Shown here one piece after another: positions 1 through 64,000 of a stretch of 64,000 nt of DNA. The translations under genes and the position numbers were made by a program. The DNA is from Malassezia japonica (Eukaryota; Basidiomycota; Malasseziomycetes; Malasseziales; Malasseziaceae), in contig NC_083374.1 in assembly GCF_029542785.1 (NCBI RefSeq), forward strand, positions 496,001-560,000, read 5' to 3'. The notes under the pieces were generated by a model. The model did no database searches, was not told the DNA's origin, and worked only from the letters and a program-made list of their open reading frames with translations. How positions within the stretch are numbered: position 1 is the first letter of the stretch; the number at the start of each line of letters is the position of its first letter.

Positions 1-3000
1 CATCGAGCACAGCGCCGAAGACCTGGCGTCCGGCAACAAGCGCAACGCGGTCACCGACGAGCTCGAGCTTGCATTGCAGGCCGCGCTCGCACACGCGTCG
101 GATGCTACACAGACGCGCGTGCACCGCACGCCGAATGCTGCGCGCCTTGCGCGCCTGCACCAGGAACTCGCCTCGTTCGCGGCGCAGGTCCTGGCGCCCG
201 CACGCATGCGCCCGCTCGTCGATGCGCTCGGCGCCAAGGCCGAGCGTGCGAGCGAGCAGCAGGCGACGGTCCAAGCGTCGATTGCGGCGTTTGCGCAGCG
301 CCTGCAGCGGCAGTACACGGATATGCCGGACCTGGTTGCACCTGTGCTCCTTGCGTTGGACCAGGCGCGCCTCGGTCTTGGCATGTGTGCGTCGGCCGCG
401 CCCTCGCGCCGTACCCACCGCATCCTGCGCGATGCCGCCCAGTTCCCAGCCGCCGCGGCATCGCAGGCGCTGCGGACCGAAAAAGCGGCGAGCGTCTCGG
501 AGCTGATTACGTCGCTGGCCGCGGCCGTGTACGAGGCCGAGGTCGTATGTGCGCCTGCGCCCAACGTCGATGCGCTCTACGAGTCGCTGTATCGTGTGTG
601 GGCGCACCAGCGCGACACGCTCGCCGACAAGGCCGCTGCCTCGGCGCAGCTCTATACCTACCGCGGCACGGACGACGATGAGGAGAAGCTCGCTGCGGAG
701 AAGCGTGCACTCTTCCCTGTCTATGAAGATGTGCTGGAGGAGCAGGAGGAGGAGCAGAAGCACGAGAAGCTTGCGCTCGACGAGGCGTCGGTCGTGCTTG
801 TTTACGAGCTACACCTCGCCCTCTTTTCGCAGACGATCGCGGTGCCGTGCGTGCGTACGGCGCTCGATGCGGCCGACGTATTTGCCGCGCAGCGTGCTGC
901 GCTGGTGCGACATCTTTCGCAGCGTGCCGAGTCGCTGCCTGCGCCTCTGGATGCGGCAAGCGCCGCGCTGCAGCTCGCGCTGCTGGACGAGCGCACGTCG
1001 CCGCCGCCCAAGCGCCGCAACTTTTACCACGATGCCGACACCGAAACCATGGCGCAGCTTGCGCCTGTGCTCGAGCGTCTTGCGCAGCGGGTCAAGGATC
1101 TGCATGTGGCCTACCCCGAGCAGGTGCAATTGCAGCAGCTCCACGAGCGCTGTGCGCGTGTCGCGCAGCTCGGTATGCACAGTCCGGTTGCGCGTGTCCT
1201 TGCGGCAGTCGAGCAGCTCTTGACGCATGTTGACGACTGGGAGACGTACGCAAGCAGTGCAACGTCCTTGCGCGACAATGCGCAAGAGCTCATTGCGCTC
1301 GTCGTCGCATGGCGCCGCATGGAGCTCGGCGAGTGGGCGCATCTGCTCGACGCCGAGGCGGCCACCGAAGAGGGGCGTGTCGCGCCCTTCTTCTTCTCGC
1401 TGTACGAGGCGCTGACACGCGCGTGCGATGGCGACGAGGCGACGACACTCAAGGAACTACTTGCGCTCCTCGAGACGTACGTGCGTCAGAGCCCGATCGG
1501 GCAGCTGGCAGCGCGCCTGCGCTTGCTCGATGCAATGGGTTTGTACATGAGCACGAGCCACGCACGCGTCGGCACAGTGTGCCATAACGTCGCCAAGTAC
1601 TATGCGCAGTTTGTGCCGGCCGTCAGCGAGCACCTGGCCAAGGGGCGCCAGCTGCTCGAGCGCGAGGTGATGGACTATGTGAAGCTCGCAACGTGGAAGG
1701 ACGTGAACGTGTACTCGTTGCGTCAGAGCGCGCAAAAGACACACACGTATCTGCACCGCACGCTGCGCAAGTTCCGCGGGCTGCTTCAAGAGCCTGCAGA
1801 TGCGCTGCTGGCGCGCGCGGCCGACGCACGCCCCCCGATGGCCGTACGTGCACTACTGGGGCCCGGCGAGGAGGGGTGGAATGGATTGTCGGAGCTGACT
1901 GCGCCGGAAGGCGACGAGGCCGCGATCGACACATCGCGGCCCAAGCACCTGCAGCACGCGAACCGCACATTGCGCCAGCTCTATGCGCTGTGTGACCGCA
2001 CGCTCTTCCCCCAGCTGCGCTCGGTGCATGTCAGCTCGGACGTGCGTGCGTTTGCAACCGAGATCCTCGATACGGCCGACGAGCTGAGCCAGCAGACGCC
2101 CGCATTCTCTACGGAAGAGAATGCAAAGCAGATCAAGAGCCTCGCGACGCAAAAGCGCCGCGCTTGGTCCGACCTGCTCAAGGCGCTGCGCCGGATCGGT
2201 CTCAGTCCATTCACCACCACCGAGGTCGTGGCAGAGAACCGCGACGCGTTGCGTGCGTACTCGGTGCCCCGTATCGCCGAGACGCAGCACAATGCAGCGC
2301 TGGGCATTCCGGCTACGCAGCAGTACCACTCGGCGCTCCTTGCCCAGCTCGAGCGCTTGCGCACTGCTGTGCATGCGCCGCAAGGCGATGTCGGCATCGC
2401 CGAGCTTCAGCGTGCGTTGGGCTCGGTGGAACATGGTGCATTTGTCGCGACACGCATCCTCCTGCGCCTCGGTACTTTTGCCAAGGCCGCACAAGGTGTG
2501 TGGGCGCTGGAGCAGCGCTTGGGTGAGCTGAGCGCGGCCGCTGCGCTGCACCCTCTGGCTGATGCCGAGTCGTTTGCGACACACTACGATACGCTGCAGC
2601 GTGTGCAGTGCGCGCTGGCCGAAGTGCAGAAGGCCGCACCGCTCCACGTCCGTGTCTCGCCTATGGGCGGCTCGCTCGAGCTCGAGGCACTCGTCCACCT
2701 CAAGGACGAGGCCAAGGTGCTCGGCGAATCTATTCACCACACGCTCACGCTCATGCGCGCCGCTGACCTGCGTGTGTGCACGGACGAAGAGGCCGCAATG
2801 ATCGGACGCAGTGCCAAGCTCGTGCACGACGTCCATGCCGCGCTCACGGCCGCCGGCGAGCGCACACCTGCGCTCCAGATGCTCACAATTCCTACGTGTG
2901 CTTGGCTCGAGACGCGGCCGCTGCCCGCGCTTGCGCCCGTCGCCAAAAACGCAGACGAGGCGCAGGCCGCGGTCGACCGAGTCCGCAGCTCCGTGCTAGT

Positions 3001-6000
3001 CGTGGCGCAGGAGCTGCGCGATGCGCCGCAAGCGCCGCAGGCCGACCTGCCCGACCGCGCCGTGCTCGACGAGTACGCGCGTCTGCAGGCCGTGGAGCGT
3101 ATTCTGCGTCCCGAGCAGCTTGCCGACAGCGTGCACCAGATTGTGGCGGGCGGCGCGGCGGGTGTACAAGCGGTGCGCGATGTGGCGCCTTTCCTGGCGT
3201 CGTACAGCCGCATGCTCTTTGCGCACATGCAGAGTGTGTCGCTCATGTACCGCTCGCTCGCGCGTCTATGCCTTGTCCTGTGTACGATTGTGCACACCCT
3301 TGCGATGCGTGGTTTCTGCACGCCTCCCGAGGAGGACACGCAGACGAACGATGCGGATGCCGAAGGCGGCGAGCAGCTCGAGGGCGGCACTGGTCTTGGC
3401 GACGGCACTGGTGCCAAGGACATCAGCGATACCCTGCAAGACGATGAGCCGATGGAGGAGCTTCAGAACGACGAAGAGGGACCTCAAGACGAGACGCAAG
3501 GCGAAGACAAGGCGCGCGAGACCGACGAGCTCCAAGGCGATGCCCAGAGTGTCGACGGCGAGCGCGGCGAGGAAGATGGCGAAGGCGACGAACAACAAGA
3601 CGAAGAGAATGAAATTGAGGACGAGGTCGGCGATGTCGATCCCCTCGACCCTGACGCCGTCGACGAAAAGATGTGGGGCGACGAGCCCCAAGAGGCGCAG
3701 GGTGAAAGCGAAGCCGGCGGCGGTGCTCAGGACGATCGCGAGCACGCCGCCGAGCGTGGCGAAGAGGGCCAGCAGAAGGACGAGCAGGGTGACGACGCCG
3801 AGCAAGGTGACGACGCTGACGGCGCCGACGCCGAGCAGGACGAGGCCGAAGCCGCCGAGGCCGAAGCCGAGCCGGAGCTCGAAGACATGCCCGACAAGCA
3901 CGACGGCCTGGGCCGCGAACTGGACAATGAGGCCGAGCAGCAAGAGATGCAGCTCGACGATTTGGACATGGACGACGGCGAAGGCGAGAAAGAGGACGAA
4001 GAAGAGTGGAGCGACGATGATATGGATACCCAGCAGCAAGGCGACGCACACGACTCGGGCTCGGAACTCTCTGTGGACGACCAGGACGAACGGGGTGCGG
4101 ACCGCGGCGGCGACGGCGAGGAGACGGAGGAGAATGCCGAAGTGAGCGAAGATGTGAAGCCGGAGGGCGACGGCGACGAGGCCGACGGCGCAGACGAAGG
4201 CAAGGACGAGGCCGATGCGGCCAAGGACGAGGCCGACGATGCCCACGACGATGCCCAAGAGGATACCAAGGACGAAGCCGGCGAAGGCGCCGCGGAGCAG
4301 CCCGAGCAGCGCGGCGCCGAGCCCCAGGAAACCGAGCCAGGCCAAGCCGGCGCGCCCGAGACCAAGCAAGATCCCTTGGACGGGCGTACAGCGCCCGAGT
4401 CCGAGCCCGCGGCGCAAGCACCCCATGCCAAGCCGCAGTCGGCGCAGCGCACGCTCGGCGACATGACCGACGACATGAACACCGACGCGGACGGCGACGG
4501 CAACGATGCTGGCGGCGCGTCAGGTGCGCAAGAGCGTGCGGCCGGTGGCGCGAGCGATGCCGGGCAGACCGCCCCCCAGACCGGGGGCGCGCCGATGGAC
4601 GCTGGCGCAGATGCCGAGACGCATGCGGATGACGCCACGGATGCTGAGCGTGCGAACCCCGTGCAGAGTCTCGGCGACTCTCTCGAGCAGTTCCGCCGCG
4701 ATATGGCGGCGATCCGCGAGGCACGCGATGCGAATGAGCCGCATGCCGACGACGGAATGCCCGAGGCCGGCGATGTCGAACACGTTGCGCACGACGACGA
4801 CGCTGATGCTCAAGCACTCGGTGTTGCGAGCGAGCAGCAAGCGCAGGCCATGCGCCAGCTGTCGCTCGACGAGGGCGATGCCCCCCCGGTGCACGAAGAC
4901 GCGCCCGAGGTGATGGACGATGCGCCGCAGCCCACGAGCGAGGCGCCGCGCGAAATGCCCGACACGACCGATGCGTCTGGCGCCGCGACCGGCACCGCCG
5001 CCGATGGTGCGCTCACCTCGACCGATGTGCAGCAGCAAAGCGCCGAGGAGGGCGGCGACGTGGAGGCCGAGCACGAGACGATGGACCCTCTCCCCGAAGA
5101 GGAGCGTGCCGAAGCCGACGAGCACGTCGAGGCCGCTCTTGCCACCTTCCGTGCCTCGGATTCCGATGTGGCGCATGCCGCTGAGCTGTGGCGCGCCTAC
5201 TCCACGCTGACGATGGACCTTGCGTTTGGCCTGTGTGAGCAGCTGCGCCTGATCCTCGCCCCCACGCTCGCGACGCGCCTGAACGGCGACTTCCGCACCG
5301 GCAAGCGCCTGAATCTGCGCAAGATCATCCCCTACATTGCGTCCGACTTTGCCAAAGACAAGATCTGGCTGCGTCGCACCAAGCCGAGTGCGCGCGAGTA
5401 CCAAGTCCTGCTGGCGATCGACGACAGCAAGAGTATGGCGGAAGGGCGCAATATCCACCTGGCCTACCAGACGCTTGCGCTGGTCACGGGTGCGCTGATG
5501 CGCCTCGAGGTCGGCGATGTGGCCGTCTGCCGCTTTGGTGAGCAGGTCGAGATGCTGCACGATTTTGGGGCGGCGTCCTTTAGCGATGCGCACGGCGGTC
5601 AGATTCTGAGCAAGCTGCGCTTCGACCAGACCTCGACCGACGTCCACGCGCTGCTCTCCTCGAGTCTGCAGACGCTGCGCACCGCGCGCGAGACGCGCGC
5701 GTCTGCGAGCGGCGCCGATCTGTGGCAGCTGCAGATCATCATCTCGGACGGTGTGTGCCAGGACCACGAGCGGCTGCGTGCGCAGATCCGCCGTGCGATG
5801 GCCGAGCGCGTGATGCTCGTCTTTGTCGTGGTCGACGCGGCAGAGGACACGAGTGGAAGCGGCCCGCCCCGCAGCTCGATTCTGAGTATGAACCAAGTCT
5901 CCTACCACACCGATGCCGCCGGCAAGCTCCAGCTGGAGATGAAGCGGTACATTGACACGTTCCCCTTTGACTCCTACGTCATTGTACGGGACGTGCACGC

Positions 6001-6061
6001 CCTCCCCGGTGTGCTTGCGAGCACGCTACGGCAGTGGGCCGAAAAGATTCGCGACGCATAG
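1..6061 (+). CDS. MDN1: Midasin, 3' part (dynein-like AAA ATPase of 60S assembly), partial at left edge
   Basis: Midasin is the giant nuclear AAA ATPase that pulls assembly factors (Ytm1, Rsa4) off pre-60S ribosomes. The frame is open from base 2 with no stop, so the start and the six AAA modules lie to the left; about 2,020 codons are visible. The first ~1,100 codons are helical linker. Bases ~3340-5150 encode ~600 residues dominated by Asp, Glu, Gln and Ala, the acidic arm typical of midasins. Bases ~5380-6058 encode the C-terminal VWA/MIDAS domain with the metal-binding DxSxS motif seen as DDSKS (5420-5434); this domain grips the UBL domain of Rsa4/Ytm1. No intron is evident. The stop lies only 9 bp from the stop of convergent UTP21. 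Family assignment is from domain order and motif; the AAA part cannot be checked here. Confidence 0.93.
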   Translation, partial: IEHSAEDLASGNKRNAVTDELELALQAALAHASDATQTRVHRTPNAARLARLHQELASFAAQVLAPARMRPLVDALGAKAERASEQQATVQASIAAFAQRLQRQYTDMPDLVAPVLLALDQARLGLGMCASAAPSRRTHRILRDAAQFPAAAASQALRTEKAASVSELITSLAAAVYEAEVVCAPAPNVDALYESLYRVWAHQRDTLADKAAASAQLYTYRGTDDDEEKLAAEKRALFPVYEDVLEEQEEEQKHEKLALDEASVVLVYELHLALFSQTIAVPCVRTALDAADVFAAQRAALVRHLSQRAESLPAPLDAASAALQLALLDERTSPPPKRRNFYHDADTETMAQLAPVLERLAQRVKDLHVAYPEQVQLQQLHERCARVAQLGMHSPVARVLAAVEQLLTHVDDWETYASSATSLRDNAQELIALVVAWRRMELGEWAHLLDAEAATEEGRVAPFFFSLYEALTRACDGDEATTLKELLALLETYVRQSPIGQLAARLRLLDAMGLYMSTSHARVGTVCHNVAKYYAQFVPAVSEHLAKGRQLLEREVMDYVKLATWKDVNVYSLRQSAQKTHTYLHRTLRKFRGLLQEPADALLARAADARPPMAVRALLGPGEEGWNGLSELTAPEGDEAAIDTSRPKHLQHANRTLRQLYALCDRTLFPQLRSVHVSSDVRAFATEILDTADELSQQTPAFSTEENAKQIKSLATQKRRAWSDLLKALRRIGLSPFTTTEVVAENRDALRAYSVPRIAETQHNAALGIPATQQYHSALLAQLERLRTAVHAPQGDVGIAELQRALGSVEHGAFVATRILLRLGTFAKAAQGVWALEQRLGELSAAAALHPLADAESFATHYDTLQRVQCALAEVQKAAPLHVRVSPMGGSLELEALVHLKDEAKVLGESIHHTLTLMRAADLRVCTDEEAAMIGRSAKLVHDVHAALTAAGERTPALQMLTIPTCAWLETRPLPALAPVAKNADEAQAAVDRVRSSVLVVAQELRDAPQAPQADLPDRAVLDEYARLQAVERILRPEQLADSVHQIVAGGAAGVQAVRDVAPFLASYSRMLFAHMQSVSLMYRSLARLCLVLCTIVHTLAMRGFCTPPEEDTQTNDADAEGGEQLEGGTGLGDGTGAKDISDTLQDDEPMEELQNDEEGPQDETQGEDKARETDELQGDAQSVDGERGEEDGEGDEQQDEENEIEDEVGDVDPLDPDAVDEKMWGDEPQEAQGESEAGGGAQDDREHAAERGEEGQQKDEQGDDAEQGDDADGADAEQDEAEAAEAEAEPELEDMPDKHDGLGRELDNEAEQQEMQLDDLDMDDGEGEKEDEEEWSDDDMDTQQQGDAHDSGSELSVDDQDERGADRGGDGEETEENAEVSEDVKPEGDGDEADGADEGKDEADAAKDEADDAHDDAQEDTKDEAGEGAAEQPEQRGAEPQETEPGQAGAPETKQDPLDGRTAPESEPAAQAPHAKPQSAQRTLGDMTDDMNTDADGDGNDAGGASGAQERAAGGASDAGQTAPQTGGAPMDAGADAETHADDATDAERANPVQSLGDSLEQFRRDMAAIREARDANEPHADDGMPEAGDVEHVAHDDDADAQALGVASEQQAQAMRQLSLDEGDAPPVHEDAPEVMDDAPQPTSEAPREMPDTTDASGAATGTAADGALTSTDVQQQSAEEGGDVEAEHETMDPLPEEERAEADEHVEAALATFRASDSDVAHAAELWRAYSTLTMDLAFGLCEQLRLILAPTLATRLNGDFRTGKRLNLRKIIPYIASDFAKDKIWLRRTKPSAREYQVLLAIDDSKSMAEGRNIHLAYQTLALVTGALMRLEVGDVAVCRFGEQVEMLHDFGAASFSDAHGGQILSKLRFDQTSTDVHALLSSSLQTLRTARETRASASGADLWQLQIIISDGVCQDHERLRAQIRRAMAERVMLVFVVVDAAEDTSGSGPPRSSILSMNQVSYHTDAAGKLQLEMKRYIDTFPFDSYVIVRDVHALPGVLASTLRQWAEKIRDA

Positions 6062-6070
6062 CTATGTACT

Positions 6071-8926
6071 TTACAAGAGCGGAACATTGCGTAAGAACGA
6101 CAGCGTGCCCATGCAGTAGTCGAGCGACTGGAGGACGCGTGCGCTCTCGCGCTGCTGCTCGGCCAGGAGCGTGCGCAGCGCCAGGCCCAGCGCCGCGCCC
6201 TCCTCGTCGCCGTTGCTCGGGTCCGCAGCGTACTGCTGCACCCCCTCGGCGTGCACCGCAAGGAACACGGCGAGCATCGCCTGCACCGCCTCCCAGTCGC
6301 GCTGCGCACGCAGACGCAGCGCAAGCGCCTGCAAAAACAGCGTCTGCTGCGCCGGCGTCTCGAGCGAGCGGATCGCCACGTCGAGCTGCGGCGCGGAGAG
6401 CGTGTGGAGATAGGTAAAGAGCGCCGCGACGTCCTCGGCCTCGACCGCGACGCGCAAGCGGCGCTCGAACGCCGACTCGACCGCGATCGGGGTGTGTGTG
6501 CGGTGCGACATCGGCGCATCGTCCTCTGGCATCGGCGCGGCCTCACCAAGCGGCGCGCGGTTGCCCGTGTCGAGGAAGAAGGGCGCCTTTTCCGGCTTTT
6601 TCGGCGCCTCGGTCGGCTTGTTGCGCTGCCGAATCGTGTCGAGGTGCAGCAGCGTGATCCAGCGCGAGCGGGGCATGGTGCTCAGCGTAAGCAGCGGCCC
6701 GTCGGCGCCTTCAAGCTGCGGCGGGCTGGTATAGGTGCGCTGGAGCTCCGGCTCGCCAATGTCGGCATCCGGCGCCTCGTCGAGCGCCGCGCCTTGCATG
6801 GTCGGCAGCGCAGCGTCGCGCTCCGCGGCCGCCTCGCCGATCGGCAGCGCACGCAGCGGCACTGGCGCAAACTGCGCGCGGTTCACCCACAGGTGCACCC
6901 CGACGCTGTCCACATGCGCGGTGGCCAAAAAGTCGCCGAGCGGCGAGAAGGCGACGCTCGTCGCGATGCTCGGCGTGCGGAACGCGTCGATGAGCTGCGC
7001 GGTCGCAATGTCAAAGGTGCGCACGACGCTGTCCGTGCTGCACGTCACGATCCAGCGGCCGTCTGCGGAGAAAGCAGCGTCCAAAAGACGGCCACGGAAG
7101 CCGCCAAAGCGACGCGCAACGCGCTGCGTCTCGAGGTCGAGGACGTACAGCTCGAGGTCTTCGCCGAGCGCCGCGACGAGGTTCGACTCGCGGTGCAGGC
7201 GCAGCGCCGCGATCGGCGCGGGCATCGCGACACTCGCAGTGCGCTGGCCGGTGTGGAAGTCGAAAAGGTGCAGCACGGGCTCCTGTGTGCTGACGAGCGC
7301 GACTGCATTCACCGCGTCGCACGCGATATCCGTCACCGGGGCCTCGCTGCCAGTCGCAAACGTGCGGCGGTAGAGGTGGCTCTGCATGTTGTACATTTCG
7401 ACCGCGCCCTTGCTCGTGCCGATCAGGGCAAAGTTGCCGCACGCGCTCACGCACGCAGCCGTGCCGGTCGCCATGCTCTTCTTGGTGCGTGCGGCGCTGA
7501 GCGGCGACTTGTTCATGTGCTTGTCGCGCACCGTCCAGGTGTGTGCGTAGCGATCGTTGGCGTGCGTCGTCAAGACGTCGTCCCAGTCGCGCGAGCGCGT
7601 CGTGCTGTACGACAGCGACGAGACAGGGGGGAGCTTGAGCGACGTTGCATCCACGTCGAGCTTCGAAGCGCGGCTCTCGACCGAGCCCTGGCTCAGCTCG
7701 AACGAGCGGCTGTCGCGCACCACCGAAAGCGAGCGCACGCTCTTGTCGCGCGAGGCCGTCAGCATGCTGCGGCCGTCCTCGCCATAGTACCGAATAATAT
7801 GAGGGGGCAGTGCGTGCCCGCTGCGGAACTTGAGCAGGCGGGGAGGAAGCGTAGGCGACTCAAAGAACCACTGCTTCACCGCATTGTCTGCGCCGCTCGA
7901 AATAAGGAGCGGCTGGCCCGGCACGAACTCGATCGCGCCGATCGCGCCGTCGTGCGCGTGCTGCACCGAGTGCAGCAAACGCGGCGCGCCGTCCTCCTCT
8001 GCGGCCGCCGCAAGGTCAAAGAGGACGAGCGAGCCGGCGCGCGTCGCCACCGCGAGCGTGTGTGCCTCGCCATCCGTGCGAAAAGCGATGCACCCCGTGG
8101 CGAGGCCGCCGTCGACGTGCACGGTAAAGAGCTTGTTGCCCAAGCGCACGTCGAGCATAACAACGTCGCCGTCCGCATAGGCCACGGCGAGCACGTCGAC
8201 GGCCGGCGACTGCGTCACGCTCACGACCCCCGCGGGCGTCCCTCGGATCTGCTTAGCGCCAAAGGTGTGGATGTGCTGTCCGGTGCGCACGTTCCACAGC
8301 TGCACGCTGCCGTCTGCACCGCCAATAACGACCTTGTTGAGGTAGGTTGCAGGGTGCACGACGCACGACGCAGTCCATCCGGCAAAGTCGAGCGTCTGGA
8401 GGAGCTCGTTGGTCGCCAGGCTCCATACGTATGCCGCGTGCCCATCCGCGGCGAGTGCAACGACATAGTCGCCAAACACAATGAGCTGTCCGAGAAGTGC
8501 CTCGTCCTCTGTCTCGTACGCCGCGACTTCGCGGCCGCGCACGTACCGATGCACGGTCGGTCCTGCGGCCGCGAGGAGGCTATCCGGCGACGTCGAGATC
8601 GCCATGCTGCTAATTGCATGCTGGAGCATCGGCCCCACGAACAAGAGCGTCATGCGGTCTGCATTCCACATCGCCCAAGCGTCGCCGACGCACGTCACGA
8701 CGTTCACGTCTGGCGTCTTGGCGTCCTTGCCGCCAAAACGCACCTGCATCACAAACGGCACGCCGTTCGAGACGTAGCCCAACGCGCGGAACGGCGTGTA
8801 GAGCGGCGTGCGCTTCGCGAGCGCTTCCGGCGCCGCGGCCGGCGCCGCTTCGCCCTTGGCGCGCTTCTCTCGTTGTACGGCCATCACGGAAGGCGGAGCA
8901 CGAGCAAAAAATGCTGACTCAGCCAT
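6071..8926 (-). CDS. UTP21: U3 snoRNP / UTP-B component Utp21 (WDR36 family)
   Basis: WD40 protein of the UTP-B subcomplex of the small-subunit processome, needed for 18S rRNA maturation in the nucleolus. The 951-residue product has the family hallmark [13 protein letters not shown] near residue 47, two tandem WD40 propellers and a C-terminal Utp21 domain ([17 protein letters not shown] onward). Length matches the family (~900-950). Two starts are possible: ATG at 8926 (MAESAFF) or ATG at 8884 (MAVQREK). The second would place the GCTGAGTCAGCA element at 8912-8923 wholly in the promoter rather than in codons 2-5. Divergent to HAS1, with 29 bp between the outer start codons. No intron seen. 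Confidence 0.94.
8912..8923. promoter_or_regulatory. AP-1/MARE-like element TGCTGACTCAGC between UTP21 and HAS1
   Basis: Near-perfect palindrome around TGACTCA, 33 bp upstream of the HAS1 ATG and overlapping the first codons of the longer UTP21 start. Matches the elements at 13151 and 42472. Binding by a bZIP factor is inference. Confidence 0.45.
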
Positions 8927-8955
8927 TTTTCCTGCCGCCTTTTTTTTGGACGACG

Positions 8956-10473
8956 ATGCAGGCGCACAAGCCGGATGCCGAGGAGGCGAAGCTCGAGCGT
9001 GAGCTGCATGCCGATGCCGCGCAGCAGTCGACGCAGGAGACGGAGCGTCTTCCGTTCTCGTCGGTGGAGCTGACGCAGCCGACGCAGCGTGCGCTCGATA
9101 CGATGGGATTCAAGACGATGACCGAGGTGCAGAGCCGCTGTATCCCCCCGCTGCTTGCCGGCAAGGATGTGCTGGGTGCTGCGCAGACGGGTAGTGGAAA
9201 GACGCTCGCGTTCTTGATCCCTGCGATCGAGATGCTGCACCGCCTCAAGTTCAAGCCGCGCAACGGCACGGGCGCGGTGATTATCGCGCCGACGCGCGAG
9301 CTGGCGCTGCAAATCTTTGGTGTGGCAAAAGAGCTCATGGCGCACCACAGCCAGACGCTCGGTATCATTATGGGCGGTGCCAACCGCCGTGCAGAGGCCG
9401 ACAAGCTGCAGAAGGGTGTCAACTTGATTGTTGCGACGCCCGGTCGCCTGCTCGACCATCTGCAAAACACAAAAGGCTTCGTCTTTAGCAACCTGAAAGC
9501 GCTCATCATTGACGAGGCTGACCGTATCCTTGAGATTGGTTTTGAGGACGAGATGCGCCAGATTGTGCGTATTCTCCCGAACGACAACCGCCAGTCGATG
9601 CTCTTTTCGGCGACGCAAACGACCAAGGTACAGGACCTCGCGCGTATTTCGCTGCGCCCCGGCCCTCTCTATATCAACGTGCACCAGCAGCTCGCCGCCT
9701 CGACCGTGTCGAAGCTCGAGCAGGGCTACGTCGTGTGCGACAGCGACAAGCGCTTCCTGCTCCTCTTTACCTTCCTGAAGCGCAACGCGGGCAAGAAGAT
9801 TATCGTGTTTATGAACTCGTGCAACAGCGTCAAGTACTACGGCGAGCTGCTCAACTATATCGACGTGCCGGTCCTCGACCTGCACGGCAAGCAGAAGCAG
9901 CAAAAGCGCAGCACGACCTTTTTCGAGTTCTGTAATGCGAAGGGCGGCACGCTTCTGTGTACGGATGTAGCGGCGCGTGGCCTCGACATTCCCGCGGTCG
10001 ACTGGATCATCCAGTTCGACCCGCCGGACGACCCGCGCGACTATATCCACCGCGTCGGCCGCACGGCGCGTGGCGGCAAGGGCGGCCGCTCGCTCCTGTT
10101 CCTCTTGCCGAGTGAGCTGGGCTTCCTGCGCTTCCTCAAGGTGGCCAAGGTGCCGCTCAACGAGTATTCCTTCCCCCCGAACAAGATCGCCAACGTACAG
10201 AGCCAGCTCGAGAAACTCATTGCCAAGAACTACTACCTGCACCAATCTGCCAAGGAGGGCTACCGCTCGTACATCCAGGCGTACGGCTCGTACTCGCTTA
10301 AGCGGATCTACGATATCAACGCACTCGACCTCGCGAAGGTCGCCAAGGCATTTGGCTTCGCGACGCCGCCCAAGGTCAACGTGACACTCGGCACGGGCCT
10401 CAAGAGCGCCGGCCAGAAGCGCGGCAGCGAAGAGGACCAGCCGCAGAAGCGTCCGCGCATGGGCCGTGCATAG
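8956..10473 (+). CDS. HAS1: DEAD-box RNA helicase Has1 (DDX18 family)
   Basis: Nucleolar ATP-dependent RNA helicase acting in both 40S and 60S assembly. The 505-residue protein shows all DEAD-box motifs: Q motif ([11 protein letters not shown], ~34-44), motif I AQTGSGKT (76-83), PTRELALQ (112-119), DEAD (186-189), SAT (218-220), ARGLDIP (340-346) and [10 protein letters not shown] (365-374). The C-terminal region ([19 protein letters not shown]) is diagnostic for Has1 against other DEAD-box proteins. I chose ATG 8956 because it gives a normal short N-terminus; an in-frame ATG at 8911 would overlap the UTP21 start. The frame stays open far upstream only as a shadow of UTP21. Ends 25 bp from the convergent PWP2 stop. 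Confidence 0.96.
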
Positions 10474-10498
10474 GCTTGTATAGTATTGCTACTGGGTA

Positions 10499-13123
10499 TC
10501 ACAGCTCCTCTGCCCGCCGCGTCGCGACGCCGTTAAAGACATAGAGCATCGACGAGGTGTTGCGGTCGCACGTCGTCTTGACGTTGGCACGCAGCTCGTT
10601 CAGCGCCATCTGCACCGCACGCAGCACAGGCGCATAGAGCGTGCTGCTCCGCGCGCGGATCTCGGCGCCGTGCGCATTAAAGAGCGCCGTGAGCCACTGC
10701 AAGTGGAACTCCACGTGCGGGCTCGCGCTCGTGGGGTCGAGGCGCGTTGCGACCAGCTGCAGCATCTGGGAGAGGTAGACGAGCGGCAGCTGCGTCGCCA
10801 CAAGCACAATCTCTTGCGGCTTCACGCGCTCGTAGACTTCCGCCAGGAGCGTTGGGTCGTTGAGGCGCAGCGCGCCGAGCACGGCCAGCAGCGCATCGCC
10901 TTGGAGCGACGCACTGCGCACGGCCTGGGGCGTAAGGTCCATGTCCAGGTCGGTGGGGTCAAAGGTCGCCTGGTCGTCGAGGCTGTATAGCAGCAGGCCG
11001 CTCGTCGACGCCGCCGCCCAGCACTGCCCGGTGGGCGAGAAACGGACGCACTTGGAGCGGGCGAGGGGGCGCGTAGACCGCTTGCTCAGGTCGCCGCGCT
11101 GCGCGCCCGGCAGACTCTTGTCGGCACGCTCGGCAAGCGTCAGATCCTCTTCGTCGGACAGGTCATTGATCAGCTCGACGTGGCCCGCATCGGTGACCTG
11201 GCGCGAGTCGAGGCGGTCCTGCGTCCCGTCGAGCGCGACATTCAGGCTGAGCGTCCAGCGCTTGAGCAGGACCTTTTCCTTGACGTCGTACAGGCACACA
11301 TAGTTCGCATTGCCACCGGCGAGGACGCACGAGCCGTCGGCAGAGTAGCAGATGCTCGTAAACGCCGCTCCGGCCGCATTGTTGCGCCGCGCGACCTTGT
11401 CGTTGATGCTGCGGCCACCGGAAATGTCGCGGCGGCAGTCGAGCACGCCTTTCGACGCGCCGCTCTGCGCGTCAAAGAAGGTGAGCTGCCCGTCGAGCGT
11501 TGCGGCGCACACTTCGTGGCCGTCGGGACGGAAGGCGAGCGCAAGGCCTTCGGCGTTGAGCTGCATCGCCTCGGTCGCGCCGCTGCGCTTAAACACTTCC
11601 CAGAGACGCACCGAGCGGTCCCAGCTGGTGCTCGCAAGGAGGCCGCTGCCGGCGGGATCAAACGCCAGCGCAGTCACTGGCCCTTCGTGCCCCGCAAGAA
11701 TCTCGAGGAGCTTGCCGGTCTGCACGCTCCACATGTACGTCTCAAAGATGTCCGAGCTGCCAGCACACACGACTTCGCCCGAGGGGTCCACCGCAAGACT
11801 CACAAACTGCACGGGATTCGGGCTGGTGAATGTGCGAAAGTTGCGGTAGCGCACCAAATCGTACGCACGCACCGTTCCGTCGAGGCTCGCGCTAAAGAGC
11901 ACCTGGCCCTGCTTGGCAAACTCCACGCACGACACCGGCGCGGTGTGGTCGGAAAAGGTCACGGTGCAAAAGCCCGAGGTGGTGTTCCACAGCTTCACTT
12001 TGCCGTCGTCGCCGCCGGTCACGGCCATCTGGCCGTCCTGCGCAAAGGCGACCGTGTTCATATCGTAAAAGTGCCCTTGCTGCTTGAGAATGTACGACTC
12101 GCTCGCCCACTCCCACACCAGCAGCTGGCCGAGCTTTTGCGCGCCAAACGCGAGCCACTCGCCTGTGTGGTTGATGGCGACACTGGTAATTTTTTCCTGG
12201 CTGATGCTCAGCGTGTGCACCGCCTGGAAATCCGGCAGATCCCACAGCGAAAAGAGGCCGCTGCTGAAGCCAACGACCAGGCGCGAGGTGCCGGCGTGGA
12301 AAGCGGCACAGACCACCTGCGTATTCGCCTGGTGGAAATAGTTGCGCTGCATCACGCCCCAGCGCGTAAAGGCGATACGGTTCTCTGGCGCGGTCATGGC
12401 AGCCGCCGCGCCCGCGTCGCCGTCGCTCGCTTCGTCCTGCCTCATCTCGCCCTCGTCCGACTCTTTCGCCGCCCAGGTAAGGCAGGCGCCGTCGCGCGAA
12501 ACGGTGTAGATCGTGCGCTCGTCCAGCGAGAAGAACGCCTCAATCACCGCATCGCGGTGGCCAGTAAAGGTCTTGGGGCGGAAGCCGGGCAGCGGATCCA
12601 GCGAAAAGAGGCGCGCCGACATATCCTTCGAGGTGCTCAGGAAAAAGCGGCCGCTCTTGGACCATGTGATGCTCAGGACGTCGTCAAAGTGGCCGACGTA
12701 CGTGCGGTGCAGCACGAACGGCGCAAACTCACGCACAAGCACGCTCGGCGTCTGCCACACCTGGACCTGCGTGCCGTGCGTCACGGCAAGGTAGCGGCCG
12801 TCGGGCGAGAACTGCGCATCGCGCACCGGCAGCTTGAAGCTCATGTGCGCCAGCAGCGCACGACGCGTCACATTCATCAACAGTGCATGCCCGTCTTCGT
12901 CTGCGACCAGCACCAAGCTGGGGTTCGCAGGCGAGACGGCGACACGCGCAATCGGCTTGCGTGTCTCAAACGGGAGCGTAAACGAGGTATTGCGAACGAG
13001 GTGGAAAACCGAGAGGCGGTTGCCGACGGGAGAGTACATTGTGTCCCCATCACCACCAAATTGCACGTTTCCTTGCTGGTACACCGTACCGCATAGGTTC
13101 GAGAACTTGAAGGAGGACTTCAT
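10499..13123 (-). CDS. PWP2: Periodic tryptophan protein 2 (Pwp2/Utp1)
   Basis: Core UTP-B subunit of the SSU processome and partner of Utp21, encoded 1.5 kb away. The 874-residue protein starts MKSSFKFSNLCGTVY, the conserved Pwp2 N-terminus. It has two WD40 propellers (~residues 40-660, repeats such as LLVWEWASESYILKQQGH) and a C-terminal Utp12 domain (~730-850). The length is normal and no intron is needed. A charged linker (SDEEDLTLAERADKS) lies at ~675. Convergent with HAS1 and divergent from the PH-domain gene. The 78-bp shared promoter carries a perfect 13-bp AP-1/MARE palindrome 28 bp upstream of this start. Confidence 0.96.
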   Translation of the reverse strand: MKSSFKFSNLCGTVYQQGNVQFGGDGDTMYSPVGNRLSVFHLVRNTSFTLPFETRKPIARVAVSPANPSLVLVADEDGHALLMNVTRRALLAHMSFKLPVRDAQFSPDGRYLAVTHGTQVQVWQTPSVLVREFAPFVLHRTYVGHFDDVLSITWSKSGRFFLSTSKDMSARLFSLDPLPGFRPKTFTGHRDAVIEAFFSLDERTIYTVSRDGACLTWAAKESDEGEMRQDEASDGDAGAAAAMTAPENRIAFTRWGVMQRNYFHQANTQVVCAAFHAGTSRLVVGFSSGLFSLWDLPDFQAVHTLSISQEKITSVAINHTGEWLAFGAQKLGQLLVWEWASESYILKQQGHFYDMNTVAFAQDGQMAVTGGDDGKVKLWNTTSGFCTVTFSDHTAPVSCVEFAKQGQVLFSASLDGTVRAYDLVRYRNFRTFTSPNPVQFVSLAVDPSGEVVCAGSSDIFETYMWSVQTGKLLEILAGHEGPVTALAFDPAGSGLLASTSWDRSVRLWEVFKRSGATEAMQLNAEGLALAFRPDGHEVCAATLDGQLTFFDAQSGASKGVLDCRRDISGGRSINDKVARRNNAAGAAFTSICYSADGSCVLAGGNANYVCLYDVKEKVLLKRWTLSLNVALDGTQDRLDSRQVTDAGHVELINDLSDEEDLTLAERADKSLPGAQRGDLSKRSTRPLARSKCVRFSPTGQCWAAASTSGLLLYSLDDQATFDPTDLDMDLTPQAVRSASLQGDALLAVLGALRLNDPTLLAEVYERVKPQEIVLVATQLPLVYLSQMLQLVATRLDPTSASPHVEFHLQWLTALFNAHGAEIRARSSTLYAPVLRAVQMALNELRANVKTTCDRNTSSMLYVFNGVATRRAEEL

Positions 13124-13150
13124 CGTCGCTCGACAAACGTACTTTTTTCG

Positions 13151-13163
13151 TGCTGAGTCAGCA
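13151..13163. promoter_or_regulatory. Perfect MARE-like palindrome TGCTGAGTCAGCA in the PWP2 promoter
   Basis: A 13-bp palindrome lying in the 78-bp divergent promoter between PWP2 (minus) and the PH-domain gene (plus). Identical core to the elements at UTP21/HAS1 and MTR10. Confidence 0.55.
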
Positions 13164-13201
13164 CTCCACCACGCTCCACCACGAGGGCGCTCGGACCTGG
13201 G

Positions 13202-15205
13202 ATGGACCGCGAGTCGGCCCCGGAAAACGCGCCGCTGCGCGATGCTGTTCCTCCCCGATACCCAAGCGAAATGTCGGTAGAGAGCTTCGACGAGGCGGTG
13301 CTCACTCCTGGCACCAGGCGCTGGTCGCTTACGCCGGGCATCGCACAGGAAGAGTGGAGTGGGACACCGACTTCGGAAAGCGCGCCGCGCTGGACACGGC
13401 CCCGAGCGCCGACGCGGTTGCGGAACGTGTCATCTCCGGTCGTTATGGAGAGAGGATACAGCGATGGGCGCGTGTCTTCGCTGTCGACAGCCCCGGAACT
13501 GGGCACGACTCGGTCCATGAGCAGGATCCGAGGCCTCGTTCAGCCGCGGCGCGCGTCGTCATCCATGAGTGACGGACGGGATACGCCGCCGTTCCAGATG
13601 AGGCTGGGAATGCGCCGCCGTCCGGTCTCGTCGCTCGCTGTGTCGGACAGCAGCGCAAGCGGGACGCCGATCGGACTCTGGACAGCCCCGGCTTCGAACG
13701 AGTACTTTCCGGCAGTCGCGTCGCCCGAGAGCGAGCTGCACGGAGAAGAAGGAGTTGGTGAAACAAAAGATCCTGCAGCGCTCTTCGTTTCGAAGGAGGT
13801 GCCTCTGGAGGAAAATGGAATCATGGTGCCGACCAATACCAACAGGACTTGTGTGCCCATGGGCGCGGAAACCGGTCCCAACGAGGCCGTTGAGGAGCAG
13901 ACACAGGAACCCAAAGATGCTCTTGTTTCCCCGCGGGCCCCGGACGTTATCGCACTGCCTCCGGTAGACGGCGCCCGGGCGGCAATGCCTGCCGAGGTCA
14001 GCGGCACGCGTGTCACGGCCGCTTCCGATGCTCCAGCCCCTTGGAGCGCGTCAGAGGCTCCAACAGTGCACGGAGCGCTTCCTCCGTTACTTGGGCTGCA
14101 GGCGCTTCCTATGCTCGGAGGCGCTGTCGTGAACGACCGTTCTGCACGCCCTGCTTCGTCGCTCGGCATGTCGCTGCCTACTCGTTCCTCGTTCGTGCTC
14201 GAGACACGCCCAGTAACCTCGCTCGGGACACGCGCACTCGAGCCCGAGGCTTCTGGGTCGCCTGTTGGACCGTCTGCGGACCTGTCTCTCGTTGACGCAC
14301 GTCCGCCTGAACGAGCGGCGCAAAATACCACCTTCCGCCCTGCGCCGCTCCCCAAAAGCCAGAGCAGCGTACGTAAAAGCCCCAGTGTGCCTGCTATTGC
14401 CACGCCGCCGCCACGCCATCTGCGTGGCTACTTGGCGCATACAAGCCTTGGGGCCAAGCGGCGTTTCCGCCCGCGTGCCTCTGCGGTCTACTGGGCAGAG
14501 CTTCGAAACGGCTCGCTGCGTCTCTATGAAACCGACGAGGGCCCCTACAAAGACGAAACATCGGACGAGGGTGCAGTGGAGCACTATGCTCTCGTCCATA
14601 CGCTTGCCAAACTCGTGCCGGTCGTCACGCCCGGCATGCACCATGCCTTTGACCTCGTCCTCGCCGACTCCACCGTCCGCCGATTCCAAGCGAGCGACGA
14701 TGGCGAGACGCGGCGATGGGCCGAGCTGTGTAATCTGTGTGCTGCAGAGCAGAGTTGCATCCCTCAGCAGGATGAGCCCAGCCACACCAACTTCGGCTGG
14801 AATGAAGTCGGGCGCGCGCCGTCCCCCCCCTTGGCGCCGCGCAAGCCCTGGCGTGCGCTCGTGCGCCTCTTTCGGTCGAGCCGCAGCGAGCCCCGTGAGC
14901 AGCTCAGCGACTGGGTCGTACCCTCTGCGCCGCTATGGCCCAGCGACCGTGAACCCCAGGTGCAATGCACGCAGCTGGCGCGGCACAAAGCCAACCTCGA
15001 GCAGGCGCTGAGCGAGCACACCCAAGTGCGTCAGGCCATGCTTGAACTATGGGGATCCAACGCCGCTGCTCGTCAAAAAGCGCTAGAGAACTGGGATCGT
15101 CGGTATTCCTACCTCACGCACGAGCTCCACAAGTTTTCCACCTACCATACCACGCTGGCCCACGCGCTCGCCGCGGCGCGATCGGTGCGCACGGACCCTT
15201 TGTAG
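13202..15205 (+). CDS. PH-domain protein, EFA6/Yel1-like C-terminus without a Sec7 domain
   Basis: A 667-residue protein with a long Ser/Pro/Ala-rich, probably disordered N-terminus (1-395), followed by a pleckstrin-homology-like domain (~405-510, from HLRGYLAHTS through RRWAELCNLCAAEQ). A helical tail (~590-660, QLARHKANLEQAL to YSYLTHELHKFSTYHTTL) ends the protein. PH plus such a tail resembles the C-terminal part of Arf-GEFs of the EFA6/Yel1 group, but no Sec7 catalytic region is encoded. It is therefore more likely a membrane or phosphoinositide adaptor than an exchange factor. ATG 13202 is the first in frame after the divergent promoter shared with PWP2. Naming is by fold resemblance only. 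Confidence 0.6.
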   Translation: MDRESAPENAPLRDAVPPRYPSEMSVESFDEAVLTPGTRRWSLTPGIAQEEWSGTPTSESAPRWTRPRAPTRLRNVSSPVVMERGYSDGRVSSLSTAPELGTTRSMSRIRGLVQPRRASSSMSDGRDTPPFQMRLGMRRRPVSSLAVSDSSASGTPIGLWTAPASNEYFPAVASPESELHGEEGVGETKDPAALFVSKEVPLEENGIMVPTNTNRTCVPMGAETGPNEAVEEQTQEPKDALVSPRAPDVIALPPVDGARAAMPAEVSGTRVTAASDAPAPWSASEAPTVHGALPPLLGLQALPMLGGAVVNDRSARPASSLGMSLPTRSSFVLETRPVTSLGTRALEPEASGSPVGPSADLSLVDARPPERAAQNTTFRPAPLPKSQSSVRKSPSVPAIATPPPRHLRGYLAHTSLGAKRRFRPRASAVYWAELRNGSLRLYETDEGPYKDETSDEGAVEHYALVHTLAKLVPVVTPGMHHAFDLVLADSTVRRFQASDDGETRRWAELCNLCAAEQSCIPQQDEPSHTNFGWNEVGRAPSPPLAPRKPWRALVRLFRSSRSEPREQLSDWVVPSAPLWPSDREPQVQCTQLARHKANLEQALSEHTQVRQAMLELWGSNAAARQKALENWDRRYSYLTHELHKFSTYHTTLAHALAAARSVRTDPL

Positions 15206-15903
15206 ATCGTACTAAAACTGCGGTAGTCCTCCCTTGCAGGGTGGAGGTTACTCAAAATGCGCGAATTTCTGCAGGGGTAGAGTTCCCCTTGCCTGGCTGC
15301 AGCAAGCTCCACTTGTATGTATGTATCTGCTAAATTCTACGCAGGAAGCTGCAGCCATGGCTCCCTGCAGGAGCCCGGGCATTGCAGCCGTGGACCGCAG
15401 GCTTCAAAGAAGGCTTATTGCAGGCAGTTGCATTTTGCCTCCTCCCTCGTCGAGCACATCGCCCCTCGCGGCGCTTTGGTATAACGCGGATCGAGCCCCT
15501 GGCAGATCCTTGCTCCTCTGCACGCGTATCGTGCATCCATTGCCCAGTGCTCCGGCGTGCCCTGCAGCCCACCACCGCCGACCCCTATTTTTGTGCATCG
15601 CTGCACAGACAGGCGCAGTTGAGTGCGAAGAAGAGCTGCAAGCTGTTACTTGGTACGTGGGGAACACCGCCTTTCTCTCCGGGACGGATGCTAACTCAAG
15701 ACAGCTTCTCTTCGTGCCATTGATCCTTGTCTGGCTCCCGACTCACGTCCTTACCCTCCCTAACAATCCGTCACAGACCTTGTGTTTCTCGGCTCTAATT
15801 GTCGCTGGCTCGCGATTAGACTTGGAGATTGTGCAGTAAGCACCACAAGCCTGCTTTCTCCCCCCGCAGATCCCGCTCATCTTCCTTTTCTGCGCCTTAT
15901 ACC
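15206..15903. other. 698-bp noncoding leader/promoter of the cyclin gene
   Basis: No credible gene. It contains five CTGCAG hexamers between 15269 and 15567, several CT-rich tracts and short out-of-frame ORFs. The length is unusual for this window, where most intergenic gaps are below 150 bp. It may be a long regulated 5' leader for the downstream cyclin. Confidence 0.5.
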
Positions 15904-17202
15904 ATGTCTGCTACGCCTAGCTCGATCTCGAGCAGCGCTATGCGCCGTCACCCGGCCAGCCTGCTGCCCCGCATTGTCCACAACCCCTCGATTACGGACC
16001 TCATTCGGTGCCCCGTGTCCCGGGATATGGTGGCCTACATTGCGAAGCAGGCCACAGACGTGATTCAATGCTCGCCTGCTGGTCAGAGTGAGCAGAGTCA
16101 GGACCAGCAGTGCGCACCGCGGATCCAAAACCTTCCGACCTTGGAAGCGTTCATTATGATGCTTGTGGAGAAGAGTAACGTGCAAGTCCCTACGCTGCTG
16201 AGCACGCTCGTTTACCTCGAGCGCCTCAAGTTCCGCCTGCCGCGCGTCGCGAAGGGTATGCCGTGCACGCTCCACCGCGTCTTTCTTGCGACGCTCATCG
16301 TCGCAGCAAAGAATCTCAACGATTCTTCGCCAAAGAACAAGCACTGGACCCGCTACTGCGTATACTTCTCGCAGGCCGAGGTGAACTTGATGGAAAAGCA
16401 GCTACTCTATCTGCTGGACTATGATCTCCGCATTGAGGAGGAAGAAATCACATTCCACTTCTCGCCCTTTTTCCGTCGCTTTGAGACTCGCGCTGATGCT
16501 GGCCGCCGCGAGATGTTCTTGCGCGGCTGCGAGGCTGGTCGCGAGTGCGAGCGGTACGCGCGTGCTTCGGAACGCCGCGTTGCTCTGCGCAACTTGCCTG
16601 CGTCGCAAGTTCCGTGCTGGAACAAGCATACGACGACCGACTCGCCGAAGCGCGTGTCGAAGATCGACCCCAACCGCCTGTCGGCACCGCTGCTTACGCC
16701 GACTGCTGCACTCAAATCGATGACGTATCACTCGCGCAGCAACTCGTCCATCTCGTCCGAGGCCGAGCTCACCGACGACAACGGCTCTGCCTCGTCGTCG
16801 CCCGACGACGAGGCACGCGACCTGGACGAGAATGACCGCTTCCACTCGACTTCGCGTTTGGTGAACCAGATGCAGATGCACTCGCTCGAGTCCAACTTGC
16901 CACGGTCGCAGTCGGCGATCATGTCCTCCATGCAGGGTGGCGTGGACCACACACCGCCTCGCATCATCTCTCACCAATCGATCCAGAACCTGCAGGCGGT
17001 TGCCAAGCCCGCGTCATACGTCACGACCTTGTCCAACGAGGGTACACCGGTGCGCAACGGCAAGACGGTGCGCGCGATCCAGGTCGCCTCGGACGGAATG
17101 CAGCGGTATCTTACCTCGGTCATTCCCTCGGGACTGAAGCGCACGGGGTCTAGAGTGCAGATGCGTCCCCGGACAGATGCGCCTTACTATGCCGAGCAAT
17201 GA
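15904..17202 (+). CDS. Pho80/Pcl-type cyclin
   Basis: Cyclin of the Pho80/Pcl family, expected to pair with the Pho85 cyclin-dependent kinase. In yeasts Pcl1/2-type members act at G1/S and in polarity. The cyclin box spans about residues 77-180 ([68 protein letters not shown]), with the family spacing of five helices. The remaining ~250 residues are Ser-rich with SP/TP sites. The start is ATG 15904 (MSATPSSIS); the frame is open 25 codons further upstream but only from a TTG. Length 432 residues. No intron. Long upstream leader. Confidence 0.88.
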
Positions 17203-17573
17203 CGGCCCTGGGCTTCGTCGCCAGTCTGGAACGGTGCGATGAGATACATTTCCCCCTCCCCTCACCCATCTGCCCCCAACCCCCCCTTTCTCCGCCGTCA
17301 GGTCGGTTTTGATAATCTGCCTGGTTCTTTCTAGGGAACACTGGCTCTCGACTGGTTCTAGACTATGTGTTCCAAAGTGAGAACGTGTATAGGTGCGAGA
17401 GATATATGCCATAGCCCTCTGGATACGGACCGCTGGGTCTGCGAAAGATAATGGTCCGAATTGCACGAATAACAACTCGGCCGATGGAGCCGTCCCAACG
17501 TGGAGGACGTGCACCTTCCCCACCAACACTGTCATCATTCTCGTCGTCTTGGCGCAGCGTTGTGTAGGGTGCC
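17203..17573. other. 371-bp noncoding stretch between cyclin and VanZ-like genes
   Basis: Contains a polypyrimidine tract (about 17251-17300) of C and T runs just after the cyclin stop. Otherwise I see no gene or repeat. Presumably 3' UTR plus the promoter of the next gene. Confidence 0.5.
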
Positions 17574-18461
17574 ATGCCCATCCAGTTGAATGATGCACTC
17601 GACCGAATTCGGGACATTGTTCCCCAGGAGCCCATGGCTTGGCAGCGGATTCAGGCATACATGATGCTCTCTGTTCCTCTACAAACATTGTGGTTTGGCG
17701 ATACACAGGGCGAAGCAGGTTCCCTGCCCATGCGGATCCGCCCAGTGATGATCTTGATCAATGTAGCTGTGTTGGTTCTCCTAGGCCTCCTTGGGTACGT
17801 TGATGGCCTTCTCACACTAGCTTCCATCCATCAGCACAAGACTATGTATACTTGAACGACAAAGTGATGCACTTTCTTGGTTTCATGATGGCCTCTTTTA
17901 TGTGCTACATGATCTGGGACCTAGACGAGGTAGGTTGCCCAGCCCTGCTGACTTAGCCTGCGCGGCGCATTTGGATCTGGCGTTACATGCCTCTGGCCGT
18001 CTCCTTCGTTGCGAGCGTGCTTGTTGGCGCGATTGGTTCCGAGTTTGTGCAAAGCATGTTGCCCGTACGTCGTGCGTCCAACTCACCCTCAGTATAAGAC
18101 GTTCCAGCTTGGCGACATTTTGGCCAATCTTGCAGGTTCGTCAATTGGCCTGTATGCAGCGTACCATTCCGAGCGCAAATATCGCGCACGCCGTGAAATT
18201 GAAACGCTGTACTCGCCTCTCCGCGCCGATACCAATCAGGCTGACGATATCTACGACGTGGGCGACTGGGGTGGGTCAGATACCAGCGATGTGCAAGATC
18301 ACAGCAACATCCATGCACGTCCGTCCGATCGGCGTTTGTCGGCAATCTGGAGTGACCGGCCGTACGAAGCCCACCCTGCTCAAGTCAACAGTGCCGCCTC
18401 CGGGGGCACCTTTTTCATGCTCGACGACGAATCTGCTGATCCACAGCCCACTATGAAATAG
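17574..18461 (+). CDS. VanZ-like multipass membrane protein, 4 exons
   Basis: Exons 17574-17794, 17821-17929, 17957-18064, 18093-18461 give 268 residues. The introns are 26, 27 and 28 nt, with GTACGT/GTAGGT donors and CTCAC, CTGAC, CTCAC branch-like motifs just before TAG, TAG and CAG. Splicing restores the VanZ-like core: a first membrane segment (VMILINVAVLVLLGLLG), LNDKVMHFLGFMMASFMCYM, a third segment (LAVSFVASVLVGAIGSEF) and QLGDILANLAGSSIGLY. VanZ-like proteins in fungi are uncharacterised membrane proteins; the name does not imply glycopeptide resistance. The soluble tail (~150-268) is polar and acidic. Splicing was inferred from frame continuity and domain fit. Confidence 0.8.
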
Positions 18462-18884
18462 ACATCATGATGCAATTCCTACCGCTTCGGCTGTGTCCCA
18501 ACTGATCGGACGCTGCACTCTCCATGCACTCCGCTGCGCCCAAACGGTCAGCAGACAATTTGATCCTGCACTCTGCCCTGGCCAAAAATTCAAATAGTCT
18601 TGCACGTGGGACGGGCGAACATTCTTGGCGTGGATTGGCTGGATAACCGGTGAATGGGAGAAAGTTGCCTAAGGAACCGAGTTTGGGCCAAGCCGGCAAC
18701 GCCTTGCGAAATTATCTTGCCCTGTTGCGGCATCCTCAATATCTAAGCCAATCAAATGAATGCATTGATGTGACAGTACATTCACGGCGCGTTTCACCGT
18801 GCTAGTGCACTGCAAACTTAAAGACAAGCCCCCCTATCTGTCTTTATATTGTCTTCTCCTGAAACCATCAGTGGCGCAGACAAG
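18462..18884. promoter_or_regulatory. Promoter region of the perilipin-like gene
   Basis: 423 bp without a gene. It holds CACGTG at 18603-18608, an inverted CCAAT (ATTGG) at 18634-18638, CCAAT at 18748-18752 and a TTTATATT tract about 35 bp before the ATG. Motif calls are direct; use by factors is inference. Confidence 0.5.
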
Positions 18885-19832
18885 ATGACCGACACCCAGA
18901 ATATCTCGAAGCCCCTCGTGAACAGTGAGGCCCTGAGCTTCATTGTCCACGTTCCGCTTGTCTCGGGCGCCGTGGACTACTCGTACTCTGTGATCAAGTC
19001 GCACTCTATTCTCTACCGCACCTTTTTGCTCGGCGAGAACGTGCTCGCCAAGTCGCTCGCCATTGCTGAGCCCATCACCTCGCGTCTGAGCACTCCCCTG
19101 AACAAGGCTGATGGTCTGGCTCTGCAGACTCTCACCTTTGCCAAGTCCAAGTTCCCCTACCCCTTCGAGGTGAAGTGGGACGATCTCTTTGCGATCGTGC
19201 AGAAGCCCGTTGACCAGGCCAACGGTGTGGTTTCCAACTACAGGAACTACGCCCAGGGCCTCTACGACACCCACGTGAAGGAGAACGCCAAGAACCTCTA
19301 CGACCAGACGAACAAGGCTGTCGAGCAGCTGCAGCAGAACGAGAACGTGTACCTCCAGCGCGCCGGCAACACGATTGTCTCGATCAACGAGAACCTCACC
19401 AAGATCGCCCAGGACTGGTCCAAGAAGTCCAAGGCTGAGGTCGCTGAGGGTGAGAAGAAGGCGCAGGGCCTTGTCAACAACCTCTTCTCTGAACTCGAGA
19501 ACCTGCAGAAGTTCGCCAAAGGCCTGCCTACCGAGGGCCAGAAGCGCCTTGCTCCCATCATCGACACCTTCTCCTCTACCTACAAGGAGGTGTACACCGA
19601 GGCCTTTGACTCGAAGCTCCCCATCCAGGAGCGCGTCACCAAGGTGACTTCGTACCTGCGCAGCGAGACCCTTCCTGCCCTTCACAAGGTATGTACGAAA
19701 ACCTATCACGATACTAACTACCAGGCTCTCCTCCAGTCTGTGCACGAGGCAGAGGCTGCTGCTGGCAAGTCCGAGAAGGAGATCTCCTCGAAACTCGATG
19801 AGGTTGCCAAGGAGATTGCTCCCTCCAAGTAA
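18885..19832 (+). CDS. Perilipin-like lipid droplet protein (Mpl1/Pln1 type)
   Basis: Exons 18885-19688 and 19725-19832 encode 303 residues. The N-terminal region (NSEALSFIVHVPLVSGAVDY, then TRLSTPLNKADGLALQTLTF-like text) has the PAT-like repeat layout of fungal perilipins, which coat lipid droplets. The middle (~100-250) is an amphipathic helical array. The 36-nt intron has a GTATGT donor, a TACTAAC branch site and a CAG acceptor, and carries no in-frame stop. Codon choice is strongly biased (AAG, AAC, GCT/GCC rather than GCG), suggesting very high expression, as expected for a lipid-dependent yeast. The start is ATG 18885; upstream in-frame text begins only at TTG. Confidence 0.75.
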   Translation: MTDTQNISKPLVNSEALSFIVHVPLVSGAVDYSYSVIKSHSILYRTFLLGENVLAKSLAIAEPITSRLSTPLNKADGLALQTLTFAKSKFPYPFEVKWDDLFAIVQKPVDQANGVVSNYRNYAQGLYDTHVKENAKNLYDQTNKAVEQLQQNENVYLQRAGNTIVSINENLTKIAQDWSKKSKAEVAEGEKKAQGLVNNLFSELENLQKFAKGLPTEGQKRLAPIIDTFSSTYKEVYTEAFDSKLPIQERVTKVTSYLRSETLPALHKVCTKTYHDTNYQALLQSVHEAEAAAGKSEKEISSKLDEVAKEIAPSK

Positions 19833-20176
19833 ATGGAGCCACTTAGTTGAAGTCTTTGATAGGTTTCGCTGTTTCGTAAACCCTCCTTCCTAATCGTTCC
19901 AATATCACTTTTTAATGCATGTCGCAAAAAATAACCTATGTGCAGCGCGCAATGCTATCCGGCGGACTGCAGGCGTGCAGGCGCACGGTCATGAGACACT
20001 GCGTCGGTGCACCGTGCGAGCTCCACAGGCGCTGCTCATTTTATGCCACGTGGTACGGGAGGACCCTGGCGGCCAACGGGGGTTGCCGGGATTTGCCGCG
20101 TGGCAATTGGCCCAAGCGGAACCCGGTTGTGCCGTGCGGGCGCGGAGAATTGCTTCCTTCCGATTCAACACTCACG
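19833..20176. promoter_or_regulatory. FBP1 upstream region
   Basis: 344 bp. Contains CCACGTGG (CACGTG at 20047-20052) and an inverted CCAAT inside the palindrome CAATTG (ATTGG, 20106-20110). It is also open in the FBP1 frame from an ATG at 19919, but that translation is Arg/Cys-rich and unlike any FBPase extension, so I treat it as promoter and leader. Confidence 0.5.
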
Positions 20177-21202
20177 ATGGAGGAATACCAGACGGCTACT
20201 ACCGACATTATTACGCTTTCGCGCCACGTCCTCAGCGAGGGCGCGAAGCTTGCTGGTCGCCGTGAGGTGACTGGCGAGTTCACGCTGCTGCTGAACTCGC
20301 TCCAGACCACCTGCAAGGTGATCGAGAACCTGGTGCGCAAGGCGCGTCTGAACAACATGATTGGCGTCGCTGGTAACCAGAACATCCAGGGCGAGGACCA
20401 GAAGAAGCTCGACGTCATCTCGAACGATGTCATGGTCAACGCTCTGATCGCTTCGGGCCAATCGGCCGTGCTCGTGTCCGAGGAGGAGGAGCACGCGATC
20501 ATTGTGGGCGAAAAGCAGTCGAACCAGGTCGGCAAGTACTGCATTGTGTTCGATCCTCTGGACGGCTCGAGCAACATTGACGCCGGTGTGAACATCGGTA
20601 CCATCTTTGGTATCTACATGATCGAGCCTGGCTCGACTGGTTCGGTCAAGGACGTGCTCCGCCCCGGTAGCGAGATGGTCGCCGCCGGCTACTGCATGTA
20701 CGGTTCGTCGGCCAACATTGTGCTCTCGACCGGCAGCGGTGTCGATGGTTTCACGCTCGACAACAGCGTCGGCGAGTTCATCCTGACCCACCCCAACATC
20801 CAGGTGCCCTCGCGTGGCAAGATCTACTCGATCAACGAGGGCAACAGCATGTACTACCACGAGCCCGTGATCAAGTACCTCGAGTCGGTCAAGTACCCCG
20901 AGGCGCCCAAGAAGCCCTACTCGGCCCGCTACATCGGTTCGATGGTGGCTGACGTGCACCGCACGCTCCTTTACGGTGGTATCTTCTGCTACCCCGCCGA
21001 CAAGAAGTCGACCAAGGGTAAGCTGCGTCTGCTGTACGAGGCCTTCCCGATGGCCTTCCTCACGGAGCAGGCCGGCGGTCTCGCCACCACCGGTGAGAAG
21101 CGCGTGCTGGACGTCGTGCCGACTAGCATCCACGAGCGCTGCCCCATCTTCCTGGGTTCCAAGGAGGACGTGCAGGACCTGCTTTCCTTCTTCAAGCAGT
21201 AA
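20177..21202 (+). CDS. FBP1: Fructose-1,6-bisphosphatase
   Basis: Cytosolic gluconeogenic enzyme converting fructose-1,6-bisphosphate to fructose-6-phosphate. The 341-residue protein starts MEEYQTATTDIITLSRHVL, aligned with the usual FBPase start. It carries the metal/substrate motif FDPLDGSSNID (125-135) and the C-terminal LLYEAFPMAFLTEQAGG helix, complete at normal length. No intron. Codon use is strongly biased, as in the neighbouring perilipin-like gene and CIT1. The promoter has CACGTG and CCAAT, but no carbon-repression site is certain. Convergent with HEM14, with 76 bp between stops. Confidence 0.96.
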   Translation: MEEYQTATTDIITLSRHVLSEGAKLAGRREVTGEFTLLLNSLQTTCKVIENLVRKARLNNMIGVAGNQNIQGEDQKKLDVISNDVMVNALIASGQSAVLVSEEEEHAIIVGEKQSNQVGKYCIVFDPLDGSSNIDAGVNIGTIFGIYMIEPGSTGSVKDVLRPGSEMVAAGYCMYGSSANIVLSTGSGVDGFTLDNSVGEFILTHPNIQVPSRGKIYSINEGNSMYYHEPVIKYLESVKYPEAPKKPYSARYIGSMVADVHRTLLYGGIFCYPADKKSTKGKLRLLYEAFPMAFLTEQAGGLATTGEKRVLDVVPTSIHERCPIFLGSKEDVQDLLSFFKQ

Positions 21203-21278
21203 TGCCACCCATACCTAACTCTGCACAAATAGAAGCATGGGGTACAATGCTATCATTCATGGTATATAGTCGCGTACA

Positions 21279-22956
21279 CTACAGCGCTGCACATAACCCT
21301 GTGCTTTGACTCGCAGTCTGCTCCGATGCATCGCCTTGCTCGTGCGTGACAATCGCATCACATGCATCCAGCGTATTCGTCACACAATCATTCACGCCCA
21401 CACCCGCGTAGCTAAAGCCCAGCAAGGTCAGGCGGTCGCGCCAGCGTGGGTCGTGTACGAGCACATCGTGGACCTCTTGCATACGTGCAGGGTGGCCCAC
21501 GAGGTACTGTGGAATGGTATTCTCCAGCACACGGCCCCGAAGCAGCCGGAGATGCGTCTGCAAGACGGAGGAGGGCACACCCAGCATGTTTTCGAGGGTG
21601 CGCAGGGCGCGCTGCTCAATCTCGTCGACCGAGGGGAGCTCTTCCCGCTGCTTGCCTCGCCAGTACGGTCCGCCGAGCATCACGGTGAGCTTGATGAAAG
21701 GGGGACGACCATCCGCACCCGGCGTACCTTGGTTAGGCATCGCATCGCTGTCCAGTACTACGCCCAGGATCTCGTCTTGGTTGTTGGACGCACTGCGGGG
21801 AACCAAAAATCCAAAGCCACGGATCGGAAGCTCGTACTGCATTGAGGATGCATCGGGGGGCGCAAGTACGACGTCCACTACACTCATCGTTGCCGACGGG
21901 TTGTAGCCGAGGTGCGGGATCTCGGGGAGAAGAGGAGCCAGCTTAGCAGACGGCAGCGCCGCAAGAAGGCGGTCGGCGAAAAGCGGTGCCTTTTCGTTGG
22001 CAAGGTGCAGCTCCACGCCATCCGGACTTGCCTCAATTTTCTCGCACGCTGCATCCATACGCAGCTCCACGTGAGGCGCCGCAATGAGGTGGTCTTGCAA
22101 TGCAGCGATAATCTCGCCAAGGCCGTTGGGAAACGAATAGATGCTCGTGCTTTTCACCATGTCCAGCAAAGCAGGAGGGAGGCGTTGGGAAACACGCGCC
22201 GCTTTTTCCTTCTCCTCTGCCCATCGATTCCGCAGCCCTGCACGGTATCGTGAGTTGAGCTTCTTGCCAAAGGGCATCGCCGCACGCAACAGACTGCCGT
22301 GCGTCTGTTCCATGTCCACGAGGTTGGGCATCACACTTTGGATGCTCAATTCTCGCGTGTCACCGGCATAAATCCCGTGGATCATGGCCGATGCCATATT
22401 TTCCGCCATCGGCTTGCCTGCGCGCCGCGACAGGAAGTCGTGCACCGATTCGTCTTCGGATGTTGTCCGGCGTTCGACCAACGGCTCACGGAACAGGCCA
22501 GGGAGCGTCGCACGCACCAGGGGCAGGCGCATCATTGCGAAAAGTGCAGAGAAAGGCGAAGAAGGGAGCCGGTTCAGGCGTCCGTTGTGGTATAGAAACC
22601 GGTTCTTTGCCGATGGAGAGTTCTTGGGGACCAACACCATTCTGTCGGTCAGGGAGAGCTGGTCGAGCTGCGTCAGAAATAGGGCATACCATTTCAAGTG
22701 TACGCAGCCCTTTGTACCGAGACGGCATCAGACTCCGTGGCCCGCTCTCGAGCAGGGCCGTGGCGTCGCTCTTGGCATCAGCATGAACAGGCACACGTTC
22801 GCTGTGCATCCAGCCTCCGAGCCGTTTTTGCGCCTCGAGCACCACGATTTTATAACGTTGAGGATCCAGCTGACGAGATAAGGAAAATGCCGCAGAAAGG
22901 CCTGCGATACCGCCACCCAGCACGGCGACGGTCCGGCGGCTCACCCCCTCGGCCAT
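21279..22956 (-). CDS. HEM14: Protoporphyrinogen oxidase
   Basis: Mitochondrial FAD enzyme oxidising protoporphyrinogen IX to protoporphyrin IX, the penultimate step of heme synthesis. Exons (minus strand) 22956-22690 and 22667-21279 give 551 residues. The dinucleotide-binding motif VLGGGIAGLSAA sits at 12-23. The 22-nt intron (GTATGC donor, CTGAC branch, GCAG end) joins GLRTLEM to LDQLSLTDRMVLVPKNSP, which restores the conserved PPOX sequence without a gap. The start is ATG 22956 (MAEGVSRR). It shares a 139-bp divergent promoter with the respiratory gene QCR7, containing TCACGTGA and an inverted CCAAT. Confidence 0.93.
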
Positions 22957-22995
22957 GGCAACTGGGTGGTCTGATCGTTCGTATTGTGGAGTAGT

Positions 22996-23001
22996 CACGT
23001 G
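22996..23001. promoter_or_regulatory. CACGTG E-box (TCACGTGA) in the HEM14-QCR7 promoter
   Basis: An 8-bp palindrome TCACGTGA lying 40 bp upstream of HEM14 and 95 bp upstream of QCR7. It matches the Cbf1/bHLH core known in yeasts. Confidence 0.5.
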
Positions 23002-23038
23002 AATTCTGGTTGGTAATCGCCGGCGCGGGACGGACCGG

Positions 23039-23043
23039 ATTGG
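23039..23043 (-). promoter_or_regulatory. CCAAT box in the HEM14-QCR7 promoter
   Basis: CCAAT on the minus strand, 53 bp upstream of the QCR7 ATG. HAP-complex control of respiratory genes is known in yeasts; here it is inference. Confidence 0.4.
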
Positions 23044-23095
23044 CGGCGCGCGAACCTATTTTCAATCGTCTTCCACCAAGTTGGCGATCGTGACC

Positions 23096-23613
23096 ATGGC
23101 CTCTGTACGTATTAATTGCGCGCGTGCGGACAGAATGCTGACCAGCGGCTGTGCAGAAGTCTATTTCGCTTGCGAACTTCATCCAGTCTTCGCCGACGCT
23201 GCTGAAGCTTGTTCAGCCGGTCGCGAACGCGTACGCGCAGACTGCTGGCTACCGCCAGTTCGGTCTCCGCTACGACGACCTCCTCGAGGAGGAGAACCAC
23301 CAGATGCAGAAGGTACGTTTGCACAAGCCCGCGCGCATGAACGGGACTAACCGCGCCAACAGGCTATCTCGCGTCTTGAGCCGATTGAGGGCTACGACCG
23401 CGCCTACCGCATGCGGCGCGCGGTTCAGTGCTCGATCCTCCAGCGCAACCTTCCCAAGGAGCAGTGGATCACCCCCGAGGATGTACGTTACTTTTTCGCA
23501 GCAGCTGACCTCAGGACGTCCGCTACATCACTCCCCTCGTGGAGCAGATCCAGAAGGCTGACGACGAGCGGGCTAACTTTGACACGATGAAGGTCACCAA
23601 GTCTAGCCACTAA
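23096..23613 (+). CDS. QCR7: Cytochrome bc1 complex subunit 7 (14 kDa)
   Basis: Matrix-side subunit of ubiquinol-cytochrome c reductase. Exons 23096-23104, 23157-23312, 23363-23482, 23515-23613 give 127 residues, the family's usual size. The first coding exon is only three codons (MAS). Splicing yields MASKSISLANFIQSSPTLL, then FGLRYDDLLEEENHQMQKAI, AYRMRRAVQCSILQRNLPKE and DVRYITPLVEQIQKADDER, all conserved Qcr7 blocks. The introns are 52, 50 and 32 nt; the first two are the longest in the window. Donors are all GTACGT. Divergent from HEM14, so a heme gene and a heme-enzyme subunit share control DNA. Confidence 0.92.
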
Positions 23614-23932
23614 GCGCGTCACGATGTATCCCACTTTTATATCACCGTCCTGTCGTAGTGTACGGCAGTGGCCATGTATCGGTACATAGGCCCAACATAC
23701 ATGGTTATGATACACTCCATTTGCGAGTGCAGAGAGCCTGCAGGCTTTCTGCCGTGCGCAAGTCAAGTACACGTTCTTTGTGCTTCTTACATAGCGCTCG
23801 CTTCGCACGGCTCTTCCGAGAGGGGACCACGGGCCCACTCGCTTGCCTCGCTCGACGCTTCTCCACACGTCCAGGCAGGCCCGTCCATTACGGCTGTAGT
23901 GGCTTGTGCAGGCACAAGCAAGTGTATTTTCC
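23614..23932. other. 319-bp noncoding gap
   Basis: Less GC-rich than the flanks. I see no gene, tRNA or clear repeat; presumably QCR7 3' UTR plus the promoter of the TMEM184-like gene. Confidence 0.4.
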
Positions 23933-25413
23933 ATGCACACTCGTCCGCGAGATACGGGCTCAGGCAGATCTCTGCCAGCTGAGCTGCTTTTCCTGTGCAC
24001 CTGTGCGACGCTGTTCACGACTGTGTTTTCGTCGTATTCGATTTTGCTGCAGCTCAAAAATTATTACAAGCCGTACTGGCAGCGCTATGTTGTGCGCATC
24101 CTTGTGATGTAAGTGCTCCTGACTCACGTAGGCCGCTGCTCTATGCCATCGCATCAACCATTTCGCTCTTCTCGCTGCAGCTGGCAGAGATGATTGGACT
24201 CGTGCGGGATTTGTACGAGGTAGGTCGTCTGCGTCTGACCTCTGGCTTTTGTGATCTATTGTTTCTTCAACCTGCTGGTTGAGTACTTGGGCGGCGAGAG
24301 CAATATCCTGGCAATGCTGCGTGGCCGACCGCCCACGCCGCATCTGTTTCCACTCAACCTCTTTCTACCCCCTATGGATCTCAGCGACCCGTATACATTC
24401 TTGTACTTGAAACGGGGTATCCACCGTACGTATCAAACACGCTCACTCCAGAATATGTACAATTCAAGCCGATTCTGGCTGTTGCAACAGTCGTGCTTAA
24501 GATCCTCGGCAAGTACCAAGACGGACGTTTGAATGTGCAAAATGGATACACGTGGATTGCGCTGTTGTACAGTACGTATTCAAACGGTATGCTCACGCAG
24601 ACATCTCTGTCTTTATTGCATTGTATGCACTGACCATCTTTTGGGTGTGTCTTCACAAGGAGCTGCAGCCGTTCCGTGTCGCTTCCAAGTTCCTCTGCGT
24701 GAAGGGCGTCATTTTCTTCAGTTTCTGGCAAGGACTGACCATATCCATCTTGGTCGCGGCAGGAATCATCCGGCACAGTACGTATCCCAGTGTTCTGACC
24801 CACAGTTGGCTCGGTGGTCGACGATATGTACCTCTCGGCCGCTTTGCAGGATACCTTGATCTGCCTGGAAATGCCCATCTTTGCAGTGGCTCATGCGTTT
24901 GCATTCTCCTATCACGATTATGTTCAGCCTCCCGAGAAGCTGGCGGGGCGCATGCCGTTCTTGTACGCAATGAGGGACAGCTTCGATGTGGGCGATATCG
25001 TGGCAGACACCATTGCTACATTCCACGGCACGGAGTACACGTACCGGTTGGCTGAACCTAACGACTCTACAATGCACCACGCATACGCGTTTGAGCGCCG
25101 AAGCCGAGCGGGATTGCGCTATACAGAACAGGGCAAGGGAAAATACTGGGTGCAAGGTGCGCCCAACGCGCCGATCGAATCACACGGTGTCCCAGGTCGT
25201 GTTTCTAGTCCTGTTCCTGTCCATGGATCAAATGAGCAGACTCCTCTTATGCAAGGCAAATCACCTGCATCGCAATACACTGCTATTCAAGTTTCGGACG
25301 AGGGCGCCGAATCGATTCATTTTGATGGCCCGAGCGAGGACGAGCAAAGTTCGTATGACATGGCTCGCAAGCTTCCTTTTGGAGATTATAGATACCCCTG
25401 TATTGGACCGTAA
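23933..25413 (+). CDS. TMEM184/Ost-alpha family (DUF300) seven-pass membrane protein, 6 exons
   Basis: Exons 23933-24108, 24132-24219, 24245-24425, 24452-24571, 24601-24777, 24806-25413 give 449 residues. The introns are 23, 25, 26, 29 and 28 nt. Splicing restores family blocks: LQLKNYYKPYWQRYVVRIL, AFVIYCFFNLLVEYLGGES, FKPILAVATVVLKILGKY, FWQGLTISILVAAGIIRH and EMPIFAVAHAFAFSYHDY. Fungal and animal members are endomembrane or vacuolar proteins of unclear transport role. The tail after ~330 is polar. The second intron (24220-24244) seems to end in TG rather than AG; see findings. The start ATG 23933 fits, but an upstream exon cannot be excluded. Confidence 0.85.
24220..24244 (+). other. Apparent GT-TG intron
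   Basis: 25 nt with a GTAGGT donor and CTGAC branch-like motif, ending CTCTG instead of CTCAG. It is needed to keep the conserved AFVIYCFFNLLVE segment in frame. The nearest AG acceptor (ending 24283) keeps frame but deletes that segment. Confidence 0.55.
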
Positions 25414-25525
25414 TGGTTTACAGTTTATAATGAATGGACTAGCTCTCTACACTGCTCTGGAACCTCACGTTCGGCAATGGGTCCACGGTGGGATTCCTTC
25501 CACCTCCACTTCAAAGCGCAACTTC

Positions 25526-25535
25526 AAAAAAAAAA
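25526..25535 (-). terminator. Pol III terminator of tRNA-iMet
   Basis: A run of ten A on the plus strand, which is T10 just 2 nt past the 3' end of the minus-strand tRNA. Confidence 0.85.
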
Positions 25536-25537
25536 TG

Positions 25538-25622
25538 TAGCTCAGGACGGTTTCGATCCGTCGACCTTGGGGTGCCGCATATTAATATGAGCCCCACATG
25601 CTATCCACTGCACCACCGAGCT
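25538..25622 (-). tRNA. Initiator tRNA-Met (CAT) with a 12-nt intron
   Basis: Full cloverleaf on the minus strand. The acceptor AGCTCGG/CTGAGCT has the A1:U72 pair, the D arm is GTGC/GCAT, and the anticodon stem TGGGG/CCCCA encloses loop CTCATAA. The T arm GACGG/CCGTC has loop ATCGAAA. The A1:U72 pair and the A-rich T loop in place of TTC are hallmarks of eukaryotic initiator tRNA. A 12-nt intron (25574-25585) sits one base 3' of the anticodon, the canonical site. T10 follows. Elongator Met or Ile is disfavoured by the T loop. Confidence 0.88.
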
Positions 25623-25923
25623 GCACGTTGAGAAATAAGGGTGCTCATTGACTATTTAGTCTCTAGGACAATCAGACGCAGTGGCCCCGACTCGCCTAGC
25701 CACGGCCACTGCCTATGCCCCGGCATATCACACGAAGCGCCGAGCTACCCTTACTGCGTCGGGCTTCAATAGTAGCAAAGAAAGACCTTTTTCGATCAAC
25801 ACTGTAGTCAAGGAGCAAGGACAGCCTTCACGCGCCTTGGGCGCGGGGAAGAGGATACCCAGGGAAACGCTTGAGACTGTTTACCTTCATATACAATTAA
25901 TAGCGGTGAGATTATAAGTTGCG
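25623..25923. other. 301-bp gap between the two tRNA genes
   Basis: AT-richer than the surroundings. A 78-codon open stretch (25681-25917) starts only at GTG and has no recognisable features. No repeat or mobile element seen. Confidence 0.4.
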
Positions 25924-26016
25924 TTCTGCGTAGTTTAGTGGCTATGACGGGTCCTTGTCATGAAGGCTTGTCCCGATTGTTCGGACCAGACCCGGGTTCA
26001 ATTCCCGGCGCGGAAG
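25924..26016 (+). tRNA. tRNA-Asp (GTC) with a 21-nt intron
   Basis: Acceptor TTCTGCG/CGCGGAA with discriminator G, D arm from GTTTAGTGG, anticodon stem GGTCC/GGACC with GTC at 25957-25959, and T arm CCGGG-TTCAATT-CCCGG. The intron 25961-25981 lies at the canonical position after base 37. The 4-nt variable loop (AGAC) is like other Asp tRNAs. Confidence 0.9.
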
Positions 26017-26017
26017 C

Positions 26018-26024
26018 TTTTTTT
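26018..26024 (+). terminator. Pol III terminator of tRNA-Asp
   Basis: T7 directly after the discriminator base and one C. Confidence 0.85.
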
Positions 26025-26102
26025 ATGGGTGATGCTCCGCCCTCTCCACTTTTTTGTTGGTCCTGGTCCGAGCGTAGTTCGAGGGGATGAAGGACGTGGT
26101 AT

Positions 26103-28835
26103 CTACTGGAGCTGTGCACTAGCATCGGTCAACAAACGCCATGCAGACTCGGGGTTCCTGCCCAAGCCCGTCGGCTCTTGCTTTGCGCGCCTTGCCGCAA
26201 CCTTAGGAAGGTCGGACAAGCCTTTGACGACATGAAGCCAACCTTGCGACACGTCTTGCTGGAAGCGACGGGCTTGGCCAGGAGCAAACTGCTGAGAGAT
26301 ACGGGCATCTGGATGTCAGGAATAGGTACGTACTCGGCATAAGAATACGCTCGACAACGGCTTTGCTCAGACTTTCGGCAACATGACGGTACAATGGCAG
26401 CAGCAGCGTAGGCGGAAGAAGCTGGACCATTTCCGAGAGCAAAGACGAGAGTTTGGACAGTGCTGGCAAGAGCTCGCGCGTAGGGATATCCTGACCGGAT
26501 GTTTCCTCTTCTTCTGCGTCTTCGTCTTGTCCCACCTCGGGAGTTTCGTCGCGGTCCCAGCGTCTGTGTAAGTGTATGACACGTACCGAACAATATACGG
26601 CCGCATCTGCTCGAGAACCTCTGAAACGACCAGGCGTTCAATGCCCCGTTTCGAGCGTTCGGAGATTTCAGAAAAGCGGGTGCGGGCGCTATCCCAAATC
26701 CCTGGCACGTCTTCCAGAGGCGCTTCGGTGTCCGCCGTAGGCGGCTTGTCGGCGTCGTTGGCACCGGCGAGAGGACGCAACGTCGCAGCGGCGGTAGCGC
26801 CACGCTGCAACCCCCGCTTCAGTGCCGAAATTAAGCTTGCCGAGTCGAGCTCATCGTTACTCTGCGACGGGAGCATGAGCCCGTAGAGCGCCGAGTTCTT
26901 GTCCAGCATCGACACATCCTGCCCCATGCTCAGGAAGAAGGACGATTCCGACCATTCCTCGAGCTGCTGCGCGACATACTCTGCCGAAAGCAGTGCCTTG
27001 GCGACGCGGCTGAGACCCTTGGTGCCCCGCACCACATCGTTGCCCGAGCCGGCCGACAGCGAGCTAATTTCGCCAGGAATGGCTCGAGAAAAAGCGCCGC
27101 TCAAATTCTCAAATGCATCGAGATGGCGAACCAAGCGCATAGCAAACGCGCTCAGCAGCGGACGCTGCACGCGGATCACAAATGCACAGCGTTGTCCGAG
27201 CGAGTGCAGCGGCTGGTACCGCTCCGTGACGCCCAAGAGGATGTTCATGAGCGTGCCAGCGCAGCGCGTTGTCGTCTGTGCATCCGTAGCGGCCTCTGCA
27301 TCGCCTGCATCGAGGCTAAGATCGTCTTCGTCCGTGAGCGTATCCGCCTGGACAAGTGCCCATGCACTGGGCGTCTCCAGCACGGTCTCGAAGCGGCGCT
27401 GTGCAAAGACACGCTCGCCATCGAGCCACTCTTGAAAGTAGGTATCGTTACCGAGGACTTCGTCCGCAAGGCATACTGCCCCTCGCCCTTCGGCCACAGC
27501 CGCGGCCGGACGGTACACTTCGCGCAGATCGGCGTCAAAGGTGAGGTACTGGAAGATGTTGTGTGCAAGCAATGCAGGCTGCTCGGCCAAGAGTTCCATC
27601 GAGGCGTGAATCTTGCGTCGCAGAGGGTACAGGACGCTGTGCAAGAGCTCTGCCGCGGTGTCCACGTAGATATGGCGCTGGCGGAAGGTCGTCACCGGCG
27701 GAATGGGCCGGCGGAGCCGTGTCAGCTCGGCGATTTCGCCGCCTGCCTGCCATGCGTCCGGCGCCGGGCGGAACAAGGCGCTGTTCATCTGGACCAGCGC
27801 CAGCATATGCCGCAGGAACCACTCCGGCTTGTCTAGTCGATTCGTCGAGCGGTCGCCGTCAAAGTGGTAGCGGAACCGCAAGAGGATCGGGTGAAAGAGA
27901 ATCGTGACGGCCTCCAAAGGAACATACGCCTCCGAGCCCGGCTGGGCAACGGCCGCGTTTGCCGTCTCGGAGCCCGACACGGACGGGAGCGTGCGCACGG
28001 CGCTCGGCGCAGCCTGTATGCCAAGAGCAGCGGCCGTAAGCTGCAGCTCACACACGTCTACCCATGCATCCTTGAGGTCGGCGTGCGCCAAGAGCGAGAA
28101 CGAGCCGAGGTCCGTGCGGTCTGCGTCCGGATTCTGGTGCTCGGGCGGAGGCCAGTGCATTTCGTCGAGCACGGCCCGCAGCTTGTCTGTATAGGCCGTG
28201 TGCAGGCGATTGTAGAGCGCGTCACGCCGTTGGACAAGCTCGTGCGTCGCACGCAGCGGCACGCTGGTCCCCTCGCCGCCCTCGCTCTGGGGCACCTGTT
28301 CGACGAGCGCCGCGAGCCGCTGCAGCGTGGCCATCTGGGTGCTCGACACGTCCTTCGCCGCGTCGGCCGCGTTTGTCGCGTCATCCGCTTCCGCAAGCAG
28401 CTGTGTACAAGTACGTGCAATGTACATCTGCGCGAGCGTGCTTGCGGTCGCCTCGTCCTTTGGCGTCTCCTCGACGGCTGTCGGCGCGCGGGTCGTCATG
28501 CCTTCGGCGAAGCGCTGCAGCGGCTCGGCAACGTCCTCGTCGACATTTTCCTCGCCCAGTGCCGTGCCCAGAAGTGCCCGCAGCTCCGACTCTGCCTTTT
28601 GGAGCCCCTGCATCGCCGCCTCATTGTCGGCGTTTACGCGCTCGCGCACGTCGCCGAGTGGATCGGTTGCGATGCGCTCGCCGAGCAGCGGGAGGAGGTG
28701 CAGATCGGCCGCGGTGCATGCCCAGCGCTGCACATCGCCTGTAAGTGGCGCATGTAGATACTCCTGGAGCCTGCTTGGCTCTGCATGCAGCTCCTCCGGG
28801 ACGTATTCCGGCACGGCCCAACGCACGTCGGCCAT
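26103..28835 (-). CDS. TIP20: Tip20/RINT1 family tether subunit (Dsl1/NRZ complex), 3 exons
   Basis: Subunit of the ER tether that receives Golgi-derived COPI vesicles. Exons (minus) 28835-26587, 26563-26334, 26308-26103 give 894 residues. Family blocks include NIFQYLTFDADLREVY, WLDGERVFAQRRFE, the MNILLGVTERYQPLHSLGQR region and a C-terminal helical end (QARRFQQDVSQGWLHVVKGL, then KVAARRAKQ). Introns are 23 and 25 nt, with CTTAC and CTGAC branch-like motifs. Without splicing the C-terminal ~145 residues would be lost. ATG 28835 (MADVRW) is chosen over an upstream TTG. Divergent to a small membrane-protein gene, with 65 bp between starts. Confidence 0.86.
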
Positions 28836-28867
28836 CGCAGTGGAGTGCCGCACGGCCAAGGGACGAA

Positions 28868-28879
28868 AGCCACGTGGCT
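28868..28879. promoter_or_regulatory. 12-bp palindrome AGCCACGTGGCT with E-box core
   Basis: Perfect palindrome in the 65-bp divergent promoter between TIP20 and the small membrane-protein gene. Confidence 0.45.
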
Positions 28880-28900
28880 CTTCTTCGCCCTTTCTCGACG

Positions 28901-29144
28901 ATGTCTGGCTCGTACCTGTACGTGGCGCTGCTGACCTAGCTCTGCCCAGCCCGGCTTTCTGAACAACAACGCCTCCCGCCGCCCCGAGGAGCCGCAGTCG
29001 TGGCTCGCGCGTTTCTGGGCCGAGGAGTTTAGCAACCCCGCCAAGCTGTGGGGCAACCTGTCGGTTGCGTGGAGCGTCGGCTTCTTTGCCCTCGGCGTCG
29101 TCTTTGTGCGCAAGGCGGGCTGGATCCTCGCGCCTGCCTTCTAA
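28901..29144 (+). CDS. 73-residue single-pass membrane protein, unknown function
   Basis: Exons 28901-28917 and 28940-29144. The 22-nt intron has a GTACGT donor, CTGAC branch motif and CTAG end; unspliced, the frame stops at that TAG. The protein begins MSGSYLSAQPGFLNNN, has an acidic/Trp-rich segment (PQSWLARFWAEEFSNPAKLW) and one hydrophobic helix (NLSVAWSVGFFALGVVFV), then a short basic tail (RKAGWILAPAF). A small tail-anchored-like protein of this kind could be a mitochondrial outer-membrane or respiratory accessory subunit, but I do not recognise the family. Its TAA is directly followed by the stop of convergent TRAX. Confidence 0.65.
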
Positions 29145-30006
29145 CTATGATTCGTCCATATCACTGGGCTGCAGTGCGCGACGCACCAGCTCCTGGACCA
29201 TGGAGGCGTCTCCTTTGTACTCGGAGCTACGCACCCGTAGCGTGTAGGCGACTGTATTAGCACACACACGTACCATCCTCGACCTTGCGCAAGGAAGTAA
29301 AAGAGACCTGCTGCTTCTTGCGGATCTCGGCTTGGAATGGGGCCAGAGGCTCGAGCGCCTCGTAAATCGCCCGCTGCATCCCCACGACGCGCGCAATGAT
29401 CGACGACGCATTCGGACTCGCGACCGAGTTGATTGCAAAGCGCATCAGCTCGCCAGTCAGATCAGAAAGGCCCAAGAGGTAGCGCATGGGTGTAATGTAC
29501 AGGAGCTGTGTCAGCACGGCGACGTACGATGCCTTGCTCGGTCGACAGCGCGGCCTGTAGGACAGACAGGGGGATGAGTGCGTCATGCTCCAAAAAGTAG
29601 AGAAACGAGGCGCCTTCAATCTGGGTCAGCCGTGCAGCGCACCATTTCCTCGAGCGACGCGCCGACAAAGCGCTCAAAACGCAGCATATTCGGACTCGGC
29701 TGCGCGCTCGTACTCGCGAGCTCTTCGACATCGGCACACGACCGCAGCATCGCGTACACTTCCTCGAGCTTTGTGTGTGCGTCGCGCAGCAGCTTGGCAT
29801 TGGCCTCGCGCCCAGGCTCGGTCGGCCAGCCGTGCGCGACAGAGTAGCGGTGCAGGTGGAAAATGAGTTTCTTGGAAAGCGCAGTCACATCGCGCGACGT
29901 CTTGATCAGGCGCTCACGGCGGTCATTCTGGATGAGTACGGCGACGTACATAGGCATCGATCTCGTCGCGGTACGCCTCAAAGACACTCGGCAGTCCCTC
30001 GGCCAT
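29145..30006 (-). CDS. TSNAX: Translin-associated factor X (TRAX), 5 exons
   Basis: Translin-family protein; with translin it forms the C3PO nuclease that trims small RNAs and tRNA fragments in fungi and animals. Exons (minus) 30006-29950, 29927-29643, 29620-29528, 29505-29274, 29251-29145 give 257 residues. All four introns are exactly 22 nt. Spliced landmarks: NDRRERLIKTSRDVTALSKK, FERFVGASLEEM, ALIPLSVLQAAL, YLLGLSDLTGELMRFAINS, then the exon 5 stretch YTLRVRSSEYKGDAS. ATG 30006 gives a short N-terminus typical of fungal members. The stop codon touches the stop of the small membrane-protein gene. No translin gene is in the window. Confidence 0.88.
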
Positions 30007-30067
30007 TGCGGCGCAGCTGGACGTGCGCCGATCGGCGCCCGATCGCTCAAATTTTGTCTTGTCCACG

Positions 30068-30176
30068 ATGCCGCCGGCAGCGAAAGGGCAGAAGCATACG
30101 ACGTTTGACGACGATGATCTCGAGCCAGAGTTTGGCGAGGGCTTTGAGGGCGAGGAGATGAATGAGTTTGATGAGA

Positions 30177-30210
<34 letters not shown>

Positions 30211-31061
30211 TGACGAGGGCGAAGCGCAAGATGACGACTCAGGCTCGGACGTCGAAGAGATTGCCACGTCGTCGACACGCAAGCAGGCGCGGCAGCAGAC
30301 CGCAAGCGCACAGAAGCGCAAGGAACAGTATGTTTCTATACTGACACAGGGAAAACGCTGCGCGACGTGCCAAAGAGCAGCGGAAAGCCAAGCCCGCTCA
30401 TACTTCGCGCCGGGCACGACGTGTGCAGGCAGAGGAGGATGACGAGGATGACGAGGAGGACGAGGAGGACGAGGACGAGAAACACGAGGACGCAGGCGAG
30501 TCGACTGCGACGCGTCTGGACCCTGCGCTCTTTGCCGCTGCCTTTGCACGCCACGACGCCGCTGCTCGGCAGGCGCTGCAGCCCCGCGAGGCACCGAAAA
30601 AGAAGCGCATGGCACGCGGCCGCGATGGCCAGCCGATGATGCGTGTGCAAGGCGAGCAGACGCTTGTGCGTGCGCTTTCGCCGGAGCGCGATATTGACGT
30701 CGTGGATACGCCGCTCGAGCATACTCCGTTGGACCCCGGCCGGGCGCTGCCGACGGCGCGCGAGCGTGCCTATCGGAAACGCAAGCTGGGCCTGCGTGCC
30801 TCGGATGTGCGCGCGACGGCGATCGACGGCGGCAAGAAGCGCGCCGAGAAGCCTGCCAAGGACGCCAGTGACCCGCTGGGCATGAACGACCCAGCGTTTA
30901 TGCCTGGCGGTGAGTTTGCGCACCTAGCGCGGCGAACGCGCTCGAAGCGGCCACGCGCATCCTCGACCTCGGCCGGAGCACGGGGTGCCGGTGGGCGTGT
31001 GCAAGCGCCGCATGCTCCGCGGATGGGCCCTGCGCAAAACTTTGCGCGGTCGCGTGGGTAG
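30068..31061 (+). CDS. Acidic nuclear-type protein, unknown function
   Basis: Exons 30068-30327 and 30350-31061 (22-nt intron: GTATGT donor, CTGAC branch, CAG end) give 323 residues. The first 140 residues are mostly Asp/Glu, with basic clusters (QKRKEQENAARRAKEQRKAK). Two acidic runs come from GAGGAC-type repeats (about 30176-30212 and 30433-30482). The C-terminal half is basic with a possible nuclear signal (KKKRM, RKRKLGLRASDVRA) and a conserved-looking DPLGMNDPAFMPGGEF. I do not recognise the family; composition suggests a nucleolar or chromatin protein. Divergent from TRAX (61 bp) and convergent with the next gene (68 bp). Confidence 0.7.
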
Positions 31062-31129
31062 AATAGACTGTTAGCACTCTAGGTCGTTCGTTTCAAGCAG
31101 CACTTCGCGTCACATTGTACACTACGTCG

Positions 31130-33895
31130 CTACCATGCATCCGACAGGACAAAGTCGGAATAGTCTGCCGGGAGCATGTACGCATACTCGCGCTTGCTCC
31201 CCTCGGGCGTCGTCTCTGCACTCCGCGTCGTCCGCGGAGCGCGCGGCGTCTTGGCCCGCGCCTCGTACCCGAGGCGGAAGGGTGGTGTCTGCCCTCTTGG
31301 TGTGCCGAGGTAGGGCCACGGCTTGGGCCCCCGCGCCTCGTCCTGGCTCGACGGCTGGAACGGCGACGCAAACACGTCGAGTTTCTGTGCCGCATCCTCC
31401 GAGGTGGCGGGCGCCTCGGTCAGGTGGTCCATGCCGAGTGGCGGGGGAAGTACGTCGTCGACGAGTCCTTCGAGTGAATTTTTCGGCTGCTCCTGCTCCG
31501 CGCCGGCGGACGGGGCGGCCCATACTTTTTTGATGTGGCTTTGCTCGAGCTTGTCGCGCGCGGGCTCCAGCATCGGAAGCGCCAGCGGCCCGGCGCCCCA
31601 CGTCGACGGGGCCTCCGGCAGGAACGGCGCGCGGGGCACGCCGTCCGGCGCCGGGAGCGACACTAGCGGCGGCGGCCGCACCTGCGGCCGGTCAAAGAGC
31701 CCGCCGCTGTAGGCCGGCAGCACCGGGGCCTGCGCGCGCCGCGGGCGCGCCGGGGGAAGGTGCACGCGGGGCACGGGCTTCTTGGACGTCGACGGCCAGC
31801 CGCGCTGGGGCTCTTCGCGGAAGAGGATCGCATAGTCGTCGTCGTCGATGCCGCCCACCAGCTCGGCCTCCATCGCCTCGGCGTCCAGCGGCTGGCTCGG
31901 CTCGGTACGCCGCGCCGCGCTCCGCTCGAGACGCGCCGAAGGGAGACGCACGCGTGGTGCACGCGGCGGAAAAAGCACCTCTGCCGCAGTGTCCACGCGG
32001 CCGACCGACAGGTAGTCGAGCGGCGGCTCGTACGACGTGGCGTGCGCCGCACTGTCGCGCGGACCGTGGTCGTGGCGCGCGGCCTCGGACGGGCGGCGCG
32101 CGGCGCGCTGCTCGGCATGCAGCTGCACACGGAACTGGCGCCAGACCGGCGCCTGCTCCAGCTCAAGCTCCTCGCGCGTGACGACCGGCTCCGGCGTCGG
32201 CGCCCGCGGCATCGGCGACGCGCTCGACGCGCGCAGCGGCTCGCGGGTGCGGCGCTCCTCCTTGACCTTTTTCTCGTGTTCTTTGTGCACGTCGCGGTCC
32301 TTGAGCTCTTTGGGGCGGGGGAGGATCGTCGGCACGGGGTCCTTGCGGCGCCACGTCTCTTGGGTGTCGGCTTCGGACTGCTTCTCTGCCTCGCGCTTCT
32401 CGGCGGGCTTGGCGTCGGCCTCGCGCTTGGCATCGGCCTCGCGCTTGGCGTCGGCCTCGCGCTTCGCCTCCTCGGCGCGCTTCGTCTCCTTGGCATGGCG
32501 CTCTTTGGCGGCCTTCTCGGCACGCTCGCGCGCGGCATCCTCACGTGCCATGCGCTCCCTCGCGGCCTTTTCACGCTCCAGACGCTCCTCTTCGCGGCGC
32601 TGGGAGAGCGCGCGGCGCTCGGCCTCTTGCTTCTCGTGCTTCTCGCGCTCGGCGGCCTTGATCTGCTCCTCGATCTGCTGCGCACGCAGGCGCGCGCGCT
32701 CGCGCTGCGCCTCGCGTGCACGCTCCTCCTCCTCGCGGCGCTTGCGTGCGCGCTCGGCGGCGGTCATCATCTCGGACTGCTGCTCGGCGGCGATCTCCTC
32801 GGCAGACTTTTCCGGCTCTTTGGGCGCGGGCGGCGCCTCGGGCTTTGGCAGCGGCTGGCCGGTCACAGTCGAGTGGCGCTGCGCGAGTGGACCCCACGTC
32901 GGCCGCGAGGGCTCGGGCCGCGAGGGCTCGGGCCGCGGCGCGTCGGAACGCAGCGGCGGCTTCTCGGCAGCCGCCGTGCGCAGCGGCGCCGCCCAGGCGT
33001 TCGCCGGGCGCTTGGCCTCTTTCGGCGGCTCGGGCTTGGGCTCGTCGTGCGGTAGCTTGTACTGTGTGCCGTCGCCAAACTCGACGACGTCGTCGAGCGA
33101 CTCTTCCGACTCGTCGTCCATTTCGTCCCAGTGACTTGCGCAGTTGGCATTGTTGTCGCGGAAGCGGTCGAGGTCCTTGAGCGCGGCCTGCTGGCGCGCC
33201 GCCTCCTCAGCCGCGTGTGCCGCGGCCTTTTCTTCGGCCTTGCGCTCGGCCTGCATGACCTCGGCAGCGGTCGGAAAGTCGTGCGACGAGAGCGCGGTCC
33301 GGGCAGCGGGCTGCACTGGGCTCTTGGTCCACGGCGCGCGCGTCGGGTTCCCCTTGGCGTCCGGCGCAGGCGCGGCAGTGGCCGTCGTCAGGCGCGGGCT
33401 GCCCCATGCATTGCCGTCGCGCTCGTGGTGGTCCGAGCTGGAGCTGCGCTTCCACGACGTCGGCGACTCTGTGCGGGCGGCCGGACGTGCAGACGGGCGC
33501 AGCGTGCTGAGGCGGCTCGCGGCGGGCTGCACCGGCGCGGGCGCAGGCTGCTTCGGCGCGGCGCTCGCGGCGGCGGCCGTCGCGGCGCTCTGCAAAAAGC
33601 GCTGGTTGATATTCAACGACGAAAACTTTTTGGGCTGCGAGTGCGCGGACGCCAGGCGCGGTGAGACCTCTGTGCTCGAGCGCCCCTCTGTACTCGAGCG
33701 CCCCTCGTCGTGTGAGTCGTGTGCGGCGCCGTGCCCCTCGTCTTTGGGCTCGCCGTGGGCCGCACGCGACTCGTCGTGCTTGGCCGGGTCGTGCGCCGGG
33801 TCGTGTGCCGGCTCCGACAATACTTCCTTCTCTGCATCGCGCGCCGCTGTAGGCAGGCCCACAGCGGCGCTCGACGCGCGGTCCTCGTCACTCAT
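31130..33895 (-). CDS. Large disordered, charged coiled-coil protein, unknown function
   Basis: 921 residues starting at ATG 33895 (MSDEDRAS). The N-terminal ~110 residues are acidic/His-rich with short repeats (DPAHDPAHDPAK, GRSSTEGRSSTE). A motif FSSLNINQRFLQ follows at ~90; this short SLNI-type motif recurs in some fungal low-complexity proteins. Residues ~368-512 form a long Glu/Arg/Ala coiled coil with a READAK repeat copied three times (18-bp unit, ~32411-32465). The C-terminal 400 residues are Pro/Ala-rich with short conserved-looking patches. RNA-binding or scaffold roles are possible but unsupported. No intron evident. Confidence 0.7.
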   Translation of the reverse strand: MSDEDRASSAAVGLPTAARDAEKEVLSEPAHDPAHDPAKHDESRAAHGEPKDEGHGAAHDSHDEGRSSTEGRSSTEVSPRLASAHSQPKKFSSLNINQRFLQSAATAAAASAAPKQPAPAPVQPAASRLSTLRPSARPAARTESPTSWKRSSSSDHHERDGNAWGSPRLTTATAAPAPDAKGNPTRAPWTKSPVQPAARTALSSHDFPTAAEVMQAERKAEEKAAAHAAEEAARQQAALKDLDRFRDNNANCASHWDEMDDESEESLDDVVEFGDGTQYKLPHDEPKPEPPKEAKRPANAWAAPLRTAAAEKPPLRSDAPRPEPSRPEPSRPTWGPLAQRHSTVTGQPLPKPEAPPAPKEPEKSAEEIAAEQQSEMMTAAERARKRREEEERAREAQRERARLRAQQIEEQIKAAEREKHEKQEAERRALSQRREEERLEREKAARERMAREDAARERAEKAAKERHAKETKRAEEAKREADAKREADAKREADAKPAEKREAEKQSEADTQETWRRKDPVPTILPRPKELKDRDVHKEHEKKVKEERRTREPLRASSASPMPRAPTPEPVVTREELELEQAPVWRQFRVQLHAEQRAARRPSEAARHDHGPRDSAAHATSYEPPLDYLSVGRVDTAAEVLFPPRAPRVRLPSARLERSAARRTEPSQPLDAEAMEAELVGGIDDDDYAILFREEPQRGWPSTSKKPVPRVHLPPARPRRAQAPVLPAYSGGLFDRPQVRPPPLVSLPAPDGVPRAPFLPEAPSTWGAGPLALPMLEPARDKLEQSHIKKVWAAPSAGAEQEQPKNSLEGLVDDVLPPPLGMDHLTEAPATSEDAAQKLDVFASPFQPSSQDEARGPKPWPYLGTPRGQTPPFRLGYEARAKTPRAPRTTRSAETTPEGSKREYAYMLPADYSDFVLSDAW

Positions 33896-33987
33896 ACGCA
33901 AGGGAACGCTGCACGAGCCGCGTCTACCCCGCGCGGAACGGTCGTGGCAAAAACCCAGAGTCAGAATCGGGGAATTACACTCCTACG

Positions 33988-34971
33988 ATGGACGACGGCC
34001 AAGGCGCGGCGCGCGGCGCACGGATCGTCGTGTAGGTCGACCGACTGACGCAGGCACGCGCTCCCGATGCTGATTATGGCAGAGCACCTGGTGCGCACAT
34101 CGCTCGAAAACGACGGACAGAGTAGGTCGAGGCGCTGACGCAGCGTACGGTGCCTTGCTCGGCACATCGTCGCCGTCGCAGATCGAGGTGCACAATGCGT
34201 TCGAGGTCGCGTCCGCGGACGGCACGTTGGATACGCAGTTCCTTGCCAAGCGGCAGGACCAGTGTATGTCGCAAGACTGACGCAGATGAGCAAGTCTTTC
34301 CGCAGTGGGAGGTGCTCGGGTGGTACTCGGTCGGCACGACGCTCCCACAGCAGCACGCCGCAATCCAGCAGCAGGTCGAGGTGCTGACGCCCGCGCCGAT
34401 CGTACTCGTGCTGGACCCGTCGCAGGCGGCGTGTGCGAAGGCCAACGAGCAAGGCACGCTGCCCTTTACCGCCTACGAGCCCCAAGGCACGGACCTCGTC
34501 CCGTGCACCCTCGCGCTCGGCACCGCCCCTGTCGAGCGCGTGGTGCTGAACGATGCAAATAGCCGCGCGCTCAACACGAGCGACGACGCGGCCGCGCCGG
34601 GCGCGGATCACGCAGGTACGTCGCACGCCTCACACAGTCCTTGCATCACTGCAGGCAGAGCGCGCCGCTACACAGATCCTACGGGACCGCCTACGGGAAG
34701 CGTGCGCATACGTCGAAGGCGTGCAGCGCGGGACATACCCCCACGACGACCGCATCCTGCGCACGCTCGCAGCCGCCGTCGCGAACCAGGGCAGCGCGGT
34801 GCCCCCTGCATTCACCCGGCTCGAATCCCGCGTACGTTTTCTATTCTTACGCAGATCCACGAAGACGCCGCGCTCACGACGTACCTCGCGGACCTCACTA
34901 CGAACCTGCACCACCTCCACGAGCTCGTCGAGGCGAGCGCGTTCCACGCGCCGCGCGCGCGGGGTGTGTAG
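33988..34971 (+). CDS. CSN6: COP9 signalosome subunit 6 (MPN-minus), 6 exons
   Basis: Non-catalytic MPN subunit of the COP9 signalosome, which removes Nedd8 from cullins. Exons 33988-34031, 34054-34121, 34144-34263, 34286-34615, 34638-34831, 34855-34971 give 290 residues. Introns are 22, 22, 22, 22 and 23 nt. The MPN fold is read as HALPMLIMAEHLVR, YGALLGTSSPSQIEVHNAFEV and VFPQWEVLGWYSVGT. The JAMM zinc residues (HxH...D) are absent, as in Csn6. The order DQYEQVFPQWEVLGWY after splicing matches Csn6 better than Rpn8 or eIF3f. C-terminal helices complete the protein. Stop codon overlaps a 20-bp palindrome upstream of MCM3. Confidence 0.8.
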
Positions 34972-34989
34972 CACGTGGCGCCACGTGCT
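34970..34989. promoter_or_regulatory. 20-bp perfect palindrome with two CACGTG E-boxes upstream of MCM3
   Basis: Half-site AGCACGTGGC followed directly by its reverse complement GCCACGTGCT. CACGTG occurs at 34972-34977 and 34982-34987, one helical turn apart. It begins inside the CSN6 stop codon and ends 20 bp before the MCM3 ATG. Confidence 0.6.
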
Positions 34990-35009
34990 GCCTCTTTACG
35001 GTTACCGCG

Positions 35010-37512
<2,503 letters not shown>

Positions 37513-37618
37513 ATGCAAGCTTAGTCATTCGGCCGAATCGTTGGGGCGGGGGGGAGCCGGCGAGAAACGCGTGCCAGTGCCCTCTCCGAGCCACCACTGA
37601 TCGCGTGGGGCATACGAG

Positions 37619-38285
37619 ATGGCAGCCGAGTCAAACTACGACTATCTCTTCAAGGTTGTGCTCATCGGTGACTCTGGTACCGGTAAGTCCAACCTGCTCT
37701 CGCGTTTCACGCGCAACGAGTTCAGTCTCGAGAGCCGCAGCACGATCGGTGTCGAGTTTGCGACGCGCAGTATCAACGTCGACGGCAAGACGGTCAAGGC
37801 CCAGATTTGGGACACGGCCGGCCAGGAGCGCTACCGTGCGATCACTTCGGCGTACTACCGCGGTGCGGTGGGTGCGCTGCTCGTGTATGATATCGCGAAG
37901 CACTCGACCTATGTCAACGTCTCGCGCTGGCTCAAGGAGCTGCGCGACCACGCCGACAGCAACATTGTGGTGATGCTTGTCGGCAACAAGAGCGACCTGC
38001 GGCACCTGCGCGCCGTGCCTACCGAGGAGGCCAAGGCGTTTGCCGCCGAGAACAACCTGTCGTTCATCGAGACGTCGGCGCTGGACGCGTCCAACGTCGA
38101 GCAGGCGTTCCAGAATATCTTGACGGGTACGTTGTTTTTGGCTAACGTGAGAAATCTACCGTATTGTGTCGAACAAGGCGCTGCAGTCTTCGGACGACGT
38201 CATCAAGCCCAGCGGCGGCGAGACAATCTCGGTGCAGCCCAGCACCGACGACGGCGGCCAGCAGAAGAAGGGCGGATGCTGCTAG
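37619..38285 (+). CDS. YPT31: Rab11-type GTPase (Ypt31/Ypt3)
   Basis: Rab GTPase for trans-Golgi exit and recycling to the plasma membrane. Exons 37619-38126 and 38152-38285 give 213 residues. G motifs: GDSGTGKS (17-24), WDTAGQE, NKSD and ETSAL. The switch-region text [12 protein letters not shown] and [19 protein letters not shown] is Rab11-specific. The C-terminal CC after GGQQKKGG is the double geranylgeranylation site. The 25-nt intron ends CTAACGTGAG, so its acceptor is GAG rather than CAG/TAG. Without splicing the prenylation motif would be lost. Confidence 0.95.
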
Positions 38286-38365
38286 TGTGTGACTGTGCTA
38301 AATATTCGACTATAGTGTACAAGCATGCGACGTGGCCACATGGTGCAAAAGGTGCGGCCTTTTTG

Positions 38366-38845
38366 CTACGCGCCTTTTCGCGCGGCGTACAGCGCCGTGT
38401 ACATCTGGCAGAGCGAGCGGTAGGCAACCGCGTCGCCGCAGCGCACTAGGTTCGCCGCGTCGACGTTCAGGGGACTGTCGGGCTCGGGGACGTCCATCAG
38501 CGCCAGCACCGCCGTGCAGGCACTGAGCAGCGTCCACGCCGGCGACCACTGCGACTGCAGCACGTCCAAACAGATTTCGCCCGTCTTCCAGCTCACGTTC
38601 GGGTGGAAGATCTTGGTAGCAAACTTCATCGACGGCGGCTTGGTAGGATAGGTGGGCGGAATGTGGATCGACACGAGAAAGCGGCCGCCGCCATAGACGC
38701 CTTCGGCGGGCGCAATGAGCTCCGCACGCCACTCCATCAGGTCCTCTTCGCGCACCGGCTCGAGACGGTAGACGAGCTCGTTGGCATCGCGCCCCTTTTG
38801 CAGCGCCGCCAGCTCATGCACGAGCCGCTTCGTGACGCCGGCCAT
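38366..38845 (-). CDS. PEX4: Ubiquitin-conjugating enzyme Pex4
   Basis: Peroxisomal E2 that ubiquitinates the import receptor Pex5 for recycling. 159 residues, with HPN at 81-83, active-site Cys92 in GEICLDVL, and the Pex4-like run [18 protein letters not shown] plus [16 protein letters not shown]. The start is ATG 38845 (MAGVTKRL). The frame stays open upstream, but that is the shadow of the divergent kinase gene. 96 bp separates the two starts. Convergent with YPT31, with 80 bp between. Confidence 0.88.
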
Positions 38846-38941
38846 GGTCCCAAACGGGGCGTTAAGCGCCGCGGCCCGCCAAGAATATTTGCACTGGTCT
38901 CCCGCCAGGCTTGTTTCGACCACCGCGCTTGGGCGCCCGGC

Positions 38942-41900
38942 ATGAGTCAGTATACGCGCGGTGGGGAGTACCCTGCCGGCGAGCATGGCCAGCAGGTGTA
39001 TCCTCTCGCGTTCCATATGCAACCTGCGGCGGCGATGCGCACATCGCCGCCGCCCCTCGCCCCGTATGCCCAGGGGGGGGAGGGGAGCCGTGCCCCACGC
39101 CCCGACGAGGCGCGCGTGTCGCACATCCGGCACGGCAGGAATAGCTCGAGCCCGGCGCGCGCAGGCGACATGATCGCCGAGGCCGGCGCGTGGACGACGC
39201 CGTCGCCGGGTGGCGCGTGGACCGCGCCGTCTGTCGCGTCGCCCCGCCGCCGCTCGCATGTGCTCCAGCCGCGCTCGACGCCGCGCATGACGGACAACGC
39301 GCGCGTGCCGTCGCCGCCGATGCAGCCGGTGTACCCACTGAACATCTCGCGGCCGTTTTCCTCCTCGTCGGTGCACTCGCAGGGCTCCGCATCGTCGAAT
39401 GACCATCTCGCGACCCACCCTGAGCGTGTGCTGATCCAGGCGACGCTCGACAACGAGCACTTTTCGGTAGTGAACGTGTCGGGCCTCGACACAGCGCCGG
39501 CGATCAAAGCGTGCATCCTGCGAAAACTCCAGATTCCGACCCAGGACCTGCAGCAGTGGGGCTTGGTCCGCACCGAGATTGGGCACACGGACCTTGGCAG
39601 CTCGCTGCTGATCGACGACGACACGCTCCTCGCACTGTGCCTGCAGATTGGCGACGACAAGGGCACGGTCAAGTTCCTGGTACAGCGCCTCGGCACGTCG
39701 CCGGACCATCGCGGCCTCTCGCCGCCGTTCTTTGACGCACAGCGCTTGCGCGGCACCTCGGCCCCGGCCCCGGCACAGCCCCGCACCTACTCCCAGGTGC
39801 GGCCCGCGCAAAAGGCTGCGTCGGGCTCAGACGTGCCGCGCACCATGCCGTGGAGCGGGCAGACGTACGCCACGCCGACCGTCCACGAGGCGATGGTCCT
39901 CGGCCAGTGGCCTGCGCCACAGACGCCGACGACGCCGCGCCGGTCCGTCGCCGCGCCGCCGATCGCGCCGGCGCCGTCGCTGCCGTCGGCGCGCAACGAC
40001 CCGTACGTCACCTCGGTCTTTCCCGCGTCAAGCAACCGCCAAGTGTCGCAGTTTCAGATGCTCGCGCCCCATGCTGCCGGCACGCAGCTGCAGCCGGGCA
40101 TGACGGTACAGACGGTGCTCGGCGTGCCGAGCCCGGGCCCGATGCATGCCGCCCAGAGCGCGCCGCCGACCGCTGCGCCAAAAGAGCGCTCGTACAGCGG
40201 CGACGCACCCGCCTCGCTGCAACCGTCGCACCCCAGCCTGCGCCACATTACCTCGCCCCCGCTGGTGGGCGCGGATCTGTACGGACTGAACTCGCAGCTG
40301 CCGTCTGCCTCCTCGTCCTCGTCGCAGGTCTCGCTGCCGACGCGCAGTCCGCGGCAGGACAATGCGCTGGAGCTCGACACGCACCCTGCGCCGCCCATCT
40401 ACGAGTACACTGCGCCGAATCCGCCGCCGATGCGGCCCGAGAAGCCGCGCGCGCTCTCGCAGTCCTCCAACGACGCACGGCCGACCAAGCCGCGTTCGGG
40501 CTCGAGCCCCTCCGAGGCGCGGCCGCACATGCTGGCGATGCAGCGCACCGCGTCGCAGAATGCTGTGGCCTCAGACGAGCACCACAGCGTATACCCCTTG
40601 TTTAAAAGCGACGATCGCGTCGACACGCCGGATGCACGCGCCGCCGACGACCGCGCGAGCGTGCGCCCCCTTCCCATCATCCCCAGCCCGGTGTCTGCGT
40701 CGCCGAGCAGCGCGCAGACCCAAGACTCCGGCGCGCCGTACCTCGACCGCAGCGAGCAGCGGGGCTCGTGGGGCCGCGAGCTAAACTCGTCGGTGACCGC
40801 AGCGACGAGCGTCTCGACGCCGCGCAGCGACACGCCCAGCACCGAGGAGGAGCAGCGTGTGGCATCCGTGCAGCGCCTCATGAACCACATGCGCATGGCC
40901 GAGGAGCGCAAGGCGGAGTCGGCGACATTCGAGTCCTTTTCCGACGACACGCTCGGCGGGACGTTTGCGCAGTCGCTCGACGCGTCGACGCTGCGGGAAA
41001 GCGACACGATCCGCGCCGACCGCTCGCTGTCCAACAGCCTCGAAGGCAGCGCGACGCCGGGCACGCGCCCGGTGCTCACCCTGTCCATCTCGCCGACCAC
41101 GCGCCAGGCCGCCCAGGAGCTGCCGCGCGCCTCGGTCGAGCGCAAAGGCTCCTTTGCGGACCGCGGGCAGCAGTGGGCCTTCCGTCCCCCGGCCGAGCAG
41201 CTGTACGAGCAGCTGGACGACCTCTTTCCCCGCCACGACCTCGATCGGCCGCTCACCGATACGGCGTCTGCGTCGCCGTCGAGCGCACGCAGCTTCGCCC
41301 CGGCGCTGCCCAAGCCATCGCGGGGACTGGCACGCAGCCAGCACCACTCGATCCGAATCATTGCGCAGAACCGCAAGCGGTTCTTGGAAAATACCAAGCA
41401 CGTCGAGCGGCGCCGCGCGGCGCGCGACGAGTCGCTCCTCGACCGCCGGCGCTCGACGAAGCTGTGGGGCGGGCGCATGGTCGAGATGAAGACCAATGGC
41501 CCCGAGTCGGTGGGCCTTGTACCCGACGCGCCGACCGGCCCCGAGGTCGAGCCGAGCTCGCGCCCCGTGTTCAAGTGGGTCAAGGGTGACTTGATCGGCA
41601 AAGGTACCTATGGGCGTGTCTACCTCGCGCTGAATGCCACGACCGGTGAAATGATTGCCGTGAAGCAGGTCGAACTGCCGCGCACCGACGCCGACCGCGA
41701 CTCGAGCCGCCAGCGCGGCGTCGTCGCCGCGCTCAAGTCGGAGATCGAGACGCTAAAGGACCTCGACCACCCCAATGTGGTGACGTGCCTCGGCTTTGAG
41801 CAGACGCACGACACACTCAGCATTTTCCTCGAGTACGTCCCGGGTGGCTCGATCGGCTCGTGTCTGCGCAAGCACGGCAAGTTTGACGAGGACACGGTGA

Positions 41901-42451
41901 GCTCGTTCCTGAACCAAACGCTTCAAGGCCTCGCCTACCTGCACAAGCAAGGCATTCTGCACCGCGACCTCAAGGCCGACAACCTCCTGGTCGACTTCCA
42001 AGGCACCTGCAAGATCTCCGACTTTGGCACCGTGCGCCGCAGCGACAATATTTACAACAACGTGGAAAACATGTCGCTCCAAGGCAGCATCTTTTGGATG
42101 GCGCCCGAAGTGATGAGCCTTTCGCCGAAAGGCTACAGCGCCAAGGTCGACATCTGGAGCCTGGGCTGTGTCGTGCTCGAGATGCTTGCAGGACGCCGCC
42201 CGTGGTCCGACGAGGAGGCAATCCACGCCATGTTTAAAATCGGCGCCGAGCGACGTGCCCCTCCGGTGCCGGCGGACTGCAAGCCGTCCAAGCCCGCCGC
42301 GCACTTTTTGCGCAACTGTTTCGAGACGAACCCGGACCGCCGCCCTACGGCTGCTCGCCTCCTCGAGCACGTATTCGCCTGGCCCTCGCCGGAATACTGC
42401 TTCGAGAACTCGGCGCTGTACAAAGCGCTCCACAGACAATCTGTAGACTAG
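38942..42451 (+). CDS. BCK1: MAP kinase kinase kinase, BCK1 type
   Basis: MAP3K expected in the cell-wall-integrity (Pkc1-Slt2) pathway. 1,169 residues. The N-terminal ~870 are mainly Ser/Pro/Ala-rich and disordered. A small ubiquitin-like/RA-type region at ~160-240 (RVLIQATLDNEHFSVV to TVKFLVQRL) resembles the one in Bck1 orthologs. The kinase domain is ~877-1150: glycine loop GKGTYGRV, AVKQ lysine, HRDLKADN, DFG, GSIFWMAPEV. The phrase SDNIYNNVENMSLQG before it is Bck1-like. No intron. ATG 38942 (MSQYTRGG) lies on a TGAGTCA core. Confidence 0.88.
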   Translation: MSQYTRGGEYPAGEHGQQVYPLAFHMQPAAAMRTSPPPLAPYAQGGEGSRAPRPDEARVSHIRHGRNSSSPARAGDMIAEAGAWTTPSPGGAWTAPSVASPRRRSHVLQPRSTPRMTDNARVPSPPMQPVYPLNISRPFSSSSVHSQGSASSNDHLATHPERVLIQATLDNEHFSVVNVSGLDTAPAIKACILRKLQIPTQDLQQWGLVRTEIGHTDLGSSLLIDDDTLLALCLQIGDDKGTVKFLVQRLGTSPDHRGLSPPFFDAQRLRGTSAPAPAQPRTYSQVRPAQKAASGSDVPRTMPWSGQTYATPTVHEAMVLGQWPAPQTPTTPRRSVAAPPIAPAPSLPSARNDPYVTSVFPASSNRQVSQFQMLAPHAAGTQLQPGMTVQTVLGVPSPGPMHAAQSAPPTAAPKERSYSGDAPASLQPSHPSLRHITSPPLVGADLYGLNSQLPSASSSSSQVSLPTRSPRQDNALELDTHPAPPIYEYTAPNPPPMRPEKPRALSQSSNDARPTKPRSGSSPSEARPHMLAMQRTASQNAVASDEHHSVYPLFKSDDRVDTPDARAADDRASVRPLPIIPSPVSASPSSAQTQDSGAPYLDRSEQRGSWGRELNSSVTAATSVSTPRSDTPSTEEEQRVASVQRLMNHMRMAEERKAESATFESFSDDTLGGTFAQSLDASTLRESDTIRADRSLSNSLEGSATPGTRPVLTLSISPTTRQAAQELPRASVERKGSFADRGQQWAFRPPAEQLYEQLDDLFPRHDLDRPLTDTASASPSSARSFAPALPKPSRGLARSQHHSIRIIAQNRKRFLENTKHVERRRAARDESLLDRRRSTKLWGGRMVEMKTNGPESVGLVPDAPTGPEVEPSSRPVFKWVKGDLIGKGTYGRVYLALNATTGEMIAVKQVELPRTDADRDSSRQRGVVAALKSEIETLKDLDHPNVVTCLGFEQTHDTLSIFLEYVPGGSIGSCLRKHGKFDEDTVSSFLNQTLQGLAYLHKQGILHRDLKADNLLVDFQGTCKISDFGTVRRSDNIYNNVENMSLQGSIFWMAPEVMSLSPKGYSAKVDIWSLGCVVLEMLAGRRPWSDEEAIHAMFKIGAERRAPPVPADCKPSKPAAHFLRNCFETNPDRRPTAARLLEHVFAWPSPEYCFENSALYKALHRQSVD

Positions 42452-42471
42452 ACGTCCTTCCCTCGGCCGGA

Positions 42472-42483
42472 GCTGAGTCAGCA
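42472..42483. promoter_or_regulatory. AP-1/MARE-like element GCTGAGTCAGCA upstream of MTR10
   Basis: Palindrome 30 bp upstream of the MTR10 ATG within a 61-bp intergenic gap. Same sequence as the PWP2 and UTP21/HAS1 elements. Confidence 0.5.
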
Positions 42484-42512
42484 TCCAACACCCCGCTCTC
42501 TTCCTGCGCGCA

Positions 42513-45345
42513 ATGAGCGGTGCGGTGAGCGCGGCGGGCGTCCAGGACGTGCTCGGGGCGCTGCAGAAGCTGTATAGCGACCCAGATCCCCAGGCAAAGA
42601 GTGCCGCAAACGAGGCGTTGCAGCACTTCCAAAAGACGCAAGAGGCATGGAACACGGCCAACACACTTCTTCTTGCGCAGGAGCTGCCGCTCGAGTCGCG
42701 GCTCTTTGCCGCGCAGACCTTTCGGTCGAAGACGACGTTTGACTTGGAGCAGCTGCCGATCGAGGCGCAGCTCGCACTGAAGGATACGCTGCTCGACGCG
42801 CTCGTCCTTTATGCCCAGGGGCCGCGTGTCGTGCAGACGCAACTGTGCCTCGCATTGGCCGGCCTCGCGCTCCAGATCCCAGAGAGCCATTGGGGTAGCG
42901 TGGTGCCGGGCATGATTGAGCGGTTCGGAGGGTCGCCGGACACGGTCGGTGTCCTCCTCGAGTTCCTCTCGGTGCTGCCGGAAGAGGTCTCGACCAACCA
43001 CCGCATCCCGCTGAGCAACGCGGCGTACCACGAGCGTGTGCCGCAGCTGCTCACGCAGCAGTCTGCCACGGTGCTGGAGGTGCTCTCGATGTACATCCAG
43101 GCACCGGGCGTCACACCGGCCATCCAGGAAACCATCTTTCACTGCCTTCGCAGCTGGCTCAAGGCAGGCGAAGTGTCCGCGACGCAGATGGCCAGCACGC
43201 CGCTGCTGCAGTTTGCGTTTGATGCACTGCAGTCCGATGCACTGTTTGACGTGGCGGTCGATGTGCTCTGCGACCTGATCCACGAGACACAGGAGATCGA
43301 CGACAACCGCGACGTGATCGAAACGCTCCTGCCGCGCATCGAGGCGCTGCGGCCGGCGCTGATGCAGGCCGGCGAAGACGAGGACCGCGTACGTGGGCTG
43401 TGCCGCATCTTTGTGCAGGCTGGCGAGACCTACCACACGCTCTTTCTGCAGCACGCCAGTGCGCTGCTGCCGATCGTCCAGGCGGCGCTCGAGTGTGCGT
43501 CGTACCATGATCTGGACATTGTCCAGATCACCTTTCGGTTCTGGTACCTGCTCGCGACGCATGTGCACAAGGCGATTGACGCGGGCGATCCGGCCGCAGC
43601 GCCGTTCCGCCAGACGTACGAGCAGCTGTTTGCCATCATCATCCGTCACCTCCGCTTCCCGGACGAGGAGCTTAGTGGCCAGGAGCGCGACGATTTCCGC
43701 TCCTTCCGCCACTACATGGGCGATACGCTGAAGGACTGCTGCTATGTACTTGGTGCTGAGGCGTGCCTCGAACGCTCGCTGCAGATGATCGAGTCGGCGC
43801 TCGCCGAAGAGTCGCCGTCGCTGCGCTGGCAGGATATCGAGGCGCCGCTCTTCTCCATGCGCTCGATGGGCGCGCAGGTCGACCTTCGCGAAGACAAGGT
43901 GATCCCGCGCGTGTTTGCCATTGTTCCCCAACTCCCCCCGCATCCCCGCCTGCGGTACGCCGGTCTTTTGGTACTCTCGCGCTACACAGAGTGGGTCGAG
44001 CAGCACCCCGAGCGCATCCCCGAGGTGCTCACCTTTATCACGACCGGCTTCGACCCGACCAACAAGGAGATTTCGGCAGCCGCGGCGCAAGCGATGAACT
44101 TTTTGTGCCAGGATTGCTGCGAACACCTTGCGCCCTATCTCCCGCAGCTCTGCGAGTTCTTCAAGAGCGTGCAGGAGCAGCTGAGCGTCGATGACTCGCT
44201 CGCCGTCGCCGAGGCGATCGCGCACGTCATTGCGAGCATGCCGCCGCAGCAGGCGACCGAGTCGCTCTTGCGCTTTACGCAGCCGCTCCTCGAGAACGTG
44301 CACCAGGTCACGCTCCTGCCGTCGGCAGGCAAGCCGGAGCTGATGCGCGCGGCCGACCGCATGGAGCAGCTCGCGCGCATCCTCCAAGTGATCGGGGTCT
44401 CGTTCGCCAGCGCGCTGCCCGAGTCGTGCGCCGCAACGTGCTCAGAGGCGTACGCGATCCTCGATCGGCTCCTGCAGCAGCACGGCGACGCGTACTTTAT
44501 CTCGGAGCGCACCTCGTCGCTGGTGCGCCGCGCGCTCCTCTTCTTTGGTGCGCGCGCCGAGCCGACGCTCCCGGCGCTGCTCGAGCGCTTTGCGGGCTGC
44601 TTTGAAAGCACGGGCTACTCGGGCTACGTGTGGATCGTCGGCAAGTCCATCGACCAGTTTGGGCACCAGGCGACCCCGCCGCTGCTCGGCCTGCTCGCGC
44701 AGGCCTTTGAGCGCGTCTCGAGCAAGGTGATCCAGCTGCTGCAGACGCAGCCGCCCGACCAGCTCGGCGACGTGCTCGACGACTACCTGCACACGTGCCT
44801 CGTCGCGGTGCAGACCGCGCCGAGCGTGCTGATCGCCTCGCCCGTCTTTCCGCACGCGGTGCAGACGGCAGTCGTCGCACTGCACGCGGTGGCGCCGGCC
44901 GTGCACGGCATCGCGTCGGATGTGCTTCGCGCGCTGTTTGAGTTCCCCGCGTCGCAGGTCGGGGCCGCGTACGCCGCGCCGATTGCCCAGGTCGCTTCCG
45001 ACCAGGGCTTTGCGGTGTGCCAGGCGATGCTCCAAGGCCTCGTGACGCACTTCCCCCCGGAAAACATGCCGGTGGTTGTCGCGACGGTGCGTGCACTGCA
45101 GCCGCTGTGCCCCGAGCAGCTCGTGCCGTGGCTCGCGGCGGCGGCCGAGCAGCTCCCGACGAGCGCCATATCGAAAGAGGACGCACAGCGCTTCCTTGCG
45201 AGCCTGCCCAGCGCCGCGCAGTCGCCCGAGCAGCTCAAGCCGAGCCTCGTGATCCTGTACGGCGCCTCGCGCAAGTCGCGCGAGCGAGGTACGTCGATCT
45301 ACTAACCCAGCGCGGCTCGATAAGGAGACGATAGGCGATACGTAG
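42513..45345 (+). CDS. MTR10: Karyopherin Mtr10 / transportin-SR
   Basis: Importin-beta-like nuclear import receptor for SR-type RNA-binding proteins (Npl3). Exons 42513-45288 and 45311-45345 give 936 residues. The N-terminus (LGALQKLYSDPDPQAKSAAN, then WNTANTLLLAQ) is the Mtr10/TNPO3 start, and HEAT repeats fill the rest. A terminal 22-nt intron (GTACGT donor, CTAAC branch, CCAG end) adds the tail ARLDKETIGDT in place of the read-through tail GTSIY. The spliced tail (SRERARLDKETIGDT) is the more credible one. Its TAG abuts the VPS4 stop exactly. The promoter carries the shared GCTGAGTCAGCA element. Confidence 0.9.
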
Positions 45346-46713
45346 CTATTCGACACCGGACTCCTGCGTAAACTCGATGTGCTTCGCAATGTCGGCCTGC
45401 GTCACGGACGGGCGCACGGCGTGGATGGCTTTCAGGAAGTCGTTCAGGACCAGGCGCGGCTCGAGGAGCTCGTCGGACCCGACGTCGGCCCAGGACATTT
45501 CGAGCGCGTCGGCGTCGCCGGGAGAGCACGGCGTAAACATCGTCTTTTCCTCGCCGTCCTTGTCGACGCGCACCTGCTTAAAGTGCGTCGCATTCATCAC
45601 GCGGCGCACGGGCTGCATGAGCGCTTCGCGGACGAGCACGGCAACGTCCGAGCCAGAGTAGCCCTCGGTCTGCTCGGCGAGGTTGCGGTAGTCTTTAGGC
45701 GTGAGCGAGCACGGCGTCGCGCCAATGTTCAGCTCAAACATGCGCCGCCGCGCGTCGAGGTCGGGCAGGGGGATATAGACACGCTTTTCAAAGCGGCGCT
45801 TGATCGCCACGTCGAGCGCCCAGGGAATGTTGGTCGCGCCGAGAACGAGCACGTCGGACTGGTCGTCATTTCCGACGCCGTTCATCTGCACCAGAAACTC
45901 GGTCTTGATGCGCCGCGACGCTTCGCTCTCGCCTTCGGACCGTGTGCCGCAGAGCGAGTCGACCTCGTCGATGAAAATGATCGATGGGCGCGCCTCGCGT
46001 GCCATTGCAAAGAGCTGCTTGACCAGCCGCTCGCTCTCGCCCATCCACTTGGAGACCAGGTCGGAGCTCGAGACGGAGAAAAAGGTCGAGTTGGACTGCG
46101 TCGCAATCGCCTTGGCAAGGTACGACTTGCCGGTACCGGGGGGGCCATATAGCAGGATGCCGCTCCACGGCTTGCGCTTGCCGGTAAAGAGCTGGGGGAA
46201 CTTGATGGGGAGGATCACGGCCTCTTTGAGCGCGTCTTTTGCCGTCGCAAGACCCGCAACGTCATCCCAGCTGACATTAGGGCGCTCCGATAGAATTACA
46301 CTAGACAGACCCGAGCGGAGCTTCTTCGTCTCGGCGTCGACGCCGTCCTCGCCTTCGTCGGCCGCCTTCGTCGCGCCACTCCCGCCTTTGCTCGGCGCCG
46401 CGGTCTCGGCGTTCTGCACCTTGGCGAGGTGCTCTTTGAGCTTCTCAGCACGATCCAGGTACTCGACAAACTTGGCTCGGATGAGTCCTTTGAGCTTTTC
46501 ATTCTTCTCGTCTGCGTTAGCGAGGCAACGCACACTTCATCGCCATCATGAAGTAGTCGAGACTGTTTTGGTACTGCACGTACGCCTCCTGGTAGTTATG
46601 TTTTACATCTTCGTCGATCGCGCGCTGCACGATATCAATCGCACGCTGCGTTAGCTGCGTTACCTACGTCCAAAAAGTCGGTCTGGCCCCTGGGTTAGTC
46701 GCGCTACGCACAT
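45346..46713 (-). CDS. VPS4: AAA ATPase Vps4, start codon split by an intron, 4 exons
   Basis: ATPase that disassembles ESCRT-III at endosomes. Coding exons (minus) 46713-46712 (AT only), 46689-46668, 46645-46534, 46511-45346 give 433 residues, the family norm. All three introns are 22 nt. Splicing yields [19 protein letters not shown], then [19 protein letters not shown], a complete MIT domain. The AAA domain has Walker A GPPGTGKS, Walker [11 protein letters not shown] and the C-terminal Vps4 helix. The initiator ATG exists only after the first intron joins AT to G. Unspliced, the genomic ATG at that site leads to a stop within ~20 codons. Divergent to phospholipase D. Confidence 0.9.
46690..46711 (-). 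other. VPS4 intron 1, interrupting the start codon
   Basis: 22 nt with a GTGCGT donor, CTAAC branch and CCAG end. AT precedes it and GGGCCAGACC follows, so the ATG forms on splicing. Confidence 0.7.
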
Positions 46714-46797
46714 CCTCCCACGCCCACGCACAGAGCGGCGAAAGTGGAGTGTTCCCGCATCGGCGCATCGGGCGAAGCGGCTCAAGTCTTGGCGGGG

Positions 46798-49700
46798 ATG
46801 AGCGACGTGCGCCAGGAGACTGAAGGGGACGCCGCGCCGGCAGCCGACGCACGGCGTTTCCGGCTTCCGCGCTGGAATGCCGAAGAGAACACGGGCGAAA
46901 GCGCAAACCCCGATCGCAACACGTCGAATACGCAGGGCCAGGCGGCGCGCGCACGCGTCAAGCTCCAGAGCCTGATGCGCTTGCGCAACGCCGGGAAGGA
47001 GCCCGAGGCGACGGCCGCGCCGCTGTCGGTCATGGGAGAGATGCAGCTGGGTCTCCTTCCTGTTGCAATGCTTAAGCTGCACATGGACCGCGACGAGCGC
47101 AAGAATCCACGCATTCCGGTACTCTTGCAGCAGATCAGGGCCAAGATCACCGACACGATCCACCCGCCCCACTCGGGCCATACGCTGTACAGGATTGAGC
47201 TGGACTACTGTGCAGGGCTCATGCAGTGGGTCATCTACCGCGAGGCGCGCGATTTTGTGTCGCTCCATACCTATTTCCGGACGCAGTCCGTCAAGGGCAC
47301 CCTCGGCAGGACGGCGACGTTCAGGGGAGGCAGCGACAATGACGCAGGCCTCCCCTCCTTTCCCAAGTCGGTCTTTTCGGGGATGCTGCCCCTGCAGCGT
47401 GGGCTGCGGCAAGATGGCGAAAGCAACGAGCGCGGCGCGGCCAGCGAGCGCGAGACGCGCGAAACGCTCGAGGCCTACCTGGCACGGCTCATGCAGAGCG
47501 TGCAGTTCAAGCCACAGGTGAACCGCCTGTGCCGTTTCCTGGAACTGAGCACAATGGCCGTGCAGATGGCCAACATGCAAGGCGAGCTCGGCAAGCAGGG
47601 CTACCTGCAGATCAAGTCGAAGAGCTCACGCAAGGAATCGCTGAGCCTCAAGCGCCTCGGCGAGCAGTACCGCGTGCCCAAATGGTTTATTGTGCGCGAG
47701 AGCTACATTGTGATCGTCGAGCACCAGCACAGCATGCAGGTCCACGACGTGTTCATCATGGACCAAGAGTTCCAGGTGACGCAAGGGCGCCACTTTCACC
47801 GCCACGTCCTCGAGTACGGGCCCTCGGACGAGAAGCAGGGGCCGCCGCAGGGCGGCGACGAAACGCCGGAACGCACGGGTGCGACGGTGCATCACTACGT
47901 CAAGCGCCACACCTTCCAGCTGCGCAATGCCGAGCGCAAGCTCAAGCTTGTCGCACAGAGTGAGCGCGAGATGGAGCAGTTTATCATGTCCATCAAGTGG
48001 GCCGCAGGGCGCAACCAGTTTGGGCAGCCGAACCGCTTCGGCAGCTTTGCACCGATCCGCCGCAAGGTCTGCGCACAGTGGCTCGTCGACGGGCGCGACT
48101 ACTTTTGGGAAGTATCGGAAGCCATCAGTAATGCGCGCGAGCGTATCTATATTCACGACTGGTGGCTCTCGCCGGAAGTCTACCTGCGCCGCCCGGGCAC
48201 GAAAGAATGGCGCCTCGACCGCCTGCTGCAGCGCAAGGCAGAAGAGGGTGTGCATATCTATGTCATCCTCTACAACGAGGTCTCGAACCAATTCACACCC
48301 ACCGACTCGAGCTACTCCAAGCAGCGGCTCATGGCGCTCCACCCCAACATCTTTGTCCAGCGCTCCCCGTCGCACTTCCAGACCGGTACGCTGTACTGGG
48401 CGCACCACGAGAAGCTGTGCGTCGTAGACGAGATGGTCGCGTTCATGGGCGGATTCGACCTGTGCTTTGGACGCTGGGACACGTCGTCACACGCACTGAT
48501 CGACGACCCGGTTGTCGACACAACGTTGGACCCTACCTTTATTGGGCCGGTGCACGACGAGCACGAGGCACAAGTGTGGCCTGGCCAGGACTATGCCAAC
48601 GAGCGCGTCGCGGAATGGCACACGCTGCACAAGCCGGACCTCGATATCATCCCGCGCGACCGCACGCCGCGCATGCCGTGGCACGACGTCGGGGTCCAAA
48701 TGTTTGGGCAACCCGCGCGCGATCTCTGCCGCCACTTTTGCCAGCGCTGGAATATGCTGCTGCGCATCAAGAAGCACACCCGCAAGATGCCGTTCCTTAT
48801 GCCGCCGCCCGATTTTACCCCCGCGGAAATTGAGCGGTACGGCGTCCAAGGGACGTGCGAGGTGCAGATCTGCCGCTCGGCGGGGCCGTGGAGCCTCAAC
48901 ACGCCCAAGACAGTGGAGCACTCGATCCAGAATGCGTACCTCAAGACGATTCAGATGAGCGAGCACTTTATCTACATCGAGAACCAGTTCTTTGTCACGT
49001 CCACGGCGATGGACGGCGTCCAGATCGAGAATAAAATTGGTCTCGCATTGGTCGAGCGCATCGTCCGCGCACACCGCGAAGGCACGCCGTGGCGGGCGAT
49101 GATTGTCATTCCGCTCACGCCAGGCTTCCCGATGGAGTACGACCACCCCGAGAGTGGGTCGGTGCGTATCATCCAAATGCTGCAGTACCTCTCGATTTCG
49201 CGTGGGCCCAACAGCATCTTTAGTCGCTTGCTGCGTGCCGGCGTCGATCCGCACGACTATATCCACTTTTTCTCGCTGCGTGGTTGGGGCCAGCTGCGCA
49301 ACGGCCAGTTGTGCACCGAGCAGGTGTACATCCACGGCAAGATGATGATTGCGGACGACCGCACCGTGATCATGGGCAGCGCCAACATCAACGAGCGCAG
49401 CCAGCGCGGCGATCGCGACTCGGAGCTGGCGTGCGTCGTGCGCGACGAGGACATGATCGACTCGACGATGGCTGGCGAGCCTTACAAGGTCGGCCGGTTT
49501 GCCCACACGCTGCGTGTGCGCATGATGCGCGAGCACGTCGGCGTGGATGTCGACCATGCCGAGTTGAATGCGCTGCAGCGCGACGAAGGACCCCCGCGGA
49601 CACCACGCGTGTTCGCCGCCGACGAGCAGGCGCCGAGTGCGCGGTCACGGCGAGGCGCACGGGGCGCGTTCCAGCCGCCGTTCCCTGCGCCCGAGATCCC

Positions 49701-50115
49701 CCAGGATGCTTTTGAAGACCCCCTTTCGCACGAATTTTACAACAATATATGGCTCGCGGCAGCCGATTACAACACGGCCGTTTTCCGGCGCATTTTCCAA
49801 TGCATGCCCGACGACGAGATCAAGACGTGGGCGGCGTACAAGCACGCGACCGCATGGAGCTCGCGCCTCGTGCGCTCGCAGTGGCAGCGCCCCCGCAACG
49901 GCGAGTCGGTCGACGAGGCGCAGTGGGCGGGCGCCTCCGAGGGCCCCGACAGCGATGCCTTTACTGCGCGCGAGGTGGACCAAATGATTGCGTTGCTGCA
50001 CACGTGCTGTGGCCATCTCGTGCATCATTCATTGCAGTTCCTGGAGCAGGAGGCTGCTGCGAGCAACTTCCTTTTCCCTATGGACCAGATCAACCCGCTC
50101 GTGGTCTTTGACTAA
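46798..50115 (+). CDS. SPO14: Phospholipase D (PX-PH-PLD type, Spo14/PLD1)
   Basis: Hydrolyses phosphatidylcholine to phosphatidic acid and choline at membranes. 1,105 residues from ATG 46798 (MSDVRQET). PX-like region at ~100-270 (YRIELDYCAGLMQWVIYREA), PH-like region at ~290-410, then two HKD motifs: HHEKLCVVDE (nt ~48403) and IHGKMMIADD (nt ~49330), followed by GSANINERSQRGDRDSEL. The C-terminal helical end is intact and no intron was found. It is divergent to VPS4 (84 bp between starts) and convergent with CIT1 (44 bp). An upstream in-frame GTG is not favoured. Confidence 0.93.
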   Translation: MSDVRQETEGDAAPAADARRFRLPRWNAEENTGESANPDRNTSNTQGQAARARVKLQSLMRLRNAGKEPEATAAPLSVMGEMQLGLLPVAMLKLHMDRDERKNPRIPVLLQQIRAKITDTIHPPHSGHTLYRIELDYCAGLMQWVIYREARDFVSLHTYFRTQSVKGTLGRTATFRGGSDNDAGLPSFPKSVFSGMLPLQRGLRQDGESNERGAASERETRETLEAYLARLMQSVQFKPQVNRLCRFLELSTMAVQMANMQGELGKQGYLQIKSKSSRKESLSLKRLGEQYRVPKWFIVRESYIVIVEHQHSMQVHDVFIMDQEFQVTQGRHFHRHVLEYGPSDEKQGPPQGGDETPERTGATVHHYVKRHTFQLRNAERKLKLVAQSEREMEQFIMSIKWAAGRNQFGQPNRFGSFAPIRRKVCAQWLVDGRDYFWEVSEAISNARERIYIHDWWLSPEVYLRRPGTKEWRLDRLLQRKAEEGVHIYVILYNEVSNQFTPTDSSYSKQRLMALHPNIFVQRSPSHFQTGTLYWAHHEKLCVVDEMVAFMGGFDLCFGRWDTSSHALIDDPVVDTTLDPTFIGPVHDEHEAQVWPGQDYANERVAEWHTLHKPDLDIIPRDRTPRMPWHDVGVQMFGQPARDLCRHFCQRWNMLLRIKKHTRKMPFLMPPPDFTPAEIERYGVQGTCEVQICRSAGPWSLNTPKTVEHSIQNAYLKTIQMSEHFIYIENQFFVTSTAMDGVQIENKIGLALVERIVRAHREGTPWRAMIVIPLTPGFPMEYDHPESGSVRIIQMLQYLSISRGPNSIFSRLLRAGVDPHDYIHFFSLRGWGQLRNGQLCTEQVYIHGKMMIADDRTVIMGSANINERSQRGDRDSELACVVRDEDMIDSTMAGEPYKVGRFAHTLRVRMMREHVGVDVDHAELNALQRDEGPPRTPRVFAADEQAPSARSRRGARGAFQPPFPAPEIPQDAFEDPLSHEFYNNIWLAAADYNTAVFRRIFQCMPDDEIKTWAAYKHATAWSSRLVRSQWQRPRNGESVDEAQWAGASEGPDSDAFTAREVDQMIALLHTCCGHLVHHSLQFLEQEAAASNFLFPMDQINPLVVFD

Positions 50116-50159
50116 TTAGAAAAGTAGTCGATATTGAAGCTACCAAAACAGTTCGCTGT

Positions 50160-51581
50160 TTACTTCTGGATGAAAGCCTTGAGGGCCTCCATCGACATCG
50201 ACTTGGGGCGCTCGATCGGGAGACCGAGGATGCGATCGAACACGAGCTGGGGCAGGGCACCAATGGCACGCGAGATACCGAAGATCACGGTGTAGTACTT
50301 GAACTGGTCGAGACCGTACGAGTACAGCACGCAACCCGAAGCGGCGTCGACGTTAGGGAAGGGGTTCTTGGTCTTGCCGTGCTCCTTCAGGACAGGGGGA
50401 GCGAGCTGCGACAGGCGCTGGACGAGCTGCACAATGGGGTCGTCGTTGAGCTCAGGGCGAGTCTCGCAGAACTTCGACAGCGCAGTGAAGCGAGGGTCGG
50501 GCTGACGGAGGACGGCGTGGCCATAACCGGGGACGACACGGCCGCTCTTGAGGGTCGACCAGAGGTAGTCCTGGATCTCCTTGTCCGAGGGGTTGTTGCC
50601 AACGGCCTTCTGGAGCTCAAGCGACCAGCCGAGCACCTCCTGGTTGGCGAGACCGTGGAGGGGACCAGCGAGACCGTTGAGGGCAGCCGAGTACGACAGG
50701 TAGGGGTCCGACAGGGCCGAGCCGACCAGGTGGGCGGTGTGGGCCGAGACGTTACCACCCTCGTGGTCACCGTGGATGGCAATGTAGAGACGGAGGTAGT
50801 CAATGAGACCCTCCGAGTCACCAAAGCCGATCTGGTGCGAGTAGTTCTCGATCAGGTCCTTCGAGGGGTCGATGGTCTGCTGACCGTCACCCTTGCCGAA
50901 GACGTTGAAGTAGATGCGGGAGGCAATAGCGGGGAGCTTGGCGATCAGGTCAAGCGAGTCCTCCAGGGTAGGCTGCCAGTACTCGGTCTTCTTGACACCG
51001 CGCGAGTAGGCATCAGCGAACTTCGAGTCGTGGTTAAGGGCAGCGGTGGCAGCCGAGAACTGAGTCATGGGGTGCAGCGTCTTGGGGAAGCTGTCGATGA
51101 TCTTCTCCAGGTAAGTGGGGAGCTTGCCGCGGGCAGCGAGGTCCTCCGAGAGGGTCTTGACCTCCTCCTTGGTGGGGACCTTGCCGGTAAGCAGAAGCCA
51201 GAGCATCGACTCGGGCAGCATCTCCTTACCCTTGTGGCCGATGTCAGCGGCGGTGGGGAGCTCCTTCTGGCACTGGGGAATGCTCTTGCCGTGGAAGGTG
51301 ATGCCGCTCTCCGAGTCGAGCACCGAGCCCTCCCAGAGCATGCACTTCAGGCCACGCATACCACCGATCAGGTGGCTCACCTGAACATCACCAAGCTTCG
51401 TGTCAGAGTACTTGGACTTGATCTCGGCGAGCTGCTCACGCTTCTCGGGGACGATCTCCTCAACAGCCTGGCTGAGGGTCTTGGACGAGGCGAAACGCAC
51501 CGTCGAAGCCGAGGCGGCAGCGAACTGGCGCGGCGCCGCAGCGGAACGGAGGGCAGCGCGGGGGATAGACAGAGAAAGCAT
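50160..51581 (-). CDS. CIT1: Citrate synthase, mitochondrial
   Basis: Condenses acetyl-CoA and oxaloacetate at TCA-cycle entry. 473 residues. A Ser/Ala/Arg-rich mitochondrial presequence covers about residues 1-32 (SIPRAALRSAAAPRQFAAAS). Catalytic landmarks: GPLHGLANQ (His), GYGHAVLRQPDPRF (His/Arg) and NPFPNVDAASG (Asp). No C-terminal peroxisomal SKL; it ends FIQK. No intron. Codon use is strongly optimised, unlike the flanking genes. The promoter has TTATATAC at 51624-51630 and CCAAT at 51651. Divergent to HEM4. Confidence 0.97.
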   Translation of the reverse strand: MLSLSIPRAALRSAAAPRQFAAASASTVRFASSKTLSQAVEEIVPEKREQLAEIKSKYSDTKLGDVQVSHLIGGMRGLKCMLWEGSVLDSESGITFHGKSIPQCQKELPTAADIGHKGKEMLPESMLWLLLTGKVPTKEEVKTLSEDLAARGKLPTYLEKIIDSFPKTLHPMTQFSAATAALNHDSKFADAYSRGVKKTEYWQPTLEDSLDLIAKLPAIASRIYFNVFGKGDGQQTIDPSKDLIENYSHQIGFGDSEGLIDYLRLYIAIHGDHEGGNVSAHTAHLVGSALSDPYLSYSAALNGLAGPLHGLANQEVLGWSLELQKAVGNNPSDKEIQDYLWSTLKSGRVVPGYGHAVLRQPDPRFTALSKFCETRPELNDDPIVQLVQRLSQLAPPVLKEHGKTKNPFPNVDAASGCVLYSYGLDQFKYYTVIFGISRAIGALPQLVFDRILGLPIERPKSMSMEALKAFIQK

Positions 51582-51623
51582 TGCGATGGTTCGGGGGAGC
51601 TAAGGCCTTGAAGATTGAGCGAG

Positions 51624-51630
51624 TATATAA
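51624..51630 (-). promoter_or_regulatory. TATA box of CIT1
   Basis: TATATAA on the plus strand (TTATATA on minus), 43 bp upstream of the CIT1 ATG. Confidence 0.5.
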
Positions 51631-51650
51631 GTAGATCAAATCTATCGCAG

Positions 51651-51655
51651 CCAAT
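51651..51655 (+). promoter_or_regulatory. CCAAT box between CIT1 and HEM4
   Basis: CCAAT in AGCCAATCACC, about 70 bp from the CIT1 ATG. HAP-type control is inferred. Confidence 0.45.
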
Positions 51656-51780
51656 CACCGGTCGACTCGGGTGTACGGCATCCGGGTGCCAGCACAGACC
51701 GGTACCGTGCGTCCCCGCCGTCGGCCGGAAACCGGCGGACATCGCGAAAAGTGGAGGTCGTGCAGCTGCCCCGCAGACAT

Positions 51781-51786
51781 CACGTG
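51781..51786. promoter_or_regulatory. CACGTG E-box (ATCACGTGG) between CIT1 and HEM4
   Basis: RTCACGTG-type site 54 bp upstream of the HEM4 ATG, matching the HEM14-QCR7 promoter. Confidence 0.45.
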
Positions 51787-51839
51787 GCTGTCCACCGCGA
51801 TCGTCGAGGACGCACAAGCACGGACCCGCTGCCCCACAA

Positions 51840-53147
51840 ATGCGCAGCACGGCAGAGGATGCGCTGCCGTTGAGCGTGTTGTTATTGCGCGAGCCTGTCA
51901 GTGTGTTGCAGGGCACAGATGCGTACCATGATGCGTTTGGGTCTTTTTGTCTGCCGTCGTTCGCGCTTTCCGCTTTGGAATCGGGCACCTCGACGCCGCG
52001 CACGCCCTACCAACCCATTCAGACGCCCGAGGGCGGGGATGGAAAACTGTTCTTGCCTTCGAGCCCAGTGATGGAACGGTCGTTTGTGCCTAGCTACCAC
52101 TCCTTCCAAAATAATTCCTACTTGATGACGCACCACTCCGCACCAGAATCGGATCACGACGATGCCAAAGACCGTGAGTATTGCATTGTCAGCTTTCCGA
52201 TCCTCTCGCACTCGCTCCAAAACATCAAGGAACTGTCGGATCGTATTCTAGGGGCCGTCGATGGTAAATACAAGTACGACGGCGTGGTGATTACGAGCAA
52301 ACGGGCTGTCCAGGCATGGGTCGAAGCGTGCAAAACCGTCGCAGGGATAATGCAGAAGCGCCCTGTACTCGACCCACCGTGTGAGCGGATCTGGGCCGAG
52401 GTACCTTTTTACGTCGTGGGGCCGGCAACGGCCAAGAGTCTCTCGTCTTCGCCCCTCGCCCCGATGCTACAGCCGAGCGAAATTGTAGGCGCGACAGATA
52501 CGGGCACGGGCGAGGCGCTGGCACGCATCATGGCGCAGCGGTTTGCAGAGAAGCCAACGCAAACGCAGCGTCTCTTGTACCTCGTGGGAAACAGACATTC
52601 GCTCACGCTGCAAGAGACGCTCACCGAGCTCAAGGCCCCGGTCGAGCTGGACGAACTCTGTGTGTACTCCACCGAAAAAGATGCCAAGTTTGAGTCGCAC
52701 TGCCGGATGCTTGCGCAAGAGCTTCCCCGCCAGATTCCCACACCCGGCACGCGCAGCCCGGTGACTTTAAAGCACCGGGGACTCGCCTTGACCGGCTTGG
52801 ATACCGACGACCCCGCACGGGTGGCCAAGCTCTTGGAAAAAAAGACGGAGTCGCTGGGCGAGCCGGTGAATTTGCTGAGCCCGACCGGGCAAGCGCCCAG
52901 CTGGATCGTCTTCTTTTCGCCGTCGGGCGGCGATCATGCCTTGCCCGAGCTGCGTACGCGCGGCTGGGTGCCGCAGCCCGACGAGGGAGCGAGTAGTGGC
53001 AAGCCGATGCCCAAAATCGCATGCATCGGCCCTACGACCTCGGAGTGGGTGCGCGAGCGACTCGGGTGTGCGCCAGACGCTGTTGCACAGCGCCCGACGC
53101 CTGCCTCCTTGCGAGAGGCCATTGTATGTGCAGAATATGGTGTGTAG
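51840..53147 (+). CDS. HEM4: Uroporphyrinogen-III synthase
   Basis: Cytosolic heme-pathway enzyme that cyclises hydroxymethylbilane. 435 residues from ATG 51840 (MRSTAEDALPLSVLLLRE). Family blocks: KYDGVVITSKRAVQAWVEA, PFYVVGPATAKSL, RLLYLVGNRHSLTL, ELCVYSTEKD, PSWIVFFSPSGG and KIACIGPTTSEWVRERLG. It is longer than the ~260-residue bacterial enzyme because of inserts at ~30-120 and ~250-300. The frame is open 75 codons upstream into the CIT1 promoter, but that translation is not conserved-looking. No intron. Ends 6 bp from the convergent PQ-loop gene. Confidence 0.88.
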   Translation: MRSTAEDALPLSVLLLREPVSVLQGTDAYHDAFGSFCLPSFALSALESGTSTPRTPYQPIQTPEGGDGKLFLPSSPVMERSFVPSYHSFQNNSYLMTHHSAPESDHDDAKDREYCIVSFPILSHSLQNIKELSDRILGAVDGKYKYDGVVITSKRAVQAWVEACKTVAGIMQKRPVLDPPCERIWAEVPFYVVGPATAKSLSSSPLAPMLQPSEIVGATDTGTGEALARIMAQRFAEKPTQTQRLLYLVGNRHSLTLQETLTELKAPVELDELCVYSTEKDAKFESHCRMLAQELPRQIPTPGTRSPVTLKHRGLALTGLDTDDPARVAKLLEKKTESLGEPVNLLSPTGQAPSWIVFFSPSGGDHALPELRTRGWVPQPDEGASSGKPMPKIACIGPTTSEWVRERLGCAPDAVAQRPTPASLREAIVCAEYGV

Positions 53148-53153
53148 AATAAA

Positions 53154-54603
53154 CTAGGCAGCTACCTGTGTCGTTTGCGTTGGTGTGTGCCACATGTACC
53201 ACTGTACAATGATCACGAGATCAAATACCAGGGTTCCACACGCGCCCAAGAGGAAGGGAAGGCTCTCCATCAGGAATGCCTCACGCTGGGGGCCCACGGC
53301 TTTCGGGTTGGAAAGGATGCTGACTGAGTACAGCAAGTTGGCAAAAAAGGCCGAGACAAACAGCAACAGCGACAGGCCCTTGACCGAGCGCCGCTGGAAG
53401 TTGGTCCAGATCTGCGGCAGGCGTGACGTCATGTACAGGAGGGTGCACACCCACGCCGAGATACGGCCCACCAGCTGACTGAAGGACAGCCGCGGACGGC
53501 GGCGGCGCGACCGGTGGTTGTGCATCGTCGCCACCTCTGGCATGTATAGCAGCACAGGATGCCGGGGCGACGCAATATGTATGGTATCCTGCGTGCGCCA
53601 GCTGTCCTCTAGCATGCCCAGCTCGCTCACCGAGGCATTGCTCAAGGACGTGACCGGGGCGGTGCTCAGCACCGTCGTCTCGCCCCCGCCAGTCTCGACG
53701 AGGTTCGAGCGAAAAGGGCCGAATGCGAAGAGGCCATAGACGCCGAGCAGGACCATGGCCGAGCCGCGGCGCGTCGTGCTGGGGTTAGGGGCAAGGAGAC
53801 GCTTGCGCTGGAGATGCGGCGCGGGCGCCAAAGCACGCCCGCTCTCGTCGTCCGAGCCCGGACCGACCATGCTACCTGCGAGCGACCCTGGCTCTTCCAC
53901 CGGTAGAGCGAGGCGCTCTCGCCGGCGCCCGCGTGCGAGCGACTCGGTGGTGGACGATTCCATGTCCGACGGCCAAAACGACTCGTCCTGCTGAGCGCTC
54001 GGACGGCGTGAGCTCTGGGACTGCGCGCGGTCCTCCTTAAAGTGCGGCGTGCTGTGCGAGCGGTGGCCATTCAGGCCACGGACGACCCACGCGTCCGAAG
54101 ACCGTGCCCGCTTCGACTGCGGCCGGTAGGCGACGACCGGGGCGTGGTGCCGCGACGAGCGCGTCGCACGCGAGTTCGAGCGCAGCGAGTGACGTCCGCC
54201 GCGTCGGTACTTGGCCACCAAGAGTGGCGTACGCTCCGACACAAACGAGTCCCGATCGTGGGACGGCTTCGCGGAAGGCTTCCCGTACGCTGCGTCAGCT
54301 GAACAACGTACCCCAAAATTGCGCGCAGAGGCAAAGATCGACACTCAGCATGTACGCAGCAATGACAATTTGCATAGGCAGCTGGTGCGTAAGGATCGAA
54401 CCGACAAGGTTGGTCAGGTCGCCGGCGGTCCACTGTAGCAGGAAAACAGCCGAAAGACCATCGACACTTTTCGTCTTGTAATTGGTATATAATTGACTGC
54501 GTTAGAAGACAAACACGTACGGGGATTGGGCAAAGATCCAAACAATCAAACTCGCGGTGCCCGAGAGATGCGAGAGCGTCTCACGGCCCACCGCCGCCCA
54601 CAT
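53154..54603 (-). CDS. PQ-loop vacuolar amino-acid transporter (Ypq/Rtc2-like), 3 exons
   Basis: Seven-pass PQ-loop protein; fungal Ypq1-3/Rtc2 export basic amino acids at the vacuole. Exons (minus) 54603-54521, 54496-54312, 54289-53154 give 467 residues. Introns are 24 and 22 nt. Splicing completes the first PQ motif: SLIVWIFAQSPQLYTNYKTK then VDGLSAVFLLQWTAGDLTN. The second PQ motif is TSRLPQIWTNFQRRSVKGLS near the C-terminus. Between them is a ~170-residue basic/Ser-rich loop containing ERTPLL, a dileucine-type sorting signal. Without splicing, the first half of the transporter would be missed. Confidence 0.88.
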
Positions 54604-54678
54604 GGCTGGAGGTGGAAGTGTCAGTGCGTCCGTTGGGACCTGGCGAGTGCACGTGACCGTCCCTGAGCGCACGCCAGC

Positions 54679-55250
54679 ATGAACCGTCGTACTGCTGGGG
54701 CGCCGGATCGGCACGCGCTGCTGACTGCGCACTCGTACCCCGCGTCTACGTCATCTGCGCGGCTCGTATCGCCTGCTGTGTCCGAGTATAGCACGCCGCT
54801 TCGCACTGCGTCGCCGTACGAGAACCCCTATGGCGACGCGCGTGCCACGGACGGCGCGCCGAAGGAGGCGGGCGGTGGCTTTGTAAGTCTCTTTCAAGGC
54901 ACGGCCGCGCAGCAGCGGAGCGCTGCTGATTTAGAAGAGCAGAACGACTCGCGCCTGGATGCGCTGAGTGAGCGGATCAAGATGCTGAAAGACGTAGGTC
55001 GATCTGCTTACCTAGATTTCTACGGGGATTGGCAACGAAGTGCGCGACTCGACAGCGGATATGAACTCGCTGAATGACGTCTTTTCGAATGCGTCGGCCT
55101 TATTGGGCTCGACCTTTACGCGTATGAATGCCATGGCCCGGAGCCAGCGGGGATGGTTCTGCAATATGATGCTCTTCTTGATCCTGGTGATCTGGATCTT
55201 TGTACGTCCCCTTGCTCACACAGGTCATTTTATGGTGGTGGAGGCGATAG
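54679..55250 (+). CDS. BET1: SNARE Bet1, 3 exons
   Basis: Qc-type SNARE for ER-Golgi transport. Exons 54679-54993, 55016-55201, 55224-55250 give 175 residues. Both introns are 22 nt. The SNARE helix reads LDALSERIKMLKDISTGIGN then EVRDSTADMNSLNDVFSNAS. The membrane anchor is NMMLFLILVIWIFVILWWWRR across the last junction, with under 10 residues after it, as in Bet1. The N-terminal ~90 residues are Ser/Ala-rich. The final exon is only 27 nt including the stop. Divergent to the PQ-loop gene, with 75 bp between starts. Confidence 0.9.
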
Positions 55251-55287
55251 ATGCCGTTCGTACATAATCTACACAGGGCGCACCAGG

Positions 55288-56904
55288 CTAGTTGGTCGCC
55301 GTTTGTCCATCGGAATCGGTGGTCGAGATACCAATCCCTTTGCACGATTGGAAGACGGGCAAGCAGGACAGGTACCTGCACCAGGTACACGCCTGCCGCG
55401 GGTCTTCACTGCGGTAAAAGTTTAGGCCGAGAGCCACAAAGTAGGCCACCAGCAGGCCCAGGCCGATCAGCCGCAGCACCCAGGTCCCGATCATGTGTGA
55501 GCGCGTAGCATGGATGGACGGGGCAAAGAAGAGGCCGCCGAGGATTCCGATGCAGAACCCGCCAATGTGCGAAAAGTTGTCGATGCCCGGCAAGAGCCCT
55601 AGGCCCAGGCCGATGATGGAAAAGATGGTCGAGGTCACAATGCGTGTCCGTGCCCGATTTTCCTGCGTCAGAATAGGGACGTACGTATTTCGAGTTGTAG
55701 ATCAAGTCCACAATCTCGAGACTGATACACGTATAAATCGAGCCCGAGGCGCCAAGTGCGGGCTGCCCGATCAACCCAAAATTGCCGCCGAGCAGGTTGC
55801 CGCCAATGCCCCCGGCCACAAACACCACCGTGTACGCCACGGAGCCAATCAACTTTTCAATTTGGCAGCAGAGCGTGAGGAGCACAAGCAGGTTAAAGAG
55901 GATATCTGGGTGAGGATGCGCCACGTACGGACAATGCCGGAATGTACAAACTGGGTTAGCATGCGTACGTACGATTGCCGACACAAAGCGGTAGGATTGA
56001 TTGGGATTGCTCGCATCCGCTAGGCCACAAATTTCGGCCAGAGGACAGAGTTGGTTCGGCGTAAAGGTGGTTTGAGACGACGTCGTGTATTCCAGACACG
56101 GCAGCCTGTTGGTCGCAGGAAGACCAGGCATGCTCCGCATGCAAGGTACAAATCGTGCGCCAAACGAGATGAGAAACTCGGCAGAGGGACCCAGCATCGG
56201 CTGGATTTGGGGGTGCGTCTGTATTGCTTGCCCAGTCGTCTGTTTTGCAATGATCAGCTCGGCGATAAAGGCGCCCGTCATGCCAAGGCTGTGTGAGGAA
56301 TAGAGACGTACGCAAGGAACCAGCTCACGAGCGGCAGGGACTGGCGCCCGCCGCCACGTTGCCGATGATCAATCTGGCGCTGCAACAGCTCAGGATTCGA
56401 CCACGCAAACTTGCCCGGCTTGCGCGGTAGGCCTTCGTCTGTCGAATTGGGCATCCAGTTGGACATGAGTGTGGGATGGTGTTCGTCGTAGCCCATGGGA
56501 TGATGAAGCTGTCGCGCCTCGTCGTCTTCGTCTTCGGCAAAGTTCATCGTACTTCCGTGCTTGGCAAGGGGCAGTTCCGAGTCACTGCCCCATGCGCCAC
56601 CGTAATGCGGTGGGGAGTAGTGGGTGCCATGACGAGCCGAGGACATGGATCCGCCATCCGGCCCCGCCGCGGTCAGATAAGGCGCTTCCGAGATCCCTGA
56701 TGCCGAATCAAAGGCACCTGGCCCTTTCGGGTGCATGACGCCAGTCTCGTACACGCCATCGCCTGCATGTTGCAAGTGGTAGACACTGTCACTGTCGCCT
56801 CCGTATTGCGTGAGCTGCGTCTCATAGGGCGACTCTGTGGCAGGGGCACGATTCGCATGTAGGTGCTGCTGCACGGATGAGAATAGATCCGCGTCGCTAC
56901 TCAT
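55288..56904 (-). CDS. Rhomboid intramembrane serine protease, 5 exons
   Basis: Exons (minus) 56904-56312, 56288-55973, 55950-55929, 55905-55685, 55662-55288 give 508 residues. Introns are 23, 22, 23 and 22 nt. Exon 3 is a 22-nt microexon encoding FVHSGIV. Splicing restores RFVSAIFVHSGIVHILFNLL, GGIGGNLLGGNFGL, the catalytic Ser motif GASGSIYT and the His in DNFSHIGGF. The CTWCRYLSCLPV cysteine-rich tail is typical of fungal secretory-pathway rhomboids. The N-terminal ~190 residues are cytosolic and disordered. The catalytic dyad is intact, so activity is expected; substrates are unknown. ATG 56904 is preferred over an upstream GTG. Confidence 0.9.
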
Positions 56905-57074
56905 CGCAGTCACACACCGATCAAAAATCCACCCACCCCGCCAGACGGCCGTGTTGTTGCGGAATTCCAGGCGCCGCACGGATGCCACGCGGAACACAGC
57001 CTAAGCCAACACTTGGCTTAATTCGAAACACACCCCCTCCACTTTCCTCCACGCTGCGGTGATTGGCACAAAGC

Positions 57075-58092
57075 ATGGCGCACGATGCATGCAGCGCCGC
57101 ACTTGCAGTCCAGGACAAGGCCAAGGGCGCAGGCGATGGTGCCCCGCGCGACACGATCCTGCGTGTGAAGCGCAAGCGCGATGAAGATCCGATTGACGCT
57201 TTTGTCGTGCAGCTCGGGACAGTGCCGGGCGCAAAGCAGCCTCGCCCGACAGCGCGGGGGGGGCAAGAGCCTGGCATGTTTCGGCTCCGCGAAACGGTGC
57301 CGAAACCCCTGAATGATGCTGCGCGTGTGATTGAAGCAGAATGGGATGCAAGCCGCCGAAAAATCGCTATTAAGCGGAAGCGCGATGGCCACGAGGAGGA
57401 TGATCAGGCCCAGCGGAAAAAGACGTGGACAGCGTCCAGCACAAGTCCATCGAGGATGGATCACTTTGCGGAAATGTTGTCTGATTATTTAAAACGTACG
57501 TTGCTTTTCTCACGCAGTCCAGCCCAGCCAGGCCGAACCAAGCAAGGAAGCCGAAAAATATGTGTACGATATCTATTATCGCGAGACGGTGCCGCTGCAC
57601 TGGAAACTCCCTGCCAACAAGGAGGAATCGAAAAAGGCCGTGGAAAAGCATAAGCCCCCGGCAATCGGCCGCGTTGCACGCGTTGGACCGCCACAGGTCG
57701 GGCGCGCGTCCGAGCCGGCCAAGGCTTCGTATTCTCCTGTCCCTCTGCCGCGGCACACGCCTTCGGCGACGAGCGCGCCGGGCTTTGAACATCTGAGTGC
57801 ACTCAGCACCGAGCATGCGCCCGACTGGGAAGAAGACTGGGACGAAGCCGACTTTATCCCTGTCTTCTTGCGGCCGAGCGTGGACGAAGAAGGACGCACG
57901 ACCGTCGTGCCAATTTCGTCGACCGGGCAGCGCCTAGCAGAGGCACAGCTCGTGCACGAAGAACTACGTGCTCCGCCCTCAATGCTGGGCGAGGACGAGG
58001 ACAGCAACGACGAGGATTACTTTGGCAACGACTACCCTGATCGCGACGAATGGGAAGAGAACAGCGATACGTCGGAGGAGCCTGATTCTTAA
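57075..58092 (+). CDS. IWR1: RNA polymerase II nuclear import factor Iwr1
   Basis: Iwr1 binds assembled Pol II in the cytoplasm and carries it into the nucleus. Exons 57075-57495 and 57518-58092 give 331 residues. The 22-nt intron restores SQAEPSKEAEKYVYDIYYRE. Family marks are the N-terminal basic motif LRVKRKRDEDPIDAFVV, YVYDIYYRE, the acidic DWEEDWDEADFIPVF and the terminal EDSNDEDYFGNDYPDRDEWE. A basic bipartite-like stretch (RKIAIKRKRDG) lies in the middle. Divergent to the rhomboid gene (170 bp) and convergent with the C2H2 gene (113 bp). Confidence 0.9.
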
Positions 58093-58205
58093 GATAATCT
58101 ACACAACTTGCTAGTCTATACCCATAAAACACGACCATCGCCTACTCAGCAGCGGCAAGGTGATTAAAGAGCCCAGACCACGTAGGGGAAGGGGGTGCTA
58201 AATAT

Positions 58206-59498
58206 TTACGCGGTCCATGCAGCAGGGTGCATGGCCGGGAGGGGCGATGAGCTCCCCCAATCATTTTGCGAGCCATCAATTGATGTGGGCGTATCCCCTC
58301 GCGGATTGCCACCTTTGCGCGTGCGAAGGTGCACACCCATATAGTGACGATTTTTATCATGTTTTCGTGCAAATCGCTTGCCGCATGTCTCAATTGGACA
58401 AACGAAAGGTTTGAGGCGGTTCTCGATGGCCTCATGCGTAGTGATATGCATCTTGCGGTTGTAAGCCCGCTCGAACATCTTGTGACAGATGGGACATTCG
58501 TACAAGCGTGAAGACGAATTGTGCTTGTTGCGTGCTGCGCCAAGCTCGGCCATGGAAGCCGCCGAGCGCTTGGAGGCGGGCGCATGCGCTGTGGCGCTCG
58601 GACTTCCTCGTGATACAGCAAGCGAGACAGTGGCAAGCCCCGTTTGGACGACCGCCTCTTTGCTGATCACAGGTTTGACCACTGAAACAAGCGGATCCGC
58701 CCCTTGAGTCGGCATGGCCGTCGAGTAAATTTGGCGGAAGGAGTCCTGAAAAAGGTCCATAGGCACGTCCGTCCGGGGAGGCGGCGTTTGCGGTATCGGA
58801 TTGCCTTGCATCGGAAGGATACAAGGCATGCTTGATAATGTCTGCATAGGCGCTTGTGCATTGGTCTTCGCGACGGCCGTGGCCATTTGCGTCAGCGGGA
58901 CTGCCTGCGACAGAAAACCGTATAAGTCGTGCTCAGGATTTGACATGAGCGAGAAAGAATCCGAAGTAAAGTCTCCGGATAGCGGATTCATAGTGGTAAA
59001 GTTATGCCGCACTAGGTTTTCACCTACCGCCTGCGAACCCATCCGGCTGCCAAGGTTTTGGGAGTAGGATTCGTAAACACCAAACGAGAGCGACGTAGGA
59101 CTAGGAAGCAGTTCTGGGACTGGTGCCGTATTCATCCCTTCATCCATAGGCTTGCCGCTGGATACCGTAGGTGGGAGCATCAGAGGGAAGTCCGAAGCTT
59201 CCGACAATGTTGAAATGGTATCAGACAAGGTTGGGTGGGCCATGTCGCACATCGCCAGCTCGAGAAAGGGGTCCTTTTCGAAGATGGGGTTCATGACGTC
59301 TTCTGTAATAGAGATTTTCGACGCAATGCGAGCGTCGAACTCGTACATTTGGTCAGGCGTGATTGAAGGCGGGAACGCAATTGGAGTCGCACAGACGTCT
59401 TGGTCTACAGCAGGCACACTGTCATACCGAGGCCGAGGATGAAACGACCACTTTCCACGAGATATATCTTCGTATAGGACACTCGTGGAAGCTTCCAT
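58206..59498 (-). CDS. C2H2 zinc-finger transcription factor (two C-terminal fingers)
   Basis: 430 residues. The N-terminal 310 are Ser/Pro/Met-rich with acidic patches, like an activation region. Two C2H2 fingers close the protein: YECPICHKMFERAYNRKMH and FVCPIETCGKRFARKHDKNR with their His ligands, linked by a 7-residue variant linker. This layout recalls fungal Crz1- or Rpn4-like factors, but I cannot assign one. A calcineurin docking motif (PxIxIT) is not evident. ATG 59498. GC content is lower than in the housekeeping genes. Confidence 0.8.
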   Translation of the reverse strand: MEASTSVLYEDISRGKWSFHPRPRYDSVPAVDQDVCATPIAFPPSITPDQMYEFDARIASKISITEDVMNPIFEKDPFLELAMCDMAHPTLSDTISTLSEASDFPLMLPPTVSSGKPMDEGMNTAPVPELLPSPTSLSFGVYESYSQNLGSRMGSQAVGENLVRHNFTTMNPLSGDFTSDSFSLMSNPEHDLYGFLSQAVPLTQMATAVAKTNAQAPMQTLSSMPCILPMQGNPIPQTPPPRTDVPMDLFQDSFRQIYSTAMPTQGADPLVSVVKPVISKEAVVQTGLATVSLAVSRGSPSATAHAPASKRSAASMAELGAARNKHNSSSRLYECPICHKMFERAYNRKMHITTHEAIENRLKPFVCPIETCGKRFARKHDKNRHYMGVHLRTRKGGNPRGDTPTSIDGSQNDWGSSSPLPAMHPAAWTA

Positions 59499-59749
59499 GG
59501 GAAAAAAGAGAGCAGAAGCTCCCTAAGCCTTTACGGTTAGGCTAGATCCCCTCGCTAATCGGCAATGGTAAAAGCGCAAGGGCCTAGTGCACCCCTTGCC
59601 CTTTCGGCCGAATACTGGTTTTAATTTGAACGTGGTAGGCGATCTTCATACCCGTGCCGGATATATCGCGCGCAATGACGCGGAGAATGTCACGAGGAAA
59701 GCATATTGTCAAAAAGCCCGCCAACGCGACGGGAATGTATGGGGGAATT

Positions 59750-61555
59750 CTACAAGGAGAGAGAAGGGATCATACGAGGAAAACTTGGGTCGACCAACAC
59801 AGATCGCCTGCGCTTGGGTTCAACAATATTTTTTCCGAGATTCACCCCGGCAGTGTCGGTGTTAGGCGTGGCTGTGTCCAAAGATGCAGATTTAGAGAGA
59901 GAATGAGCGTGGGCTCCGCAATAGCGGCGACCACCAAGGTCGTAATAGTCATCGAGCATCAGGCCGCAAGATTGGCCCTGTACGTCGACATAGGTGCATG
60001 TGAAGCAGCCTTCGTGGTATTTGCTGCCGTTTGCCTCGCGGTATATGCCTTCGATGCCTCGTTGACACGTGGCGCAAAGGGTATCGCACTTTTCGTGGTA
60101 ATGTTGGTAGCAATAGGGCTCGTCCTGGAACACGTAGAACTCTTCATAACGCAGGCTCCGAGGGCATACTGTGCATTGGAAGCACTCGGGATGGTATACG
60201 CCACTGAGTTTGCCGTCGGCGCTGCGCAACTTGCTGCGCTGAATTAGTTTATGACAACGACGACAATCGAGCGGATTTTGGCTCTCAGCTTCCGTGCTAG
60301 TCGAAATGGGCACGTCTGTCGGCAAAAGATCGGCAGAGAGCCGGCTGTCCAGCCAAGCTTCAACAGTGAGATTGTCTGCATCGCTCTCATCGTCCTCAGC
60401 TTCGTCAGCAGGAAGCTTGGGTGAAGTCGAACGTATAGGTGCCTCATCAGGGACGTCTTTTAAAACGTTGGGCAGCTCCTTGACTGTTTCTGTATCCGAG
60501 ACAGCAGGTTCGACGTGGAGCCGGGGCATGCCCATATGGGACGGAGCACGTGGTCCGCCATTATGAGTCTGGCGACGAGTAGCATACGACACGGTAGAGT
60601 AACGCGATGCACCGTCAATGGACTCATCCTCGCTCGAATCGTCAAAGCTGCCGTCATTCCACATGAATGCATCGATGGCATCCAAGGCCGACTGACGCAT
60701 TGCAGTGTCCGAAGGCGGCGGCATTAGCGTGTTTTGTCTCGGTTCGGATGGTCTTCCTGGTAAGTTTTCCGGTTTCGTTTGCACAGAGGGAGGGCTGAAC
60801 CGAGCATCGACACTGGTCGTCGGCGTCACAAGGCTCTGCGTCGAGGTCGTGGCCGAGTCCCACATGTCGCGCGATTCAGGCCAGCCGGGTTGTGGCTCTG
60901 GGGACGCCGCAAATCCGGTAGAGGGTACTGGAGACAAAGACGCATTCATCGTCGGAGGCGCGCCCAAGCTGGCTACCGACGGCGACGGGGAGGACACTTC
61001 GAATTGTGGCTTCGGCATAGGTACATTGTCCAACAAAGTAGGCGCAGAATGCATTCCCGGAGACCCTGCGAGTTGGTAGTGCCCATTGTTCCGAGATAAT
61101 GTCTGTACAGTCAATTGTGGGCGCTTCGGCGTCCCTTGCGACGAAGACGATGATCGGGGCTTGGTCTGCCGAGGCGCCGGAATGTGCCGCCGGATAATAT
61201 GCATGTCTAGTGGCTCGGGCGGTGTGCGCATGCCGTCCGGAGGGATCATGAAATGGTTGTACCGCGGCTTCTGTAAAACCGGTGTCGGTGTCGCGACACG
61301 AAACCCATAGGGGTCATCCACCACTTTGGCAAAGCGGGGAAAGCGACCACAGCTCAGGCGTGTGTGGGAGAGAAGAGACGACTGATCGTCTTCGTGGGGA
61401 AACCATTCAGACCGTGTCGTGCTCGACTTCATGACGGGCGATGACATAGTTGACAGAGAATGCATGCTGTCGTCTCCGAGCTGGAGTCGTTGGACCCCTA
61501 CACCCGCAAAGTTGGTGCTAGATGGAAGGCCCTCATCATCCATGGACCCCATCAT
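59750..61555 (-). CDS. LIM-domain protein, paxillin (Pxl1)-like
   Basis: 601 residues from ATG 61555. About 430 Ser/Pro-rich residues precede two LIM zinc domains at ~435-560: CRRCHKLIQRSKLRS...YHPECFQCTVC and CATCQRGIEGIYRE...YHEGCFTCTY. The N-terminal conserved-looking patch PRFAKVVDDPYGFRVATPTP may be a docking motif. In fungi, LIM proteins of this layout act at the actin ring and polarity sites with Rho GTPases. The exact ortholog is uncertain. No intron seen. Confidence 0.8.
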   Translation of the reverse strand: MMGSMDDEGLPSSTNFAGVGVQRLQLGDDSMHSLSTMSSPVMKSSTTRSEWFPHEDDQSSLLSHTRLSCGRFPRFAKVVDDPYGFRVATPTPVLQKPRYNHFMIPPDGMRTPPEPLDMHIIRRHIPAPRQTKPRSSSSSQGTPKRPQLTVQTLSRNNGHYQLAGSPGMHSAPTLLDNVPMPKPQFEVSSPSPSVASLGAPPTMNASLSPVPSTGFAASPEPQPGWPESRDMWDSATTSTQSLVTPTTSVDARFSPPSVQTKPENLPGRPSEPRQNTLMPPPSDTAMRQSALDAIDAFMWNDGSFDDSSEDESIDGASRYSTVSYATRRQTHNGGPRAPSHMGMPRLHVEPAVSDTETVKELPNVLKDVPDEAPIRSTSPKLPADEAEDDESDADNLTVEAWLDSRLSADLLPTDVPISTSTEAESQNPLDCRRCHKLIQRSKLRSADGKLSGVYHPECFQCTVCPRSLRYEEFYVFQDEPYCYQHYHEKCDTLCATCQRGIEGIYREANGSKYHEGCFTCTYVDVQGQSCGLMLDDYYDLGGRRYCGAHAHSLSKSASLDTATPNTDTAGVNLGKNIVEPKRRRSVLVDPSFPRMIPSLSL

Positions 61556-62167
61556 TGCGCACCTCACCGATTCTATGTCAATGAGAAAGCGACGTTGACA
61601 CGCTTAACGGACAAAGACTGCGCTACGCGGACAAAGTTTGATAAACTCAATCGCGCGGCCTTCCGTCCTTTAGACGTGCAGGCCGTCTGACGTACAGGTT
61701 CTTGTTGCACGACACGCGCAGATTCTGCACACGCTTGGCAGCCGGTTGATCTCTTGGTGGTCAATCCCCCTTGCAGGCTTTTCGCGTTCCAACACCCAAT
61801 TCGGGGAAATTGGACTGCGCAGCCAATGGGACAGAATTTTAGGCACGCGACAGGGTCCCGGACGAGGGACCTGAATAAAGTGCCGGTGACACTTACGTCA
61901 TTTATATGCAGGAAGCTGCCTATGTGCGTTCCTGTGCGTCGCTGTAAAACGCACGTCGGCAAGAGCAAAAAGACATAATAGTACAGGATGTGGGGAACAC
62001 GCAACATCATCACTGCAGCAGACGCGTCGACACGACAGGGGAGGTAGGAAACGAGCAGGAGCTCCTCGCTTGGCAGCATGGATTAACGTAGAGATGATAG
62101 ACATGAAGTTGAAGCACGTGGCAAGTGGAACTTGAATTCATCAAGATTGCGATCCGGGCCTATGCGC
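61556..62167. promoter_or_regulatory. 612-bp regulatory gap between the APSES and LIM genes
   Basis: No credible gene. Contains CCAAT (in GCAGCCAATGG, about 61821), a CRE-like TTACGTCAT at 61893-61901 followed by a TTTATATG tract, and CACGTG at 62115-62120. A 168-codon minus-strand frame (61573-62079) has no recognisable content. Confidence 0.45.
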
Positions 62168-63955
62168 TCAGCGCACCTCGGCATGCGACTGAGTCCGCGC
62201 GTCTGACTCGGGCGCATGGTCACCCGAGTAGACGGGCTGCACATTGCTATGGCCCTGAGAAGAGGGCATAGGCTCAGAAATCTTAGGACGCTTCATCATC
62301 TTCATGTCGTCCAAAGCGAAATTTTGCGCGCCGAAACCACCCGAGGGGAACGAATCAGAAGGGCCGTGGCCGCTCGCGTTGGTCATCGCAGCATGGCCGC
62401 CACCGCTCGGCGTTCCCGCGGTCTGTTGCGAGTTCTGCTCCGAGTCCTGGTGAGAGGCTTCCGAGGGCGACTGGCTGTAGTCGTCATTGGGGCGCTTCAT
62501 ACCCGAGATCCGGCGGTGCGTGCCATTCGCACCCGGGTGCATGTTGGTCGGCGTACCGGGTTGTCCAGCGCTAGTGTCTGCACCGTGGTCCACGCGACGG
62601 TCCATACCCATGGACGAGGTAGGCGTGGAGCGCATAGGCTGCGGCATGCCCTGCGAATAGTGGCCGTTGGCCGACGCAAACATGCCCGGACCAGCCGTCG
62701 GCGGCGGCACCATCGCAGAGTGATGCTGGTGGTGCGGGTAGTGCTGCTGGTACTGCTGGTAGTGTAGCGAGTCATTTCCAGCTGCAACCTGTTCATGGGA
62801 CTGCTGCTGCGCGTTCCCCCAGTGACTGCTGTCGAGGCCCGCATGCAGCGGCATGCCCGCGCCCATTTCACCGCCGCCCACTTCTTTCATACTCGCACCC
62901 CCGGGGCTCGGTCCAGGATAGTGGCGCTGGACATGGCGCTCCTGCGCAGCTGCCATCACTGCCGCAGTCCGAGGGTAATTGTCGGGGTGGTACAGAAAGG
63001 ACTGGATGTTGGGCTCGAACAGAGGGTACAAAGCGTCGGCAATGCCGTGCTGCTCGGCGAGCTGCTTGCCGCGGTTGAAGGCGATCCACACGCCCTTGAG
63101 GTGCATCGCACCGACCTTGACGACAATGCGCTCCTTTTCGTTCTTCAAGATACCATCGCGCTTACCACGAGACATGCCACAGACGTTGAGCAGCTTGGTG
63201 CCATTGACCATGTTGTTGTCGTGGCGACGCGCAACGCACACGCCCTTGACGTCCACCTGGAAACAAAGGGTACCTTCGTCCTCCCACAGCGTCGTCGTCA
63301 CACGGTGGCGTCCAGCCAGGGGCAGCTGCGTGCTGTACTGTGGCGTCGCACCGTACGACGGAGCCTGGACCACCGCGCTCGGGGCCATGGGCCCCCCTGG
63401 ACCAGCAGGAAGACCTGCCCCTCCGGCCGAGCCGGCCATGGACAAAGGAGTACCGGCCTGCGCGTGGTGCGACGCCATATGGCCCGCCGCGTGGGGACTG
63501 TACCCATTGTGCGGCACCATGCTGTTCATCACCTGGTTGTGGTATGCAGGTGTCGTCGATGCACCTGGGTAGTGGGGTGGGTGGCCGTAGTGTGACATGT
63601 GTCCCATGTAGTTCGGATACGGGGGATAGGCATGGCCAGAGTACGAGCCGCCGTACATGGGGTGCTGGGCAGCTGCGTACGCGCCATAAGGCGACGCAGC
63701 CATCGGCGAGAGCTGTGCGCCAGGGAAGGAGCCTGCAGCAAGGTGATGCGGCGTCTGCTGGACGCTTTCAGGGTACAGGCCCGCGCCCGAGGCATGGTTG
63801 ACGTGTGTGTCGGATGCAGGAGCCATACCAGAGCTGGCGTGGCCATGCATCGGTGCCGTGCCGCCATGCGTCGCCGACGCCTGCGCGTGCTGCACAGATG
63901 ATGCACCATACTGCGACGGGCTGGTCGAGGGGACCGAAGGGCTTGCCGTGGACAT
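62168..63955 (-). CDS. APSES transcription factor (StuA/Efg1/Sok2 type)
   Basis: 595 residues. APSES DNA-binding domain (KilA-N/bHLH-like) at ~205-310: HRVTTTLWEDEGTLCFQVD, VCVARRHDNNMVNGTKLLNV, RGKRDGILKNEKER and VGAMHLKGVWIAFNRGKQLA. There are no ankyrin repeats, which separates it from Swi6/Mbp1 and places it with StuA/Efg1 regulators of morphology and development. The flanks are Gln/His/Tyr/Pro/Met-rich, typical prion-like activation regions. The start ATG 63955 is 45 bp from the window edge, so an upstream exon cannot be excluded. Confidence 0.9.
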   Translation of the reverse strand: MSTASPSVPSTSPSQYGASSVQHAQASATHGGTAPMHGHASSGMAPASDTHVNHASGAGLYPESVQQTPHHLAAGSFPGAQLSPMAASPYGAYAAAQHPMYGGSYSGHAYPPYPNYMGHMSHYGHPPHYPGASTTPAYHNQVMNSMVPHNGYSPHAAGHMASHHAQAGTPLSMAGSAGGAGLPAGPGGPMAPSAVVQAPSYGATPQYSTQLPLAGRHRVTTTLWEDEGTLCFQVDVKGVCVARRHDNNMVNGTKLLNVCGMSRGKRDGILKNEKERIVVKVGAMHLKGVWIAFNRGKQLAEQHGIADALYPLFEPNIQSFLYHPDNYPRTAAVMAAAQERHVQRHYPGPSPGGASMKEVGGGEMGAGMPLHAGLDSSHWGNAQQQSHEQVAAGNDSLHYQQYQQHYPHHQHHSAMVPPPTAGPGMFASANGHYSQGMPQPMRSTPTSSMGMDRRVDHGADTSAGQPGTPTNMHPGANGTHRRISGMKRPNDDYSQSPSEASHQDSEQNSQQTAGTPSGGGHAAMTNASGHGPSDSFPSGGFGAQNFALDDMKMMKRPKISEPMPSSQGHSNVQPVYSGDHAPESDARTQSHAEVR

Positions 63956-64000
63956 GCTACTTCCACGTTCGCTAGCAGAGAAAGGCTTGTGTTTCAGACG

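Follow-up and report, generated by a model that had tools for sequence, protein, structure and literature searches.

RESULTS

Short Introns in the Window

The window, a stretch of 64,000 nucleotides of Malassezia japonica DNA (contig NC_083374.1, positions 496,001 to 560,000), carries among others the genes for QCR7, TRAX, CSN6, and VPS4, a rhomboid gene, and HEM14-like, VanZ-like, and TMEM184-like genes, all interrupted by short predicted introns. The re-curated list holds 41 introns between positions 17795 and 57517. Exactly 22 nt was the length of 22 of them, the same counts as in the original prediction, and 37 of the 41 measured 29 nt or less, where 36 had been claimed. The list was started from 37 introns called by a weighted decoder. 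Two long calls were dropped (17930–18092, which is really two introns, and 24963–25195), two were shortened (34616 and 46690–46711), and six introns were added, namely 17930–17956 and 18065–18092 from decoder runs at penalties of −10 and −11, and those at 17795, 22668, 24109, and 24220 by eye. The introns are listed below in window positions; the source is the weighted decoder where no other is given.

17795–17820, plus strand: 26 nt, VanZ-like gene; spotted by eye
17930–17956, plus strand: 27 nt, VanZ-like gene; decoder, penalties −10 and −11
18065–18092, plus strand: 28 nt, VanZ-like gene; decoder, penalties −10 and −11
19689–19724, plus strand: 36 nt
22668–22689, minus strand: 22 nt, HEM14-like gene, donor GTATGC; by eye, Pfam PF01593 95.5 bits
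23105–23156, plus strand: 52 nt, QCR7 (UCR_14kD); solved-structure alignment begins just past the junction
23313–23362, plus strand: 50 nt, QCR7; gapless against the best solved chain
23483–23514, plus strand: 32 nt, QCR7; gapless against the best solved chain
24109–24131, plus strand: 23 nt, TMEM184-like gene; by eye, sole +4A donor (GTAAGT) of the list
24220–24244, plus strand: 25 nt, TMEM184-like gene, TG end instead of AG; by eye, bit score
24426–24451, plus strand: 26 nt, TMEM184-like gene
24572–24600, plus strand: 29 nt, TMEM184-like gene
24778–24805, plus strand: 28 nt, TMEM184-like gene
26309–26333, minus strand: 25 nt
26564–26586, minus strand: 23 nt
28918–28939, plus strand: 22 nt, gene of a 73-residue protein without Pfam match
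29252–29273, minus strand: 22 nt, TRAX junction J4; homologue alignment
29506–29527, minus strand: 22 nt, TRAX junction J3
29621–29642, minus strand: 22 nt, TRAX junction J2; homologue alignment
29928–29949, minus strand: 22 nt, TRAX junction J1; homologue alignment
30328–30349, plus strand: 22 nt
34032–34053, plus strand: 22 nt, CSN6; database protein identity
34122–34143, plus strand: 22 nt, CSN6; database protein identity
34264–34285, plus strand: 22 nt, CSN6; database protein identity
34616–34637, plus strand: 22 nt, CSN6; exact database protein obtained with 22 nt, decoder favored 43 nt
34832–34854, plus strand: 23 nt, CSN6; database protein identity
35431–35452, plus strand: 22 nt, MCM-family gene
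38127–38151, plus strand: 25 nt, Rab-like GTPase gene
45289–45310, plus strand: 22 nt
46512–46533, minus strand: 22 nt, VPS4; solved-structure alignment
46646–46667, minus strand: 22 nt, VPS4; solved-structure alignment
46690–46711, minus strand: 22 nt, VPS4; by eye, replaces a 29-nt decoder call and would split the start codon AT/G
54290–54311, minus strand: 22 nt, PQ-loop gene
54497–54520, minus strand: 24 nt, PQ-loop gene
54994–55015, plus strand: 22 nt, gene named BET1 in the original prediction
55202–55223, plus strand: 22 nt, same gene
55663–55684, minus strand: 22 nt, rhomboid
55906–55928, minus strand: 23 nt, rhomboid
55951–55972, minus strand: 22 nt, rhomboid
56289–56311, minus strand: 23 nt, rhomboid
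57496–57517, plus strand: 22 nt, gene named IWR1 in the original prediction

The branch-point motif CTNAY was present near the 3' end of all 41 introns, and 40 ended in AG. The remaining one (24220–24244) would be a GT-TG intron; with it the TMEM184-like protein scored 311.9 bits, compared with 266.4 bits for a 64-nt alternative ending in AG, although a base error may instead account for the TG. The fixed internal layout that had been proposed was recovered, as GTNNG-N8-CTNAY-NN-AG fitted each of the 22 introns of 22 nt.

Proteins Restored across the Junctions

The five-intron CSN6 model was identical to the database protein MJAP1_003053 in 290 of 290 residues. TRAX was continuous with 14 of 18 homologues over J1, 17 of 18 over J2, and 16 of 18 over J4; J3 lies in a length-variable stretch of the alignment. 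The VPS4 and QCR7 models aligned through their junctions with solved structures. The joined VanZ-like protein matched its Pfam family with an E value of 4e-6 and 27.9 bits, slightly below the cut-off of 30.1. The claim that splicing restores conserved proteins thus holds for TRAX, VPS4, CSN6, rhomboid, and the HEM14-like gene; the gene named BET1 had no match in Pfam.

Some database gene models from other Malassezia species break at the tiny-intron junctions. In TRAX, insertions of 7 residues (M. obtusa) and 8 residues (M. yamatoensis) sit exactly at J1, and a protein of M. sp. CBS 17886 has 12 additional residues at the TMEM184-like junction. These insertions would be translated introns at shared positions but of differing lengths; the 7-residue one hints that the floor may be 21 nt in M. 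obtusa. Of 11 aligned Malassezia TRAX proteins, 4 are faulty at junctions, having insertions, lacking an exon, or ending differently, and another 2 begin downstream of the first junction.

Length Distribution and Lower Edge

Lengths were sampled in 264 kb, 3.1% of the genome, with the weighted decoder. A penalty of −12 yielded 136 introns and a penalty of −14 yielded 118, with 55 at 22 nt in either case; the latter set is reported. Iterating the decoder under a weak penalty inflated the set to 1,288 calls, and that version was not used. The original prediction would have been refuted by a mode well above 22 nt, but the mode in the sample, and so beyond the window, was 22 nt (55/118) and the median 23. 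The population is short for a fungus. Lengths of 22 to 25 nt accounted for 80 of the 118 introns and lengths up to 29 nt for 90; the other 28 were longer, some of them being decoder errors. The lengths did not nearly all fall within a few nucleotides of the mode: a tail of introns that have a clear branch motif extended from 23 to 58 nt, and almost none was shorter than 22 nt. Retention would shift the frame for 98 of 105 introns of up to 60 nt. The decoders detect only coding introns and favor frame-shifting ones. Intron density was 0.44–0.53 per kb of coding sequence, which implies several thousand introns in the genome.

The full 22-nt pattern with GTACGT and CTGAC occurred at 599 sites genome-wide, compared with 1 for the reversed pattern. 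The same signals at all spacings of 15 to 21 nt pooled gave 4 sites (reversed, 2). Hence, 22 nt is a sharp floor for the GTACGT/CTGAC class, to which the genome-wide measurement applies. A motif-only scan of the 264 kb gave 57 sites at 22 nt (reversed, 2) and none at 20 and 21 nt. The lower edge is thus sharp and lies at the mode, as in ultrashort intron populations.

Decoy Analysis

Decoding of the 264 kb with GT/AG ends as the only signal and no weights gave 94 introns, with the mode at 22 nt (20 introns); re-decoding with the final model gave 99, of which 20 were 22 nt long and 32 had the full motif. Seven decoy dinucleotide pairs yielded 80–93 calls each, with up to 35 of 30 nt or less, 0–4 at 22 nt, and none with the motif. 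Because the decoys nearly match in number of calls but lack the motif, the 22-nt peak and the motif are distinctive, and the bare total is not. Among the decoys, AC/CT also peaked, with 13 calls at a length of 13 nt, and its total score (15,840) came close to that of GT/AG (15,862). The 22-nt introns probably cause this peak indirectly, as the frame restored by deleting one of them is equally restored by deleting 13 nt from within it. In an unconstrained scan a peak appeared at 18 nt (68 versus 15), consistent with the GT at +5 of GTACGT.

These results bear on whether the segments are spliced at all, rather than being skipped in translation, removed from the DNA, or products of sequence errors or decoding. 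The decoy totals and their short calls are what a decoding artifact would give, but the missing 22-nt peak and motif, the 599 to 1 ratio genome-wide, the GT-AG ends and branch motif, and the canonical U2 and U6 RNAs described below all argue against it, and errors would not be expected to share one motif. In addition, RNA-seq is described as the basis of the M. restricta gene models, for which the minimum intron length was set to 20 and 15 (PMC6473144). We regard this alternative as scarcely credible.

Branch Spacing

Spacings were tabulated for the 99 of 118 introns that were 60 nt or shorter and had a clear branch motif; 19 were left out. The distance from donor to branch adenosine had a sharp minimum at 16 nt, seen in 57 introns; longer distances trailed off to 20 nt and beyond. 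Only one intron fell short of 16 nt, and it also carries CTNAC at the usual place. The branch adenosine lay 5 nt from the last G in 76 introns and closer in none. The donor-to-branch distance, which had been called constant, is therefore better described as a floor. Among 45 introns with CTNAY in the weight-free set, the branch adenosine was at position 17 in 24 and nearer in 8, and one had only 4 nt to the last G. For the spacing floors the weighted set was preferred because the weight-free set includes false calls; the weights themselves derive from motif-bearing introns.

The two spacings were not independent. Acceptor spacing was 5 nt in 52 of 57 introns with the 16-nt donor spacing and in 24 of 41 with a longer one (Fisher p = 0.0002), which could reflect selection on total length. 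This correlation, together with the 55 of 118 introns at exactly 22 nt, would be expected if the spliceosome measured and preferred 22 nt and spliced longer introns less well, as in the suggestion of a machinery tuned to one length. We consider such a ruler improbable: the distribution falls off on one side only, with the tail of motif-bearing introns above 22 nt and nearly nothing below, and over half of the introns with longer donor spacing (the 24 of 41) keep the 5-nt acceptor spacing. The uniform length and motif might also point to a recent burst of intron gain, in which the 22-nt class would be copies of one short element and not shrunken old introns. The seven spacer positions of the 22-nt introns are variable, though not random, and the insertions in M. 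obtusa, M. yamatoensis, and M. sp. CBS 17886, if they are introns, occupy the same positions at differing lengths; a burst of this kind is very improbable.

Spliceosomal RNAs, Factors, and Donor Preference

The genome has one U2 snRNA (GUAGUA) and one U6 snRNA (ACAGAGA) with canonical recognition sequences. With the GT-AG ends in 40 of 41 curated introns and CTNAY in all, this supports, at the sequence level, the predicted spliceosomal nature of the segments. For U1, the Rfam model RF00003 gave no match up to an E value of 10 among the 41 scored out of 132 first-look candidates. A pattern of U1 stem-loop I plus the 5' end had a single match, which resembles coding sequence. The pattern ATACNTACCTG had 17 matches (reversed control, 4), none with an Sm-like site or U1 loop and none equal to ATACTTACCTG. 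A pattern from the U1 5' end to the Sm site gave 34 matches, the same as its reversed control (34). No U1 gene emerged from these scans.

Genes were found for Slu7 (307.9 bits), a METTL16-like protein (PF05971, 142.4 bits), and SNRNP27 (38.1 bits across 28 of 56 positions). The best U2AF65-like match scored 224.4 bits, with a second piece of 28.9; U2AF65 is likely present but not certain, because the score is below the curated cut-off of 310.3. Loss of Slu7, U2AF65, METTL16, or SNRNP27, as in a reduced spliceosome, was not seen, as all four families were matched. Nothing special was found among the parts examined, which also speaks against a ruler of 22 nt. In a comparison with solved structures limited to the first open piece of the METTL16-like protein (236 residues), psilocybin synthase was the best match at 150.6 bits, and METTL16 itself scored 92.7 bits. 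Psilocybin synthase is derived from METTL16.

Donor position +4 was C in about three-quarters of the introns and almost never A. The decoder weights disfavor A in these counts, but the weight-free set, free of that fault, had +4A in 0 of 35 donors. By analogy with the account in PMC10581693, a missing METTL16 or SNRNP27 might explain the lack of +4A, but this is not supported because both families were matched in the genome.

DISCUSSION

The introns of M. japonica are very probably ordinary U2-type spliceosomal introns that have shrunk under deletion pressure until they reached a minimum length, which two spacing limits would set. One floor would be a distance of 16 nt between the first base of the intron and its branch adenosine, enough for the helices of U6 with the 5' splice site and of U2 with the branch to form side by side. 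The other would be the 5 nt that separate this adenosine from the last G, and the two sum to 22 nt. In the compact genome, deletion pressure would drive introns to this wall, where they would pile up and leave a tail of longer ones. We infer removal at the RNA level, a steric wall, and deletion bias as the force behind the shrinkage.

Very short introns in Malassezia are already known from M. restricta, with a reported median of 30 nt and mean of 37.2 nt over 2,150 introns (PMC9241646), and a review of the genus speaks of "very short introns" (PMC7426719). Short introns are common to M. restricta, M. arunalokei, M. globosa, and M. japonica; compared with the M. restricta median of 30 (PMC9241646), the M. 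japonica sample has a median of 23, a mode of 22, and a hard edge. Introns of M. globosa are given as annotated at a mean of 76–79 nt (PMC4634964); we would guess that tiny ones may have been overlooked. Among the literature matches listed, no paper was found that gives 22 nt as a mode or floor in Malassezia, and proteogenomics of M. sympodialis may contain one.

The suggestion that such sizes approach the physical minimum for a spliceosome was too strong, since introns of 15–17 nt are described in mikrocytids and heterotrich ciliates (PMC10245619). The same source has a floor-plus-deletion-bias model for mikrocytids, whose lengths likewise pile up at a floor with conserved motifs; all 224 annotated mikrocytid introns are 16–17 nt long and are served by a strongly reduced spliceosome (PMC10245619), whereas M. 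japonica has a tail above 22 nt and the examined splicing factors. Introns of chlorarachniophyte nucleomorphs (18–21 nt) and heterotrich ciliates (15–16 nt) are also ultrashort, but non-fungal, shorter, and narrower in range (PMC10245619). Type B introns of Trichomonas vaginalis are likewise short (one of 23 nt) with fixed motifs, but 63 active introns are given for that genome (PMC12316389), compared with the several thousand implied here.

A more far-reaching proposal, which we think rather unlikely as a whole, is that +4C (GTACGT) would be a third kind of donor preference, unexplained by METTL16 or SNRNP27 loss and maybe matched by a changed U1 snRNA 5' end. On this view, the introns would rest on a steric floor of two measurable parts, and M. 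japonica would offer thousands of minimal introns in a naturally occurring fungus that can be cultured and whose spliceosome is otherwise ordinary.

The minimum length of a spliceosomal intron has been studied mainly in unusual protists. M. japonica, a culturable skin yeast, is suited to ask how small a removable intron can be. In a fungus with the examined splicing factors present and a clean 22-nt wall (599 sites of one class), the wall becomes directly testable. The finding is also relevant to annotation, as 4 of the 11 aligned TRAX proteins are wrong at junctions and 2 more begin downstream of the first. Missed tiny introns may bias comparisons of intron density, such as those in which M. 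sympodialis is treated as intron-poor (PMC8476143).

Intron length distribution in the genome sample

The window belongs to a genome of 8.43 Mb in nine contigs. Decoding was performed on a 264-kb sample comprising the window, the adjoining 40 kb and eight 20-kb stretches of contigs C1, C2, C3, C4 and C6. The first decoder was a two-strand coding model whose sole splice knowledge was GT and AG. It called 94 introns, with 22 nt as the commonest length (20 introns) and 23 nt as the next (7). GTACGT and CTNAC with NCAG surfaced as motifs without having been taught. When the final model was applied at an unchanged penalty, it gave 99 introns, 20 of them at 22 nt and 32 bearing the complete motif. 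In the same sample, each of seven decoy dinucleotide pairs gave 80–93 calls, with 0, 4, 0, 0, 2, 1 and 1 at 22 nt, and the full motif occurred in no call of any pair. GT/AG thus does not exceed the decoys in number of calls, but it does in its 22-nt peak and in the motif.

A decoder with donor, branch and acceptor weights and no length term called 118 introns in the 264 kb (55 at 22 nt, 11 at 23 nt, 5 at 24 nt and 9 at 25 nt). The median was 23 nt, 90 of the 118 measured 29 nt or less, and one was shorter than 22 nt. The modal length of 22 nt in the original prediction was therefore borne out, being the largest class in both decodes. A scan of the sample for GTNNGT...CTNAYNNAG without a coding model yielded 57 matches at 22 nt versus 2 in reversed sequence and 5 versus 4 reversed at 15–19 nt pooled; lengths of 20 and 21 nt had no match. 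For the whole genome, the comparison was made with one motif class only (GTACGT/CTGAC): GTACGT-N7-CTGAC-NN-AG occurred 599 times (289 + 310) versus once reversed, and the same signals with N0–N6 (15–21 nt) 4 times versus twice reversed. The total number of introns is uncertain; by our own arithmetic, extrapolation from 118 introns in the 264-kb sample gives ∼3,800, and the class ratio, with 11 class members in the sample, gives ∼5,400–6,400.

Evidence for removal

The curated window list holds 41 introns, 22 of exactly 22 nt, as originally counted; 37 rather than 36 are 29 nt or less. The following entries were corrected by hand.

34616, CSN6 intron, 22 nt
46690–46711 (−), first VPS4 intron, 22 nt
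VanZ-like gene, three introns of 26–28 nt, hand-corrected in the list

The CSN6 intron was set to 22 nt because the database protein shows this length; the spliced protein is identical to the Malassezia japonica protein MJAP1_003053 at 290/290 residues, which assigns the window to this species. For the first VPS4 intron, a length of 22 nt is the best reading, and it then appears to split the start codon AT|G. Retention would shift the frame for 98 of 105 introns, although the decoder itself favors frame-shifting introns. Expected Pfam domains were found in 8 of 10 spliced proteins, where CSN6 was searched as its 43-nt-intron version, VPS4 with a 29-nt first intron and the MCM protein as 254 residues only; the two without a Pfam match were the product of the gene called BET1 and a protein of 73 residues. 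Spliced VPS4 aligned with solved VPS4 over residues 20–448. Residues 4–124 of spliced QCR7 aligned gap-free with solved subunit 7, a range that spans the second and third QCR7 junctions.

Spacing within the introns

Spacing was determined in 99 introns of 60 nt or less with a clear branch motif. The branch A was at position 17 in 57 of them and nearer in one, which has CTNAC at the usual place too. The last G was 5 nt from the branch A in 76 and closer in none. With both spacings at their minimum, an intron of 22 nt results. The spacings are not independent, as the 5-nt acceptor spacing was present in 52/57 introns with branch A at position 17 versus 24/41 with a longer donor-to-branch spacing. 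In the weight-free set with CTNAY (n = 45), which contains false calls and gives rougher spacing, the branch A was at position 17 in 24 and nearer in 8, and the distance to the last G was 5 nt in 30 and 4 nt in one. The original observation was confirmed and its interpretation partly supported; the part about a constant donor-to-branch distance and machinery tuned to one length is not supported.

The spacer (+7 to +13) is variable and non-random. Of 52 aligned 22-mers, 28 have G at +8, 32 have C at +9 and 41 have a purine at +13; base pairing with U6, examined only by hand, does not account for this bias.

Donor position +4 and splicing factors

C prevailed at +4 in the weighted set (C 75, T 13, G 11, A 0; n = 99), the weight-free set (C 26, G 5, T 4, A 0; n = 35) and the curated window donors (C 30, G 6, T 4, A 1; n = 41). 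In Saccharomycotina, PMC10581693 describes an alternation between A and U at +4, where the U preference accompanies the loss of either METTL16 and SNRNP27 or a single methionine of SNRNP27. In contrast, M. japonica favors C, both families are matched, and U6 is canonical (ACAGAGA). The METTL16-like gene includes the NPPF motif. Genes for Slu7 and SNRNP27 are present, as is U2 with GUAGUA. A U2AF65-like gene is likely present (224.4 bits plus a 28.9-bit piece, below the cut-off of 310.3). U1 snRNA was not found in the genome with Rfam and three patterns; ATACTTACCTG was absent among the matches of ATACNTACCTG. The U2 snRNA gene (C2:763486–763677) has AUCUUUUUCG in place of the AUUUUUGG stretch of the family consensus.

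Junctions in homologous proteins

The junctions compared were as follows.

24220..24244 (+), GT-TG junction of the TMEM184-like gene
29928..29949 (−), TRAX junction J1
29621..29642 (−), TRAX junction J2
29506..29527 (−), TRAX junction J3
29252..29273 (−), TRAX junction J4

The top TRAX matches were M. furfur and M. obtusa (73–74%). Eighteen homologues from the best 120 of 408 were aligned; M. cuniculi (P0020), a further Malassezia match, lies outside this alignment. J1 was crossed without insertion by 14/18, J2 by 17/18 and J4 by 16/18, and J3 sits within a variable stretch. Both M. obtusa and M. yamatoensis have additional residues at J1 that start with V and end with Q, the pattern expected of a translated GT...CAG intron. 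M. yamatoensis lacks the J2–J3 exon to within one residue, and M. equina and M. nana diverge from the others right after J4. Two M. furfur proteins begin downstream of J1, one with an 8-residue insertion that is not at any window junction. In all, six Malassezia database entries (P0002, P0004, P0008, P0011, P0012 and P0014) show truncation, insertion or an altered course, four of them at these junctions.

In the TMEM184-like gene, a 25-nt intron apparently ending in TG gave 311.9 bits for PF03619 versus 266.4 with a 64-nt AG alternative, the one scored of the 64- and 79-nt forms. Among 40 aligned homologues of the best 120 listed, 38 cross the junction uninterrupted. At this position, M. sp. 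CBS 17886 carries an insertion of 12 residues, also V...Q, and M. vespertilionis lacks residues. The segment may be either a base error or a genuine GT-TG intron. The V...Q insertions in both families are probably translated introns. No M. japonica entry for TRAX (29145–30006) or the TMEM184-like gene (23933 onward) was among the best 120 listed homologues of each, whereas CSN6 has one; the species' own models may be missing or much shorter.

Significance

Short Malassezia introns are already described in PMC7426719, PMC9241646 and PMC6473144, and the existing M. japonica CSN6 model already has five tiny introns. Mikrocytids, nucleomorphs and heterotrich ciliates have shorter and narrower intron populations, and an explanation by a floor plus deletion is in print for mikrocytids (PMC10245619). 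New here is that, in a fungus whose tested factors are present, intron length shows a measured hard edge at 22 nt, which is read as two floors of spacing. The preference for C at +4 and the junction-specific errors in the gene models of relatives are further additions.
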